DNA of 64,000 nt from Odiellus spinosus. Lineage: Eukaryota > Arthropoda > Arachnida > Opiliones > Phalangiidae. A model generated the notes under the pieces. It saw nothing but the letters and a program-made list of their open reading frames with translations, did not search any database and was not told the DNA's origin. Positions 1-64,000 of the stretch are shown here, one piece after another; the first letter of the stretch is position 1, and every line of letters begins with the position of its first letter. The stretch spans positions 9,557,185 through 9,621,184 of the forward strand of contig OY987230.1 of assembly GCA_963920705.1 (NCBI GenBank), read 5' to 3'. A program made the translations under genes and the position numbers.

Positions 1-210
1 TAACAGAAGAGAAAAAAAAAAAACACTAAGGAAATTTCCGGAATTTTTTCTACTCTAAGTAATGTTACACTATGCCTAGTATAGTTCAATTTCTCTTTTT
101 AAACTTGAACTTTAACACGGTTTTGGGATGAAATATTCTCAGATTCAAATGAACCCTTAAAAAAATAAAAGATGAAATTACAGACTAAGCCTAGTCAAGT
201 TTTTTAACAT

Positions 211-1071
211 TTAAAGTGAGGCTTTCACGGATTTTTCATGAACTCCAAATGGAAATTGACTTGCATTTTCCGAGGCATTTTCGGAAAGGTCGTTAAAAAA
301 CGATGAAAAATATATATGCCGCAACAGTAAAAATACATATTTTATATCACACTATTTTCGAAATTTTTAAAATAAAAATACTACGTCTTCACTATGGTCG
401 CGTGGCTATTGTGAAGCCTACAGTTGATTTTCGTGCGTTCTGGCACGTAATAAGATCGCTTTCGCGCGGTCTTTTTAGTTAAATTACTTAATCTAGAGAG
501 TCCTACTTTTCACATGAAAATTATCGTAATTACGTTACAAAATATATCGGATTTTTTTATCTGTTTCACATTTTCATTTAAGTTTAAAGGGAGAATACAA
601 CTAGCTAAAAACAAGTGCTTCTTTTATCGACTCCTTATGGTTTAAATAGGCCTGATCCAACAGTAAAAAACCTTACAATTATTAAACTAGAACTCAATTT
701 AAAACTTACCATCATAATTGGCTTAGCTGGATTCATTGAGATCACCCGAACTTCCCATGAAATAGGACAAGCGACCAATGACAATGATCGATGGCTTATA
801 TATATGGGGATTTCAGGATCTCCATGATCATCGGTATCTTCATGAATCCAGCTAAACCTATTTTGATGGTAAGTTTTGAATTTATTTCTAGTTTAATATT
901 AGTTTGTATGTTTTTACTGTTGTATTAGGCCTATTTAAACGATAAGAAATCTATAAAAAAAGCACTTTGTTTTTAGGTTGCATTCTCTCTTTAAGAAAGC
1001 CTCAATTCAGAGAGATAAAATTTGTAATGTAATCCGAATTCGAAAAAAAAAAGATAACAGCCTCACTTTAA
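211..1071. mobile_element. Family B TTAA-flanked MITE, split by a family A insertion
   Basis: The left end reads TTAAAGTGAGGC and the right end GCCTCACTTTAA, giving an inverted terminus with TTAA at both edges. About 410 bp in the middle (584-994) is a complete family A element, so B was there first and is about 450 bp without it. The left arm resembles 13369-13620 (shared words such as TTCCAAATG and GCATTTTCGGAAAG). No coding capacity is seen. TTAA target sites point to piggyBac- or Kolobok-type transposition; that class assignment is inference. Confidence 0.6.
584..994. mobile_element. Family A palindromic TTAA MITE, full length
   Basis: The element begins TTAAAGGGAGAATACAAC and ends with the inverted counterpart ...CATTCTCTCTTTAA. 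Inward of the ends both arms carry the family landmarks: a poly-T/ATCGA block, TTTAAATAGGCCT, TTTAAACTAGAA and CTTAGCTGGATTCAT on the left, each mirrored on the right. The arms are about 180 bp, so the whole element could fold into one long hairpin. The open frame at 615-827 lies wholly inside it and is not a gene. It sits nested in a family B element. Confidence 0.85.
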
Positions 1072-1377
1072 ATAATAGACGTCTGTGTAAATTTTGACAT
1101 CAGAGGTTAAAGGTCAGAAAGGGTGAAAAAATAAGAAATAATAGTGAAATTCGAAGCTCGGGTTTAAAACATTTATATAAGCAATACAGTGAAAGGAAAC
1201 CTAACGTAAAACTATATGGCGCTCAAACGAAACCAATTCGAAAAAGAAAAAAATTAATGCTTCCTCACGACTGAAAAAAAACTACGAGTAAAAACAATAT
1301 GGGTATTATATCTAGCGGGTCGGTTTCCTTAGTACTTGTTCCTCAAACTAAAATACACCATTACAGCCATGGTCTTA

Positions 1378-1410
<33 letters not shown>

Positions 1411-1854
1411 ATTCCCTTTTTCATTTAAATAGTAAAGTCTCTGTGACAAACATTTCTTGAAATGAAACTATGATGCGTTTATAAAATACTAATCGTTAAA
1501 TTGGTTCATTTAAAGAGCTAGGAATTCGTATAATTTTGTAAATTGAATAAGACCATCGTAAATGTCAATCAGATAATATCCGTTCCCGAAAAAATATCCA
1601 TTTCTTATTAGAGTTAACTCATCTGAATGTAAGGCAACTTTTCGTACTCATTGTTATAGGAAATTGATTCTATTTCTAGGAAATTTATGTTTAAACATTA
1701 TATTTTCTTCGTTAAAATATCATTTATTTTTAATTTCAAGATTATTTTCCTTTCACGTTAGGTAAGGCTAGAAACTTCACCACAAAAAATTTGTACCAAA
1801 GTCTAGGAGATAATCTTGTAATTTAAAAAATATTGTGTTCACGGTACTGTAATA
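1072..1854. other. AT-rich non-coding stretch with a poly-A run
   Basis: No gene is recognisable. The only landmark is an uninterrupted run of about 30 A at 1380-1409. It could be a retroposon tail, but no retroposon body is recognisable beside it. Confidence 0.5.
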
Positions 1855-1989
1855 ACTAAAATTTAAAATAACGAGGCGGATACTTCATGGAATAGATTTT
1901 ATTTTCAATTAGTTTAAAATATTAAAAATATTTAAAAACTAATTGAAAATAAAATCTATTATATTCGCCTAGTTATTTTAAATTTTAGT
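1855..1989. repeat. Large AT-rich hairpin (135 bp)
   Basis: The sequence from ACTAAAATTTAAAATAAC inward is mirrored almost base for base by GTTATTTTAAATTTTAGT at the far side, with the core AATAAAATCTATT...AATAGATTTTATT between. It is a near-perfect palindrome with a short AT loop. AGTCTAGGAGA occurs at its right edge and again about 60 bp outside its left edge. It is probably a small fold-back element; the family is unknown. Confidence 0.7.
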
Positions 1990-3424
1990 CTAGGAGATTT
2001 TAACGAAGGAAATTGATTCCAAGTCTAAATTTATCAGAAACCATTGTTTTAGGTACGGGACACTTTTAAAGTAAAGCCCTACCAAATGGGTAAGGTATAG
2101 CGTGACGTCAGATCACGTGACTTCCCTTCCACCACTCGGTCTATACGCCACTCTGGTATTAAGGGTTTGCGTCACACAAACTTGAATTACTTAGATCAGA
2201 AGGCCTCTGTTACTTTCCTTGGTTGAAAACTTACTAAGCTCAAAAAATATAATAGGTGCATTTTCAACGCGCATTCAAGTTACGCTTAGCTGTCTCAGGT
2301 CGCCAAAAAAATGTATGGGATTATAAAAGTGGCGCCCTGAATAATATCTTTCTAACTCACTATTCTGTCTGGGAAAAAACCTAAAGAAATAAAGAGTTAA
2401 GACACCTTTAACCCCGTGGAGAAAGGCGAGCGTAAAATTTAACTACTCCTGACGGTGCCGTAATTCCGCAAAAACTTAGGCCACTGACTTCCCATGTTTT
2501 CTTTAACTTTTTTTGTAGTCTCACCCCCTTAAGAAAATACTAGAGAGACATTTTTTTCTAGCATCGTCGAAAAAATAGTATCTACTGAGAGTTAAAGCTA
2601 TTTCAATTTTACGTTTTATTTAAATTTCTTAACAGTTTTAAAACTTTTACCCTGATTTATACCAGAAAGCTAGAGCACGGAATTTGAATAACTTTTATTA
2701 ATTGAATTAAATTCAGATATTATCCGTTTGGTTAAAAATAGACTATTTATCAATCAAGATAAGCTCTTAGAGTAAAATTTGTACTCTAATATGAAACATT
2801 TAGTCCACTCTTGTTAATTAGTAGTGCTCGTTAACGTATTTAAATTTCATCGTAATAATTTAAAGATATCGACCATGATTCAAGTGTTAATTTAGATGAT
2901 CATACTTCGGACTAAAATTAGAAAATGTGAGTGACTATAATAAGGAATGACTAATTAGAATCATCGTTAATTTAATTACGTAAAAGGTTGTGGTATTTTA
3001 AGACGTACGGGGAGCTATTTTATGGAGTTATTCTGAATAACATTTTAAGAAAACAATATAATATACGAAATTGAATTAAAACTTCACCGTTTAGAAGTCT
3101 TCGTCTTCCTATCTCAAAGACTAAAGATATTAAAATTATGTAGGAAAATTCAGCTGGCGAGAAAAGAGGTGATTCTCCTGCCATATATTGTTAAAATAAC
3201 CATTAGAGCTATATATAAACACACGATAATGGATATGAGGTTCAATAGCGCCAGTCTTTCACTCTTTTTGGAATAATTAAGCTTCAGGGTTGACGATAAA
3301 GATACTTGAAGGTAGAATGAAAATCAAAATTTTTTGAATTTTAGTAACTAATAATTTAAATTTGATTTTATCGACGATGCATATTTAATAAATTATTTTA
3401 TTAATGGGAACGTTCTTTAGGTAA
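1990..3424. other. AT-rich intergenic DNA
   Basis: No gene or complete mobile element is recognised. The one notable patch is a CRE/E-box module near 2099-2135, listed separately. Confidence 0.4.
2099..2135. promoter_or_regulatory. CRE plus E-box word pair (TGACGTCA / TCACGTGA)
   Basis: TGACGTCA (a palindromic CRE) is followed two bases later by TCACGTGA (a CACGTG E-box) and a pyrimidine-rich CTTCCCTTCC. A similar arrangement recurs near 28050-28090 (GTGACGT ... TCACGTGA ... TCTCTTCC), and more weakly at 5680. Recurrence suggests it may belong to a dispersed repeat rather than a single promoter. Function is inference. Confidence 0.3.
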
Positions 3425-3500
3425 TTAAAGGGAGAATGCAACATAACAAGTTATTTTTTATCGATTCCTTATCGTTTAAATAGGCCTAATCCAACAATGG
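3425..3500. mobile_element. Family A MITE, left-end fragment
   Basis: It begins TTAAAGGGAGAATGCAAC and continues through TCGATTCCTTATCG and TTTAAATAGGCCTAATCC, then stops matching the family after CCAACA. The right arm is absent, so this is a truncated copy of about 75 bp. Confidence 0.75.
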
Positions 3501-3547
3501 CGAAGTGCTTTGAGCAATCAATTGGTTTAAATTGAATGGGTTTGAAG

Positions 3548-3797
3548 ATATTAATTCAAGATTCCTTGGCTAGATTTTGATAAATAGGGAGGAATTGTGA
3601 AAGATTCATTTCAGAAATTGGGAGAAGCGATTAAAGTAGCGCTACATCTCCGGCATAAAACTTTATAAATTAGAAAATTTATACATCTAGCTACGAGTAG
3701 GTTTTGGCCATATTATTTCAAGTTTCCCTGGCTATATTTTGATTGTACCTTGTAGATAGGAAAACCGTGCGAGATTCATTCAAGAAATTGGAGAAGC
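3548..3797 (+). repeat. Diverged direct duplication (about 80-88 bp, spaced about 80 bp)
   Basis: The segment at 3548-3628 (ATATTAATTCAAG...TTCCTTGGCTAGATTTTGAT...GAGATTCATT...AAATTGGGAGAAGC) is repeated in the same orientation at 3710-3797 with scattered changes. It is not obviously part of any other family here. Confidence 0.55.
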
Positions 3798-5046
3798 TCC
3801 ATAATGTTTCATAAAACTTCATAAATTATAATAAATTATTATTATCTATTATTGGGGGACAAACATAATTTCTTCTTCCTACAAAACGCAGCCAATTTAG
3901 ACCAGACTGTGGTAATACATTATAAAGTCAAAATAAAACTTTATTTTTCACCTTTCCTTGAAAGACGAACGAAAATGATAAGATAGTACCTTTAAGGCCT
4001 ATCCTAAAAGTTTCGAATTAACTTTTGGTCGTCGCCTGCATAATTAAATTTCGAGTACTATATATACGAGCAGTTTAAAATTGCATTTTGAAAATACATC
4101 ATATACTTTATTATAAAGTCTAAGAAATGTTTTCAATCTTATCCAAAGCTTTCAATGCGAATTTAAATTCCAAGGCGTTAGAAAATTAACAGATAACGAG
4201 AATAATAATAAGACAAGCATCGTGGAATTTCAAGGGACAGTGTCACGGTGGACAAGTTGGAAATTATTGCAAATATAATGAATCAATAATTAAACCAGAA
4301 GCCGATGAAACCCTCCTTTGAAGTCTATTACTCCCTGGTCCTGTCTACCCCTCTCTGTATGGGATAGTTTCAAAAAGCGCGATTCGTACGCCTCCTAACG
4401 GTAGATATTTTCGGAGCGGGAGTTCGTCGAGCGAATATCTCTAGCAGCCTTGGAGTTCGTTAAAAAACGTCGTCGAAATCGCGACGGCCGGGCGAGACAA
4501 AACTAGGTGAGCAAAGTTAGAAAACCCCTAAGACCCCCCATAAACCTAGGAATATTAATTGTACTGGACACCTATCTTAATAGATAAAGAAGAATAACAA
4601 AAATATGGCGTTTATAAGCGCCCGCTAACGGCAAACAGAGGCTAAAGTAAGAATTATAGACTTATGATATAGTACATAGTTGAATTGAATGAAATACTCG
4701 AAGAATTATATTTTAGAAAGCTTCGCTAACCCTAATCTATCTTTGCCTGGTATCGTTGAACCTCGTTCGATCGGAGAGCGAAAAATCGAAGTCACTTTCA
4801 CACGTCAAACTTTAACTCCTGGCTAATTTTTGACTTCAAACGTCTCCACTCCCTAACTAAACTTTTTGGTTAAGCTCCTCGCAGTTAAATACAAAACACG
4901 AGTAATGATAGAGTGCTGGAAAAGTGGCATATTATAAACTGAATAACAACGTCTTAGCACAGAGTACCCTGTTCGTCGGCTTTCCTGTGAACGTTGAAGC
5001 GAAGGTGTTGGAACACTTCTACAGGCGCTAGTAAAAATGCATTCCT
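3798..5046. other. AT-rich non-coding stretch with a CpG-containing patch
   Basis: No recognisable gene. Positions about 4370-4510 are clearly richer in G+C and CpG (words such as GCGCGATTCGTACG and CGCGACGGCCGGGCGAG) than the surroundings. That could mark an unmethylated or formerly genic segment, but I see no supported exon. A fragment of family R lies at 4574-4644. Confidence 0.35.
4574..4644 (+). mobile_element. Family R MITE, single arm
   Basis: It reads ATCTTAATAGATAAAG, then GAATAACA, ATGGCGTTTATAAGCG, CTAACGGCAAACAGAGGC. The same arm occurs at 7246-7312 and, inverted, at 7531-7606 and 12549-12613. The partner arm is missing here. Confidence 0.65.
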
Positions 5047-5200
5047 TTAAAGGCCTAGGATTTATTCTGCCTGTAACCTGCCTGTTTCACTGGAAGCGGG
5101 CTCACCTTCTGAACTTCCCCTGTGGGTAGCAAGGCAAGAGAAAGCCTGGAGGGTGAGTTTGTTTCCAGGGTGACAGGCAGAAGTAATCCTAGGCCTTTAA
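5047..5200. mobile_element. Family J palindromic TTAA element, copy 1
   Basis: It runs from TTAAAGGCCTAGGATT to AATCCTAGGCCTTTAA, 154 bp. Inner arms TTCTGCCTGT and ACAGGCAGAA, then CACC/GGTG blocks, are also inverted. Two more copies lie within 1.2 kb (5361-5512, 6123-6273). TTAA at both edges matches the other fold-back families in this window. An open frame starting at 5122 crosses its right half and is not a gene. Confidence 0.8.
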
Positions 5201-5360
5201 AGGACGATAGTCACTTTAGGGGGGCCGTCCATAAAAACTACGTGTTTCTCGATTTCTTGAATACTATTTCTAACCTCCCTCTCCCGCAGAATGTTACATC
5301 GTCACATAGAAACGTGAGAAATTATGTTGAAAACTATCAATTAGATAATTTCATCATTGT
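5201..5360. mobile_element. Spacer between two J elements, containing a GGCCGTCCATAAA-type end
   Basis: GGGGGGCCGTCCATAAAAAC near 5219 resembles, from general knowledge of invertebrate genomes, the end of a common MITE class beginning GGGGCCGTCCATAAA. A matching inverted end is not present, so it is at most a fragment. Confidence 0.3.
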
Positions 5361-5512
5361 TTAAAGGCCTATGTTTTCTTCTGCCTGTCACCTGCCCGTT
5401 TCACTGGAAGTGAGCTTGTCATCTGAGCTTCCCCTTGGGTAGCAAGGCGAGACAAAGTCTGGAGGGTGAGTTTGTTTCCAGGGTGACAGGCAGAAGCAAT
5501 CCTAGGCCTTTC
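5361..5512. mobile_element. Family J element, copy 2
   Basis: TTAAAGGCCTATG at the left and CCTAGGCCTTTCAG at the right enclose the same internal blocks as copy 1 (CACTGGAAG, AGCTTCCCCTTGGGTAGC, GGAGGGTGAGTTTG, GGGTGACAGGCAGAAG) in the same orientation. The right TTAA has decayed to TTCA. Confidence 0.75.
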
Positions 5513-5754
5513 AGAATCATACAATTAAAAAAAGTGTAATTTTTAACGGATTCCCAATTAAAAACAATTTTAGGCAAAATTAACATGTATTAATGAAGAT
5601 CTTGTTAAATCCTTCAAAGAAACTACCACATATCCCCATTTTCATAAACTGTCTGGTAACACACCCTGCCTCTCTGATAGCGTGACATCATTTTCACATG
5701 ACCCCTATACATAAGGAAGAGTGAGAATATCTGTGGACCGAGTAGCGCGAATAG

Positions 5755-5942
5755 TAGAGCTCGGCGTTTGGACAAGATTATTCATAAATAACGGTTAATC
5801 ATTTATTTGTGAATAAAAATAGATATTATTCAGTAAATTATTCGCGATAACATGCTTTTATCATAGGCTCCCCGTGGATAATTTCAAATTATGAATAAAG
5901 ATAAAACTAACGGATATTTTCTTGTCCAAACGCCGAGCTCTA
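5755..5942. mobile_element. Family E hAT-like MITE, copy 1 (188 bp) with 8-bp target duplication
   Basis: Termini are TAGAGCTCGGCGTTTGGACA and its exact inverse at the right end. The 8 bp outside each end are identical: GCGAATAG at 5747-5754 and at 5943-5950. Eight-bp duplications and TAGAG-type ends are diagnostic of the hAT superfamily. The interior is AT-rich, non-coding, and matches the reverse complement of the other three copies. Confidence 0.88.
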
Positions 5943-6122
5943 GCGAATAGGCCGATATGACGTGCCAGTAGTTAAAATTATTGATTAAGCCCCCTTCCTC
6001 TAATTAGCGATACATACCGCTGTTAATTTGATTTAATTGGTTTAGAACTGAGAGCGTCATTTATATCGTCGAGAAGCGAAAACAATGCGTTATAGGTTGA
6101 AGGAACAGTGTTACAAAGGATG

Positions 6123-6273
6123 TTAGAGGCCTAGGATTACTTCCGCTTGTCACCCTGGAAACAAACTCACCCTCCAAACTTTCCCTCGCCTGGCTTCACA
6201 AGGGGAAGCCCAAAAGGTGAGCCCACTTCCAGGGCGGCAGGCACGTGACAAGCAGAAGAAATTCTAGGATTTG
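6123..6273. mobile_element. Family J element, copy 3 (inverted)
   Basis: It starts TTAGAGGCCTAGGATTACTT and ends near AAATTCTAGGATTTGAAG. Inner blocks (TGTCACCCTGGAAACAAACT, CACCCTCCAAACTTTCC, GGGCGGCAGGCA) are the reverse complement of copies 1 and 2. An insert of about 6 bp (CACGTG region) disturbs the right arm. Confidence 0.7.
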
Positions 6274-6302
6274 AAGTCTACAGCCTGTAACGTCGCATTT
6301 CG

Positions 6303-6818
6303 TCAATTGGCGCTACATGCTCTATATCCACAGATAGTTGGAGGCAAAAATATCGTCGTGTTTGAAAGCACCTTAAGAGGGTGCGGCGTTTGGTTGGTTG
6401 TCCAGAAACTCGCTGGTCGAAGTTGTTCGGCGTTTGTTAATCGTTTGTGACGGAGCGTGTGGGTAACGCCACACCTTTCGACGCGACAAAGAGACAATGG
6501 CCCGAGATTTTTAATTAAAAATCCCTCTCCATAGATTGATACTAACGGGCCTCGACAACTAAACTTTCCCGGTATCGGCTTAAAAGATAGCGCGCCTATG
6601 TTAATAACTGCAGTGACTTGGACGGGAAACTTCTCGCTGCTGGCCTCGTTCGCGAGACTCGACACGACATTATTAAAAGAGAGGACGAAATAACTCGATT
6701 CGACAAGCTTTCCCGAATTTTTACAGAAAACTTTTAGGAAAGTAAATCGGATTAACGAATTTGAATTTTTGTTCCTGAGACCTGACAGTGTAATGCTCGG
6801 TTCAAGAGCAGTGTACAT
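6303..6818 (-). other. Unrecognised 171-codon open frame
   Basis: This is the longest open frame in the window not made of tandem repeats. The predicted peptide is rich in Ser, Leu and Asn with no motif, signal peptide or membrane segment that I recognise. The DNA is somewhat richer in G+C than its surroundings. It lies just right of a J element. It may be an exon, a decayed element or chance; I favour chance. Confidence 0.12.
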
Positions 6819-7245
6819 TAACTACTTTTATCGTTAGGCTTAACATTTTAATGTATTAGTCCGCGTCAACTTAAGTCACGCTACAAACTGCACTTAATAT
6901 ATCAGACTCCCCATTTTAACTAAAGTCGAATATATTACATTAGCTTCACTTGTTGGATTTTGTTAAATATATTCAAATAAAATGTTAGAAAATATGGTAC
7001 CGTTTTTAAGTTTCACAAATTCTTTGAAACCAATGAAGTCTTTTCGACATCGTGCCGCTGACATCTAGACAACGCCCTGCACGTTCGTCACTCGCTTCCT
7101 TTGTGTTCATTCTAAAGATATGACCCTAGCATTATAGGCACTAAATTGAAATAGGATCTAAAGTAATTTGTAAAACTTTAAAATGGTTCCATAATGTCTT
7201 TTCAAATTAGTCCATTTGCGTTATAGTTAGGACTAAAATCAATTT

Positions 7246-7606
7246 ATCTTAATAGATAAAGATGAATAACAAACAATGGCGTTTATAAGCGTCATTAACA
7301 GAGGCTGAAGTATCCACAGCAGCCACGAACGTGGCTAGAGATCGGGGTTTGGACAAGAAAATTTCTGATTATTTTATCTTTATTCATAACTTAAAATTTT
7401 TCGAAAAAAGTCTATGATAAATTCAATGTAATCGCGAATAATTTTCCGATTATTTTTTTTATGATTAACTGATTAACTGATAGTTGTGGATTATTTTGTC
7501 CAAACCCCGATCTCTAAACGTGGCTTAGTTACTTTTATCGCGCTGTTTGCCGTTAGAGGTCGATTATAAACGCCAGGTTTGGTTATTCATCTTTATCTAT
7601 TAAGAT
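7246..7606. mobile_element. Family R palindromic MITE with a family E element nested inside
   Basis: The left arm ATCTTAATAGATAAAGATGA...ATGGCGTTTATAAGCG is mirrored at the right by CGATTATAAACGCC...TCATCTTTATCTATTAAGAT. Removing the nested element at 7336-7516 and one 8-bp duplication leaves a fold-back of about 170 bp. Single arms of R also occur at 4574 and 12549. Confidence 0.75.
7336..7516. mobile_element. Family E hAT-like MITE, copy 2 (181 bp) with 8-bp target duplication
   Basis: Ends TAGAGATCGGGGTTTGGACA and the inverse TGTCCAAACCCCGATCTCTA. Target duplication AACGTGGC is exact at 7328-7335 and 7517-7524. The insertion is inside family R, so E moved after R here. Confidence 0.9.
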
Positions 7607-8649
7607 TTAATAAAAGTCGTAGCTTCTATAGTTGCTGTTTATTCAAATTGCAGGTTTCAGAAGAGTACACATATTGTAACTTGCCCAGTTTGTAGGGGGT
7701 CAAGTTGCGCGTGGTACACCCGTACCAGCCACCCACCAATAAATATTATTACTTATTACCAAAGTAAAAGTTATATTCCCTTTAAAATAGTTATATATAA
7801 CCTATCGAAAAGTTTATTTCTATGTATAAACTTGTTTTACTCATAATGGAACAATATTTTAAATACATTAATTTGACTTTCACTACTTCCAAAATATCTC
7901 TGCTGGGAAGGAACACCAAATTATTGATTAACATTCGTCTCAAAATTTATAACTATATAATTTTTATCTCCACGTATATAAATGCACTAGTGAAAGCTTT
8001 AAGCTTCGAATTAATTATAATTAATTATATATTAGCGGACCATGGAGTTCAATAATGTCAAAATGCCACTCAAAAGTCGCTACTTATCCATAAAAATTAT
8101 ATACGAAACTAAACTTGAAACACGTATACTTACTACGTACGATTATTGGAAAATTATAATTATACAGAGTTCTATCAATTTGTAATCCAGTTAATTAAAC
8201 CCTAGCCCGATTCTTACTACAACCCTTCGTTCGCAAATATTCTTTCTTTCAACGTCTGCTATAAATATATACATGTTGGTATCCGCAAAGTTTACAGGAA
8301 AAGGGGTTTAACTTTGAACTTAAAAGTTTTCCTGTCAAATTCAAAATATTTAAGGAGGAGTCCGGGGGAAATAGTCTATATTAATATATTAGATGTGATA
8401 TTACATATCGAAAGAGATCTACACTATGAAATCTTTCGGCTAACCTTATACTCGTTAACATCCTTTGAAGCAAATTAATATATTTCGCCCGCGGTACGGT
8501 TTTCTTGGTTAATACAGAATTCTTTACATTTGCTCCTATGATCTTTCGTTTTTAGTCATTAACTATTAAGATATATTACAGTCGAAAGAAGGATATATAC
8601 GAAGCCATATCTTATTATTTGATAGTAAATATTACGACATGTGATAGCT
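7607..8649. other. AT-rich non-coding DNA
   Basis: No recognisable gene. An open frame at 7822-8055 encodes an Ile/Leu/Tyr-rich peptide typical of translated AT-rich sequence and is not supported as a gene. Confidence 0.4.
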
Positions 8650-10095
8650 TTTTTGGTAAATATCTCAACGTGATCAATATTACAACATATAACTATCTTA
8701 GCTATAGTGATAAATATGACACATGATATAACTATGGCGGTAAATATCAGGAGATACCTTAACTATGGCGGTAAATATCAGGAGATACCTTAACTATGGC
8801 GGTAAATATCAGGAGATGCCTTAACTATGGCGGTAAATATCAGGAGATGCCTTAACTATGGCGGTAAATATCAGGAGATGCCTTAACTATGGCGGTAAAT
8901 ATCAGGAGATGCCTTAACTACGGCGGTAAATATCAGGAGATGCCTTAACTACGGCGGTAAATATCAGGAGATGCCTTAACTACGGCGGTAAATATCAGGA
9001 GATGCCTTAACTACGGCGGTAAATATCAGGAGATGCCTTAACTACGGCGGTAAATATCAGGAGATGCCTTAACTACGGCGGTAAATATCAGGAGATGCCT
9101 TAACTACGGCGGTAAATATCAGGAGATGCCTTAACTACGGCGGTAAATATCAGGAGATGCCTTAACTACGGCGGTAAATATCAGGAGATGCCTTAACTAC
9201 GGCGGAAAATATCAGGAGATGCCTTAACTACGGCGGAAAATATCAGGAGATGCCTTAACTACGGCGGTAAATATCAGGAGATGCCTTAACTACGGCGGTA
9301 AATAACAGGAGATACCTTAACTACGGCGGTAAATAACAGGAGATACCTTAACTACGGCGGTAAATAACAGGAGATACCTTAACTACGGCGGTAAATAACA
9401 GGAGATACCTTAACTATGGCGGTAAATAACAGGAGATACCTTAAATATGGCGGTAAATAACAGGAGATACCTTAAATATGGCGGTAAATAACAGGAGATA
9501 CCTTAACTATGGCGGTAAATAACAGGAGATACCTTAACTATGGCGGTAAATAACAGGAGATACCTTAACTATGGCGGTAAATAACAGGAGATACTTTAAC
9601 TATGGCGGTAAATAACAGGAGATACCTTAACTATGGCGGTAAATAACAGGAGATACCTTAACTATGGCGGTAAATAACAGGAGATACCTTAACTATGGCG
9701 GTAAATAACAGGAGATACCTTAACTATGGCGGTAAATAACAGGAGATACCTTAACTATGGCGGTAAATAACAGGAGATACCTTAACTATGGCGGTAAATA
9801 ACAGGAGATACCTTAACTACATGGCGGATCTTAACTATCGTGATAAATATGACACATGATATAACTATGGCGGTAAATATCAGGAGATACCTTAACTATG
9901 GCGGAAAATATTACAAAATATCTCAACTATGGTGGGAAATAGAATTACATATCTCAACTACGGTGGGAAATAGAATTACCTATCTCAACTATGGTGGGAT
10001 AGAATTACATATCTCAACTATGGCCTAAAATATAGTATTACATATCTCAACTATGGTGCGAAACAGTACATATCCCAACTATGGTGGAAATAGTA
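8650..10095 (+). repeat. 31-bp minisatellite, about 35 tight copies plus degenerate edges
   Basis: The unit contains AACTATGGCGGTAAATA followed by TCAGGAGATACCTT. The tight part is about 8729-9820. Variant blocks are segregated: TATGGCGG with TATCAGG at the left, TACGGCGG with GATGCC in the middle, TAACAGG with GATACC at the right. Looser units extend to about 10095 (CAACTATGGTGGGAAATA). The left-hand entry sequence (GATAAATATGACACATGAT) recurs at about 9840, just after the tight array, so part of the array edge has been duplicated. Confidence 0.9.
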
Positions 10096-10917
10096 GGGCA
10101 CTTGTTCACTTTTAACATAAATAATATTAAAATATAAAGAATTCTGTGATTTTATAAGAGCAAACCGTAAATTACGATTACCCTGGTAATTTTACTAATT
10201 TACCCCTTAAATTACCAGGATAAATTGCATTATTTAGAACTCTAATGATATAAATATGATAGGTATAGGTATGAAAGAAAACATAAGTTTAACCCTTTGA
10301 GAGATCGTAATATGGCAACTTCAAAGATTCCAATTTCTCTTCGTGATATCTCTCCCCCCACTCTCGATCCCACTCCCATCCGGTCGTTTTAATGAACTTT
10401 GAAAATGACGGTTTAATTACGCGGAGCTTTGCCAACTATGCTAATGAGTTTGATCATCAGCTCGTTGCTTTCGAACAAAACATCTCTCTATAATATCACC
10501 ATCGGTACCTGCCTACCTACTCCCGTCCCCTCTTTCCGCCGACGTTCCATTTCTCCAATTTTTAATCAATTTGAAAAGAATCCATTTTTTTCCGGACGAG
10601 AAGCTTAGAAAAATTAAGAATTTTCGGGAGTTAATGAGCTTAGGGGTAGCCACGTACGCCGGCTTATACACGCTATTTAGCGTAGGGGTGTACCTATAGC
10701 GATTATACGCCATTGAGAAGGCTGCGCGTGTGTGTGTGTGTCGTTTCACTAAGCTCATTAGGGTTCAATCAATCGGAATTTTTTAAATTATTACATAAAG
10801 AGATAGTGAGACCTGAATTCGGGAAAAAAATTAATTAGGATTAAGCAAATGTACGAGTTTGTTTTAGTAAACTCTAAAGTAAGGTCCAAAAGTGTAACCC
10901 TTAGTTACTGTTCAAAA
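10096..10917. other. Non-coding stretch with small inverted repeats and a GT run
   Basis: No gene is recognised. It holds an 11-bp-stem hairpin at 10182-10219 (CCTGGTAATTT / AAATTACCAGG), an inverted pair TAATGAGCTTAG / CTAAGCTCATTA bounding about 10632-10760, and a short GT microsatellite at about 10729-10741. The 10632-10760 pair may be a small decayed MITE. Confidence 0.45.
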
Positions 10918-11094
10918 TAGAGGTAGGGTTTGAACAAGTTATTTCTTCTAATTTTATCTTTATTCATAATTTGAAATTATCCGCGGGAAGTCGATGATAA
11001 ATCCAATGTAATCGAAATATTTAACCGATTATTATTAATGATTAACTGATTAACCAAACATTTGTGGATTATCTTGTCCAAACCCCTACCTCTA
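10918..11094. mobile_element. Family E hAT-like MITE, copy 3 (177 bp)
   Basis: Ends TAGAGGTAGGGTTTGAACAA and inverse TTGTCCAAACCCCTACCTCTA region. Flanks GTTCAAAA (10910-10917) and GATCAAAA (11095-11102) agree at 7 of 8 positions, consistent with an aged 8-bp duplication. Confidence 0.85.
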
Positions 11095-12548
11095 GATCAA
11101 AATTTTGGCCAAAATAAAGATCCCCAATTGGTTGTTGATATATTACAAAATTACTGTAATTCAAAAGTAATTAGTTCGGCTTAATTACGCCAAAATTAGG
11201 TTTTAAAGTCGTAGTTTTATCCAACCCACTTAACTTAAATCCTCCACAATACTTTTCCATGTAGAATCGTATTCGGATTTCACTTTGATAAACGTTTGGG
11301 TTTTAATCTATTAATATTCGTAAAATTCGCTAAAAAATGGTTAAATGTTACGATTATATTCAGTTTTTTATGGGATATATAAGATGCCACCTTACGGGGG
11401 CTTGTATAATGTTGACATATAGCTACTTAACAAGAAGAAATTTGATTTGTTTCTATATTTTAACTCTCATCTCAGAGCGGAATTAAAAATGGTGGTCGAC
11501 CTTGAAAAGCGAAATTTAAACGTATTTAAAACACTGTTTCATGGCAATTAAACAATTAGGCTATATTTTTCTTACTCGAAATCATATATCGGGGTTTAAA
11601 AAAAATCTAAAAATTCAGTTAAGGCATTTTAGACTCCATTCGCATCAGGCTAACTTTAACCTATAAAAATTTCACACATAATACCATTTTCGTCAGCAGT
11701 TCCAAAAATATTAGCATACTTTTTCAACCTGTTTGCACTAGTTGAAAAAGTACGGCAACTAAGTTTTTATTTTTTGACAGGCAACAAATATTATTTGAAC
11801 GGTTTCGGTTGGCCTATAGGGAATCTAGGCTCGTAGTATTCGAAATGATATATTGGAATTTCAGACGTTAAAACAAAAAAACGGAGTAAACATTGGAATA
11901 CAGCGAGTTAGGAACTGCACCGCTAGGCTTTGTGACTTAGAGAGCGGTAAAATCTTGTTGTTCTCTAGGTTTAAAGTCGTACAGGCGCTTTCGTACTTCC
12001 TCCAAATGAAGTTATTATACAACTGATTCTTTTGCCGATGAGCTGTTTGTTAAGCTAAGACGAGTACACAGTTTTAATCGTATACCTCATAAGTATATGT
12101 ATAAAAAGTCCGTCATTCGCAATTATTTTTAGAAGCCCCCTCTTTCTTAACCGATATAGACTGATTTTAAAATTCCATACAGAGATAATGTCTTCAAAGA
12201 GCGCCCACTCCCCTCCGCCAAACTAGATAATAGCTGAGAGGAAATAAGAAGTAAAAATTACAGATGGTGCTCCTCCCCGTATCTCTCTTCCTCGAGTTTT
12301 CTGCCACCCCTCTGCCAACCACTACTTCACTCTAATATAACCCGATTAGACAAAAAATAAAGCTACAATGGGTGCGTCCCTGTAATAGGTCATTTTCATG
12401 TTTCATAACTCGGCATCGTACAGTTCTATAGGCATCCATTTAATTTAAAATCATTCATCCTCACCCGGCTTATCCATTACAAAACGGCGCGCCTGACTGC
12501 TATATGGATAAAAGAACAAGCAACGCGGGTTTCTTTGATACTTGTGCC
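11095..12548. other. AT-rich non-coding DNA
   Basis: I see no gene, tRNA or complete mobile element in this stretch. A short inverted pair (TACTTTTTCAACC...GTTGAAAAAGTA) near 11715-11755 could form a hairpin. Confidence 0.4.
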
Positions 12549-12613
12549 CCTGTTTGCCGAGAGGCCACTTATGAACGCCAGGTTTTGTTATTAATAGTTA
12601 TATATTAAGATAG
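12549..12613 (-). mobile_element. Family R MITE, single arm
   Basis: TGTTTGCCGAGAGGCC, ATGAACGCCAGGTTTTGTTA and TATTAAGATAG match the right arm of R at 7246-7606. The other arm is absent. Confidence 0.5.
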
Positions 12614-13351
12614 TTGCCCATTGATACTGATGGTTTCCTTAGTTGCAATTAATTTGGCAACGTAACTCGAGGTATAAAAACGAAAAATCAAATATCGAAA
12701 AGGCTCCATCTTCTCTTTCCGTATCGATTAAAATAGTCAATTATAGAGGGGAAATAGATTTCGTGTCAAGAAACATTAAAATGTAGAAAGGAAAAAACAA
12801 AACTTGGAAAACGAGCGATTTCACCCCCGAAAATGGTTAGCAAAGAATTAAGTTAATGACCCTTTCTTTATCCGACTACGCCACTACGGCGAGAAAGACA
12901 CCCAGAATTAATAGAAAATAGAAAAGTCAAAGGTTTTTACACACATACAACGCGTCAATGTTGTAACGAAGTGATGGAAAAGTTAGGAAGTATAAAGATC
13001 CCTTTTCATAGCGTAAAAACGGACTAAAAATAAATGTATAGCAATTTTCTCAGGAAATTTGCGCGCATGCCTCTTCGATACCAAATAAGTAACAAAAACG
13101 CCTAACAAAGATTCGTATCGTACTCTTCTGATTCCAGACGGAGACTCATTCTCATTGTTGCAACATTTTAGGGATTGTGAAAACTAATCCCAAGTTAATT
13201 CTAGTTAGACTTACGGTGTTGTATAACTGATTGCAAATTGTCATTCTAGAGGGCTATGAGGGATTGAGAGTGTCACGATCTAGCAGAAGTCTTAAAATTT
13301 TCGCCCGATTCAAGGGCTCGGGGGACGTACCCTAATTAATCATCACAACAT
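12614..13351. other. Non-coding DNA
   Basis: No gene or element recognised. Confidence 0.35.
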
Positions 13352-13372
13352 TGGGTTGCATTCTCTCTTTAA
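13352..13372. mobile_element. Family A right terminus abutting a family B left terminus
   Basis: GGGTTGCATTCTCTCTTTAA is the family A right end. Its TTAA (13369-13372) is also the first four bases of the family B left end, so the two families share one TTAA. Confidence 0.65.
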
Positions 13373-13620
13373 AGTGAGGTTGTAACGAACTTTTCAAGAG
13401 TTCCAAATGAAACACGAGTTGCATTTTCGGAAAGATTTGTTAAAAGATTATTCAATTCATAGAATGAAAATAAATATTTCATAATCACAATTTTCTTTGC
13501 CCCGCTACGTCATCACCATGGTTTCGCTTAAATTATAATCTAAATGTTGATTCTAGCCAGTCAAAAACGACGTGATACGGTTTTTTCGAAAGTTATTGTT
13601 AATTACGTTGCATAATGATT
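13369..13620. mobile_element. Family B element, left arm
   Basis: It begins TTAAAGTGAGGTTGTAACG and shares GTTCCAAATGAAA, GCATTTTCGGAAAG and TAATTACGTTGC with the copy at 211. The right terminus is not found before the palindromic element at 13634. Confidence 0.6.
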
Positions 13621-13633
13621 CTGCGTCAACCGA

Positions 13634-14009
13634 TAGCAAAAGTCTATCATTTTATTCCATAAAAGTAAACAACGCCCCGTAGCTTAATACTAAATTTGCA
13701 AAAGTTCAGTTTTACGTCATAGTCCATCACTTAACAATAGCAAAGAATGTCATCACCTCTGTCTGGCTCGAGCAATTTGGACTCTTCCTCGATATTTTGA
13801 GTCCGGAGAGCTTGGCTATGTTGTCTTCCTTCCAACTCCGTTATTTCTCCAAAGAGTGGCACTTCCGATTTCACTATTTACACGGCGACTGCGGCCGCTA
13901 GAGTGTCTCGAATCAGAATCTGCCAGTACATTTACCTGGACCTTTGCTGATAGTATGAAGCTACGGGGCGTTGTTTACTTTTATGGAATAAAGGTGATAG
14001 GCTTTTGAT
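13634..14009. mobile_element. About 375-bp element with about 50-bp inverted ends
   Basis: CTATCATTTTATTCCATAAA and then AGTAAACAACGCCCCGTAGC at the left are mirrored by GCTACGGGGCGTTGTTTACT and TTTATGGAATAAAGGTGATAG at the right. The centre is richer in G+C (GACTGCGGCCGC) and not obviously coding. It is a single copy in this window. Confidence 0.7.
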
Positions 14010-14029
14010 TTTAGTCATTTTAATTTTGA

Positions 14030-14105
14030 AGTTTCTTAAAAACAGGGCAACCCAGAGGTTTAAAATTTGGAGTATGGGTTATGTGAAATGTAAAATATGG
14101 AAAGT
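14030..14105 (+). mobile_element. Family B interior fragment
   Basis: TTTCTTAAAAACAGGGC, AACCCAGAGGT and TAAAATTTGGAGTA match 42085-42180 and, inverted, 38280-38345, where the block is attached to a TTAAAGTGAGGC end. Confidence 0.45.
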
Positions 14106-14432
14106 TTTAAGGATCTGCCATCCCAATTCGTATCTTTCTACGTTAATACGTTCTTGGGTTTCGTATATTAGTTCCTTGTTATAATTCAATAAAATATCTA
14201 TACAGAATTGGCTTGAAATCAAATAAAAATCAAATATGCAAATCGCATTGTACAATATCGGATATGGAGAAAAAATGAATTATCATTTCCCAAATGACGT
14301 GTTTTGAAAGCGAGAAAGAAAATTGTTCATGAAAAAAAAAAGCACTAAAACTATATACGACGGAAATGCGCTATAATTTGCTTATCGGTTCGAAAAATTG
14401 CATCGAGTGCCTCGCTCTACAAATCAATAGGT

Positions 14433-15311
14433 TTAAAGGGAGAATGCAACCTAAAAACAAGTATTTTTTATCGATTCCTTATCGTTTAAGTAAGCCTACT
14501 CCAACAGTAAAAATTTTTTAAATCAAATATTAAACTAGAAATAAATTTAAAACTTACCATCAAAATAGGCTGGAGATCACCTGAACTCCCCATATAAGGA
14601 CTAGCTACTTTGATCACTGAGATCTGGCATTCCCCATAAAAGAGCCATCGATCAATGCCATCGGTCGCTAGTCCTTATACAGAGACTTCAGGTAATCTAC
14701 ATGAATCCCAGGGTTCGTACAAAATTTTGGGAGTTAATTTCCCTGACTTTTCTAGGTTTTCCCTGACCATTTCTAAATAATCTCCCTGGCCAAGTTTAAT
14801 ACTTTTTTCATGAATATATTCTTACGAGCGAGCTGCTGGCAATTCCCACATTTTATTTGACAGCGGAGTCAGGATAGTTTACTCAGAATATGAGAAACAA
14901 TTTGTATCTTTAAGAAAATATTTTCAGTTTATAATCATAAACAATTCCTTGACACATACCTAAATATTTATTTTCTCTGACCATTTCAAATTTCCTGACT
15001 TTTCCCTGACCTTTGGGGCCCACTTTCCAAATTCCCTGACTTTTCCCTGACCTTTTGGGCCAATTTCCAAATTCCCTGACCTTTTGGGCCACTTTCCAAA
15101 TTCCCTGACTTTTCCCTGACCTTTTGGGCCAATTTCCAAATTCCCTGAATTTTCCAGGTTTTCCAGGTCGTGTACGAACCCTGAATCCAGCTGATCTACT
15201 TTGATTAAGTTAATTTATTTCTATTTTATTATTTGTTGGATTAGGCGTATTTAAACGATAAGGACTCGATAAAAAAAAAAAATCACTTGTTAGGTTGTAT
15301 TCTCCCTTTAA
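14433..15311. mobile_element. Family A MITE with a family F element inserted in its right arm
   Basis: The left end is TTAAAGGGAGAATGCAACC. The right arm resumes after the insertion with AATCCAGCTGATC, TTAGGCGTATTTAAACGATA and TATTCTCCCTTTAA. Without the 475-bp insert and its duplication the element is about 400 bp, the family norm. Confidence 0.85.
14709..15183. mobile_element. Family F element (475 bp) nested in family A, with 5-bp duplication
   Basis: Exact 13-bp inverted ends CAGGGTTCGTACA / TGTACGAACCCTG. The empty site can be read from other family A copies (ATGAATCCAGC), showing that AATCC is duplicated at 14704-14708 and 15184-15188. The interior has repeated words TTCCCTGACTTTTCCCTGAC and GGGCCAATTTCCAAA at roughly 38-40 bp spacing. 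The minus-strand frame at 14910-15092 is a translation of that repeat, not a gene. Confidence 0.85.
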
Positions 15312-15865
15312 AGAGCATCCATCTAAGTAATAACGAAAAGAAAAAGTATCATATATACTCAATACGAATGTTTCAACAAATGTCTAATATGGAAATCTGA
15401 AAAGAAGAAACCGATTTGGAGAAGAAGCAAAAAAACCAATGGTGTGTCAATAACTCTCATCAATATAGACGTACTTATAAAATATTTAGGTCAAGAGAAA
15501 TGCATAATATATAGAGTAACAGGATCGCGTCGTCAAAAGAAGATACGAACATTTTATTTGATACAAATTGAAAGATTTTTTCCCCAAAAAACTTTCTGAA
15601 ATATTGATTGAAAGGATGCTAAGTTGAGTTTCAAAAAAAAGTGGCTCTGAAAGACGGCAGGCAATATATTAGAGTATCGAAAGGATAGCGATAGAAGAGT
15701 TTATATCCTAGTAAAAAGCTAAATTTGTTTATAGCGTTTAATTTGAATTCACCCCGAAGACATTTGTGGGAATTAACTTCTGAAGTACTGACTTTTTGAA
15801 TTTAAATACGGTGTCCAACAAACACTGCCCCCCCCCCCTCCTCACCCAAAAAACACTTGTTCCAT
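15312..15865. other. Non-coding DNA with a C homopolymer
   Basis: No gene. A run of about 10-11 C lies near 15829-15838, followed by TCCTCACCC. Confidence 0.4.
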
Positions 15866-16314
15866 TTAAATTGAAACTTGAAGCTAAAAATGGAACAGCT
15901 TTTGAATTTATTTTCGGAATCAACATGCCAAAAGAACGAATTTACAATTATTAGACACATTTTTGGAGTTTAATTTATAAAGTTTGGTTAAGTTTGAATG
16001 TAATTATAAATTTGAGCCAATCATATTATTTCATGGCTTATATTGTTTTAATATTAAAAGAATAGGCCATCGTTTAACATTCAAGGTTTGGGGCGTTATG
16101 CTATAGAACATTACAAGCGGTGTTGAAGGCTGAAATAATCTGATTGGTCCGAATTTATACTTACATTCAAACTTAACCGAACGTTAGGTATAAATTTAGC
16201 CACCAAAAATGTGTCTAAAAACTCTGAAAAATTCTCGAATACGTTTCTTGATATAGTGATTACGAAATTACATTAGAAAAAGTGTTCCGTTCTTATCTCC
16301 AAGTTTCCCTTTAA
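15866..16314. mobile_element. Family C palindromic MITE, near full length
   Basis: The left arm (GAAACTTGAAGCTAAAAATG, GAACAGCTTTTGAATTTATT, AATCATATTATTTCA) is mirrored by the right arm (GGCTGAAATAATCTGATTGG, CACCAAAAATGTGTCTAAAA, CTCCAAGTTTCCCTTTAA). The central hairpin AAAAGAATAGGCC...TATAGAACATTAC is degenerate. The left TTAA is mutated. Confidence 0.8.
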
Positions 16315-17116
16315 TTATTAGAGCAAGTTACTCAATTTAAAATGAGTTTAACTAAACTATAAAAACGATTTTATCAACTATATCAATCTCGATCTGTAAT
16401 TAAGATAACTGATAAGTAATAGTCTTACAAAATCTAACGTTTCAAGGATAATTCAAAGATAATTGAAATAAATGGATCTCACTAAAATATCGTTTATCCA
16501 ACGACGAAATGAAACCATTGGAAAGCAATTATCAGTTCATATTATTTAATTTTGATCGTAATTCACTGATGTAGTTTTAACAATCGAGCCAATTTAATTA
16601 AAGTTGGCAATCGGATACGAGAGAAACAAAAAGGAATAAAAAAAAGACAAATTAAAAGCATTGGAAAAACTTTTTTCCGCATGGTGTTAGAGTCTTTTAA
16701 CGGGTAAAAAAAAGAGACAGTGTCGCCAATAAGTCTGAGTGTCTACCATTTAATTAATTTGATAATTTTCTTGACGGAGCGAGTTTTGAAAAACCCTCGT
16801 CGACTCCTGAAGTCTAGAGAATGAAGACCCAGATCTTATTAAAAATATAGGATGGTTTCTATAGTCGCTACTTCAGTTTTAAAGGTACAGTAAAAAGGAG
16901 AAAATAAAAATTATCATTAATTGCAGAGATCTTTAACGATATGAAATATTTCTTAAAAAGATAATTATTTGATCTCACAATCAATTTTTAATCAATTTAA
17001 ACTTTCAAATAATGTCCAAAAAAATGTTAGAAACTAAACCAAAATTCTGTTAATTTATAAATTTTAGAATTATTTTACATCTCATATATTAAGCCTAACT
17101 GTGGTTCACTACTAAT
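16315..17116. other. AT-rich non-coding DNA
   Basis: No gene, tRNA or named repeat recognised. Confidence 0.35.
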
Positions 17117-17758
17117 CAGGGTTGCCACAGTTTTTTCAGATTTAAATTCCCCGACTTTTCCAGGTTTTACCCAGATCTTTCCCAACGATTTTCCCTGACC
17201 GTTTCTGCTAATACTACCCAATTTTTAACCTTTTATTTTTATAAAATCGCGTTCGCCAAACTTTTTGCACGCGTATCTTTGTTCTAATCTATAACAACTG
17301 ACATGGTCAGCTTCAAATCTTTTTAGCAGATAATGATTGTAATTTCCTGGCTTCTTGAAAAATCTTAATTCCCTGACTTTTTAAAATATCTTAAAACTCC
17401 CTGACTTTTTTGGTTCATCTTAAAACTCCCTGACTTTTTTGGTTCATCTTAAAACTCCCTGACTTTTTTGGTTCATCTTAAAACTCCCTGACTTTTTTGG
17501 TTCATCTTAAAACTCCCTGACTTTTTTGGTTCATCTTAAAACTCCCTGACTTTTTTGGTTCATCTTAAAACTCCCTGACTTTTTTAGTTCATCTTAAAAC
17601 TCCCTGACTTTTTTGGTTCATCTTAAAACTCCCAGACTTTTTTGGTTCATCTTAAAACTCCCAGACTTTTTTGGTTCATCTTAAAACTCCCTAACTTTTT
17701 TGGTTCATTTTCAAATTCCCTGACTTTTCCCTGTTTTCCCTGACCTGTGGCACCCCTG
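17117..17758. mobile_element. Family F element with an internal 29-bp array
   Basis: The left end is CAGGGTTGCCACAG and the right end CTGTGGCACCCCTG. Between them lie TTCCCTGAC-type words and about 11 copies of a 29-bp unit. I do not see a convincing target duplication. Ends starting CAGGG are common in hAT-like MITEs, but the class is not established here. Confidence 0.75.
17390..17712 (+). repeat. 29-bp tandem array (about 11 copies) inside family F
   Basis: The unit contains CTTAAAACTCCCTGACTTTT followed by TTGGTTCAT. Copies are near-identical, with single changes such as TAGTTC and CCAGAC or CCTAAC in three or four of them. The unit is a derivative of the TTCCCTGACTTTTCC word found throughout family F. 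Confidence 0.9.
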
Positions 17759-18527
17759 TACTTTCTGCAAAATCCCCCAATTTTATGAGTGAAAGATATT
17801 AGTATTGTGAGAGATATCCCGATATGTTATAAGAGATTTTGTGGTTTTGCGTGAGATTTCGGGATTTCGAGTAAAGCCTAAGGGATTTCGTGGGTATGTT
17901 TGACCCTTAGGTAAAATCTGTACATCGATTACGCTATTATCTAACTGATTACAGCCTTTGGTAATGCTAAATATCAACTCAGTTACGTAATAGTGGCCCA
18001 TTTTAGTACTGAAGCCAAAGAAAAATAATTGTAATTAAAAAACAATTCCGGGGTTGAATCAGTAGCTCCGTAGTCAATCAGATAAAGAAAACAATTCGAT
18101 AAAAAAGAAAGAGCGCTGCTGATTTCCGTAATGGTTTGAGCTGCGATTATTTCTAAATTACAGTCGATTTGAGCAACAAAAAAAAAAATAATAATAAAAC
18201 AATAAAATAAAATAAAAAATAGAAGTAAGACTCCACTAAACGTTAAAAAAATTATAATTAGTAGAGGACTTTCATGTATTTTACACTTCTGATTTGGACA
18301 TTATTTGACCAGTATATAAATTGATTAAAAATGGTTGCCAACCATTTCATTCTCAAGTCAAAGGTTTCACATAAAGAAACCCAAAAAATACATATACATA
18401 TTAATCTCATAACATAACGCAAAGGAGGATATGTTGAGGTTTTGGAATTTCTGGGAAAGATAGGTTGAAGCTTGAAGTTTTGGAATACAATGGAAAAGAA
18501 ATTTCAAGTGAGGGAAGAATTATTATA
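17759..18527. other. AT-rich non-coding DNA
   Basis: No gene recognised. Short A/T microsatellite-like runs occur near 18178-18215. Confidence 0.35.
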
Positions 18528-18799
18528 TTAGCATTCCTTAATCGAATTGAAACGGTAAAATCAAACCGATATTCAAATCGCCAGGATTCGTTTTTAGCGT
18601 CACGCGTTCACGCATTATCTTTATTGTAGCTTCATCTATCGGTTGTTGAAACCGAATCGGTATGAAACTGCTTCCCGAAGCAGTATCGAGAAATCGAATC
18701 AAATCGATTCGAGAAAAGATTGTTTCCCGTTCACAAGATTCTAGCGAAACTTTATGAAACGGTTTAAATAGATTCCAAGGCCTAGTATGAACACGGCTA
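18528..18799 (-). mobile_element. Family D MITE, near full length
   Basis: In this orientation it runs from GCATTCCTTAATCG through AAATCAAACCGATATTCAAA, CATCTATCGGTTGTTGAAAC, GAAATCGAATCAAATCGATT to GGCCTAGTATGAACACGGCT. It matches the reverse complement of the family D core at 30419-30714. The left terminal ~20 bp are eroded. Confidence 0.75.
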
Positions 18800-18952
18800 T
18801 AAAGGACTTATACATGTTGTACATTGTATAAATGGATAGTTACAGTTCCCAAAAGGAAAAGCTTTAACATGGCGAATTAAGATACATTAAAAAATTGACT
18901 TGCACTGTATTGAATGAAAAACTACTTGTAATGTATTTTCATTCAATATTAT

Positions 18953-19272
18953 CAAGAATCCATTCAGGTTCCATAAGAATATGGGAGCATAGCTTTAGCC
19001 TCTGGTACCATCCTCCCAAACTTTGTAACAAAAGTTCGTCCGCAATTTTCGCAACATTTGTACGCTTAATTAGATCTTTTTTCGGTCGGCTCCATTTTTA
19101 TTACCCAAAATATTATGTCAATGTCGTTAGTGGCGCGGGTTAATAATAGATTTCAGGAGCGATTTACTTGAAAAATCGATTCGAAGCAGACGAACTTTTG
19201 CTACAAAGTTTGGGAGGATGGTTATTGAATCGCGGCCCTCCCATATTCTTATGGAACCTGAATGAATTCTTG
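18953..19272 (+). mobile_element. Family H element, copy 1 (320 bp) with 7-bp target duplication
   Basis: Inverted ends CAAGAATCCATTCAGGTTCC and GGAACCTGAATGAATTCTTG, continuing inward through CATAAGAATATGGGAG. The 7 bp ATATTAT flank both sides (18946-18952, 19273-19279). Subterminal blocks CATCCTCCCAAACTTTGTA are also inverted. The second copy (40005-40321) is the reverse complement. The open frame 18895-19143 is a by-product. Confidence 0.88.
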
Positions 19273-19904
19273 ATATTATGTCGTTTTCTCTGTATGAAAG
19301 TAAATTTCAAAAATTGTTTTTTTTTTTTAATTCTACTGTAAGAAGCTTTGGTTTTTCGGCTTTCCTTTAAATTCTAAAGTTGAAAAAAATATTCGAAATT
19401 CATATATAGGTTCTCTTTCCCGATTATATGGGGCGTTAAACGATACGTGTTAGACGAGAGAGGGGGCAGTAAAAAATATATATTAGAAATTCATATACGG
19501 TTACAACCGAAATAAAAAAATATTTGAATCGGTTAGGGGTCGCTGGTATGTCTGCATGGGCGCCTCGGAGTCCCATGGCACCAAAAAAGAAGTCCAACAC
19601 TAAGAATTATTTTTCTTCAACTTTTGATTTAATTGAGCAATAACCATCACATTAAATCGTGATTTATATCAATATAATAAGGAAGAAACTAGCAAAAATC
19701 CTACATCAAACTTTTTTTTCAAGTCACATTAAAAGAGAGAGTCAAAATGGAAAATCTAAGTATTTAAATATTTTAGATTTTAGTCGTCAAGTTCGATTGC
19801 CCAGACGAAGACAAGCCAATACATTTTTGTAAAATCTACTGTACTTATTCAAACTGCCCACTGATTTTTTTTTATAAAAACACCTTTATATGTTTGAGAT
19901 ATTG
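19273..19904. other. AT-rich non-coding DNA
   Basis: No gene recognised. Confidence 0.35.
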
Positions 19905-20530
19905 ATATAAATTAGAAAATTTAATGAGCAGCGATTGGTCAAAGATACGAATTAGAAAATTGTACGAGAAGTGATTGGTTGCGTATATGAACTGGGATAT
20001 TGAATGATAAGCGATTGGTCGAAGACATGAATTAGGAAACTGATTGATCGTATATATAAACTGGAATATTGGATGAGAAGCGACTGGCCATATTGAACGA
20101 GACGCGATTGGTCGAATACATGAATTAATAAACTGATTGGTCGTATATATGAACTGGAATATTGAACGAGAAGCGATTGGTCGAATACATGAATTAATAA
20201 ACTGATTGGTCGTGTATATGAACTGGAATATTGGTCGAAAATATGAATTGTAAAAATTTAATAAGAAGCTTTAGGTAGAAGATATGAATTAGAAGACTGA
20301 TTGGTCGTAGATATAAATTGGAATATTGAATGAGAAGCGATTGATTGGTCGAAAATGTGAATTGGAAAAATTTAATAAGAAGCTTTTGGTAGAAGATATG
20401 AATTAGAAAACTATATAAAAAGCGATTGGTAGTAATGAAGTCTAAAATTTAATAAGCGATTGGCCGAAAATATTCAATTAAATTGAATGAGAAACGATTG
20501 CTCGAAGATATGAATAAGAAAATTCCATGA
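19905..20530 (+). repeat. Degenerate minisatellite, unit about 40 bp
   Basis: Recurring words are ATGAATTAGAAAA, TGAATGAGAAGCGATTGGTC and GAAGATATGAATTAG, with a sister unit ACTGATTGGTCGTATATATG. Unit lengths vary and copies are strongly diverged, unlike the other arrays, so this is an old array. Confidence 0.7.
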
Positions 20531-20997
20531 TAAAAGATAAGTAGAATTAAGGCTGCGTATCATAAATAATTTCACAAAAACATTACCATTTCACCAACCC
20601 TTGAATTATAAAGAAAAGTATTTCAAGTTATTGAGGATAAAGTTATTAGGAAACTTCTATTCATCGAATAAATTCAATAAAACTCTATCGTCGGTCTAAA
20701 TAGAAAATAAAAAAACACTATTTTCAATATACAGGTATAGGAAAGAACCTGAGCCCTTTTTATTTCAATCAATGTTGAAATTGCTTTCAAAATCTTTTTT
20801 TTACTGCAACCGTTATCAGAAAAACCAATTTTAAAAGTAATGCGTTGCTATTGATAATTTACGAAGGAAATTGGTTCTAACATGAAATCAAATTGATTAT
20901 GGCATCAAATTTCCAACTAAAATGAGTATAATTCCAGTTTTGATCGTTTTATTAACCGGCTCCGTTTGGATTTGAATTAAATCCGAAATGTTTGAAC
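20531..20997. other. AT-rich non-coding DNA
   Basis: No feature recognised. Confidence 0.35.
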
Positions 20998-21638
20998 AAA
21001 GGACATGGCACACTTTCTATGGACTTTGGCTTTCTTTAACTTGGGATACATTGTTAAGCTTAGTTAAAGGAGCAAAATTGTCCATGGGCAGTTCTCCCTA
21101 GCTCCAACTGATTGTCCAGCATCGATGGTTAAAGTTTGGACACTCGTAATTGGGTCTGGAGTTTTCCATACCATGTTTTGACAACGAAATTAAAATCCTA
21201 ATTAAGCTCAACCACTCGATTAGACGGTGCCAAGTTGGTAACGCCCTATAATACTAATAGGCGTACGACAAAGAGTGTACGACGAATATGGGTAAAAGCT
21301 TGCCAAAATAAAACAAATATTCACTTAAATAAAATAATATTTTATTTTTCGGGGAATCGAACTTAGGTCTTTGCAATCACCGAGCTAGCGCGTTACCAAC
21401 TTGGAAAATTTTAATCGAGTGATTAAGCTTAATTAGGATTTCAATTTCGTGACCAAAATATGGTATGGAAAATCCCTACGAGTGTCCAAACTTTAACCAT
21501 CGATACTCGACAATCCGTTGGAGCTAGGGAAAAGTGCCCAAGGACAATTTTGCTCCTTTAAGTAATTTTAACAATATATCTCAATTTAAAGGAAATCCGT
21601 AGAAAGCCAAAGCCCATAGAAACTCTGCCATGTCCTTT
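20998..21638. mobile_element. Family O large fold-back (about 640 bp) with nested TTAA ends
   Basis: The outer arms mirror AAAGGACATGGCACACTTTC and the inverse ending GCCATGTCCTTT. Inside them TTAAAGGAGCAAAATTGTCC (21064) and its inverse GGACAATTTTGCTCCTTTAA (ending 21561) bound a second TTAA palindrome with arms of about 170 bp. These share TCGATGGTTAAAGTTTGGAC and CCAAGTTGGTAACGC. The loop (about 21245-21390) contains a tRNA-like segment. It is either one long palindrome or a TTAA element inside another. Confidence 0.7.
21350..21406 (-). other. tRNA-like fragment with A-box and B-box similarity
   Basis: On the minus strand CCAAGTTGGTAACGCG resembles a tRNA D-arm (A box), and AGTTCGATTCCCC about 24 nt further resembles a T-arm (B box). 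No acceptor stem can be drawn, so it is not a functional tRNA. It may be a tRNA-derived promoter remnant inside the O element. A second D-arm-like copy lies in the opposite arm near 21228. Confidence 0.35.
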
Positions 21639-23439
21639 AATTATTTTCTTTATTTTGAGGGGAATCTTTGGATTCGATGCGTTGTTTAGAAACTTCAAAA
21701 TCAAACACACAGATTTGTTTCCCTAGTTATGACTTAGAGTGTGAAAAAAGTACGATTTTAAAATGAAAGGTATAACTTCATGGATTAAGTATTTTTACGA
21801 AAGAGGCCGAGAGAAAGCAACCATATCACATGAGAAATAAGTCAATGTTAACTCTATAATAGAGACAGGATTATATTTCTTTTTACTGGCCCGAGGTAAT
21901 TTTTAATAAGTATTAACGAACTAATCCTAAGCAATTAGTTGAAAATGAAATTTACCACTACACGTTTAATTTTTCGCTGTGCAACAGTGGTGGCACTTAG
22001 CGGACAAGTGATGCAGCCGCACGGATTGGCGGGGGTGTTGTGTACTCTGTTTACGGTGCATCACTGTTACGTGATGTGTAACAGTGGTAAATGTTTCTTT
22101 AAAATTGGAGGTAATTTTATGACATAAGAAATTTTAAACCTTTAAGTAGCCAAATTTGAATTTAGGAACCTTGAATGTCCAGTTCCGTAGAAACATAGCA
22201 TAAACTCTTGTATCATTTAAACTCAAGAGTAAAACTATAAAGGCGCACAACCCTAGAAAGAAACCAGAGTTTCGAAATGTCCTCTCTACACACGCGGTAT
22301 GTGGGTTTGTTCGGCTCATGTTTGGAACTCATGTGCAGTATTGTCGGAACAATCCTAAAAAACTATTCAATACTTATTCCAAATGAAAGTGAAAATAGTG
22401 ATCTATGCAAGCAACATTAGGTTAAAAAGTGACCAAAACTAACAAAATAGAAACGTGCCAATAATAAATAAACAGCAAATTTATCATTCACAGCTTCAAT
22501 CCCAACCGATAAAAGCAAAGAGCTGGCGCCAATTTACAGATCTAATGGACATTAATTAAAATATCTATATCTACGAATTTTAAACATTTTGGCAGGACTA
22601 AAGACAGAATATTTTACAACTGATAAGAATTTTTGAAAATAATTACCGGTCTTCTAAATTTATTGGAAAATAGGTCAATTTAGTGACCAAATCCCAAGGA
22701 AAAAAAAATTAGACTTTTTCGTGAAGAACTTAATCAAGAAAGTCCCGACTTTCATTTGAAACTTATGGCTGAAATTAGATTTTATTTTTATGAAAAAACG
22801 GTGACATCATAACTTAAACCAAAAACGTCATTCCGTCTTTAAAATAAATAAACACGGAGTGCCATTTACGAGTTTCTTTAAAAAAATACCTATAAACACT
22901 GGTTTGTTCTCAGACACAGAAAAATCAGAAATAGTTGGAATTCGTAAGGGTGTCATTTAGGAGTCGAGACACAGAGAGTAAAAGAGCGGGTGAGAAAATA
23001 TATTGACGGAAACGGAAAAGAGGTTTGTAGAGATACGGCAACTTCCGTAGAAGTTAATACGCTAAAGGCGATTTTCTGCCATTACCGAACGAGTACGAAA
23101 GAACAGTTGGGAGCAATTTTTCCCGCCCGTAACGAATGAGTGTTGATGACGAGAGAAGTTGGCGCCAAGCGGACGAAAAGAAGATGAAGAGAAGAAAATA
23201 TATAAAGGGCAGCACGTGCTCCGATGGGAGACGCGCGTGAAATGGGATCACGAGACGCAGGGATGAAAAAAAAAGGCGGGAAAAAGATACTTCGAGAAAA
23301 AAATTATACAGACACAGGCATGACAGAACCCCGGAAAAATGTACTAAAACTATGGACTATACGCCCCCTGAAGGGGACGAGAAAACAACAAGGGGATTTA
23401 GATCGCCAGATGAAAATTAAGAGGCCAAGGAATAACGAA
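21639..23439. other. Non-coding DNA
   Basis: No supported gene. A small hairpin CACTGTTAC / GTAACAGTG lies near 22062-22087. Open frames at 21939-22127, 22134-22319, 23054-23251 and 23224-23445 show no recognisable domains. Confidence 0.35.
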
Positions 23440-23530
23440 TGGTGACGTCACTCGTATGAAATAAACAAAAAACTCAGGATCGAGTCAACTTCAATACCGA
23501 TAAAGTTTTAGAACTAAACTATTTTTTGGA
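23440..23530 (+). repeat. Diverged dispersed repeat with a TGACGTCACT core, copy 1
   Basis: GTGACGTCACTCGTATGAAA, then AAAAAACTCAGGATCGAGTC, is matched at 31310-31395 by CTGACGTCACTTGCAAATAA and AAAAACAG...ATCGAGTCAAG. The shared order of words indicates a repeat rather than two independent CRE promoters. Confidence 0.45.
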
Positions 23531-23814
23531 AAATTGTATACCACTAATTATTATTGGTCAATTGCAATACAATCAAATAGGATTAAAAAAGCCTAACACT
23601 CCGCGCAAGTAGAGACTTTAATTCAATATACAACTAATTTATTTTGAAATTTGAATTTAAATAACTATATAATTCTTCATATTGAATATTTATGATTTAC
23701 AATTTAAACTAAATTTTATGGATACGTGGGCGTTAACCCATTCTGTCAACTATTTCGTAAAAAACATTCTAGCTATAGTAATAACAGTGTTCGAACAACA
23801 TTTCCACTCAATTT

Positions 23815-24345
23815 CTCTGACTTTTCCAGGTTTTCCCCGACCTTTTTAAATAATTTCCCTGACAAAATTGAATGTATTATATGAATTTATTCTTACGAGC
23901 GAACTGTTGGCAAGTCCCACTTTTTATTTGACATATTTTATCAATCAGGGGTCAATAGTTTACTCAGAATATGAGAAGATTTGAGTCTTTAGGCAAATAT
24001 TTTCAGTTTCAAATAATTATGTTACAACTGATCATCCAATCAAAAAGGTCCTTGATTATATTAATATTTAATTTCTCTGACTATTTGGGCTCATTTCCAA
24101 ATTCCCCGACTTTCTCCCGACCTTTTGAGCCAATTTCCAAATTCCCAGACTTTTTCCTGTCCTTTTAGACAAATTTCAAAATTCCCAGACATTTCCCTGT
24201 CCTTTAGTGCCATTTTCCAAATTCCCTGACTTTTCCCTGGCCTTTTCGGCCATTTTCCAAATTCTGACTTTTCCCTGACCTTGGGCCAATTCCCAAATTC
24301 CCTGACTCTTCCCTGACCTTTTGGGCCAATTTCCAAATTCCCTAG
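23815..24345. mobile_element. Family F element without clear termini
   Basis: It shares with 14709-15183 the blocks TTCTTACGAGCGA, CTGTTGGCAAGTCCCA, TTTACTCAGAATATGAGAA and repeated CAAATTCCCTGACTTTTCCC units at about 38-40 bp. CAGGG termini are not found at either edge. The frames 23971-24168 and 24091-24402 are translations of the repeat. Confidence 0.7.
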
Positions 24346-24852
24346 CCCAGATCCCTCTTGCTGGAGCTGTATTTTTCCAAAGGCCGAAACCGTCGTTTTC
24401 ACGTCCCCTGCCTATATATGCTAAAACGTAAAAGGGCCAAATATTCTAACGAACAAAAAATCTTTGAAATTTTAAATTTGGTTGTCGAGCGTTTGATCAC
24501 GTAGACCATGTCATAATTATTTCAGTTACGCAAAAGATTGGTGTTGAAGAAATACACGTAATACGAAACAATGGGGTCTTTATTGTATTAGTGGGCTAAG
24601 TGTTATAATATCAGAGATCCCTGTTTTGAACGCCTAGTACTAATTCTTAGAATTGTAATAATTTACTCAAAATACATAATCATTCTACTACAGTATTTAA
24701 ATTCGTGATTTTTGGCAAATACACCAAAGAAAGGAAACCTAATTTTTATTGGATTCTTTCGAATGGCTAATTTTACTGCTTAGTTTATTAGACTTAAATT
24801 CTGAAGATAAGTTTGGTTTGAATTTCGGGTCAATAGTTGATATTATTATTAA

Positions 24853-24885
<33 letters not shown>

Positions 24886-25194
24886 GAAGGCATATGGGTA
24901 ATATTTTTAGTTATTTCATACTATTAAAAACTCCTCAAAATTTTACATCTCTTGTGTAGTGGTAAAATAGTTTTTTTAAATTGATGACGTAGTTTGATTC
25001 TGGATTTAAACTAACGATAGTTTTCATATGGAAGTTAAGAGTTTCAGGTTTAAGTACTTTCACAAAAGAAGACGGCGCGAAAGTTACGCCGCCTTCGTGA
25101 TAAACTAAGTAGTATTACGGAGAAATTAAATTTTTTTGAAGATGGCGAACATAAAATATTAATTTTTACTGGTCGACACAAAATATATCTTTGG
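24346..25194. other. AT-rich DNA with an ATT microsatellite
   Basis: An (ATT)n run of about 13-14 units lies near 24840-24883. Nothing else is recognised. Confidence 0.5.
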
Positions 25195-25605
25195 AAATTC
25201 CCTGATTTTAGCAAGTTTCCCATGATCATCTTAATCATTTTCCCTGCCAATTGACCACGCTATCTTTCTTTTCCGTGAAATAAATGATAGAAGCTACTTT
25301 GTTCATTATGACGAATATCAATATGGTTAATATAAAATATGAATTTTTACTGTTAAGGCTATATATATATACATATTCATGGTGGAATTAGGATTAATTT
25401 AAGTTTTCAATGACCATATTTATGATTTTCCCCGACCAAATCTATCCCCACTATCTTTCCTTTCAATGAAATAATTAGTGCAGCTAATCTTTACAAAGTG
25501 GCGAAGGTACGTGACCTTTTAATTTATAAAATTCATTGAGTTTTCCCTGACCTTCTGACCAAATTTTGAAAAAATAAATTTGGATTTTCCCCTGACCCTA
25601 CAAAA
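25195..25605. mobile_element. Decayed family F-like sequence
   Basis: Scattered F words (GAAATTCCCTGATTTT, ATTTTCCCTGCC, GAGTTTTCCCTGACCTTCTG, TTCCCCTGACCC) occur without termini. It is probably one old or two overlapping copies. Confidence 0.45.
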
Positions 25606-25814
25606 TGGGACGACACAATGAAAATAATTTAAATATAGCTTACGTTATGCGGAAGTTCTTGAAGAGTGACGAGACGGAGATTATATCCAAGTGGGATTCA
25701 TTGATGACATAATCCGTTTTCGGCACATTTCTTGATGAAACGAGACGAACCGAATTAACACTTTCACTATATCGCGCACTTTTGATAGTAAAAACGTCAG
25801 AAATAGAATTAAAT

Positions 25815-26438
25815 CGTTGGCTTGTCAAAGCATACGTCCTCGTTGGCTTGTCAAAGCATACGTCCTCGTTGGCTTGTCAAAGCATACGTCCTCGTTGGCT
25901 TGTCAAAGCATACGTCCTCGTTGGCTTGTCAAAGCATACGTCCTCGTTGGCTTGTCAAAGCATACGTCCTCGTTGGCTTGTCAAAGCATACGTCCTCGTT
26001 GGCTTGTCAAAGCATACGTCCTCGTTGGCTTGTCAAAGCATACGTCCTCGTTGGCTTGTCAAAGCATACGTCCTCGTTGGCTTGTCAAAGCATACGTCCT
26101 CGTTGGCTTGTCAAAGCATACGTCCTCGTTGGCTTGTCAAAGCATACGTCCTCGTTGGCTTGTCAAAGCATACGTCCTCGTTGGCTTGTCAAAGCATACG
26201 TCCTCGTTGGCTTGTCAAAGCATACGTCCTCGTTGGCTTGTCAAAGCATACGTCCTCGTTGGCTTGTCAAAGCATACGTCCTCGTTGGCTTGTCAAAGCA
26301 TACGTCCTCGTTGGCTTGTCAAAGCATACGTCCTCGTTGGCTTGTCAAAGCATACGTCCTCGTTGGCTTGTCAAAGCATACGTCCTCGTTGGCTTGTCAA
26401 AGCATACGTCCTCGTTGGCTTGTCAAAGCATACGTCCT
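25815..26438 (+). repeat. 26-bp satellite, exactly 24 copies
   Basis: The unit is CGTTGGCTTGTCAAAGCATA followed by CGTCCT; 624 bp divide into 24 units that look identical by eye. The array ends in a short (TCA)n tract. Because 26 is not a multiple of 3 and the unit has no stop in any forward frame, all three plus frames stay open (about 225 codons each) with the same 26-residue period. They are not genes. Confidence 0.95.
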
Positions 26439-26595
26439 CATCATCATCATCATATGCATTCTCTGTAAAAATAATATCAAAATTGTCATAGTTTAATAGA
26501 ACTGTGATTTATTAAATATCCAAGGGTCAAATACGAATAATTAAAAACCGATTAATTAACAACAACTTTAAAATACGCTAAGGTAGAAAGAACCA

Positions 26596-26749
26596 ATGAA
26601 TCCAGCTAAGCCTATTTTCCGGGGTTAGTTTTAAGTTTATTTCTAGTTTAATATTTGTTTGTAAAACTGTTTGCTCGTGGATTAGGCCTATTTAAACAAT
26701 AAAGAATCCATAAATAAATAATCACTGGTTAGATTGCATTCTCCCTTAA
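26596..26749. mobile_element. Family A MITE, right half
   Basis: It starts at the family's internal TGAATCCAGCTAAGCCTATT and runs through TTTATTTCTAGTTTAATATT, GATTAGGCCTATTTAAACAA to GCATTCTCCCTTAA. The left arm is missing. Confidence 0.8.
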
Positions 26750-26764
26750 AGTTATTCGAGTCCT

Positions 26765-27110
26765 GTGAATACATTCTTACACTTCACCTAGCTTTTGAAC
26801 CAATTTTCAAATTCCGTGACTTTTCCCTGACCTTTTGACTAATTTTCAAATTCCGTGACTTTTCCCTGACCTTTTGACCAATTTTCAAATTCCGTGACTT
26901 TTCCCTGACCTTTTGACCAATTTTCAAATTCCGTGACTTTTCCCTGACCTTTTGACCAATTTTCAAATTCCGTGACTTTTCCCTGACCTTTTGACCAATT
27001 TTCAAATTTAGTGACTTTTCCCTGACCTTTTGACCAATTCTCAAAATTCCGTGGCTTTCATTGACCTTTGGGGCTAGTTTTTTAATTTTGTGACTTTTCC
27101 AGGTTTTCCA
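26765..27110. mobile_element. Family F-derived 39-bp tandem array
   Basis: Six to seven copies of a 39-bp unit (AATTTTCAAATTCCGTGACT, then TTTCCCTGACCTTTTGACC) are followed by GTGACTTTTCCAGGTTTTCC, the usual inner end of family F. The minus frame at 26784-27044 is its translation (period 13 residues). Confidence 0.85.
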
Positions 27111-28519
27111 CGAAAGCAGCCCTAATATTTATTGTTAACGATTTTTCCCAAAACGTTACTCAAATTCAATTTCGTTATGATGAAAAAAAAAGGGAGAGCC
27201 TCACTTTAAAAACCAAAAAACCGTCGAATACTAATAAAACGCGTTTTTTAACAATTTCTGAAAATATTCGAAAGACCACCATACTATTTTCTTAATCTTC
27301 TGCACAATGAGAGTGTATTAACGAAATCTTGGTACTATTCCTTTAACAGGGTAATTTTGGCCTACTTTTGACGTTAGAATTTTATTGAATTCTTTCTTTT
27401 CAACAAAACCTGGAGTTACGGTATCTTTTAATAAAAAAAAAAAAAAAAAAAAAAAAAACACTAATCTACGTAGATACAGAATTTTACAGAATAAGCTTGA
27501 ATAAAAAACGTTTTTTAGTAAAAATGCAATGAAATAAAAAGAAAAGATCGGGGTTAAAAAACTGGCACGTATTCAAAGCCATTCTGTTTACGTTTAAAAT
27601 CACTACTGGGCGCCATAGATTTGCGGTCGCTAGACTATTACCGAGCAAACCTCCTCCTCCCTTACAAACCGAAGATCGGTGTCTGATTGGCGTCTTTTTG
27701 GCGGCACAACTCGGGGCTTCCTTTTAAAAAACATCGCACGCGGAAGACTTTTAACGCGCGCGCGAGGAAAATTTATCCATTTTCTTTCCCGCCAAATTTC
27801 GCTTCCCATAGAAACACCATTAAAGTCCGTCCGAATACGCAAAAAAGTAAGAAGATAATTCCAAACTGCGCAAAAATTTTAAATTACTGTTCATGAATAT
27901 CATCAAAATATATAATTCTCTAAATATACGTCAGTCTGTGGGGAACGCTAAAAATTCACACGCAAAGATAGATTCTTTATGATAAACTTCGTGAATTTTG
28001 TTTTTCGCGCGTTTAACTCCCCTGTTTATTTCGAAAAACATTCTAGCTGGTAATGTGACGTAAAATCACGTGATTTCTCTTCCCCACTCTGACACACTCA
28101 CTAAGTATTCACATTTATCGACAGTCGCGATTTCTGTAGCATGTGTCGAATTTTGACTGGAACTACAATGTAATTACGTTTTTATAAACCAATGTGGCAC
28201 CCAGGTTCAGGTTAACGTTATCATTTTTTAGCTTCTTCCCTTGGCGATTAAAACCGAGGGGTCAGACTCTTGAAAACTTGGGTGTAGACTTCTTCAACTC
28301 TTTAAACTACCAAAGTTGAATTGAAAGAGCTGTCAAAGCTGAACTGATGTCAACTCGGCTATACAACGAATTATACAGTAGTACGAGGAGCTAATCATGC
28401 ACTCTCGGATTCCATGTACACCGATTACGGATTACGAACTGTAAGTCTGTTAAAGGCAGGGATTTGAAAGATTACGCGTAATCGCTTTAGTACAGTCAAA
28501 GATACAGCCAAAGATATGG
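27111..28519. other. Non-coding DNA with poly-A and a CRE/E-box word pair
   Basis: A run of 26 A lies at 27433-27458. GAGAGCCTCACTTTAA near 27190-27205 is an isolated family B end. AATGTGACGTAAAATCACGT near 28050 repeats the module seen at 2099. Overlapping opposite-strand frames at 27630-27896 lie in a CG-richer patch (GCGCGCGCGAGG) without a recognisable domain. Confidence 0.4.
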
Positions 28520-29002
28520 CAGGGTTGGCACAGATTTTTCATAACCAAATTCCCTGACCATCTACACCGTTTTTCCCTGACCAATTTAAAGGTTTAAATT
28601 AGCAGAACTCCAAGGTTGCTAGAGATTGGCGTGAGAGCTCTTCCTTGAGCGAATGACCTCTCCCCAAAAATAGGTGATCTGTTTTGACTGTATACGGTGA
28701 GAAAGTATTCGTATAAAAACGTGCTTTTCTCAATAGGGACTTTCCATAAATGTTTTGAAGGCTCTGATCCCGTATAATAAATATTTACACATATTTATGG
28801 AAGCCTCCCTGGTCTAATTGAACCCATACTACGAGATTACACAATATTATTTTTGGATAATATGAAAATTCTCTGCCCTTTGAACAATTTTAAAATTCCC
28901 TCACTTTTCCCTGACCTTTGAACAATTTTAAAATTCCCTGACTTTCTAGACCAGTTTTGAAATTCCCTGACTTTTCCTGGTTTTATAGATCTGTGGCAAC
29001 CC
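28520..29002. mobile_element. Family F element with near-intact ends
   Basis: The left end is CAGGGTTGGCACAG and the right end CTGTGGCAACCC (the terminal TG appears lost). Flanks AGATATGG (left) and AATATGG (right) share ATATGG, suggesting a decayed target duplication. The interior contains three or four TTCCCTGACTTTTCC words. Confidence 0.7.
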
Positions 29003-29023
29003 AATATGGGGAATTCAGTACAC

Positions 29024-29113
29024 TGATGGGCGTGCTTCACGGAGTTCAGTACAGTGGAAAGCTTGCGAAGCGCCTTCCACTGTATTACACTCCGTGAAGC
29101 ACGCCCATCAATG
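29024..29113. repeat. 90-bp palindrome
   Basis: TGATGGGCGTGCTTCACGGA and CAGTACAGTGGAA are mirrored by TTCCACTGTATTAC and TCCGTGAAGCACGCCCATCA. The loop is about 15 bp. It lies between family F and family A copies. Confidence 0.8.
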
Positions 29114-29121
29114 GTTCAGTA

Positions 29122-29255
29122 TATCTCCACGAATCCAGCTAAGCCTATTTTGATGGTCAGTTTTAAATTGATTTATAGTTTAATATTTGTTTATAAATTT
29201 TTTTATTAGTGGATTAGGCCAATTTAAACGATGTTAGGTTGCATTCTCCCTTTAA
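29122..29255. mobile_element. Family A MITE, right half
   Basis: From TCTCCACGAATCCAGCTAAG through GATTAGGCCAATTTAAACGA to GGTTGCATTCTCCCTTTAA. The left arm is absent. Confidence 0.8.
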
Positions 29256-29824
29256 TAGCGTAATATCGTGGGACAGCTCGTTTTAAAGAGTCCTATAGAA
29301 CCAAAACCCCGGCGTGAAAGTGATGAAAAGAAAATTTAGCGCGCTAGGAAATTTATTTTTCGTTCGGCGTGTAATTCCGGAATCGAGACATCACCAAGTA
29401 TAATAAAGAGTTTCTCTACTGATGGTTGAAAGAGTTAAGAAGCTAGACTCTAGCGTAGCTATTCAAATATCGATAATATTTATTTACCGAATGCACTTTT
29501 TTAAGTGTAAACAGTTTGTCAGTTTTCATAAAAGAAAAAGAAAAAAAAAAAAATAAGCACAGTTGACTGAGAAAAGTTCTGTAAATAGATTTTGAATAAC
29601 GTTTAAAGTTAAAAAAGTTACTTGTTAAATCGTAAAAATCCTTTTCTTTTTAACTAAGTGTTTTTCTGACATAACTATGAACTATAGTTTATTTCACCTC
29701 GACAATACTCGCCAAGCCAATAGATTTGTTAACTTAAAAAGATGGGCCTTCGGGCCACGCTAGTTACCGAAAATGACGACTGAATCCTAGGGGCTGAAGG
29801 TAAGTTCTTAAAACCGTGGCCAAA
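29256..29824. other. AT-rich non-coding DNA
   Basis: No feature recognised. Confidence 0.35.
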
Positions 29825-29900
29825 GTTAAAGGAAGAATGCAACCTAACAAGTCGATTAATCGATTCCTTATCGTTTAAATATGTCTAAAACAAATATTAA
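29825..29900. mobile_element. Family A MITE, left-end fragment
   Basis: TTAAAGGAAGAATGCAACCT, ATCGATTCCTTATCG and CAAATATTAA match the left arm. An internal segment after TTTAAATA is shortened. Confidence 0.65.
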
Positions 29901-29983
29901 CCGGTTCGGATAATTTATTTGAAAAGGACCAATGAGAGTTCGTCTTTGAGTTGGAGCGTGAACCGAACGTAATGTTTGTATAG

Positions 29984-30796
29984 CCGCATTCATTACCAGG
30001 CCTTGAAATCGATTTAAATCGCTGGAGTCGTGTGGACAAGAAACCATCTTTTCATGAATAGTTTCTATTCGATTTCTTGAAACTGCATGCTTCGGGAACC
30101 AGTTTCATAACGATTCGATTTCAACAACAGATAAAGATAGTGTGAGAACACATTTCCATGCGATTTCAATATCGGTTCAAACCGATTAAGAACCGATTTA
30201 GCTATGGTCACACTACCAATTCTTATTCGATTTGTAAAGGTTTAACCAAACCGATATTCGAATAGCTTCAGTAAACATTTTAAGCATCACTTGTTCACGC
30301 ATTATCTTTATAAATCGATTTATCGTAGCTTCATCTAGCGTTTGCGAAATCGAATCGGTATGAAACTGGTTCCCAAAGCAGTTTCGAGAAATCGAATCAA
30401 ATCAATTTGATAAAAGATGAGCTGCGTTCATACTAGGCCTTGGAATCGATGTAAACCGTTTCAAAACGTTTCGCTAGAGTCGAACAGGAAACCGTCTTTT
30501 CTCGAATCGATTTCATTCGATTTCTCGAAACCGATTCGAGAACCAGTTTCGTACCGATTCGGTTTCAGCATTCGCTAGATTAAGCTACGATAAATCGATT
30601 TATAAAGATAAAGTGTGAACGCAAGACGCTTAAAACGATTCCTGCCGATATGAATATCGGTTTGATTTTACCGTTTCAAACCGATTAAGAAATGCTAGTG
30701 TGGTCCACCGTAGCTATGGTTTCCTGTTCACACGACTAAAGCGAAACGTTATGAAACGGTTTAAATCGATTTTAAGGTCTAGTATGAATGCAGCTT
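29984..30796. mobile_element. Cluster of four family D copies in alternating orientation
   Basis: In order: plus copy 29984-30201, minus copy about 30200-30420 (starting TAGCTATGGTCACACTA), plus full copy 30419-30714 (AGCTGCGTTCATACTAGG to CACCGTAGCT), and a minus terminal fragment 30715-30796 ending AGTATGAATGCAGCT. Full family units are about 290 bp and rich in ATCGATT and CGATTCG words. Copies abut at their termini, as if each inserted at the end of another. The open frame 30714-30944 begins in the last fragment. Confidence 0.8.
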
Positions 30797-31008
30797 TATA
30801 GAAATCGTAGCGCAACGAAGCGCATTTAGGTTTACGTATGAACGAGGCTCTAGATTTGCCACTTGCCAGTTGAAATTCTGTTCTTATCCAAGATTGACGG
30901 CGTGAGCCTTCACGCATGATTCTGACTAGACAGCGAATTTTCAAAAAGCTCTTCCCCTACCATTTAAAGTAGACATGAAACCTGATTGAACCAAAATTTA
31001 AAAATGTC

Positions 31009-31186
31009 TAGAGGTCGGGGTTTGGATAAGAAAATTTGTTTGTTTTATATTTATTCATATTTTGAAATTATTCACGGGGAGTATATGACAAATGCAATGT
31101 AATCGCGAATAATTTACCGATTATTTTTTATGCTTAAATGATTAACCAAATATTTGTGGATAATCTTGTTCAAACCCCAACCTCTA
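31009..31186. mobile_element. Family E hAT-like MITE, copy 4 (178 bp)
   Basis: Ends TAGAGGTCGGGGTTTGGATA and the inverse GTTCAAACCCCAACCTCTA. Flanks AAAATGTC occur at 31001-31008 and at 31188-31195, one base beyond the right terminus, fitting an 8-bp duplication with a one-base slip in an A run. Confidence 0.85.
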
Positions 31187-31309
31187 AAAAATGTCTATGG
31201 TATACTTTTGTTGACGAATTATTTTCTTTGAACAAATTAGATTATTTTTGCCTGATTGGGAAAGTCGATTTCTTTCGTTATTCTAAGGGAGCATCTTGTA
31301 AATAAAAGT

Positions 31310-31395
31310 AACACTGACGTCACTTGCAAATAAAAAACAGTTAGCCCCGAATCGAGTCAAGTTTCATATCTACTTTTAAGATTGACCATGGTTAC
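31310..31395 (+). repeat. Dispersed repeat with TGACGTCACT core, copy 2
   Basis: Matches 23440-23530 (see there). Confidence 0.4.
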
Positions 31396-32189
31396 CTCGA
31401 TTTTAAGGAATTAAACTCATTCCAGGTTTTACGTGAACTTTTAAGGGTATAAAATTCTAAGATTCTTCGCTATTGAGACTCGACAACACGAAGAAGAGAT
31501 TTTAAAACCGTATAGCACAGCCTCTTGGAAAAGCTGCTTTAAAGATTATTGGGAGATTTAGGAAAACTCGAAAAATTCATAGAAATAACATCAGGAGGAG
31601 TTGACACGGACTATTTCCTTATCTACGAGGTTTAACATAATGTATCAGTCCACCTTAATTGTAAACCTTATAGACCTAATGTACTTAAACTAAAGTATAG
31701 CGAATTTCTGTATCTTTAGAGCGGGAAAAAAAACACAATTTATATTTAAATCCTTTGAGATTTTCGGGGTTTATAAAGTTTGAAATAAACTAAGGTGATG
31801 TGGAGAAAAATAAAGTTATTACATTTGTCTCCGATTTCAAAAGTACCATTTTTTTTGGGGGGATTTGGAAAAATGGTTTACATAATCTAGTTTATGTTAA
31901 GCAACCTCAAAAAGAACTCTCGGTACATGATTTCTTTCGTAATTTGTTTCGTGAAATCTTAAAACCGATTACTTCGAATATAAGAAACGTGGGAAAATAA
32001 AATTGTCCCACTTTTCTAAGTCCATCCACTGGGACATAAGCAAAAGGGTGAAAGGTATAAAGAGGGAATGAAAATAGGGTATATTAAAGTAATAACGCTA
32101 AAGCGTCTATTACATTCAACGCATAAACATTAAAAGCGAGTTTAGAAATCATTAAGTATCATGGAGCTCAATTACACGAGGGTTCGCAG
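31396..32189. other. AT-rich non-coding DNA
   Basis: No feature recognised. Confidence 0.35.
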
Positions 32190-32360
32190 AGACCTTTATC
32201 GAAATCCGCTTTGATCCCGCCCCTATGCACCTTCAAAAGCGCTTTCCTTGAAATAAAGCGCTTATAATCGAAAGGCGCCCACAAGTAACACCTTCAAATG
32301 CGCTTTGTCGAAATCATCTTTGATCCCGCCCTTATGCACCTTCAAAAGCGCTTTCCTTGA
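32190..32360 (+). repeat. Left flank of the GCGCTT satellite
   Basis: Units such as CACCTTCAAAAGCGCTTTCC, TTGAAATAAAGCGCTTATAA and CGAAAGGCGCCCACAAGTAA match the sequence right of the 34.1-35.8 kb array (35860-36070). The insertion at 32361-34077 separates this flank from the array. Confidence 0.75.
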
Positions 32361-32888
32361 AGGGTCATTCCACATGGTTTCACTTAGGCATGCAACCACG
32401 GGTCGGCAGATCTTAACGTAATTTGGTACACTTGTTTCTATGCTTAAAAAAACTAGGATTCCCAGATTTTAAGATGAAAATAAAAATAATTGATTTTTTG
32501 GCGAAAATTAGAGTAAACCCCCAAGATTTTTAGAACGTCAGAGAAAAAAACATGCTCTTGGGAAAATACCAATATCTTACTGGCGCTTCCGGTTGATTAT
32601 CATGCCTTTAGAGTAAAAGGCGAGGAATTCGATGGTCATCTCGAAAATGGTTTACCTCTTTTAGTTTTATGGTTTTTAATTTTTCAAATTTCGCGGGGGG
32701 TTCCTACACCGTGACGTGTGACGTCATGTGGCCCAAATTTTTATTTTCACTTTATTCAAGACCCAGAGGTCACATCTTTCACCTAGCATATGTTTGGTTC
32801 TTGGTATTTGTTTCGTATTTAACTCGTAATCAAAAACTAAGGTTTCAAATTTTAGGAATTTTTATATTTATAATATATTTTATTATAC

Positions 32889-33248
32889 ACAGGGTGTTTC
32901 GAAAATAGTGGTAGGACCGAGCTACAGTGGGTTCTATGGGCCATTTTAAGACGAAAATGTTCTATGACATTTGGTCGTACATTGCGCCGTTTAAGAGTTA
33001 CCAAATTAATCATGTGAGGATGATCCGTATACTCAATCATCCTAAAATCAATTTTTATCAAGCGCGTGCTTTTAAACGTATTTTATCATTGAGTATACGT
33101 TTATTAATGTACGTTAAGGGGTCATCCGCACATGATTCTTTTCGTAACTCTTAAACGGCGCCCCGTACGACAACACGTCATAGAACATTTTCGTCTTAAA
33201 ATTACCCATAGAACCCACTGGAGCTCGATCCTTCCACCATTTTCGAAA
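32889..33248. mobile_element. Inner palindrome beginning ACAGGGTGTTTCGAAAAT
   Basis: ACAGGGTGTTTCGAAAATAG at the left is mirrored by CATTTTCGAAACAACCTGT at the right. Further in, TCTATGACATTTGG and AACTCTTAAACGGCGCC blocks mirror. It occupies the loop of the larger palindrome, either as a later insertion or as its original core. Confidence 0.65.
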
Positions 33249-33650
33249 CAACCTGTACATAATATATAACAATTCCAAAAATTTGAAACTTTTGTTTTTG
33301 ATTACCAGTTAGATACGAAACAAATACCGAGAACCAAATATATACTATGTGAAAGATGTGACCTCGTGGTCTTGAATAAAGTGAAAATAAAAATTTTAAA
33401 AGCTGGGATACATGACGTCACACGTCAGTGTAGGACGCCCGCGAAATCTAAAAAAAATTAAAAACCAAAAAAAAAAAAAACTAAAAGAGTTAGACCATTT
33501 TCGAGATGACCATCGGATTCCTCGCCTTTTTCTCTATAAACAAGAGTAAATTCCATGGAATCAACTTAAGCGCCAGTAAGATATTGGTATTTTCACGAGA
33601 GCGTGATTTTTTTCGCTGACGTTCTGAAAATCTTGGGGGTTTACTCTAAT

Positions 33651-33931
33651 CAAGGAGGATCAGAGAAGGAGAGGAAATGTGGGGCTGCGTTGAGTTAGAG
33701 AGAGAAGAGCCAACCTCCCACTCGGGTGGAAAGGGGGGATAGGAAATTCTCGAGGTAAACTGTTGTCACGTGGTCGCTAGCTAGCGCGTCTCATAAAAGA
33801 TTCGTTTTACCCACGCGACAACATTTTACCACGAAACGTCTCTACCCCCGTTCTCCCAGAGTGGGAGTTTAGGCCGACGCAGTAGGAACCGCGCCGTCCC
33901 CACATTTCCTCTCCTTCTCTGATCCTCCTTG
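33651..33931. mobile_element. 281-bp element with 34-bp perfect inverted ends starting CAAG
   Basis: CAAGGAGGATCAGAGAAGGA at the left is matched without error by the inverse at the right (TCCTTCTCTGATCCTCCTTG), and the match continues to 34 bp. Flanks CTCTAAT and CTGTAAT give a 7-bp duplication with one mismatch. The interrupted sequence can be rebuilt from the opposite arm of the host palindrome (ACTCTAATTTTCGCC), which shows this is an insertion. Ends and duplication length resemble family H. Confidence 0.82.
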
Positions 33932-34110
33932 CTGTAATTTTCAGCAAAAATTCAATTATTTTTATTTTCATCTTAAAATCTGGGAATCCTAGTTTTTTAA
34001 GCGTAGAAACAAGTGTACCAAATTTCATTATGATCTGCCGACCCATGGTTGCAAGCCTAGGTGAAACCGCATATATAGGCGCTTTTATCCCGCCCAAGTA
34101 ACACCTTCAA

Positions 34111-35437
34111 GAGCGCGCAATCGAAGAGCGCGTAATCGAAGAGCGCGTAATCGAAGAGCGCGTAATCGAAGAGCGCGCAATCGAAGAGCGCGCAATCGAA
34201 GAGCGCGCAATCGAAGAGCGCGCAATCGAAGAGCGCGCAATCGAAGAGCGCGCAATCGAAGAGCGCGCAATCGAAGAGCGCGCAATCGAAGAGCGCGCAA
34301 TCGAAGAGCGCGCAATCGAAGAGCGCGCAATCGAAGAGCGCGCAATCGAAGAGCGCGCAATCGAAGAGCGCGCAATCGAAGAGCGCGCAATCGAAGAGCG
34401 CGCAATCGAAGAGCGCGCAATCGAAGAGCGCGCAATCGAAGAGCGCGCAATCGAAGAGCGCGCAATCGAAGAGCGCGCAATCGAAGAGCGCGCAATCGAA
34501 GAGCGCGCAATCGAAGAGCGCGCAATCGAAGAGCGCGCAATCGAAGAGCGCGCAATCGAAGAGCGCGCAATCGAAGAGCGCGCAATCGAAGAGCGCGCAA
34601 TCGAAGAGCGCGCAATCGAAGAGCGCGCAATCGAAGAGCGCGCAATCGAAGAGCGCGCAATCGAAGAGCGCGCAATCGAAGAGCGCGCAATCGAAGAGCG
34701 CGCAATCGAAGAGCGCGCAATCGAAGAGCGCGCAATCGAAGAGCGCTCAATCGAAGAGCGCTCAATCGAAGAGCGCTCAATCGAAGAGCGCTCAATCGAA
34801 GAGCGCTCAATCGAAGAGCGCTCAATCGAAGAGCGCTCAATCGAAGAGCGCTCAATCGAAGAGCGCTCAATCGAAGAGCGCTCAATCGAAGAGCGCTCAA
34901 TCGAAGAGCGCTCAATCGAAGAGCGCTCAATCGAAGAGCGCTCAATCGAAGAGCGCTCAATCGAAGAGCGCTCAATCGAAGAGCGCTAAATCGAAGAGCG
35001 CTCAATCGAAGAGCGCTCAATCGAAGAGCGCCTAATCGAAGAGCGCTTAATCGAAGAGCGCTTAATCGAAGAGCGCTTAATCGAAGAGCGCTTAATCGAA
35101 GAGCGCTTAATCGAAGAGCGCTTAATCGAAGAGCGCTTAATCGAAGAGCGCTTAATCGAAGAGCGCTTAATCGAAGAGCGCTTAATCGAAGAGCGCTTAA
35201 TCGAAGAGCGCTTAATCGAAAAGCGCTTAATCGAAAAGCGCTTAATCGAAAAGCGCTTAATCGAAAAGCGCTTAATCGAAAAGCGCTTAATCGAAAAGCG
35301 CTTAATCGAAAAGCGCTTAATCGAAAAGCGCTTAATCGAAAAGCGCTTAATCGAAAAGCGCTTAATCGAAAAGCGCTTAATCGAAAGGCGCTTAATCGAA
35401 AGGCGCTTAATCGAAAGGCGCTTAATCGAAAGGCGCT
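34111..35437 (+). repeat. 15-bp satellite, about 88 copies in ordered variant blocks
   Basis: The unit GAGCGCGCAATCGAA changes stepwise from left to right: GCGCGTAA (3 copies), GCGCGCAA (about 38), GCGCTCAA (about 20), GCGCTTAA with GAG, then AAG, then AGG as the leading triplet. Because 15 is a multiple of 3, the minus frame 34085-35020 encodes a pentapeptide repeat (RALRL/SALRL). Its codon-perfect repetition reflects array homogeneity and it has no gene context. Confidence 0.95.
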
Positions 35438-36075
35438 TTTATTCCACCCACAAGTAACACAATCAAAAGCGCTTAATCGAAAGGCGCTTAATCGAAGAGC
35501 GCTTAATCGAAGAGCGCTTAATCGAAGAGCGCTTAATCGAAGAGCGCTTAATCGAAGAGCGCTTAATCGAAAAGCGCTTAATCGAAAAGCGCTTAATCGA
35601 CAAGCGCTTAATCGAAAAGCGCTTAATCGAAAAGCGCTTAATCGAAAAGCGCTTAATCGAAAAGCGCTTAATCGAAAAGCGCTTAATCGAAAAGCGCTTA
35701 ATCGAAAGGCGCTTAATCGAAAGGCGCTTAATCGAAAGGCGCTTAATCGAAAGGCGCTTAATCGAAAGGCGCTTAATCGAAAGGCGCTTTTATTCCACCC
35801 ACAAGTAACACAATCAAAAGCGCTTAATCGAAAGGCGCTTTTATTCAGTCCTCGTGTATCACCTTTATCGAAATCCGCTTTTGATTCCGCCCTTATGCAC
35901 CTTCAAAATCCCTTTCCTTGAAATAAAGCGCTTAATCGAAAGGCGCTTTTAACTCGCCCTCGACGTGTAACACCTTCAAATGCGCTTTCCAAAAAAAGCG
36001 CTTAATCGAAAGGTGCTTCTATACCACCCACATGTAATACCTTCAATAGCGCTTTCTTTGAAATAATGCGCTTAA
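35438..36075 (+). repeat. Partial duplicate of the 15-bp array and its exit sequence
   Basis: TTTTATTCCACCCACAAGTA then ACACAATCAAAAGCGCTTAA occurs at about 35437 and again at about 35788. Between them the variant blocks run GAG, AAG, AGG in the same order as the end of the main array. This indicates a segmental duplication of about 350 bp. Diverged units continue to about 36075. Confidence 0.85.
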
Positions 36076-37069
36076 TCGAAAGATATTAGGCTTAGGGGGT
36101 TAGTAAACTTTCCAGCAGTTTAATCCCGAAATTTTATTTTAAAAATCATTCCTTTTTTGATAATTAATTGTAGTGATTTAAGATATAGCCGGTTAGGGAT
36201 ACCTCCAGTGTCCAAGATTGTACCAGATTAAAGAGGTGATTGTAATTTCCAACCAAAATATATTCCAAAATAATTTTAAAACCATTAAATTTAAAAACTA
36301 GTAATAATCGCATCAACTATTTACCAAAAATCGCATAAATTCAAGCTTAAATGTTTACCAGATCCTGGTTTAATTTCAAGTATAAATCAAAAACACGTAA
36401 AATTCAATTTATCTACCACAATGGCTTCCATATTACTCCGATTAGGCCTGCCGCTAATTTCGATTCTGTTTAGCCGTCAAAAACAACAACTATATCGGCA
36501 TCAGCCCGTTCGATAACTCCCCTCCCATCGAGCGTAGGCTAGCTTCCCGCCCAGGTAGAACAATGGCCGCCGCTAACCCTAACGTTACAACTATACATGC
36601 AAAATTAACTTCAATCATAAACTTACATTAATTATTTCGTTTAGATAAGATCATTTTCTTTCACTCGACAATTTGGGCTTTCTTCTCGTCATGAATTCGT
36701 CTATTTAACTCAATTTAAAAATACATTCTAAACTAATTTAATACGACACGATTGATTAGGCACTATTACCCTAATCACATTAACGAACGACTAAAAAACG
36801 AAGGAGGTAGGAGGGAGAAGTCAGATACTACTTACAACTACTCCGAAAGTAGATGGCGATACTGATTTTTTTTTGTTTTTTTTTCTCCGTTTTTTTTCGT
36901 ACTTGCTCTGGCGCGAACTTCGAAATTGTGTATCCGTCATTTCGGCCATTATTTAGCGGTTAATGTTTTTCTCAATTTTAAAAGTTATTCAAAACAAATA
37001 AAGTAATTTAGACCTAAATCGTCACGAAACGATAAAAAAAACAACCACCGAAGAAATTCAGGATCGCTA
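36076..37069. other. Non-coding DNA with one first-exon-like patch
   Basis: Apart from the patch at 36540-36625, no feature is recognised. A T-rich tract (TTTTTTTTGTTTTTTTTTCT) lies near 36868-36900. Confidence 0.35.
36540..36625 (+). promoter_or_regulatory. Possible promoter / first exon (ACAATGGCCGCCGC)
   Basis: A G+C-rich patch contains GAACAATGGCCGCCGC, an ATG in good context that overlaps a YY1-like ATGGCCGCC word. The frame from 36562 codes for Met-Ala-Ala-Ala-Asn-Pro-Asn-Val and closes after about 22 codons, with a possible GT donor inside. A very similar ATGGCCGCC context occurs at 45470. No downstream exon was found. Confidence 0.15.
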
Positions 37070-38145
37070 TGAATTCAGCTAAGCCTATTTTTCGGCCTAA
37101 GTTTTAAATTGATTTCTAGTTTAATATTTGTAATTTTTAGCTGGGGATTAATTTTTAGCTGGGGATTAATTTTTAGCTGGGGATTAATTTTTAGCTGGGG
37201 ATTAATTTTTAGCTGGGGATTAATTTTTAGCTGGGGATTAATTTTTAGCTGGGGATTAATTTTTAGCTGAGGATTAATTTTTAGCTGAGGATTAATTTTT
37301 AACTGAGGATTAATTTTTAACTGAGGATTAATTTTTAACTGAGGATTAATTTTTAACTGAGGATTAATTTTTAACTGAGGATTAAATTTTGACGGAGGAT
37401 TAAATATTAACGGAGGATTAATTTTTAACTGAGGATTAATTTTTAACTGAGGATTAATTTTTAAATGAGGATTAATTTTTAAATGAGGATTAATTTTTAA
37501 ATGAGGATTAATTTTTAAATGAGGATTAATTTTTAAATGAGGATTAATTTTTAAATGAGGATTAATTTTTAAATGAGGATTAATTTTTAAATGAGGATTA
37601 ATTTTTAACTGAGGATTAATTTTTAACTGAGGATTAATTTTTAACTGAGGATTAATTTTTAACTGAGGATTAATTTTTAACTGAGGATTAATTTTTAACT
37701 GAGGATTAATTTTTAACTGAGGATTAATTTTTAACTGAGGATTAATTTTTAACTGAGGATTAATTTTTAACTGAGGATTAGTTTTTGACTGAGGATTAAT
37801 TTTTAACTGAGGATTAATTTTTAACTGAGGATTAATTTTTAACTGAGGATTAATTTTTAACTGAGGATTAATTTTTAACTGAGGATTAATTTTTGACTAA
37901 GGATTAATTTTTGACTGAGGATTAATTTTTGACTGAGGATTAATTTTTGACTGAGGATTAATTTTTGACTGAGGATTAATTTTTAACTGAGGATTAATTT
38001 TTAACTGAGGATTAATTTTTAACTGAGGATTAATTTTTAACTGAGGATTAATTTTTAACTGAGGATTAATTTTTAACTGAGGATTAATTTTTAATAGAGA
38101 ATTCATTTTTAGCTGAGGATTAGGTTTATTTAAACGATAAGGAAT
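37070..38145. mobile_element. Right half of a family A MITE interrupted by its own minisatellite
   Basis: The MITE sequence enters with TGAATTCAGCTAAGCCTATT and TTTCTAGTTTAATATTTGTA. It then becomes an 18-bp array, and exits with GAGGATTAGGTTTATTTAAA and CGATAAGGAATC, which are the expected next words of family A. The array has therefore expanded from the element's own TTTTTA...GTGGATTAGG segment. Confidence 0.85.
37131..38125 (+). repeat. 18-bp minisatellite, about 55 copies
   Basis: The unit is TAATTTTTAACTGAGGAT. Variants are blocked: AGCTGGGG (first about 7), AGCTGAGG, AACTGAGG, AAATGAGG (about 8), AACTGAGG again, GACTGAGG, then AACTGAGG. The minus frame at 37897-38208 is a six-residue repeat translation, not a gene. 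Confidence 0.95.
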
Positions 38146-38226
38146 CAACCTTTTTTTTAATTTTCTTAAAAACGCGTCAACGGTAATTAATTTAAAAATA
38201 TAATTCATAGTTCTTCGAGCATCACT

Positions 38227-38345
38227 TTAAAGTGAGGCTGACACAATTTTTTTTTCTTAATTTTATTTTTAGTTTCATCATACTGTCAAAACCATTCAAA
38301 ATTTTATACCTCTGGGTTTACGCGTTCTTAAGAAATGTTCAAAAT
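38227..38345. mobile_element. Family B element, left end with interior block
   Basis: TTAAAGTGAGGCTGACACAA leads into TTTCATCATACTGTCAAAAC and TTTTATACCTCTGGGTTTAC. It links the B terminus with the interior block seen at 14030 and 42085. Confidence 0.6.
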
Positions 38346-39507
38346 AAAATGTCAAAGGAGGTAAACTAAAACATAATAATGGTTAGCAGTTCTGTTTCGG
38401 AACTGATCTGTTCAGAATTGCGCTCACAGCTCCTGGCCACTCTGCAGTTAAAGTAAAGCTGGGAAAAAGAGGGGTAGAATATTATTTTGCACCATTATCG
38501 AGAACTACGTATTTACAGAAATTCTTAAAATCAATTTCATCTTAACTTAATCTTTATGATTAAAATTAGTATGTATGCAAGGAAACTATAGTAGAAGTCA
38601 TATACGAAACATTGAAAATTGATTTAAAATCAGACGAAATACTTTATTATATGATTTCCAATTCTTGCAAACATTCCGACCCTTTGTGTTAACCTCACTC
38701 TAAGCTGAATACCATCTCTAAATGCATTCCCACGATATGTTATCATACAAAACTACATACGCATGGTTGGTTAGTAATTATAATACATATTACAACGTAA
38801 TAACCACAAATATCCGATTTAAGACTAAGAAGAAACCTTATACTTATAGTATATGTAGTGGAAAAGCCATGGTAGTATATAAACCGGAAGCGGAAGCCAC
38901 GGTTCCTCTTCAACCCGTTTATTCCTTAGAATCCCTAAACACAATCCGTTTCGATTAAAGATATTCCCGCGCTAAGATATTCGCTCTCTAAGTGGATGCT
39001 AGACAGTCTCAACCACATCCTTGAAAGACACAATCCTATCCTTATTCCTTATCAAGACAATGAAAGACGTGACTTCTCATTGCGTTACAAAAGAACCGTG
39101 CTAAATTAAACTTCCGTTTCTTTGACTAAACATTAAAGGTTACGTTCCAGAATAAAAAGAAAATTGTTGCTCTGATATTTTGTTATAAAAAGTGGTAATT
39201 TTCATCGATTTTCATGAACTTGTTAAGGGAGAAATATAATAGATAGAACGTGTAGTGTTTGTTTTAAAAAAGAATTGAATTATTGGTGTAGTTTTTAAAT
39301 ATAATTACTATTAGTAATATTTAATTAAAAATTGGCAATTTCCCTGAACTGGAATCTCAAGTTTTATTCATTCGAAGTTTAAAATTAAAAGGCTTAGCTG
39401 GATTTCCTGAATTACTTCGCAATTCGCGATCAATCGAACGGCCTTACAACTTTGCTCATTCATTGCTCGATACCCCCTTAAAATCGATTTGGATAAGCTA
39501 GATTTTG
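38346..39507. other. AT-rich non-coding DNA
   Basis: No supported gene. The open frame at 38722-38958 has no recognisable domain. AAGGCTTAGCTGGATTTCCT near 39388 may be a remnant of family A. Confidence 0.35.
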
Positions 39508-39758
39508 CCGGCGTTTGACGGCCAAGGCCATAGGAATCAAACGCCGGCTATTCATTCAATGTTAGGACGTTACAAGGGCTGTTGAAGGCTGAAATAATAT
39601 GATTGGTCCGAATATATATGTACTTTTTTTAAATTTTACGAAACTTCAGAAATTAATTTAAACACGTGTCTAAAAATTCTCGAACACGTTTTATGACAGG
39701 GTGATTCCGAAAATAAATTCAAAAGCGGTTCAAATTTTAGCTCTAAGTTTCCCTTTAA
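39508..39758. mobile_element. Family C MITE, right arm and central hairpin
   Basis: The central hairpin GGCGTTTGACGGCCAAGGCC / AATCAAACGCCGGC is followed by the right arm: GTTGAAGGCTGAAATAATAT, GATTGGTCCGAAT, CACGTGTCTAAAAATTCTCG, CTAAGTTTCCCTTTAA. The left arm is absent. Confidence 0.8.
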
Positions 39759-40004
39759 CCTACAATTCAATTCAAAAAGTATCGTTAAACTCTGATCTCA
39801 TTTCTTTTAAATCTTGCGCCTATTTTCAACCACATCACGCGGTTCAAAAACATCTATTCTATTATATATAGCATATAGTCTATAGATTTAAATTTAAAAT
39901 CTAAACTGTATTACTGTATTACATATCTCCTGTTTTTATCGAAGACATATCTTTATGTCCTTTTGTTTTTGGAATAGACAGTAAAACGCCATTTTCAGTT
40001 ACAC

Positions 40005-40321
40005 CAAGAATCCATTCAGGTTCCATAAGAATATGGGAGGGCCGCGATTCAATAACCATCCTCCCAAACTTTGTAGCAAAAGTTCGTCTGCTTCGAATCG
40101 ATTTTTCAAGTAAATCGCTCCTAACATTATATTATTAACCCGCGCAACTAACGACCTTGACATAATATTTTGGGTAATAAAAATGGAGCCGACCGAAAAA
40201 ATATCTAAGCGTACAAATGTTGCGAAAATTGCAGACGAACTTTTGTTACAAAGTTTGGGAGGATGGTACCAGAGGCTAAAGCTATGCTCCCATATTCTTA
40301 TGGAACCTGAATGGATTCTTG
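40005..40321 (-). mobile_element. Family H element, copy 2 (317 bp) with 7-bp target duplication
   Basis: Ends CAAGAATCCATTCAGGTTCC and GGAACCTGAATGGATTCTTG. The 7 bp GTTACAC flank both sides exactly (39998-40004 and 40322-40328). The interior is the reverse complement of 18953-19272 with few differences. Confidence 0.9.
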
Positions 40322-40328
40322 GTTACAC

Positions 40329-40880
40329 CATAAATCTCGCGACCTAATCTCGCTGCACTAATTAAAAAACCTTTTTGTTAATCAGACAGCTGGAGTGTGG
40401 TTTTTTCCTGTAAATCAAAGTATGTATAAAGCTAGCAATACATGCTATCTAATCTACTACACGCAGAAATAAAAGTTATTTTCCATTTAGATTGAATCGT
40501 TTATTTAATAGGGCAGTTTATTAACGGGAATGTGGCGCAGTATAAGATCATATTGGGCTGATATTGGACTCCGAGGAGGAAGTTCGAAATATGCCATAGA
40601 GGAATTCGATTCCCATTTTTCCCAGGAGATACTTTTACCGTTTTGCAGGTGCGCGTCGGATATAGAAACAAGGTGCGCGGGGCAAATTGTATTTTTATTT
40701 AACACAGCGTGTTCTACAGGGCTTTAGACACGAACTAGAGTTATTATTAAATAAAAAAAAGTTTTTGCTAATTGTTGCTATCATAAAAGAGGAGGAGTTT
40801 ACTTAGGGAATGTTGCCGTCGACGTCATCAGCTACGTCATAGCTCACAGCGCTCGTGCAGGGGCAAAAATTTACAGGGGC
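40329..40880. other. Non-coding DNA
   Basis: Overlapping opposite-strand frames lie at 40505-40727 without recognisable domains. GTCGACGTCATCAGCTACGT occurs just before the array. Confidence 0.35.
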
Positions 40881-41370
40881 AAAAAGTTTCAAAAGGTTTC
40901 AAAAAGTTTCAAAAGGTTTCAAAAAGTTTCAAAAGGTTTCAAAAAGTTTCAAAAGGTTTCAAAAAGTTTCAAAAGGTTTCAAAAAGTTTCAAAAGGTTTC
41001 AAAAAGTTTCAAAAGGTTTCAAAAAGTTTCAAAAGGTTTCAAAAAGTTTCAAAAGGTTTCAAAAAGTTTCAAAAGGTTTCAAAAAGTTTCAAAAAGTTTC
41101 AAAAAGTTTCAAAAAGTTTCAAAAGGTTTCAAAAGGTTTCAAAAGGTTTCAAAAGGTTTCAAAAAGTTTCAAAAGGTTTCAAAAAGTTTCAAAAGGTTTC
41201 AAAAAGTTTCAAAAGGTTTCAAAAAGTTTCAAAAGGTTTCAAAAAGTTTCAAAAGGTTTCAAAAGGTTTCAAAATGTTTCAAAACGTTTCAAAAGGTTTC
41301 AAATAGTTTCAAAAGGTTTCAAAAAGTTTCAAAAGGTTTCAAAAAGTTTCAAAAAGTTTCAAAAGGTTTC
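40881..41370 (+). repeat. 10-bp satellite (49 units, dimeric 20-bp pattern)
   Basis: AAAAAGTTTC and AAAAGGTTTC alternate, giving a 20-bp higher-order unit, with runs of one type near 41090-41150. Lysine/phenylalanine-rich translations on the plus strand (40855-41430) are by-products. Confidence 0.95.
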
Positions 41371-41816
41371 AACCTTTTCGAGTTCGTTGAAACCTTTTCG
41401 AGTTCGTTGAAACCTTTTCGAGTTCGTTGAAACCTTTTCGAGTTCGTTGAAACCTTTTCGAGTTCGTTGAAACCTTTTCGAGTTCGTTGAAACCTTTTCG
41501 AGTTCGTTGAAACCTTTTCGAGTTCGTTGAAACCTTTTCGAGTTCGTTGAAACCTTTTCGAGTTCGTTGAAACCTTTTCGAGTTCGTTGAAACCTTTTCG
41601 AGTTCGTTGAAACCTTTTCGAGTTCGTTGAAACCTTTTCGAGTTCGTTGAAACCTTTTCGAGTTCGTTGAAACCTTTTCGAGTTCGTTGAAACCTTTTCG
41701 AGTTCGTTGAAACCTTTTCGAGTTCGTTGAAACCTTTTCGAGTTCGTTGAAACCTTTTCGAGTTCGTTGAAACCTTTTCGAGTTCGTTGAAACCTTTTCG
41801 AGTTCGTTGAAACCTT
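41371..41816 (+). repeat. 20-bp satellite, 22 copies, directly abutting the 10-bp array
   Basis: Unit AACCTTTTCGAGTTCGTTGA; 22 copies look identical, ending AACCTTAAAG. Spanning unit boundaries is GAAACCTTTT, the reverse complement of AAAAGGTTTC from the adjoining array, so the two arrays are partly inverted relative to each other. Confidence 0.95.
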
Positions 41817-41839
41817 AAAGTACTTAATCCAGAAAGCCC

Positions 41840-42015
41840 TATCTTTTAGGCTGGGCGAGTAGTAGTACTTTTAGGGTACCGAGTCGAGTATCGAGTACCA
41901 AAATTTTTCGTTGTCGTGTATCAGATGTTGTGTCGAGTATCGAGTAGTTGGGCCTTGGTTAATTTTCATGCACTCGAGTACTCGAGAGTATTTAAGCCTA
42001 CTACTCGCGAGCATT
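41840..42015. mobile_element. CGAGTA-rich element fragment
   Basis: GGCTGGGCGAGTAGTAGTAC at the left and CCTACTACTCGCGAG at the right are roughly inverted. Between them are CGAGTCGAGTATCGAGTACC and CTCGAGTACTCGAGAG. From general knowledge, CGAGTACTCGA-rich ends occur in some hAT-like elements; the assignment is tentative. Confidence 0.4.
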
Positions 42016-42084
42016 AACTATTAGTATCTTTCGTACCGAAATTACTGATATTTACGTTCCAGAAATGATCTACGTCATATATTA

Positions 42085-42180
42085 AAATTTCTTAAGAACG
42101 CCTCAACCCAGAGGTATAAAATTTTGAATACGGTGTTTTAATAGTATGATAAAACAGTCACACTAGTTAAAATTAAATTA
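42085..42180 (-). mobile_element. Family B interior fragment
   Basis: TTTCTTAAGAACGCCTCAAC, CCAGAGGTATAAAATTTTGA and AGTATGATAAAACAG match the reverse complement of 38255-38345. Confidence 0.5.
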
Positions 42181-43010
42181 ATCAACCTCGGTCAATATAT
42201 TTTGCGTAACGGACTAGGAACTGCCTCGCGAGATTCACAAACGTACACTTTATCAGGTAAGTTGTAGAAGCAAAAATACTAATTTCAACAAAACCATTTT
42301 AACGTCTAAACCTAAAAACTATTGGCAGCGCCGTGTATTAGGGCATCTCTCGCGTCCGATCGCTTTTGCTCTTTCACTTCCGATAAAAGGATATCTTATT
42401 TTCTTTTTTTCTCCGAAAAGTATCGAAGGGAGGAGAAAAAGAGTAGTAATTCTGAGGGAGAAGATGACCGCCCAGGGGTCATTCTCTTTTATATACCATA
42501 CACGGAGCTTGGCTCTTTCTTCTCGCCGCTCGCTCTCCGTGGGCCACCATAAAGCGATCGGGTTCTCGTATATATAAAACCCCTTTCGCAGGTGCTTCTA
42601 ATAATAGCCGGAGTTGGGAAAGAAGCTAGTAAAAGAACGTCTAGAGAGAAGGGGGAGGACGTACCTTGAAAGAGATAGAGAGAGAGAGAGAGAGAAAAGG
42701 TACCGAAAAACAGGAAGAAACCGACTAGAAAGGAGGAGGACATTTACATAATCGGAAAAGGATGGCCCTAATGATAAAATTCAGGCTTTCATTGAATTTG
42801 TATCATCGGAGAAAAGATGAGAGGAATTGACAAATATTGGAAAGAGTTTGGCTCGCGTAAAAAGAGTATCAAAACTTTTTTAAATCCATTTGCATACGAG
42901 CTACTATAAAGAAAAAAGAAAGAGCTATTTTCATTTCCTCCATTGACGGAAGAAGAGCCCCAAGCGATTTATAAAGGGATGGTGAAGCGCGAGCTTCATG
43001 TGTTCACGAA
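42181..43010. other. Non-coding DNA with TATA-like word and GA microsatellite
   Basis: CTCGTATATATAAAACCCC near 42567 could be a TATA box, and a (GA)n run lies at about 42671-42695. Overlapping frames 42322-42552 and 42489-42743 on opposite strands have no recognisable domain. Confidence 0.3.
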
Positions 43011-43013
43011 TTA

Positions 43014-43289
43014 GCTTCGGTCACACTAGCATCTCTTAATCGATTTGAAATCAAACCGATATTCAAATCGCCAGGAGTCGTTTTAAGCGTCACGCGTAAT
43101 CTTTATAAATCAATTTAATGTAGCTTCATCCATCGGTTATTGAAACCATCGATACGAAACTGGTTCCCGAAGCAGTTTGGAGAAATCGAATCAAATCGAT
43201 TCGATAAAAGACGGTTTCCTGTTCATACGACTAAAGCGAAACGTTTTGAAACGGTTTAAATCGATTCCAAGGCCTAGTATGAACGCAGC
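43014..43289 (-). mobile_element. Family D MITE, full length, TTA duplication
   Basis: Starts GCTTCGGTCACACTAGC and ends GCCTAGTATGAACGCAGC. TTA flanks both sides (43011-43013, 43290-43292). A 3-bp TTA/TAA duplication is typical of PIF/Harbinger elements. The open frame 43177-43371 overlaps it and is a by-product. Confidence 0.82.
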
Positions 43290-43848
43290 TTATGTATATC
43301 AAACTACCAAATTTCCTGTTAAAAAAGCCATTGTGTTTCATCTTCCCTTTAAGTTACAAACTTCAGGGTGAGGGGAAAAAATACCATTTTCGCGGATGAA
43401 AAGAATGGAAGAAAGATTTCTTTCTGACCGATTCCTGTGAGGTCTATATTTTAACCGATTAGGTGAAAAATCACCGACAAAAACGTCCACATTTCTTTAT
43501 CACTCTGAAATGGGCCGAAAAAGAGGCAGACCACCAGCCTTCAATTCATCGCTAAAGAAAAGAAAGTCTTCCTATTCTGTCAAGAAGAATAGCCTTAGCG
43601 GTGACGAGTGTATCACAAACGCCTTTTTTCCGCGCCTCTTTCGCGGAATTTTCAAATCGGAATGGGATTTCCGAGGAACGCAGGTGACACCTGGCACCCG
43701 CGAGGTCCTGTTAATTGCGAAATGGGCTCCTGGAATGGGTCAAATATAGACCACCATGGGGCGTAAAAAATTGACTCAAAATAGAAAGCCCGTCGTAAAA
43801 TACACGGTTGAACCTTTATAATACCTACAACAACTCGCTATAATCTAC
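43290..43848. other. Non-coding DNA with one basic open frame
   Basis: Apart from the frame at 43510-43749, nothing is recognised. Confidence 0.3.
43510..43749 (+). other. Open frame with an AT-hook-like N-terminus
   Basis: The 79-residue frame opens with Met-Gly-Arg-Lys-Arg-Gly-Arg-Pro-Pro, matching the AT-hook core (Arg-Gly-Arg-Pro flanked by basic residues), then a second basic cluster (KKRKSSYSVKK). The remainder looks unlike a conserved domain. A GT dinucleotide after the Ser-Leu-Ser-Gly codons (about 43600) could be a donor, so a first exon is possible. Chance is at least as likely. Confidence 0.18.
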
Positions 43849-43985
43849 TTAAAGGGATACTAGACTATGGAAACAAGGTACTTTCAATCGATTTACACTG
43901 TTAAATCACTCGCCAAAAGTCTCGTGGTAATTCGCGGTTAATTATAATGTTACGAAATTAGGCTTAACTATATTTCGAGAAAATT
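43849..43985. mobile_element. Family L TTAA element, copy 1 (one end)
   Basis: TTAAAGGGATACTAGACTAT, TTCAATCGATTTACACTG, AAATCACTCGCCAAAAGTCT and CGTGGTAATTCGCGGTTAAT correspond in order to 44202-44340. No inverted right end was found. Confidence 0.5.
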
Positions 43986-44201
43986 CCAATGAGAGTTTGT
44001 CTTTTGAAGGCTAGATTTGTATCCCAGTTTAGATTTTTTTCCTTAGCCGAAATTCAAATAATGTAACCTTAGAACTTTAGAAATTACATTAATCCTTACA
44101 ATAACCTAAATTACATAACATAACACTTTATTGAAATTTTTGGGTGCAGCTTCTGAAAATAAACTCAATACACGCTTTATTTTCAGTTTGTAGTTTCCAT
44201 T

Positions 44202-44340
44202 TTAAAGGGACACTAAATTATGATAACTTATTTTTAATCGTCTGGATTGTCAAAATATGCCTTAAAAAATCATATATCAAAACTCACGAAAAGTTTCGCG
44301 GTAATTTACAGTTAATTATCGAAGTCGCGAACTAGACTGT
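44202..44340. mobile_element. Family L TTAA element, copy 2 (one end)
   Basis: TTAAAGGGACACTAAATTAT, TTTAATCGTCTGGATTG, AAACTCACGAAAAGTTTCGC and GGTAATTTACAGTTAATT parallel copy 1. Confidence 0.5.
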
Positions 44341-45399
44341 TTAAATCAGTTTCATGGAAATTGGATACCAAATTCACTTTAAAACGCGATTAACCACGAA
44401 ACCATTAGCGCATTTTAAGGTTTTTAACCATATTTTAAGTCTAAATTGATTCAAAATTAACCGTTTCCAAAGTAGAATCGCTTTGAATGGTTTGAAACCG
44501 AACTTTGGCCGTGGGAAATCTATTTTGCCTTTGAGTTTTTATTATAAACACGTGATTTTAAATTGAACTCGAAGCGTTTGATTTCATTTATTTACTTATT
44601 AGGCCTAATAAATTAGGATATTAACTGATTATTATAAAAAAGAACGTTATCTTTTTAAAAACACAAACTGAAGACAAACGTGACGGAAGTCTGCAGGAAA
44701 AATGAGCCCCGTTCATTGGCTAGAACACCTGTGACGTTTATTCCCCCTCATAGGAACGTTCCGAACCGAAATGGCTTACACGAGACTATCCGTATAATAA
44801 CATTAGACTAATTAGATTCTATTTCTACGTATCAAAATACTAAACATATCAATTTAAGTTTTGTTTTGTCGAGGAAATTTTGCGGGGACAATAACCCACC
44901 TTTCAAGGATTCTGGAGCGTAAAAATATTAATGGAATATTATGTTCGCGTCGGCGCCAAAGAAAGAAGCGTCGAATCATCTCGAATGTTATTTTCGCTCA
45001 TTACAGTTTCGTAATTTTTTTGCTACCCTCTATCTCCCCGGTGTCCTTTCGCAAACTTCACCATACCTCCTTCATCAGCCGTCTTAAAGGGAGAATGACA
45101 CGAACGCGGGCTGGTAAGCATTTCGATACGGAGTTTTCGATCCAAATCGTTGTTTATCGACTAACAAAATCGAGAACTTAAATGATTGTATTCTGTAAAA
45201 AGATTTCGATGGAGAAAGCTATAAGAACTCCGAATGATTTATCGAATTTGATTTCGACAAGGAAATGCGGGTTTAGAGTTCGATATTGCGAAATCGATAT
45301 CGAGAAAAACTTACTGGCTAGGGCTCTGAACCTGCGCTTGGGAAGCCAACATCGAGTTAAATGCCGCGTGACATTGTATAAACTGTGTAAAAGACAATA
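44341..45399. other. Non-coding DNA
   Basis: TTAAAGGGAGAATGACACG near 45085 is an isolated TTAA-AGGGAG end of family A type and sits inside the open frame 44861-45181, arguing against that frame being a gene. Frames at 45178-45502 are unrecognised. Confidence 0.35.
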
Positions 45400-45570
45400 G
45401 AGTAATATCGGTGTGACGTGACGCGACGTCACCCACGCTATTTCCTATAAGAAAAAAGTTGCCGCCAAAATGGCCGCCATGGTCAATGCTATGGAGCGAC
45501 ACTACTCTATTGGGTGTGCAGACTCAACAATTACGTTGGAGGGAATTTCAGAAATTATTTTATAATAAAA
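45400..45570 (+). promoter_or_regulatory. Possible promoter and first exon
   Basis: GTGACGTGACGCGACGTCAC (about 45414-45432) contains two CRE-like words. It is followed by GTTGCCGCCAAAATGGCCGC, where an ATG at 45470 has a strong Kozak-like context and overlaps a YY1-like AAAATGGC word. The frame reads Met-Ala-Ala-Met-Val-Asn-Ala-Met and stays open for about 32 codons to a TAA near 45566, with a possible donor at GG|GTGTGC. No downstream exon was found. Confidence 0.2.
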
Positions 45571-46326
45571 ATTGTTTCAATTCATGGTGGTACGTTAAAT
45601 TAAACTTGGGTCACAGAATCTCAAATTCCATCCAATTACTCAGCTTCCAAATTTCACAAAATGCGTTCATCCTGTTTGGCACAATCTCCAAATAGTCGGT
45701 CGTCTTTGTTCATCCAATAGACCCTAAAATAAAATCGTTCGAATTTTCCAACGACATTTTCTCTTGCCCTAGAGCTTGCTGGGAAGAGCCAATATTTGGC
45801 TGAACCCGATTGGCTGAGTTGGTCACGTGAATGCGCCGCGCAGATCACTGAATTTTATCTTAGCGTCTATAGAGAGAAAACCACCTTGAATTGTCACCAC
45901 GCTCTATATCTCTAAGGGAAAAAATCACGGAGATAACGCGTCCTAGGTGCAGACAAGTCACGGTGGATTATTTTTGAGCTACTAAAGCTAGCCACAAGGT
46001 TTTACCCGTGACGCTTAAATATTTAATTGTTTATTACAACGTATTTAATAACGAAAAATTAGAAAATATTTACTGCGGTTAAATAGAAACTTTAACACAT
46101 CAATTACTTAATTTTCCCAAGCCTAATTTATTTTTAAGAATGACCAAAAAAAAAGTCATTAATAGATTTTTATCATGATAGATGGCTGTAGTAGCAATTT
46201 TAAATTTTTACGCCCCGTTTACATACCGCCTTCTTTAATATTGCTTGTCTGGGGGCGTGGATTTTCAGCCCATTTTATTTATTTTAGGGTCTATTGTTAT
46301 ACTCCCTCTCTAGATGTGCTGTTCAT
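45571..46326. other. Non-coding DNA
   Basis: No gene recognised. Confidence 0.35.
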
Positions 46327-46458
46327 CCAATTGCCATTCCCCTTAGACGCAGTTTCCCGATTATCCAATTATCACTCGACCTAACTGCAGTTTCCCGTTA
46401 ACCCAATTGTCACTCGCCATAGCAGCAGCTTTCCATTCACCCAATTGTCCCTAGCCTT
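46327..46458 (+). repeat. 38-bp tandem repeat, about 4 diverged copies
   Basis: CCAATT recurs at 46327, 46365, 46403 and 46441, an exact 38-bp period. Each is followed by a CACTCG-like word and GCAGTTTCCC. Confidence 0.75.
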
Positions 46459-46462
46459 ACTT

Positions 46463-46894
46463 TAGCCGCGATCATACAAGGCCTTGGAATTGATTTATAC
46501 CATTTCAAAACGTTTCGCTAGAGTCGTGTGAACAGGAAACCGTCTTTTCTCGAATCAATTTACTGCTTCGGGAAAAGGTTTCATAGCGATTCGGTTTAAA
46601 AATCTGATAAGTTGCGTTCATACTAGGCCTTGGAATCGATTTAAACCGTTTTAAAACGTTTTGCAGGACTCGTGGTAACATGAAACCGTCTTTTCTCGAA
46701 TCGATTTCTCGATAATGATTCGCGAATCAGTTTCGTACCGATTTGGTTTCAACAACCGATAGATGAAGGTGCAATAAATCGATTTATAAAGATAATACGT
46801 GAACACGTGACGCTTAAAACGATACCTGGCGATTCGAATATCGGTTTGATTTTACAGTTTCAAATCGATTTAGAAATGCTAATGTGACCGTAGC
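46463..46894 (+). mobile_element. Two family D copies in tandem (one truncated, one full)
   Basis: The first begins AGCCGCGATCATACAAGGCC and breaks off near 46609. The second runs from AGTTGCGTTCATACTAGGCC to AATGTGACCGTAGCT with all family blocks. Confidence 0.8.
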
Positions 46895-47740
46895 TTTTGT
46901 CATCTCCCAATTAAGCGTTTTTGAAAGAAATGTCGTTCGCCCAAGTCCAATTGACTTTGGTTTTTATATCTCCCCTTTAAAGATTCCCCGGGCGGCGACT
47001 CCTAATTCGGGCACCGTGTTTCTAGTCAGATTAGATTACGAAAGTCGCGCGGGAGCATTAAGGCGTTACGTGAACTTTTTGTCCAAAAAGCGTCGCGTCG
47101 TGGCGAGAATGACACCGACACACGTATAACTATATCGAGTACGTAGTTAATATACCGTTAATACCTCGAGAGGAAAGGCGTCGGGTTGGCCGTCGCCTCC
47201 CTCAAAAAGATGAGCCACAAATTTCTCTAGTAAAACAAAAGATAAGGACGCGAACATTGTAAAAACAACGCGATAACGACAACGATTTTGGGGCGCCAAC
47301 ATTACCGTAAACAACAAGTAGAACGTTGGGTGACAGCGTGGATATAGGACGCTTTTAATCGGATAAGGTTTAAAGGTTATTAGTCAGGGAAGAGATGTAA
47401 TAAAAATCATTTTCGTGGTCATACATGCGTAGTGTTAAAAGCGAAATTTCAACTGGGATTTGTTACAAATATGCTCGTAAATATGTTCCTTGCTATAGTT
47501 ATCTGGGTTTCCATTTTTCCTGACCAGTAGTTTTCTACGAGGGGGTCAAAATCCTGAATTTTACTAGTATGGACATTAAAAAATCGTATCTGGTAAAATA
47601 AACGTCTTAGACTAATTTTAAAGAGTCAAATTAAAGCTAATTGTGATAGGCATTAGTAACGAAAAACAAGGGTTGACTTTGGGCGACCTTAACATTTGAC
47701 ACTAAAGGCAGGGCTCCCAGCGTAAAGTTCACAAAAAATA
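46895..47740. other. Non-coding DNA
   Basis: The frame 46884-47129 begins inside the end of a D copy and continues into a G+C-richer patch with no recognisable domain. Confidence 0.3.
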
Positions 47741-47865
47741 ATAGGTATTATAGTTACAAAATGCCAAAACTATAGGTATTATAGGTGCAAAATGCTAAAA
47801 TTATAGATATCATAGGTCAAAAATGCCAAAATTAAAGGAAGTCTAGATCCAAAATGCAAATTTTT
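47741..47865 (+). repeat. Diverged 31-bp tandem repeat, about 4 copies
   Basis: ATAGGTATTATAG-type starts occur at 47741, 47772 and 47803, with a weaker one near 47834. Each is followed by CAAAATGC and AAAATTA. Confidence 0.6.
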
Positions 47866-48477
47866 AGGAGATTGAAAACTTTGTTATATTAATTTTACTT
47901 GTTTAAATTAACGAAATATTGGAGTTTTATAGGAAGTGTATTATATATGTAATAATTTGATAATTATTTAATTTAGGAGTCACGTACTTGGACTAGTAGT
48001 AAATAGTGTAGCGATTATAGTTAACTACCTCATGCACATTTTCTTAATAATTTGAAAAGATCAGGTACTTTCAACAAAAATATTTGCAAGGGGGAGGCAA
48101 ATGACAATTCAGTGTGTTGGAACGCAGAAATGGTGGTCTGGTGGCGAAGCCCCCAGCCCATCCGGAGGCTTTTTTATTGGACACATCAAAACTTTTGTTT
48201 AACGTATCTTTTAACTGATTTTTTCATTAAGTCTTATTTTTAATAGTAGAAACAATAAAATAGTTGGTTTTACTCTTCACCCTGCCTTTAAGGTTACGTG
48301 GTTTATTATAACCTCTTGTAACTAATCTATTTTTAAATCTAATGGTAAATGCACGAAGCTGAAATTTTATTATCAAAAAATATCAAATAATGGTAGAAAA
48401 AACACAAACCCAAAACCCAACCCAAACCCGATAAATCGCTTGCTAGACCGCCCCTGTTCCATCTCAAGTTAAAATGG
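47866..48477. other. AT-rich non-coding DNA
   Basis: Frame 48052-48243 is unrecognised. An AAACCCAACCCAAACCC tract lies near 48408-48430. Confidence 0.3.
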
Positions 48478-48913
48478 TTAAAGGGTGGATGCTACCCAAC
48501 AACAACTCATTTTTTTAACGTTTCCTTATTGTTTAAATAGGCCTAATCGAGTTGTGAAAAAATTTACGAACAAATATTAAACTAGGAATAATTTTAAAAC
48601 TTACCCGAAAAATAGACTTAGCGGAATTCATGGAGATCCGGATTTCCTCGCGTGTAATGTCTAGCGACCAATCGATTGTAAGTCTCGTGGAGATCTCCCG
48701 TGAACGAGGGGCCTTTGCTCATTGGTCACTAGACCTAACACGGAGGCAATTCAGGATCTCCATGAATCCCGCTAAGCCTATTTTCCGGGTAAGTTTTAAA
48801 TTTATTTCTAGTTTAATATTTGTTTTGTAAACTTTTCAATGGGTGGATTAGGCCTATTTAAACGATAAGGAATCGATAAAAAAATCCCATATTAGGGTGC
48901 ATTCTCCCTTTAA
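48478..48913. mobile_element. Family A MITE, full length (436 bp)
   Basis: The left end TTAAAGGGTGGATGCTACCC and right end GGGTGCATTCTCCCTTTAA enclose complete arms. The centre carries TAATGTCTAGCGACCAATCG and the inverse CATTGGTCACTAGACCTAAC. The frame 48630-48830 is internal and not a gene. Confidence 0.88.
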
Positions 48914-50411
48914 AAACGTATTCGTGCCTTCATCTAATTTTACTATAATCACCAACTCGATTATATAACTCATTTCCTATTGGCTACTTTTCTCTTGACG
49001 TCTTTAAAAAGGTTATTTTGCCGATAAGTTTAAATCTGGGTCGAGTTCTCCTCCTAAATCCATTCTCTCTCTATCCCTGTCTGACTCACTAGGCTATGAG
49101 AGGGATCAAAGCGAGTAAAATAAGTCTAACGAAACAAGGTTTCCTGATCCCCAAATCCCTAACCGATTTTATCAGAAACAAATTAAACTACACCTTAATT
49201 TTTACAAATCTCATAAAGCCTTAAAAACACCAAAATGTACTCCGATTATGCACGAACACCTGAATAATAACAAAGCAAAGCTAGCCAAAAGTTCAGGAGT
49301 TCACCCCGGGAAGCTACCACAAAATTTATACCATCAAGCTTCATTATAATGTTATGCAATCAAGATTAGAACGAAAAAATCTATCCATTCATTTTGCCGT
49401 TTTCCCAACGCGATATCTACTTCATTACCATTCCATCGACACTTTCACGGTATATACATCGGGAAAAAATTCACAAAGGGATTTGAAAGTGGTCCTCGTC
49501 ATAGGGGTTAACTTGGCATAAAAAGCGTCGAGCAAAGCTTTATCATTATTAAGTAGAGCTTAATTCCAAACTATAAGTTTTTCGCGGATAGCTCGAGTTC
49601 CCTCTAGAGCGCCAATCAATGAAAAAGAAAATAGATCGAGATGAGCCGAGAACGGTGGGAGGAACAGAAGGAATGGGGTATGAAAACTACCATTAGCAAA
49701 ACTCTCAATGAGGATATTAGGCGCGTTAACGGACTAATAAAGTACAACGTTCGCGTAAAGACCGGGAATGCGACCAATAGTTCTATCAAATATTCGCGCT
49801 AAAATTCAAAACAAGATGAGCAAAACAATATACGCAGTCTCAAAAGAGACATGAACGTGTTCGTGTTCATGAAGTTAATTATTTTAATTGTTACACGTTC
49901 TTCGAGGAATTTTTCACTCTCTATATCATTCCTGGAACAATATAGCTATCTTCAACTCCATGGTCCACACGTAAGCGTTCAAAGAATGATAGCTTAATGC
50001 ATGGGCGCCCCCAGACCATCATTTAGGCCTTTGGTCACTCAGAATTCTCACTTGCACCTACCCCCCCCCCCCCGGCAAAAATGTTCTCGGCGGAGCCCCC
50101 CTACATTTTTTTAATACGTGTCAATGTCATTGGGCCATCATACACCATTATGGGATAAGCAAATATAAGCTACTCTGACGACGAGTTTGAATTATGTTAT
50201 TTCTCCTATATTTTCGTATAATTTTAATGCTATTTCTCATTTCTTTTCTATAAACCTAAAGGCATTTCCTGATGTCACCTCGAGGGATTTTTTGCTCATC
50301 TATCCCTCCCTCCGAGTTAGGGATAGAGTGGAAATAATACTGTAAAAATATCTAAAATAAAGCAGATAATTTCCTGTTTAAAATACCCGAAATTGAATGC
50401 TTATCATGTCT
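48914..50411. other. Repeat-poor stretch
   Basis: Few MITE words occur here, and G+C is modestly higher. A run of about 14-15 C lies at about 50060-50074. Two overlapping small frames start at about 49619 and 49641 (listed). No conserved domain is recognised. Confidence 0.35.
49641..49802 (+). other. 53-codon open frame with protein-like composition
   Basis: The peptide begins Met-Ser-Arg-Glu-Arg-Trp-Glu-Glu-Gln and is charged, with Trp, Lys and Arg spread through it, unlike the Ile/Phe/Tyr-rich translations of AT-rich DNA. An in-frame stop lies just upstream of the ATG. I do not recognise it and see no splice or regulatory evidence. Confidence 0.15.
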
Positions 50412-50696
50412 TTAAAGGGACTATCTGCGATATTTAAATCACCTTTCAAGTCGCCTTCTTTTCGAGCTTAGCAGATGACGTTGACCATAACAAACTATAC
50501 AGGCAAAGCTAGGCTGTGTGCATAAGGAAAGAACTATTTAAAGGGGCAAATTTCAAAGCAGATAAGGTCTTTAACGAAAGTATAAAGCTTTATCCCAAGC
50601 ATTCCTACCAGTACGTCCAGCACTAAAATTGGCGCGAGTAACGTTCGGAAAGAAGACGTCGTGAGAGCTAGCAGACGATGTTTATAATCCCTTTAA
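50412..50696. mobile_element. Family M TTAA-ended segment
   Basis: TTAAAGGGACTATCTGCG at the left and TAATCCCTTTAA at the right give TTAA-AGGGA termini. GAGCTTAGCAGATGACG and GAGCTAGCAGACGATG are subterminal direct repeats. A related left end is at 56252 (TTAAAGGCCCTATCTG). Confidence 0.45.
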
Positions 50697-51317
50697 ATAG
50701 AAAGAAAACAAAACGATAATAAACGCGTTTCAGCAAACCGGTGACAATCAGTACAATACCCATTTTAATCTAAGTATATCGGCGGAATAAAAATAAGATA
50801 AAAGTTTCCGGAAAACAACATTCGCGTCTTCAGCGGCATTCACAAGTTTCCCGCGAATTAGGAATTTCGAGACGAGCAAACTAGAAGGAAAAGCCGTTAA
50901 GAAGAGGTTATCGAGACTCGACACACAAAGAAAGATTCGTGCGTAAAAGAAAGCTTTAACTATAGCGCGGCTAGCCGTTAGGGATAGCGTACCACCTTTG
51001 CATTAATTCCCTATTAAAAGTGAGGGGGTCAAAGTGGGTGGTAATCACAATTTCGGGACCCAGCTTTAGTATAGTATAACGGTAACGAGCCGGGATCCAA
51101 TTATAATCAAAGAGGAAGCCCCCCGCTAGCGCGGGTCTTCTAAAACCTCTAGCGCCAAAACTTGAGAAACGCTATTATCGTAAAGGGTCCTTCTCCTACG
51201 CGCCAATCTTCTTGGAAATCCCTTTTACATATCGGAAAAGCTGGCGTCAGGTCTGCCAAAATTTATAACTAGCTAGAGAATCCCGCGGGCGAGTAATGAG
51301 ACGTCTTGTTAGGCACC
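50697..51317. other. Repeat-poor DNA
   Basis: A hairpin GAAGCCCCCCGCTAGCGCGGGTCTTC lies near 51115-51140. No gene is recognised. Confidence 0.3.
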
Positions 51318-51447
51318 TATAAAACTCGTCAACTATCGTCAAGAACCGTTGAATTTTCAGAACGCGCGAAGTCCAGTTTCACTCTATCTGTAAGCGCAAG
51401 TAAATTATCCTTCAAGTTTAGAAGACGACATACTGCGGGGACAATGA
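51318..51447 (+). promoter_or_regulatory. Possible TATA promoter with a short first coding exon
   Basis: CCTATAAAAC at about 51318 is a good TATA box. About 110 bp downstream, ATG at 51444 is followed at once by a near-consensus donor (ATGAA|GTGAGT), the layout of genes whose first coding exon is only Met plus part of one codon. No downstream exon could be identified, so this remains a prediction from signals alone. Confidence 0.22.
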
Positions 51448-52894
51448 AGTGAGTCCGATTTTCTCAGTCCTTTTTAACCCCTTAAATGTTTAGACAGTTC
51501 AGTGCATTATTGGCACTGCCTACTTAGTTCCAATCTCAACCGCTAGAGAGAGCAACTTCTAATTCCGTATCTCGACCGTTTAGGGTTTTGGATTTTTTTC
51601 ACTATCTGACGACAACACTTTCAGAACCACATACCAATCATAATACGCCTTGTTCTAAACTTAAAGCATGATTTATATGTGCTGTAAGCTACTGGATACT
51701 TAAGGACCATGATAAAATCCACCCACCCTCTCAACTCGACCAAGGTTTAGAAAAGCGTAATATAACGGTTCTCATACAAACTTAAATCTTGGCATAATTA
51801 ACAACGAACACGTGACCTGTTTTCAATAGTTAACGTACAAGGTCACCATGACGTTGTACCCAAAGTCATTGTTTGATTTCTAGATAAAATGGTTTTTTCT
51901 CCTTTACCAGGCAAAGATCATCCTGAATATCTTCCATATAAACATAGAAAAAGCTTCGTATACACTATAAACACTTCATAAATTTCAATGAGTAGGGAAT
52001 ATTTCCCTAGACTCCAAATCAAACAGAAATTTTGGCTTGAGCTGAAAGCGAGCCTTCGTCTCTTGACTTACTATTCATACCCAAAAGCTCATTTTGTACC
52101 TAAGGATATGGGGACAAAGATATTCTAAACCCATCCTAGCCTATATTTAATACAGATTTGAATTTTTTTTTAAATAAAGTAAATTCTAGCTCATAGATTT
52201 AACAAAGAATGCGAAGATAGTAACGGAGGATAATGCTGAATCCCAATATTGTCATAGCCAACTATCGGTTGTCTGATTTTACGAAAAGGTCATAGCTTCT
52301 TTGTTTAAGGCGAGAGAGTAATGTACGATTAAAGTACATATTTAAAGGAACTAACAACTCTGTAATTTCGCCCCTGGAAGTTGTCTTTACTCTAACATGT
52401 CACTAGATCTCGCCCGCAATGTTGGATGGTCAATATAAAGTGTGATAACCAAGTTAAAAAAAACTCGAGCCTTTAAATGTATACATAAAACCTTACAGGG
52501 GTCGTGGATTTTACTATTCCAATATCTCTTAAAAACGAAACCAAATCTATAGAGATCGATTGAAGAAGCAGAAGCATATAGTAATTTTCGAATTGAAAAC
52601 TCAAACTTATTATGACTCTTCGTAAGTTCGAAGCGTATTGTTCTCGAAGATTAACATACGTACTATTGGACAAGAGTGAAGAGGTAGCAAAGCTAGCAAT
52701 AATTGACGCGGGTCAATACACAATGTTAAATTTCGTACGGTTTAAAAGTAGTCCAAGCAATCTTATGATGAACAAGATAATACTAAGAAATAAATTATGT
52801 AGCGTGAGAACATGAAAATTGAATGGGGCTCAAGGTTCCTAGACTCTAATGTTTCCACTTTGCAGCTAAAAGGTTAGTTTTCGCGGTTATACAC
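51448..52894. other. Repeat-poor AT-rich DNA
   Basis: Frames 52473-52673 and 52612-52815 on opposite strands are unrecognised. If the promoter at 51318 is real, this would be its first intron or transcribed region. Confidence 0.3.
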
Positions 52895-52947
52895 TCTATC
52901 AAAAATAATAGAATAGACACTATTCTATTCTTTTTATTTTTGATAGA
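52895..52947. repeat. 53-bp hairpin
   Basis: TCTATCAAAAATAATAGAAT and AGACACTATTCT are mirrored by ATTCTTTTTATTTTTGATAGA, leaving almost no loop. Confidence 0.75.
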
Positions 52948-53785
52948 ACTATGAGCATAAAAATTTTGAAAACGGGGCGAAAATCTTTCAAAATGGGGAA
53001 AATTAACCATGTGTCCGGTCAAACCAATGAAATTTAGTAATTTTAGGTGGAAAACTATGATGGATGCTACAAAAACTAGATCATTATGTAACGAAATTTT
53101 CTAACATATCCCCAGTAGAAAAAAAATTAAAAGTACTCACCATAGTTGACGTAGATGAGAAAATCTTGCAAAAAAATCCAGCCAGTTAAGAACTGGTTGC
53201 CGTCAACATGGCGCGTTAAGCCTTGGCCTAATTTACGGGCATCGATCGAGATTACTTTTTCATGCTTTCGGGTTTTCACTGATTCCTTCGTAATTATCGT
53301 CCATTTCCGTACAATATTTCACACGGTGGTGGTTGAAATACTCATTAATCTTCCGGTAACAATAAAAACAGTCCGACATTCCATATTTTTCTGAAATATT
53401 AAATTTATATCTTAGTAACGATAAGCATATTCTGTCGTAGATTTAAGCCTATCACTCATCACGAGTAGAGGAGGGCAGGGGGTGAGGGGAGGACAATGGG
53501 GGACACAAAGGTGTCTGGCGAAAGCAAGGAGCATTATAGAAGGATTGGAAGCGAGAAAAGATGCTGGACGTACATATATATAAAATGTGGTCTAGGAACG
53601 TATTAATTTGAAAATGTATGCCTAAATATTACTTTAGGTACTATTGAAGGTTATTAAAAATCAGGTTTTATCACTGGGAGGGGCTAAAACAGGGTCGTTA
53701 GACGGTAGATCGCGAAGGGTAACGGATTTTGCGAATAAAATTAATGTTTAGTGATAAGAACATTATTGTTTTGGTGCTGAAGCAG
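52948..53785. other. Non-coding DNA
   Basis: Frame 53155-53394 is unrecognised. A purine-rich patch (GGGCAGGGGGTGAGGGGAGG) lies near 53474-53495. Confidence 0.3.
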
Positions 53786-53832
53786 GTTTGCCACATACAT
53801 GGAAAACCTGGAAAAGTCAGGGAATTTAATCG
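53786..53832. mobile_element. Family F end fragment
   Basis: TTTGCCACATACATGGAAAA then CCTGGAAAAGTCAGGGAAT is the reverse complement of the inner end of family F (TTCCCTGACTTTTCCAGG). Confidence 0.6.
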
Positions 53833-53865
53833 TTCAAAACTAAAATAGTGGTATCTAGCATTACT

Positions 53866-54447
53866 CCGATTCGAGAACCAGTTTCGTAGCGATTCGGTTT
53901 CAACAACCGATAGATGAAGCTATGATAAATCGATTTATAAAGATAAAGTGTGAACACGTGACGCTTAAAACGATTCCTGCCGATATGAATATCGGTTTGA
54001 TTTTACCGTTTCAAACCGATTAAGAAATGCTAGTGTGACCGTAGCTACAGATTCGGTTTCGACAACAGATAGACGAAACTACAATAAATCGATTTATAAA
54101 GATAATTCGTGAACACGTGACGCTTATAACGATTCCTGGCGATTTGAATATGGGTTTGATTTGACCGTTTCAAATCGATTTAGAAATCCTAGTGTGACCG
54201 TAGCTGATTTGAAACGGTCAAATCAAACCGATATTCAAATCGTCAGGAATCGTTTTAAGCGTCACGGTTTCATGCATTATCTTTATAAATCGATTTATTG
54301 TAGCTTCATCTATCGATTGTTGAAACCGGTTCCCGAAGCAGTTTCGAGAAATCGAATACAATCGATTGGATAAAAGACGGTTTCCCCGTTCACATGACTA
54401 AAGCGAAACGTTTTGAAACGGTTTAAAATCGATTCCAAGGCCTATTA
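53866..54447. mobile_element. Cluster of three truncated family D copies
   Basis: Two plus-orientation right halves (53866-54046 and 54047-54205), each ending GTGTGACCGTAGCT, are followed by a minus copy (54206-54447) ending TTCCAAGGCCTATTA. The frame 54161-54373 is internal. Confidence 0.8.
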
Positions 54448-54964
54448 TAGAAATTTAAAATATATTCTGAATTTATTGAACAAAAGTCCAACATCGTTAA
54501 AGTTTAAAAAAAAAAAAAGAAGCTTCATTAAGGGATCGAATAACTTTATAAGTTGAAAGAGGAGAAGAAACGATTTTTATACATTAGTCACTTCTGTCTG
54601 TTTCAAATTACTATTTTTTTCTAACTTAACTTTACCTTCTTTCTTAGAGTCAAAGGGATAGTTCCAAAAGAGTTGAGATAATTTATTTTAATATCAAATA
54701 GATGCTGTCACAGTTTTTTGAATTATAGCGTCATTTTCAGAAAGATCGCTAAGAACAAAACCGATTAAAAATATAGGTATATTTTATGAAAAAATTACCA
54801 TAATCTTAAAAAATATTATTATAACCGCATCTTCGATTTTTTTTGGATACAATATAGATCCAAGACTACAGTTTATCCTGGTAGTTTACAAAGTCTAAAG
54901 CTCACGGGTTTTAAATCAACGTTTATCAAGCGTTTTTCTTTCGCTTTTCCAAGAGAAGCTTATA
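54448..54964. other. AT-rich non-coding DNA
   Basis: A short poly-A tract lies near 54508-54520. Nothing else is recognised. Confidence 0.35.
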
Positions 54965-55285
54965 TTAAAGGGAAACTTGGAGCTAAAAATAGAACAGCTT
55001 TTGAATTTATTTTCACGATTTTCAGACACGTTTTGGTGTTTAAATTAATTTTTGAAGTCTGTTAAAATTTGAAAAAAGAGTAAATTATGTAAATTCGCGT
55101 CTATCATATTAATTCCAACTTCAACAGCGCTTCCAATGTCCTAATATTAAAAGAATAGGTCGCCACTTGATACTCAAGGTTTTAGGCATGAAACGCCGGC
55201 CTATTCTTTTCATGTTAGAACTTCACAAACTTCAGAAGTTAATTTAAACACCAAAAAAAGTGTCAAAAAATTCACAATTTTGGGT
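54965..55285. mobile_element. Family C MITE, left arm, hairpin and shortened right arm
   Basis: TTAAAGGGAAACTTGGAGCT, AACAGCTTTTGAATTTATTT, CAACTTCAACAGCGCTTCCA, the central hairpin around GCATGAAACGCCGGCC, then TTAATTTAAACACC. The right terminus is lost. Confidence 0.75.
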
Positions 55286-56251
55286 GTTAATTATGATTTG
55301 GCGCAAATTGTTAAAGATCGTGTAACTAGCCGTTTTTAAATTGAGAATCGAAATAAAAGGAAAAGATGCGGCGAACGAAAAGGTTTAGAATTAATGCGAG
55401 GAAAAAGATCGGATGACTTTGGGATACAAAGAAATAACAATTCGCGAAAGGCCAAAGAGTTTTGTAGTTGGACACGAGCGATGCTCGCCGCCGTCCGGGA
55501 GATTAATGTTTCCACGCAACAAAAACGCTTTTTGCGATTAAATAACATCGCGACTTTATCTTTCCCTTTGCTTTTTTCAACACAGACGAAAACCTACTCC
55601 TGAAAAAGGAGAAAACAACTAAAAAATAAAAAGACCACAAGGGGAAAGAAATGCGCGTGAGATTTCAAAACGTTCCAGTGAGTTTGGATTTGATTTAATG
55701 TTATTTATATAGAGTGTATCTTGGTAACTTGGTTAAGTTGGTTTCATTTATTATAATAATATGGGAGGAAATTTTTTGCCCACGATTCCACGAAAAATTA
55801 GGACTCCAAAATTTTGTCGCCTACCCCTTTTGGAAGGGGTCAAAATAAACGCGAGACGTATATCAATCTCACGATCTGAGAACTCAGGGTCCCTCCGCGA
55901 AAAATGACCCCATTGAGCCCCCTTTTTGATTTTTAGGGTGGGTGGGGCCCAAAAAGCTTCCCCCGCGGCCCAAGCGAACAATCAGTAATACCTCTGCTCA
56001 CTATCCAATAATTAGTGCCACAAAGAGTTTAAAACTTATCAGAATACGAAAGATCTTAACTTCAACCTTCTTGTTATTATCATAAGTACATAAGTATGCT
56101 ATAATGTCCATTTCTCATAATTATGAATTTCGTGAACCTACAGAGGACGAGAAAAAAAAGTTCTCCTCGGAGTTCTATGTTTAACTGACATAATTATGGT
56201 ATTATTCGTATTTCTTTTACAATTTCTTTCATCTTAAACTGATCTTGACAA
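55286..56251. other. Non-coding DNA
   Basis: Frames at 55336-55603 (both strands) and 55751-55981 are unrecognised. Confidence 0.3.
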
Positions 56252-56350
56252 TTAAAGGCCCTATCTGAACAAGAATTTACCCCTTTAAAATCATCTTGCC
56301 TTCAGATACAGCCTAACTTTGACCGTACAATTTCTTATCTTTAAAGCTGC
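56252..56350. mobile_element. Possible family M fragment
   Basis: TTAAAGGCCCTATCTGAAC, CTTGCCTTCAGATACAGCC and TTTGACCGTACAA loosely follow the order of words at 50412-50500. Confidence 0.3.
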
Positions 56351-56792
56351 TATAAAAACGCGGAAAGACCCTTAAGCTGTAAAGTACCAGAAACCTCTTT
56401 TTAACGATCATGAAACAAAAAAAGAAGATCCTTCTTAGTTTGGTTTTTATACCGATTAATTCGGAGTTACGCTTATATAATTGACTTTAACAAAAGGGAG
56501 GAAAAGATTTTGTAATTTAAAACCAAATAATTAAATTGTATACAACTATTTTACGAATTCGGATTTCGTATTAATCATCACAATATACCCTTGAAACGAC
56601 CTTCAACAATGACATTTTACTCCTAACACGTACTGCCCTTTAGAATTTGAAAACTCAAACAAATTCTGGTATTATATTGAATTTTAATTGGAAATTGGAC
56701 CTTGTTTAACATACTCAATCATCGTCAGAAATAAGAATAAATAAATTGAATCTCGTTCAATAGAAACAAAATTTTAATCCTCTGTCAATAAA
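56351..56792. other. AT-rich non-coding DNA
   Basis: No feature recognised. Confidence 0.35.
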
Positions 56793-57373
56793 GCTACGGT
56801 CAAACTAGCATTTCTAAATCGATTTGAAACGGTAAAATCAAACCGATATTCAAATCGCCAGGAATCATTTTAAGTGTCACCTGTTCACGCAGTATCTTTA
56901 TAAATAAATTTATCGTAGCTTCATCCGGTTGTTGAAACCGAATCGGTACGAAGCTGGTTCCTGAAGAGCTGCGTTCATACAAGGCCTTGGAATCGATTTA
57001 AACCCTTTCAAAACGTTTCGCTAGAGTCGTGTGAACAGGAAGCCGTCTTTTCTCGAATCGATTTGATTCGATTTCTCGAAACCGCTTCGAGAACCAGTTT
57101 CATACCGATTCGGTTTATACAACCGATGGATGAAGCTACGATAAATCGATTTATAGAGATAAAGTGTGAACGCAAGATGCTTAAAATGATTCCTGTCGAT
57201 ATGAATATCGGTTTGATTTAACCGTTTCAAACCGATTAAGAAATCCTAGTGTGACTGTAGCTTTGCAGTTTCGAAAAATAGAATCAAATCGATTCGAGAA
57301 ACTACGGTTTCACGTTCACACGACTCTAGCGAAACGATTTAAATCGATTCCAAAGCCTAGTATGAACGCTGCT
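56793..57373. mobile_element. Cluster of three family D copies in alternating orientation
   Basis: Minus truncated copy 56793-56966 (AAGCTACGGTCAAACTAGC), plus full copy 56967-57262 (AGCTGCGTTCATACAAGGCC to GTGTGACTGTAGCT), minus fragment 57263-57373 ending AGTATGAACGCTGCT. Frames 56800-56982 and 57021-57230 are internal. Confidence 0.82.
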
Positions 57374-57931
57374 TAAGAGTCAACAACGTTTTCAAATTTT
57401 ATTTTTTTTCTATATACTTAGATGCCATCTATAGAAATGTCTCCATATCATTTATCAATTGAAAAAATTCTAAAAATCTTTTATTTATTTTGGTAAAATA
57501 CTCCAGTTCAATAATTAGTATACAAGACTATTAAAATTTTCGGTGAATTTAATAGTTTAAACGAGGATATTATGGATTTATCAGTTTGGAGAAACGATAG
57601 ATGGTGATACATTCTCCATAGAAATATATTTCAGGTTTGCCCCATTGAGTTTTAGATAAAGGAAACTAACAGATTTAACTTTTGAAGAGTAGTCGGATTC
57701 TCGGAATCAGTCGAATTTGCACAATATGGAGAGAGCAGAGAGCCAAGGGTGAAGAAACCCTGACATTATGGAACCCCCACTGAAGGAGCGCTTGTACAAA
57801 GGGCGAATACCCTAACTCCCTCACTAAGGGGGATGACATCGAGGTGAGAGATAGAAACCTCTGACGTATCAATGTCTCCCATTCCGGCTCCCTGTTTGGG
57901 ATTTAGTAAACTCTTTCTCTGATCAGAGTAA
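57374..57931. other. AT-rich non-coding DNA
   Basis: No gene recognised. The minus frame 57675-57872 has no recognisable domain. Confidence 0.3.
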
Positions 57932-58042
57932 AGCCGGATTCACACACACCTATTTTCACGCGTTTTACGCTCGCGCGCTAATTGTACTTCTACGAGCACA
58001 CGAGCGTGAAACGCGTAAAAATAGGTCTGTGTGCATCCGCCT
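57932..58042. mobile_element. Family W 111-bp palindromic MITE with TAA duplication
   Basis: AGCCGGATTCACACACACCT and ATTTTCACGCGTTTTACGCT are mirrored by GAGCGTGAAACGCGTAAAAA and TAGGTCTGTGTGCATCCGCCT. TAA flanks both ends (57929-57931, 58043-58045). The frame 57982-58176 starts inside it. Confidence 0.82.
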
Positions 58043-58327
58043 TAAGAAGCTCTAGCGTAGTACATCTTGAAAATTCGCGAGTGATTCTCGAAAGATGTTT
58101 CAAAACGATTTCAACAAAATTCAGTTTCTTTGGGTGCGGGACTTCTGAAATGGGCACGGTATCGCAATCAGTTTGAGATTATATTGGCAGCGCCAGGTGG
58201 TTGGATGAGTAGGCTATTGCCTATGTTTAAATTTCAAAGGACCCCCAAAATCCACTCGAAGGGGCTCAAAATTCTTTCAAAGTGGGCCTCAAAATCCTCA
58301 CGTTCCTTCCTCAAAAGAGGCCCCTAA

Positions 58328-58492
58328 AACTACGTTCACACTTGACACTTTGGAACCGTTTTCAAACCGTTTCAAATCGACTTTTTTAGATATTTGTTTG
58401 GTTTCTTGATCAAAGGTCTACACGGATGACTCCAAAATTTTATAATTTGACCTTTCCAAAACGGTTTCAAAGTCTCTAGTGTGAACGCAGCT
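58328..58492. mobile_element. Family D' MITE (165 bp) with TAA duplication
   Basis: Ends AACTACGTTCACACTTGACA and TCTAGTGTGAACGCAGCT; inner blocks AACCGTTTTCAAACCG and CCAAAACGGTTTCAAAG are inverted. TAA flanks both sides (58325-58327, 58493-58495). The second copy is at 61118-61299. Confidence 0.82.
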
Positions 58493-58644
58493 TAAATTTA
58501 ATAAGCGTACATGATCATGATGAAACGGAGAAAAATGGCAGTCACACAATCGGTGTTTCGGTGTAAAGTCTTTAATACTAGTTTAAGACCCCACCTTGTT
58601 TATCCTCTGGGTATATACAGCGTTGTTTCTTAACAATAACTCGT

Positions 58645-58717
58645 GTATCTATGGTGTAGTGGTTATCACGTCCGCCTCACACGCGGAAGGTCCCAGGTTC
58701 GAGCCCTGGTAGATACA
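58645..58717 (+). tRNA. tRNA-Val (anticodon CAC)
   Basis: This 73-nt gene folds as a complete cloverleaf. The acceptor stem pairs GTATCTA with TAGATAC, the anticodon stem TCCGC with GCGGA, and the T stem CCAGG with CCTGG. The anticodon loop CTCACAC puts CAC at 58678-58680, reading GTG valine codons. The T loop is TTCGAGC. Internal promoters are present: an A box around TGGTGTAGTGGT and a B box GGTTCGAGCCC. The 3' CCA is not encoded, as usual in eukaryotes, and the discriminator base is A. No intron is seen. A T-rich RNA polymerase III stop (TTTTG then TTTTTG) starts a few bases downstream. This is the only intact tRNA in the window and looks functional. Confidence 0.97.
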
Positions 58718-58719
58718 GT

Positions 58720-58730
58720 TTTGTTTTTGA
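58720..58730 (+). terminator. RNA polymerase III T-run terminator of the tRNA
   Basis: TTTTGTTTTTG follows the tRNA 3' end by two to three bases, the standard pol III stop. Confidence 0.75.
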
Positions 58731-58904
58731 AACATTTTTAATTAGAATGCAATTAGTTAGTAATTAAACTGTGACAGGCAGCTAATTCCAAAAAACAAGA
58801 TTTTATATTGTTATGATTTCTTATAACCAATATTATAATTTATGAAACTGTAGGCGTGGCAATATAACTATCGATTTTAAATGCTAATCAAATTCCCTTT
58901 AGAA

Positions 58905-58938
58905 CATATAAAAATCCGTAACAGCCTCACTTTAGAGC
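58905..58938. mobile_element. Family B terminus fragment
   Basis: GTAACAGCCTCACTTTAGAG is the family B end with TTAA decayed to TTAG. Confidence 0.5.
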
Positions 58939-58944
58939 ACAAAG

Positions 58945-59345
58945 TTAAAGGGAAACTTGCAGCTAAAAGTGGAACAGCTTTTTAATTTATTTTCGGAACC
59001 ACCATATGCCAAAAAGGTATTCAAGAATTTTTAGACACTTTTTTGGTGTTTAAATTAATTTGTAAAGTTTGGTAAGGTTTGAATAAATGTACATATAAAT
59101 ATAAAGTAACATATACACTAATATAGAAAATGTGGCCTTTTTCCAAGGTTGGTTTAAAATATAGGATTTTCTATACTTTTGCCAACCTCGAAACTAACAA
59201 AAAGAGTGGTTACATAGAACCCGTTTCTACGGCAGATGTTGCCTTTTTTTCAACGGTGGAACGTATATAGAGTTTATAGATTCAACTATTGGGGCCAATC
59301 ATATTATTTCAGCCTTCAACAGTGCTTGTAATGTCTTAAGATTAA
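58945..59345. mobile_element. Family C MITE, left arm interrupted by about 180 bp
   Basis: TTAAAGGGAAACTTGCAGCT through GTGTTTAAATTAATTTGTAA is typical. At about 59105 the sequence switches to unrelated DNA (GAAAATGTGGCC ... TTTTCTATACTTTTGCC, with internal hairpins) and resumes at about 59290 with GGCCAATCATATTATTTCAG and CTTCAACAGTGCTTGTAATG. The right arm is absent. Confidence 0.65.
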
Positions 59346-59681
59346 AAGAACATTGTGAGAAGCAATATACAAATCTAAGCCAATTAATAGGATATACTTA
59401 TGCAAAACATTCAAGTTTTGACGCCGCTTAGTTTTTTGATCGCCAAATGTCTATTATAGGAAGTAAAGTACCACATGGCTGCCTGCGTCATAACATTGAA
59501 GTTTTCTCGAGTTTTTTACAATTTATTTCTAGGGAAAGAAGCGAATTTTTGAGAGGCTCCCATATATTTTCTTCTTCTTCTAATTGTCCCCAGCACAATT
59601 AAAGTTTTTAGTCTTTTGGACTAGTATACTAAAACATTGATCGCATAATTTTATCGAGTGGTTTCCATATTTCATTAATCT
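59346..59681. other. AT-rich non-coding DNA
   Basis: No feature recognised. Confidence 0.35.
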
Positions 59682-60070
59682 TTAAAGGGAAACTTGGAGC
59701 TAAAAATGGAACGAATTTTGAATTTAATTTAAGAAATCACCATTTGAAACGAATTTGAGAATTTTTTCACAATTTTTTTACACGTTTTTGGTGTTTAAAT
59801 TAATTTCTAATGTTTGATAAAATTTCTATAAAAGTAAATAGGCCGGTTTGACGCCCAAGACCTTGGACATCAAACGCCGCTCCATTCTTTTAATGTTAGA
59901 ACATTATAAGCGCTGTTGAAGGCTGTAATAATATGATTGGTCAGAATTTATATTACTGTTAAAGAAATTTGATCAAACTTTAGAAATTAATTTAAACACT
60001 AAAAACGTGTCTAAAAATTCTGTAAAAAAAATTAAATTAATTCAAATTTTTAGCTCCAATTACCCTTTAA
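59682..60070. mobile_element. Family C MITE, full length (389 bp)
   Basis: TTAAAGGGAAACTTGGAGCT to AGCTCCAATTACCCTTTAA with both arms and the central hairpin GCCGGTTTGACGCCCAAGAC / TTGGACATCAAACGCC. Its right TTAA (60067-60070) is also the left TTAA of the adjoining family A element. Confidence 0.88.
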
Positions 60071-60475
60071 AGGGAGAATGCGACCTAATAACAAGGTGTT
60101 TTTATAGATTCCTTATCGTTTAAATAGGCCTAATTCACCAATAAAAAGTTTACCAACAAATATTAAACTAGAAATCAGTTTAAAACTTACCAGGAAAATA
60201 GGCTTAGCGGGATTCATGGAGATCATCTGAATTGTCTTCGTGTAAGGTCTAGCCCGTCATTCACGCGAGACTTACAATCGCGTTCGATTGGTCGCTAGAC
60301 CTTATACGCGAAGAAATCAGGATCTCCACGAACCCTGCTAAGCCTATTTTCCCGGTTTGTTTTAAATTTCTAGTTTAATATTTGTTCGTAAATTTTTTCA
60401 CTAGTGGATTATAGGCCTATTTAAACAATAAGGAATCGATAAAAAAAAATCACTCGTTGTTGGGTTGCTTAAAAT
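60067..60475. mobile_element. Family A MITE, full length except eroded right tip
   Basis: TTAAAGGGAGAATGCGACCT at the left; right arm GATTATAGGCCTATTTAAAC, AATAAGGAATCGATAAAAAA, GTTGGGTTGCTTAAA, where the final ATTCTCCCT block is lost. The centre has GTCTAGCCCGTC and GGTCGCTAGACC. Confidence 0.82.
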
Positions 60476-61071
60476 TTTTTAGTCTGAATTATAATTTTTT
60501 ACTAGTATACTACAATTTTGATCGAATAATTTAACCAAGTGTTTTCAATATTTCATTAATCTTTAACACGCAGACCTTATTTTGTTCATGTACAACTACT
60601 TTCAAACGTCGTCTGCTATTCGTTAGAAAAAATAAAAATGTCAAAACATCCAGCTGGATAGGAATTTCCAACAACTAACATCCCATATAATAGTATAAGC
60701 GAGTAATGTAGGAGTATTTAACTTATCAAAACTTGCAAGCTGCTTTTTCTTGACTGTGATATTATTATTGGTTATGCTGTAGTCCACCCAACGTAGGGCT
60801 TTATAACAGCTTAATACCTTTTTCTTTAGTCGCTTTGAAAGTCTTTAGATATTAGTAAGAAATTTCAATAATAAAAAGAAAAATGCGTGAATTGGAAGAA
60901 ATCACGATGTTAAGTTGGAACCATATTAATGCCGATACAGAAATTCAAATAAAATCGGAGAAATGTTTCGGCAAAAGTACAAAATTGCTAACAATTTTGG
61001 ATGACGGTAAGCGAGTTCATTATATCTCACGGAAAAGTAAAAATCTACCATCCTCGTATGTAGTTCTAAAG
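60476..61071. other. AT-rich non-coding DNA
   Basis: Overlapping opposite-strand frames at 60883-61129 run into a family D end and are unrecognised. Confidence 0.3.
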
Positions 61072-61731
61072 CTGCGTTCATACTAGGGCTTGGAATCAAT
61101 TTAAACTGTTTCAAAATAGCTACGTTCACACTACAGACTTTGAAACCGTTTTAAACCGTTTTGGAAAGGTCAAATAATAAAATTTTGGGGTCACCCATGT
61201 AGACCTTTGATAAAGAAACCAAATTAATATCTAAAAAATCGATTTGACGACTCGAAACGGTTTGAAAACGGTTTCAAAGTGTCAAGTGTGAACGTAGCTA
61301 ATGTTTCGCAAGAGCCTTGGGAACGGGAAACCGTCTTTCCTCGAATGGATTTGATTCGATTAAAATCAAACCGTTTCAAATCGGTTAAGAAATGCTGTGA
61401 CAGTAGCTTTATAGAATCGATTTCAATCAGTTTCTCGAAACTGATTCGGGAATCAGTTTCAAACCGATTCGGCTTCAACAGCAGACAGATGATTAAATAA
61501 TAAATCCGTTTAGGAAGGTAATGTGCGAACAGATAGCGCTTAAAACGATTCGGGGAGATTGGAATATCGGTTTGAAATCGATTTGGATAGGCTAGTGTGA
61601 ACGTAACTCAAGTAGTTTCGAAAAATCGAATCAAATCGATTCGATAAAAGACGGTTTCTTGTTCACACAACTCCAGCGAAACTTTTTGCAACAATTGAAA
61701 TCTATTTCAAGGCCTAGTTGGAACGCAGCTT
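61072..61731. mobile_element. Family D cluster, first copy split by a D' element
   Basis: A plus D copy (GCTGCGTTCATACTAGGGCT ... CTGTGACAGTAGCTT, ending about 61409) is interrupted by D' at 61118-61299. It is followed by a plus right half (about 61410-61613, ending TAGTGTGAACGTAACT) and a minus fragment (61614-61731) ending CTAGTTGGAACGCAGCT. Frames 61224-61500 on both strands are internal. Confidence 0.78.
61118..61299. mobile_element. Family D' MITE nested in family D
   Basis: AGCTACGTTCACACTACAGA and CAAGTGTGAACGTAGCT are inverted ends, with AAAACCGTTTTAAACCG-type inner blocks. AAT occurs on both sides, and joining the flanks restores the D sequence TTTCAAAATGTTTCGC. It is the reverse orientation of 58328-58492. 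Confidence 0.85.
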
Positions 61732-62640
61732 TAGTATATATCAATCGTTTCCATACATTTTTTTAGCATATTATAAACCCTGCAAATGCGGATGATGTAA
61801 CGTGATATCAAAATTCCAAGGCTAAATAGTTACTCATGTACAGTTATCAGCTAGTAGTAGACTAGACCCAGGCCTGGAAATAAGGATTTCTTTAAAACTA
61901 GTCCTCATGATTGGTGACGCTATGGTCTGCAAGAATAAAGTGGTCCTTAGAACCAGCGACTACTGGTCCCATTGTAATATTATTTTCTGGTGAAGGCTCA
62001 AAACAGGTCAGCCGTCGCACGAACACTTGCGAGAAGATGTGAATCGTCCTGCACTTGCCGCGTAGTTTTTACGACAATATTCATTGTAACTTAATAGCAT
62101 TAGCAAAGGCTGGTAACCAGTTGGTAACTTGGTAAGCCCTTCGTCTTAGTCTGGGCTCAAGATTGATTCATTTATTGTGTATAAAAGAAAAAAGTCTTGG
62201 AGTAGAAATTTTAAGAAAGCTTGAATTTTTATACTGCTCCCGCTTCAATTCCCATTAAACAACTTAATTATTAAACTACACTTAATTTTTCAGTAAAAAA
62301 CTGGTCTACACAATTAATAAACTGGTTTTGCACCAGTGGACTTGTCAGCTACAGGCTTGATGCCTTGATATCAAAATACATAATTATCTCGGTAACAGTA
62401 ACAATGTCCGTCACTAATGCTGTCTACAATATTACCTCTCCGAATACCATCATCCAAATACTAAATAAAATATAGAATTATATTTTAACAGTAACTATGC
62501 CCGTCACTAACGCTGCCACATTCGTAATCATTTTGTAATTAAAGTCCGCTATTTTTGACGGGTAATAGCTAGCTATATAAGTTCAGATTTGAAACGTTAT
62601 GGGTATTTAAAGGAGCGTTCACACTAGTTTAAAAGCGTTA
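61732..62640. other. AT-rich non-coding DNA with a short direct repeat
   Basis: GTAACAGTAACAATGTCCGT then CACTAATGCTGTC (from about 62393) recurs as AACAGTAACTATGCCCGTCA then CTAACGCTGCC (from about 62488), spacing about 95 bp. Both contain an ATG followed by similar codons, but the frames are short. Confidence 0.4.
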
Positions 62641-62980
62641 TTAAAGGGAGAATGCAACCGATCAACAAGTGATATATATCGATTCCTTATGGTTTAAATT
62701 GGCCTAGTCCAACAGCTATTAAACTAGAAATAAATTTAAAACTTACAATCAAAATAGGTTTAGCTGTATACATGGAGATCCTGAACTCCTCATATAAAAA
62801 CTACCGACCAATGACATTGATCGATGGCCCTTATATGGGGAATTCAGGATCTCCAAGAATCCAGCTAAGCCTATTTTCCGGGAAAGTTTTAAATTTATTT
62901 CTAGTTTAATATTGGTTTGTAATTTTTTTAACAGGTGAATTAGGCCTATTTAAACTTGTTAGGTGGCATGCTCTCTTTAA
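62641..62980. mobile_element. Family A MITE, full length (340 bp)
   Basis: TTAAAGGGAGAATGCAACCG to GGTGGCATGCTCTCTTTAA. The arms are slightly shortened (no AAGGAATCGATAAAAA block on the right). The centre has CGACCAATGACATTGATCGA. Confidence 0.88.
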
Positions 62981-63330
62981 CAGGTTTTGAAGCCCTCCTT
63001 CAAAAACGAATCAATTTTCTGTGATATTCGAGATTTCAAAATGCATTGTCCTGGTCTGATTCAATCGGTCAGCTGGGCAGTTAGAAAATTTCATACAGGG
63101 GAAATATTCGAATGGGAAATTATTGTTGTTCAAAAAGAGAATTGAAGCAACTATGACGGTTACAATTAAATTATATATAAGGGAATTAGTTCACAAAGTG
63201 ATATCCGTTACCATCAACTTCGTTAAAACGAAACGTCAGTATGTCTGCAATGCTAATATATACACGGAATATGCATATTTATGTTAAACTTTATTAAATT
63301 TTTTTTTTTTTTTTTGTTTTTTGGCATTAG
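62981..63330. other. Presumed intron or upstream region of the ABC-transporter gene
   Basis: The exon at 63331 starts mid-codon after an AG acceptor, so this stretch should be intron. The poly-T tract at 63299-63322, just before CATTAG, fits a polypyrimidine tract. I could not locate the preceding exon in it. Confidence 0.45.
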
Positions 63331-63633
63331 TGTCTGGAGAAGCTTATGGCGGGGAAGTTCTGGCGATAATGGGGGCAAGTGGTGCTGGAAAAACAACCTT
63401 ATTGAAGTAAAAGTTAATTTCTGAGAATTTGATCTAAAAATATTAACCAAATGGTACTATTTAAAGTATATTAACCGGGGGAAAGTCGCAAAAGGTGCGA
63501 TACACTGGTCGAATAGAGATTAACGCCGAATTAGTCAACAGCGAACAATTGTCTAGAAAAACCGCTTACGTCCGACAATTCAAAGAATACTATCCACACT
63601 TAACTGTCAAAGAACATTTGCAGTTCTACGTAA
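63331..63633 (+). CDS. ABCG/White-type ABC transporter, ATP-binding domain (partial, two exons)
   Basis: Two exons are clear. Exon 1 is 63331-63406, after a poly-T/CATTAG acceptor, and reads (V)SGEAYGGEVLAIMGASGAGKTTLL; residues GASGAGKT are the Walker A ATP-binding loop (GxxGxGKT). A 60-nt GT...AG intron (63407-63466) splits an Asn codon. Exon 2 starts at 63467 with ILTGGKSQKV and includes the Q-loop Gln in AYVRQFKEYYPHLTVKEHL; the LTV-EHL-F word is typical of ABCG half transporters (White, Scarlet, ABCG1 and relatives). Exon 2 ends at 63629 (TAC|GTAAGT) or 63633 (GTAA|GTTAAG); the second keeps frame with the next candidate exon. Family members export lipids, sterols, pigment precursors or drugs and work as membrane dimers; the substrate cannot be told here. 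Signature motif, Walker B and membrane segments lie beyond the window. Confidence 0.88.
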
Positions 63634-63697
63634 GTTAAGACATCTAAATCTCAAGCCCCTTAGGCGTCCTGTAGCTTCTGTTTAACTAAAGGTTTAG

Positions 63698-63758
63698 GGC
63701 ACCACTTGGAGTTGCCCGTTGACATTTCTAATCTTACCCAAGATAGATTTTTCTCTTT
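63698..63758 (+). CDS. Candidate third exon of the ABC transporter
   Basis: After a TTTAG acceptor the frame continues from exon 2 (donor at 63634) as (V-R)HHLELPVDISNLTQDRFFS. The L-x-L-P word is where ABCG proteins have their LRLP motif just after the LTVxEHLxF segment. A possible donor, TT|GTGAAT, closes it at 63758. The homology is short, so the boundaries are tentative. Confidence 0.5.
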
Positions 63759-63782
63759 GTGAATTTATAAATCTGTCTACTA

Positions 63783-63937
63783 AGGTTTTTTACCAAACTT
63801 TAGAAAATAATTTAAACACCAAAAACTTGTCTAATAAATAATAATTGTGAAAAGATTCTAGAATAGGTTTTTCGGCACGGTGATTCCTAAAATTATTTCA
63901 AAAGCTGTTCCACTGTTAGCTACAAGTTTGCCTTTAA
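63783..63937. mobile_element. Family C MITE right arm inside a presumed intron
   Basis: TTACCAAACTTTAGAAAATA, TTTAAACACCAAAAACTTGT, GGCACGGTGATTCC, AAAAGCTGTTCCACTGTTAG and AAGTTTGCCTTTAA follow the family C right arm. It lies between two candidate exons, so it would be transcribed as intron. Confidence 0.75.
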
Positions 63938-63960
63938 CCAATTTAATGACGTATTAATAG

Positions 63961-64000
63961 TTCCTCCCTTAAGATATTGGAAAAACAACAGACAAAGCGC
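63961..64000 (+). CDS. Candidate fourth exon of the ABC transporter (cut by the window end)
   Basis: After a TATTAATAG acceptor, phase matching the candidate third exon gives (F)SSLKILEKQQTKR up to the last base. In ABCG proteins a helical, charged segment ending in a Cys-Ala-Asp/Asn-Thr word is expected about here. An alternative acceptor CTTAAG (63972) would start at Ile-Leu-Glu. Evidence is phase and position only. Confidence 0.3.

Follow-up and report, generated by a model that had tools for sequence, protein, structure and literature searches.

TTAA-flanked repeat families of Odiellus spinosus as probable non-autonomous members of the Kolobok superfamily

The repeat families with AG-rich ends at TTAA in a 64,000-nucleotide stretch of Odiellus spinosus DNA (the window) are very probably non-autonomous members (MITEs) of the Kolobok superfamily, moved by Kolobok enzymes that use AG ends at TTAA and whose genes lie at other places in the genome. 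On this reading the repeats are short passengers without coding capacity that depend on Kolobok-type elements. That family A consists of non-autonomous TTAA elements which fit Kolobok better than piggyBac is supported by an autonomous element (K4) with A-type termini, by 57 Kolobok exon matches in the genome as compared to one piggyBac match, and by the match of a second fold-back family (A2) to another autonomous element, K1. For B, C, J, M and O, the membership is presumed from the ends only.

Repeat families at TTAA in the window

Four copies of family A carry TTAA on each side (588-990, 14437-15307, 48482-48909 and 62645-62976). The features of this family are listed below, with identities to the terminal inverted repeat (TIR) of K4 and with the strand where one was assigned.

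588..990, complete A1 fold-back nested in a B element, TTAA at 584-587 and 991-994, about 80-84% identical to the K4 TIR
3429..3497, plus strand, truncated A1 left end, TTAA outside, 92% identical to the K4 TIR over 72 bp
14437..15307, A1 with a different repeat inside it (14709-14938, present at 23785-24017 too), TTAA on both sides
26592..26746, minus strand, truncated A1 right part, outer bases TTTA
29120..29251, minus strand, truncated A1 right part, TTAA outside
29830..29904, plus strand, truncated A1 left end, AGGAAGAATG, TTAA outside
37046..37130, internal A fragment without a terminus
45088..45097, plus strand, A-like terminus AGGGAGAATG (first 10 bases as in A) on an interior without a BLAST match to A, TTAA outside
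48482..48909, complete A1 fold-back, TTAA on both sides, 81.5% identical to the K4 TIR over 238 bp
60071..60468, A1 fold-back, right end short of about 9 terminal bases, TTAA on both sides
62645..62976, A1 fold-back, TTAA on both sides, 72.5% identical to the K4 TIR over 153 bp

The exact A end (A1 and A2 together) occurs 16,221 times genome-wide as compared to 5 times for the reversed-pattern control, and within the part of contig 1 that was compared, 38 of 42 exact A ends border directly on TTAA. In an independent anchoring test, bases 16-215 of the K4 TIR were searched in the window; TTAA stands directly outside the A terminus in 9 of the 11 copies that reach the end, while the remaining two have TTAA adjoining a truncated end in one case and TTTA in the other. 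The TTAA is a real target duplication, as evident from the exact A ends of contig 1 and from the single-TTAA empty sites of the autonomous relative K1, whose insertion in L082 has such sites in L050 (96.7% over 122 bp) and also in L011 and L015. Empty sites uphold TTAA for K1. For the window's own elements no clean empty site was found, neither beyond the window nor in a joined-flank search of the window alone. One A2 element has a weak empty-like match (77.7% over 94) reading GTAA instead of TTAA.

The "family" B is a short common terminus (AGTGAGGCT) on several different interiors. Its terminal 18-mer has 130 exact occurrences genome-wide and the C end 1,686, both as compared to 0 for the reversed-pattern controls.

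215..1067, complete B element with short TIR, termini AGTGAGGCT in agreement at 9 of 10 bases, no fold-back, A copy 588-990 inside, TTAA on both sides
13373..13431, plus strand, B end, its TTAA (13369-13372) doubling as the TTAA of an A-type end opposite
27145..27205, minus strand, B-type terminus AGTGAGGCTCTCCC with a different interior, TTAA outside
38231..38290, plus strand, B-type end AGTGAGGCTGACAC, its TTAA (38227-38230) shared with a second B-type end AGTGATGCT opposite
58879..58931, minus strand, B end, outer bases TTAG (one change)
15870..16310, complete C fold-back, one end (15870) reading ATTG, not AGGG, TTAA on both sides
39507..39754, minus strand, truncated C right part, TTAA outside
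54969..55272, plus strand, C left end, right end not intact, TTAA outside
58949..59100, plus strand, C left end, right end not intact, TTAA outside
59686..60066, complete C fold-back, TTAA on both sides, the right one (60067-60070) common to the following A copy
63789..63933, minus strand, C right part AGGCAAACTT, TTAA outside

The features of the remaining families are as follows.

5051..5196, J fold-back, TTAA on both sides
5365..5509, J copy, outer bases TTAA and TTCA
6127..6275, degraded J copy, TTAG on the left, right end unclear
43853..43912, plus strand, second L-like left end AGGGATACTA, TTAA outside, scored as high against the K1 TIR by 1 of 1848 control sites
44206..44333, plus strand, L left end, TTAA outside, 71% identical to the K1 TIR over 112 bp (44225-44333), a score reached by 31 of 1848 control sites
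50416..50692, M, termini matching at 8 of 10 bases, no fold-back found when looked for, TTAA on both sides
about 20998-21638 (also 21000..21636), O fold-back with ends revised to AGGACATGGCA, right flank TTAA, left flank ACAA

The earlier placement of O at 21068-21557 is internal, as the palindrome extends 66 and 77 bp beyond those TTAAs, to AGGACATGGCA.

An earlier note on this DNA had described all seven families as starting with AG-rich ends immediately after TTAA, and the complete copies of A, C, J, M and O as ending in the mirror image against a second TTAA. The first description is borne out for A, B, C and J, is weak for M, with its partial terminal match, and for L, known from left ends only, and fails for O as placed. 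The second holds for the complete copies of A, C and J, extends to only 8 of 10 bases in M and is lost for O, which has TTAA on one side only. Long fold-backs, said to be the majority, are A, C, J and O, and B and M are not fold-backs. The interiors are indeed unrelated, since no BLAST match of at least 50 bp links one named family with another in the 64-kb window.

All seven families (A, B, C, J, L, M and O) begin with AG, and none with the CCY of piggyBac type. A, C, L and M start with AGGGA adjoining TTAA, single altered copies aside, and so fit TTAA plus AGGRR, from which B (AGTGA), J (AGGCC) and O (AGGAC) depart. AG..CT termini (5'-RR..YY-3') are present in A, B, C, J, M, O and the autonomous families K1-K4, K5 and L being known from the left end only.

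The string TTAAAGGG occurs 25 times as compared to 5.7 expected. TTAA ranks fourth by rate among the 4-mers preceding AGGG and fifteenth among those preceding AGRR. At repeat ends delimited by gapped BLAST it is the commonest 4-mer (27 versus 10.3 expected), although some 4-mers are more enriched by ratio (AGCT, 15 versus 2.2 expected). In an ungapped boundary scan, 83 pairs had the same outer 4-mer on both members, and it was TTAA in only 3 of them; the result counts against the TTAA reading, and other repeats probably dominate the scan. The family P palindromes of the window have 7-bp duplications, so TTAA is not common to every palindrome here. A further candidate TTAA family, K (7253-7599), was rejected as its match continues beyond TTAA into TC.

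Autonomous Kolobok elements and their fold-back relatives

The 57 genomic matches are to one transposase exon and lie beside THAP and KolX/P2RX7_C genes; 17 copies of one autonomous exon are 100% identical, which suggests recent activity. No Kolobok-type transposase was found within the window. Five Kolobok families are distinguished by their termini, namely K1 (AGGGATAATG), K2 (AGGGTTACCG), K3 (AGGACCACCG), K4 (AGGGAGCATG) and K5 (AGGGATGCTG), and K2 and K3 have proteins similar to KolX.

K1 (L082:264-6335) is 6072 bp long, with TTAA on both sides and a TIR of about 580 bp at 98.6% identity. It encodes a THAP domain, a usual Kolobok feature (E 8.8e-17), and has exons that contain GDGRADSPGYSAKYGTY and VTDKH...LDNWH; the opposite strand codes for P2RX7_C (PF20478; E 1.9e-7 and 3.6e-6). 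The exons show GDGR..., VTDKH and LDNWH, to which catalytic residues, and the C/DxxH motif expected between the second D and the E, are putatively assigned. The third of these residues, the final E, could not be placed, and the catalytic exons gave no Pfam match, so it is the combination of termini, target duplication, THAP, putative DxxH and KolX that carries the superfamily name.

K4 (C5:4600786-4606529) has TTAA on both sides, and its TIRs, read over 530 bp, show 98.5% identity, with the same A-type terminus at its left (L093:787) and right (L098:530) ends. Between these ends are a THAP match (C5:4601545), a stretch with 58% identity to the K1 exon (C5:4602549) and, at C5:4605007, a match to P2RX7_C; its continuity is assumed, as the centre was not read. 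The search for an autonomous element with such termini, proposed in the earlier note, is thereby answered for A. It yielded none for B, C, J, M and O, whose ends are unlike K1-K5 beyond the first bases. For C, a by-eye comparison with the Kolobok exon and P2RX7_C matches showed no partner near the first 100 of the 1,686 C-end places.

The best A1 copies match the outer ~227 bp of the K4 TIR joined head to head. A2, a second fold-back family not seen in the window, matches K1; it has its first 10 bases in common with A1, while their closest partners differ. The TIR comparison covered 27 A elements, namely 24 different elements whose ends are exact, taken from retrieved loci (the L097 one included), and three of the four complete copies in the window; 14 best match the K4 TIR (72.5-85.5%) and 13 the K1 TIR (73-80%). 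The window A ends were also scored against the first 60 bp of K4, along with 1848 control sites: for 9 of the 10 ends no more than 2 controls do as well, and for the tenth (29251) 15 do. Against K1, two of six A ends outscore every control site, and the other four are equalled or exceeded by 4, 31, 121 and 259 of 1848. The arms of the best copies reach ~226 and ~232 bp into TIRs of 530-580 bp in the K4- and K1-related families.

Several candidates were set aside. L097, initially taken for the end of a Kolobok, contains a complete A2 element next to a piece of a Kolobok. Two long A-to-A spans (L031; L032 with L033), suspected to be autonomous, contain no ORF above 139 aa. A family of 801-aa THAP genes (two copies read, L084 and L085) is a P element, with a TNP-like RNase H, a GTP-binding insertion and CGGTGCC ends, not TTAA.

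Proposed mobilisation of the families

The proposed enzyme, a Kolobok transposase that binds DNA through a THAP domain and has a catalytic domain of DDD/E type, would recognise termini starting with AG, mostly AGGGA, and would cut and insert at TTAA, so that the inserted element has one TTAA at either end. The enzymes would be supplied by a set of related autonomous elements elsewhere in the genome, with differing TIRs: K4-like transposases may have moved A, K1-like ones A2 and L, and other Kolobok enzymes B, C, J, M and O. The fold-backs could have arisen via loss of all sequence between two TIRs. Cross-mobilisation through the common terminal motif is possible. More speculatively, long-TIR Koloboks may repeatedly shed TIR-only hairpins: K4 and K1 would each have given a fold-back family, the arms of the two ending at nearly equal depth and the two together making up thousands of ends. 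A regular route with a constrained breakpoint (e.g. a hairpin or gap-repair intermediate) could be indicated, and several Kol0 transposases may share substrates through the outer AGGGA.

The earlier note had suggested, from a common target and terminal AGGG/AGNG, that one transposase, Kolobok- or piggyBac-like, mobilises several unrelated non-autonomous families. A single Kolobok transposase acting on all the named families via TTAA-AGGG would account for the AG-rich ends beside TTAA of the named families and for the identical first 10 bases of the otherwise different A1 and A2, but it is unlikely, as at least five Kolobok families with different termini and TIRs coexist in the genome, the best A1 and A2 copies resemble different autonomous elements over ~230 bp, and the likeness of B, C, J, M and O to K1-K5 stops after the first bases.

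It is similarly improbable that some of B, C, J, M and O belong to another TTAA-specific superfamily and resemble Kolobok ends by coincidence. Sola3, for example, uses TTAA. The failure of the partner search for these five families, the absence of fold-backs in B and M and the deviation of B, J and O from AGGRR speak for such an origin. Against it, all five have AG..CT and TTAA (except one C end and one O flank), and autonomous Xenopus Koloboks in passages of PMC6004289 vary likewise, including AGTGA, AGGAC and AGAGC.

The piggyBac half of the suggestion gains no support, and the Kolobok half is supported for A: piggyBac transposases use TTAA too, but are a very unlikely source, since the family termini are AG and not the CCY given for piggyBac in passages of PMC2872659, a single DDE_Tnp_1_7 match (C89:21948) came up in the 443 Mb genome in a search that gives lower bounds, none was found in the window outside large tandem arrays, and K4 makes piggyBac unlikely for A.

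Comparison with known TTAA elements

With a source-type element for A1 identified, the Kolobok reading ties a pattern noticed in the bare letters to a passenger and its likely driver, which correspond to each other. It allows the long-standing question of the fit required between a MITE and its transposase to be tested within a single genome. The families are a good new instance of an element type that is already known, and add no new kind of system.

The closest parallel, as far as the cited passages go, is the Xenopus T2-MITE/Kolobok system. There, many T2-MITE subfamilies with TTAA and terminal AGGRR are attributed to THAP-bearing Kolobok transposases, and ten full-length Koloboks are listed with AG termini and TTAA flanks, one flank being altered (passages of PMC6004289). 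TTAA, AGGRR (in A, C, L and M) and the attribution to THAP Koloboks are alike in Odiellus; here, however, long stretches of MITE arm can be matched to particular autonomous elements, and B, J and O lack AGGRR.

TTAA duplications, RR..YY termini and a C/DxxH motif are common in Kolobok, and KolX proteins of the Kol0 lineage resemble the P2X7 C-terminus, according to passages of PMC9587614. K1 and K4 resemble that lineage in TTAA duplication, RR..YY termini, a putative DxxH motif and a second gene resembling the P2X7 C-terminus, and differ from it in their long TIRs of at least 530 bp; their putative Kol0 membership rests on KolX. The CMITE/piggyBac MITEs of Acropora likewise comprise several MITE families with TTAA duplications in one genome, but in passages of PMC2872659 they have CCC termini, conserved interiors and piggyBac partners, as compared to the AG termini, unrelated interiors and Kolobok partners of the present families.

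Termini and flanks of the window families

Window termini (C6:9557185-9621184) were listed by exact match, and the ends were then read together with their flanking bases. Seven repeat families (A, B, C, J, L, M and O) had been placed next to TTAA by the earlier note, and this reading bore out A, B, C and J as TTAA-adjoining families, altered or truncated copies aside. M has TTAA at both sides, only 8 of its 10 terminal bases agree between the ends, and a fold-back was not detected; L is represented by left ends only. The placement of O was in error: the real palindrome is 20998-21638, extending 66 bp (left) and 77 bp (right) beyond the TTAAs assigned to it, and its outer termini, AGGACATGGCA, have ACAA outside the left end and TTAA outside the right. 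The copy of B at 215-1067 is complete, is not a fold-back and contains an A element; AGTGAGGCT is common to the B-labelled sites, yet their interiors differ in several. An A-like end at 45088 has ten bases and TTAA, and not the interior, in common with A. Two opposite-facing element ends meet at a single TTAA at 13369-13372 (A and B), 38227-38230 (B and B) and 60067-60070 (C and A), as if a second element had inserted into the TTAA adjoining the first.

Under an order-4 model 5.7 occurrences of TTAAAGGG would be expected, and 25 were observed; by the rate of being followed by AGGG, TTAA came only fourth among 4-mers in this analysis, and by that for AGRR fifteenth. Of the 4-mers at BLAST repeat-match ends, TTAA was the commonest (27 against 10.3 expected), some others being higher in ratio, and it did not stand out in an ungapped scan. 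Two tests are free of the circularity of picking 10-mers downstream of TTAA. When bases 16-215 of an A-type terminal inverted repeat (TIR) were used as query, the terminus was reached in 11 window copies, with TTAA directly outside in 9, beside a truncated end in 1, and TTTA in 1. Similarly, TTAA lies directly outside 38 of the 42 exact AGGGAGAATGCAAC sites in the first 3.9 Mb of contig 1. Genome-wide counts (443 Mb in 286 contigs) cover the ends of A, B and C.

Exact family ends genome-wide, with the reversed-pattern control
TTAAAGGGAGAATG: 16,221; control, 5
AGGGAGAATGCAAC: 10,091; control, 1
19-base C end: 1,686; control, 0
18-base B end: 130; control, 0

The first 100 C ends listed on contig 1 are strongly clustered along it, with 6 below 15 Mb and 94 at 15.4-27.1 Mb. 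Among the first 100 AGGGAGAATGCAAC places listed there are six same-orientation pairs about 1.76-1.79 kb apart:

C1:3557028/3558796
C1:3578635/3580403
C1:5497204/5498988
C1:6856860/6858645
C1:7214184/7215942
C1:7238396/7240174

The two comparable pairs have TTAA at the outer end and none at the inner; such pairs may represent a longer element that carries its own end a second time internally.

Transposase genes and autonomous Kolobok families

A six-frame Pfam scan of the window (stops as X, largest tandem arrays excluded) gave no match to piggyBac or THAP; besides weak hits, it revealed only two fragments.

Within 21001-44000 and 44001-64000: PF07592 DDE transposase fragment (best E 4.1e-8, hits in 3 frames) and ABC-transporter fragment (E 4.6e-8)

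Genome-wide, piggyBac (PF13843) gave one match, to be read as a lower bound, and THAP at least 150 (all 150 scored of 638 candidates). The sole piggyBac-type match of the search (L051, C89:21948) lies in a locus with several open frames, of which one has an end rich in cysteine. Comparison of 30 THAP loci revealed one multi-copy family (L068-L081), whose matches stop at TTAA followed by AGGGATAATGAAA. A copy of this family, K1 (L082:264-6335), is 6,072 bp long, has TTAA on each side and carries TIRs of about 580 bp that are 98.6% identical. It encodes a THAP domain (E 8.8e-17) and exons with GDGRADSPGYSAKYGTY and with VTDKH...LDNWH, in which no final catalytic E was located, and its opposite strand carries P2RX7_C in two stretches (E 1.9e-7 and 3.6e-6). 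The available text of PMC9587614 describes Koloboks as having TTAA duplications, RR..YY termini and a C/DxxH in common with four other superfamilies, and the KolX protein of the Kol0 lineage as resembling the P2X7 C-terminus. As judged from its sequence, K1 fits this description, KolX included, with a tentative assignment of the DxxH residues.

With one K1 exon as query, 57 of 64 candidates matched, 17 at 100% identity, and boundaries were read for four further autonomous families, K2 to K5. TTAA is followed by AGGGTTACCGACAG in K2 and by AGGACCACCGTCAT in K3 (two left ends and one right end each), and by AGGGATGCTGCCAAGG in K5 (two loci, left end only). KolX-like matches are present in K2 and K3; of 159 candidates for the corresponding Pfam domain, PF20478, 150 were scored and 93 of these matched, including one inside K4.

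Target-site duplication was examined at empty sites. K1 in L082 interrupts a repeat of which L050 (96.7% over 122 bp), L015 and L011 are empty copies; the filled site reads TTAA-element-TTAA as compared to a single TTAA in the empty copies. Empty-site matches were less clean for a second K1 copy (L083), one element of the A2 type (see below) gave a weak match reading GTAA, and the search for empty sites of the window's own elements yielded no clean one.

Two contigs (L084:510-4289 and L085:509-4288) also carry a P element that ends in CGGTGCC and has an 801-aa open frame of THAP and TNP-like RNase H type. Its copies are 99.97% identical over 3780 bp, and it may have been recently active.

Putative Kolobok partners of the window families

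TTAA followed by AGGGAGCATGCAACCTAATAACAAGTG lies upstream of a Kolobok exon match at C5:4602549, and the reversed terminus, ending at C5:4606529, adjoins another TTAA. Because the same terminus, inverted, abuts TTAA at both ends, K4 was taken as a 5,744-bp element; over the 530 bp read its TIRs share 98.5% identity, the centre being assumed continuous. The outer 227 bp of K4 match the A arms at 80-85% in the better copies, and an A element therefore resembles two K4-like TIRs head to head. When 27 A elements were compared (24 from loci, including that of L097, plus three of the four complete window copies, 14437-15307 being left out), the best TIR match was K4 for 14 (72.5-85.5%) and K1 for 13 (73-80%). 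These two fold-back families, A1 and A2, respectively, have AGGGAGAATG in common and diverge further in; no A2 copy was seen in the window, where the related copies are all A1. Against the first 60 bp of K1, only 2 of 6 A ends in the window scored above every one of the 1848 control sites.

In the latter comparison, the score of L was reached by 31 of the 1848 controls and that of L2, a second L-like left end (43853), by 1; L also gave a BLAST match of 71% over 112 bp to the K1 TIR. B, C, J, M and O showed no resemblance to K1-K5 past the first bases, and it is their ends that suggest a place in the Kolobok superfamily. The window families very probably form a group of Kolobok MITEs whose movement would rely on several Kolobok transposases, in a presumptive pairing of enzyme to family. 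This kind of element is already known. The closest precedent is the Xenopus T2-MITEs, which the accessible text of PMC6004289 defines by TTAA and AGGRR, divides into 16 major subfamilies and attributes to Koloboks that carry THAP domains and have AG termini flanked by TTAA. The present families are not named in the titles and abstract openings of the Kolobok and MITE/TTAA literature covered, most subscription papers being outside that coverage.

Other repeats and genes in the window

A fold-back family with CAAGAATCC ends was recorded at three places:

window 18946-19279
window 40005-40321
L055:2606-2921

The two window copies have 7-bp target duplications (ATATTAT and GTTACAC), and a transposase of another type is therefore likely; no Pfam match was obtained in five frames. 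The remaining features include six large, highly regular tandem arrays in 64 kb.

18529-18806, 30199-30801, 43012-43303, 46458-46897, 53866-54448, 56790-57377 and 61066-61739: partly palindromic multi-copy family
8729-9819: tandem array, 31 bp x 35
25814-26439: tandem array, 26 bp x 24
34109-35781: tandem array, 15 bp x 111
37131-38122: tandem array, 18 bp x 55
40880-41372 and 41371-41816: tandem arrays, 20 bp x 25 and x 22
58644-58718: tRNA-Val (CAC) gene, amid repeats
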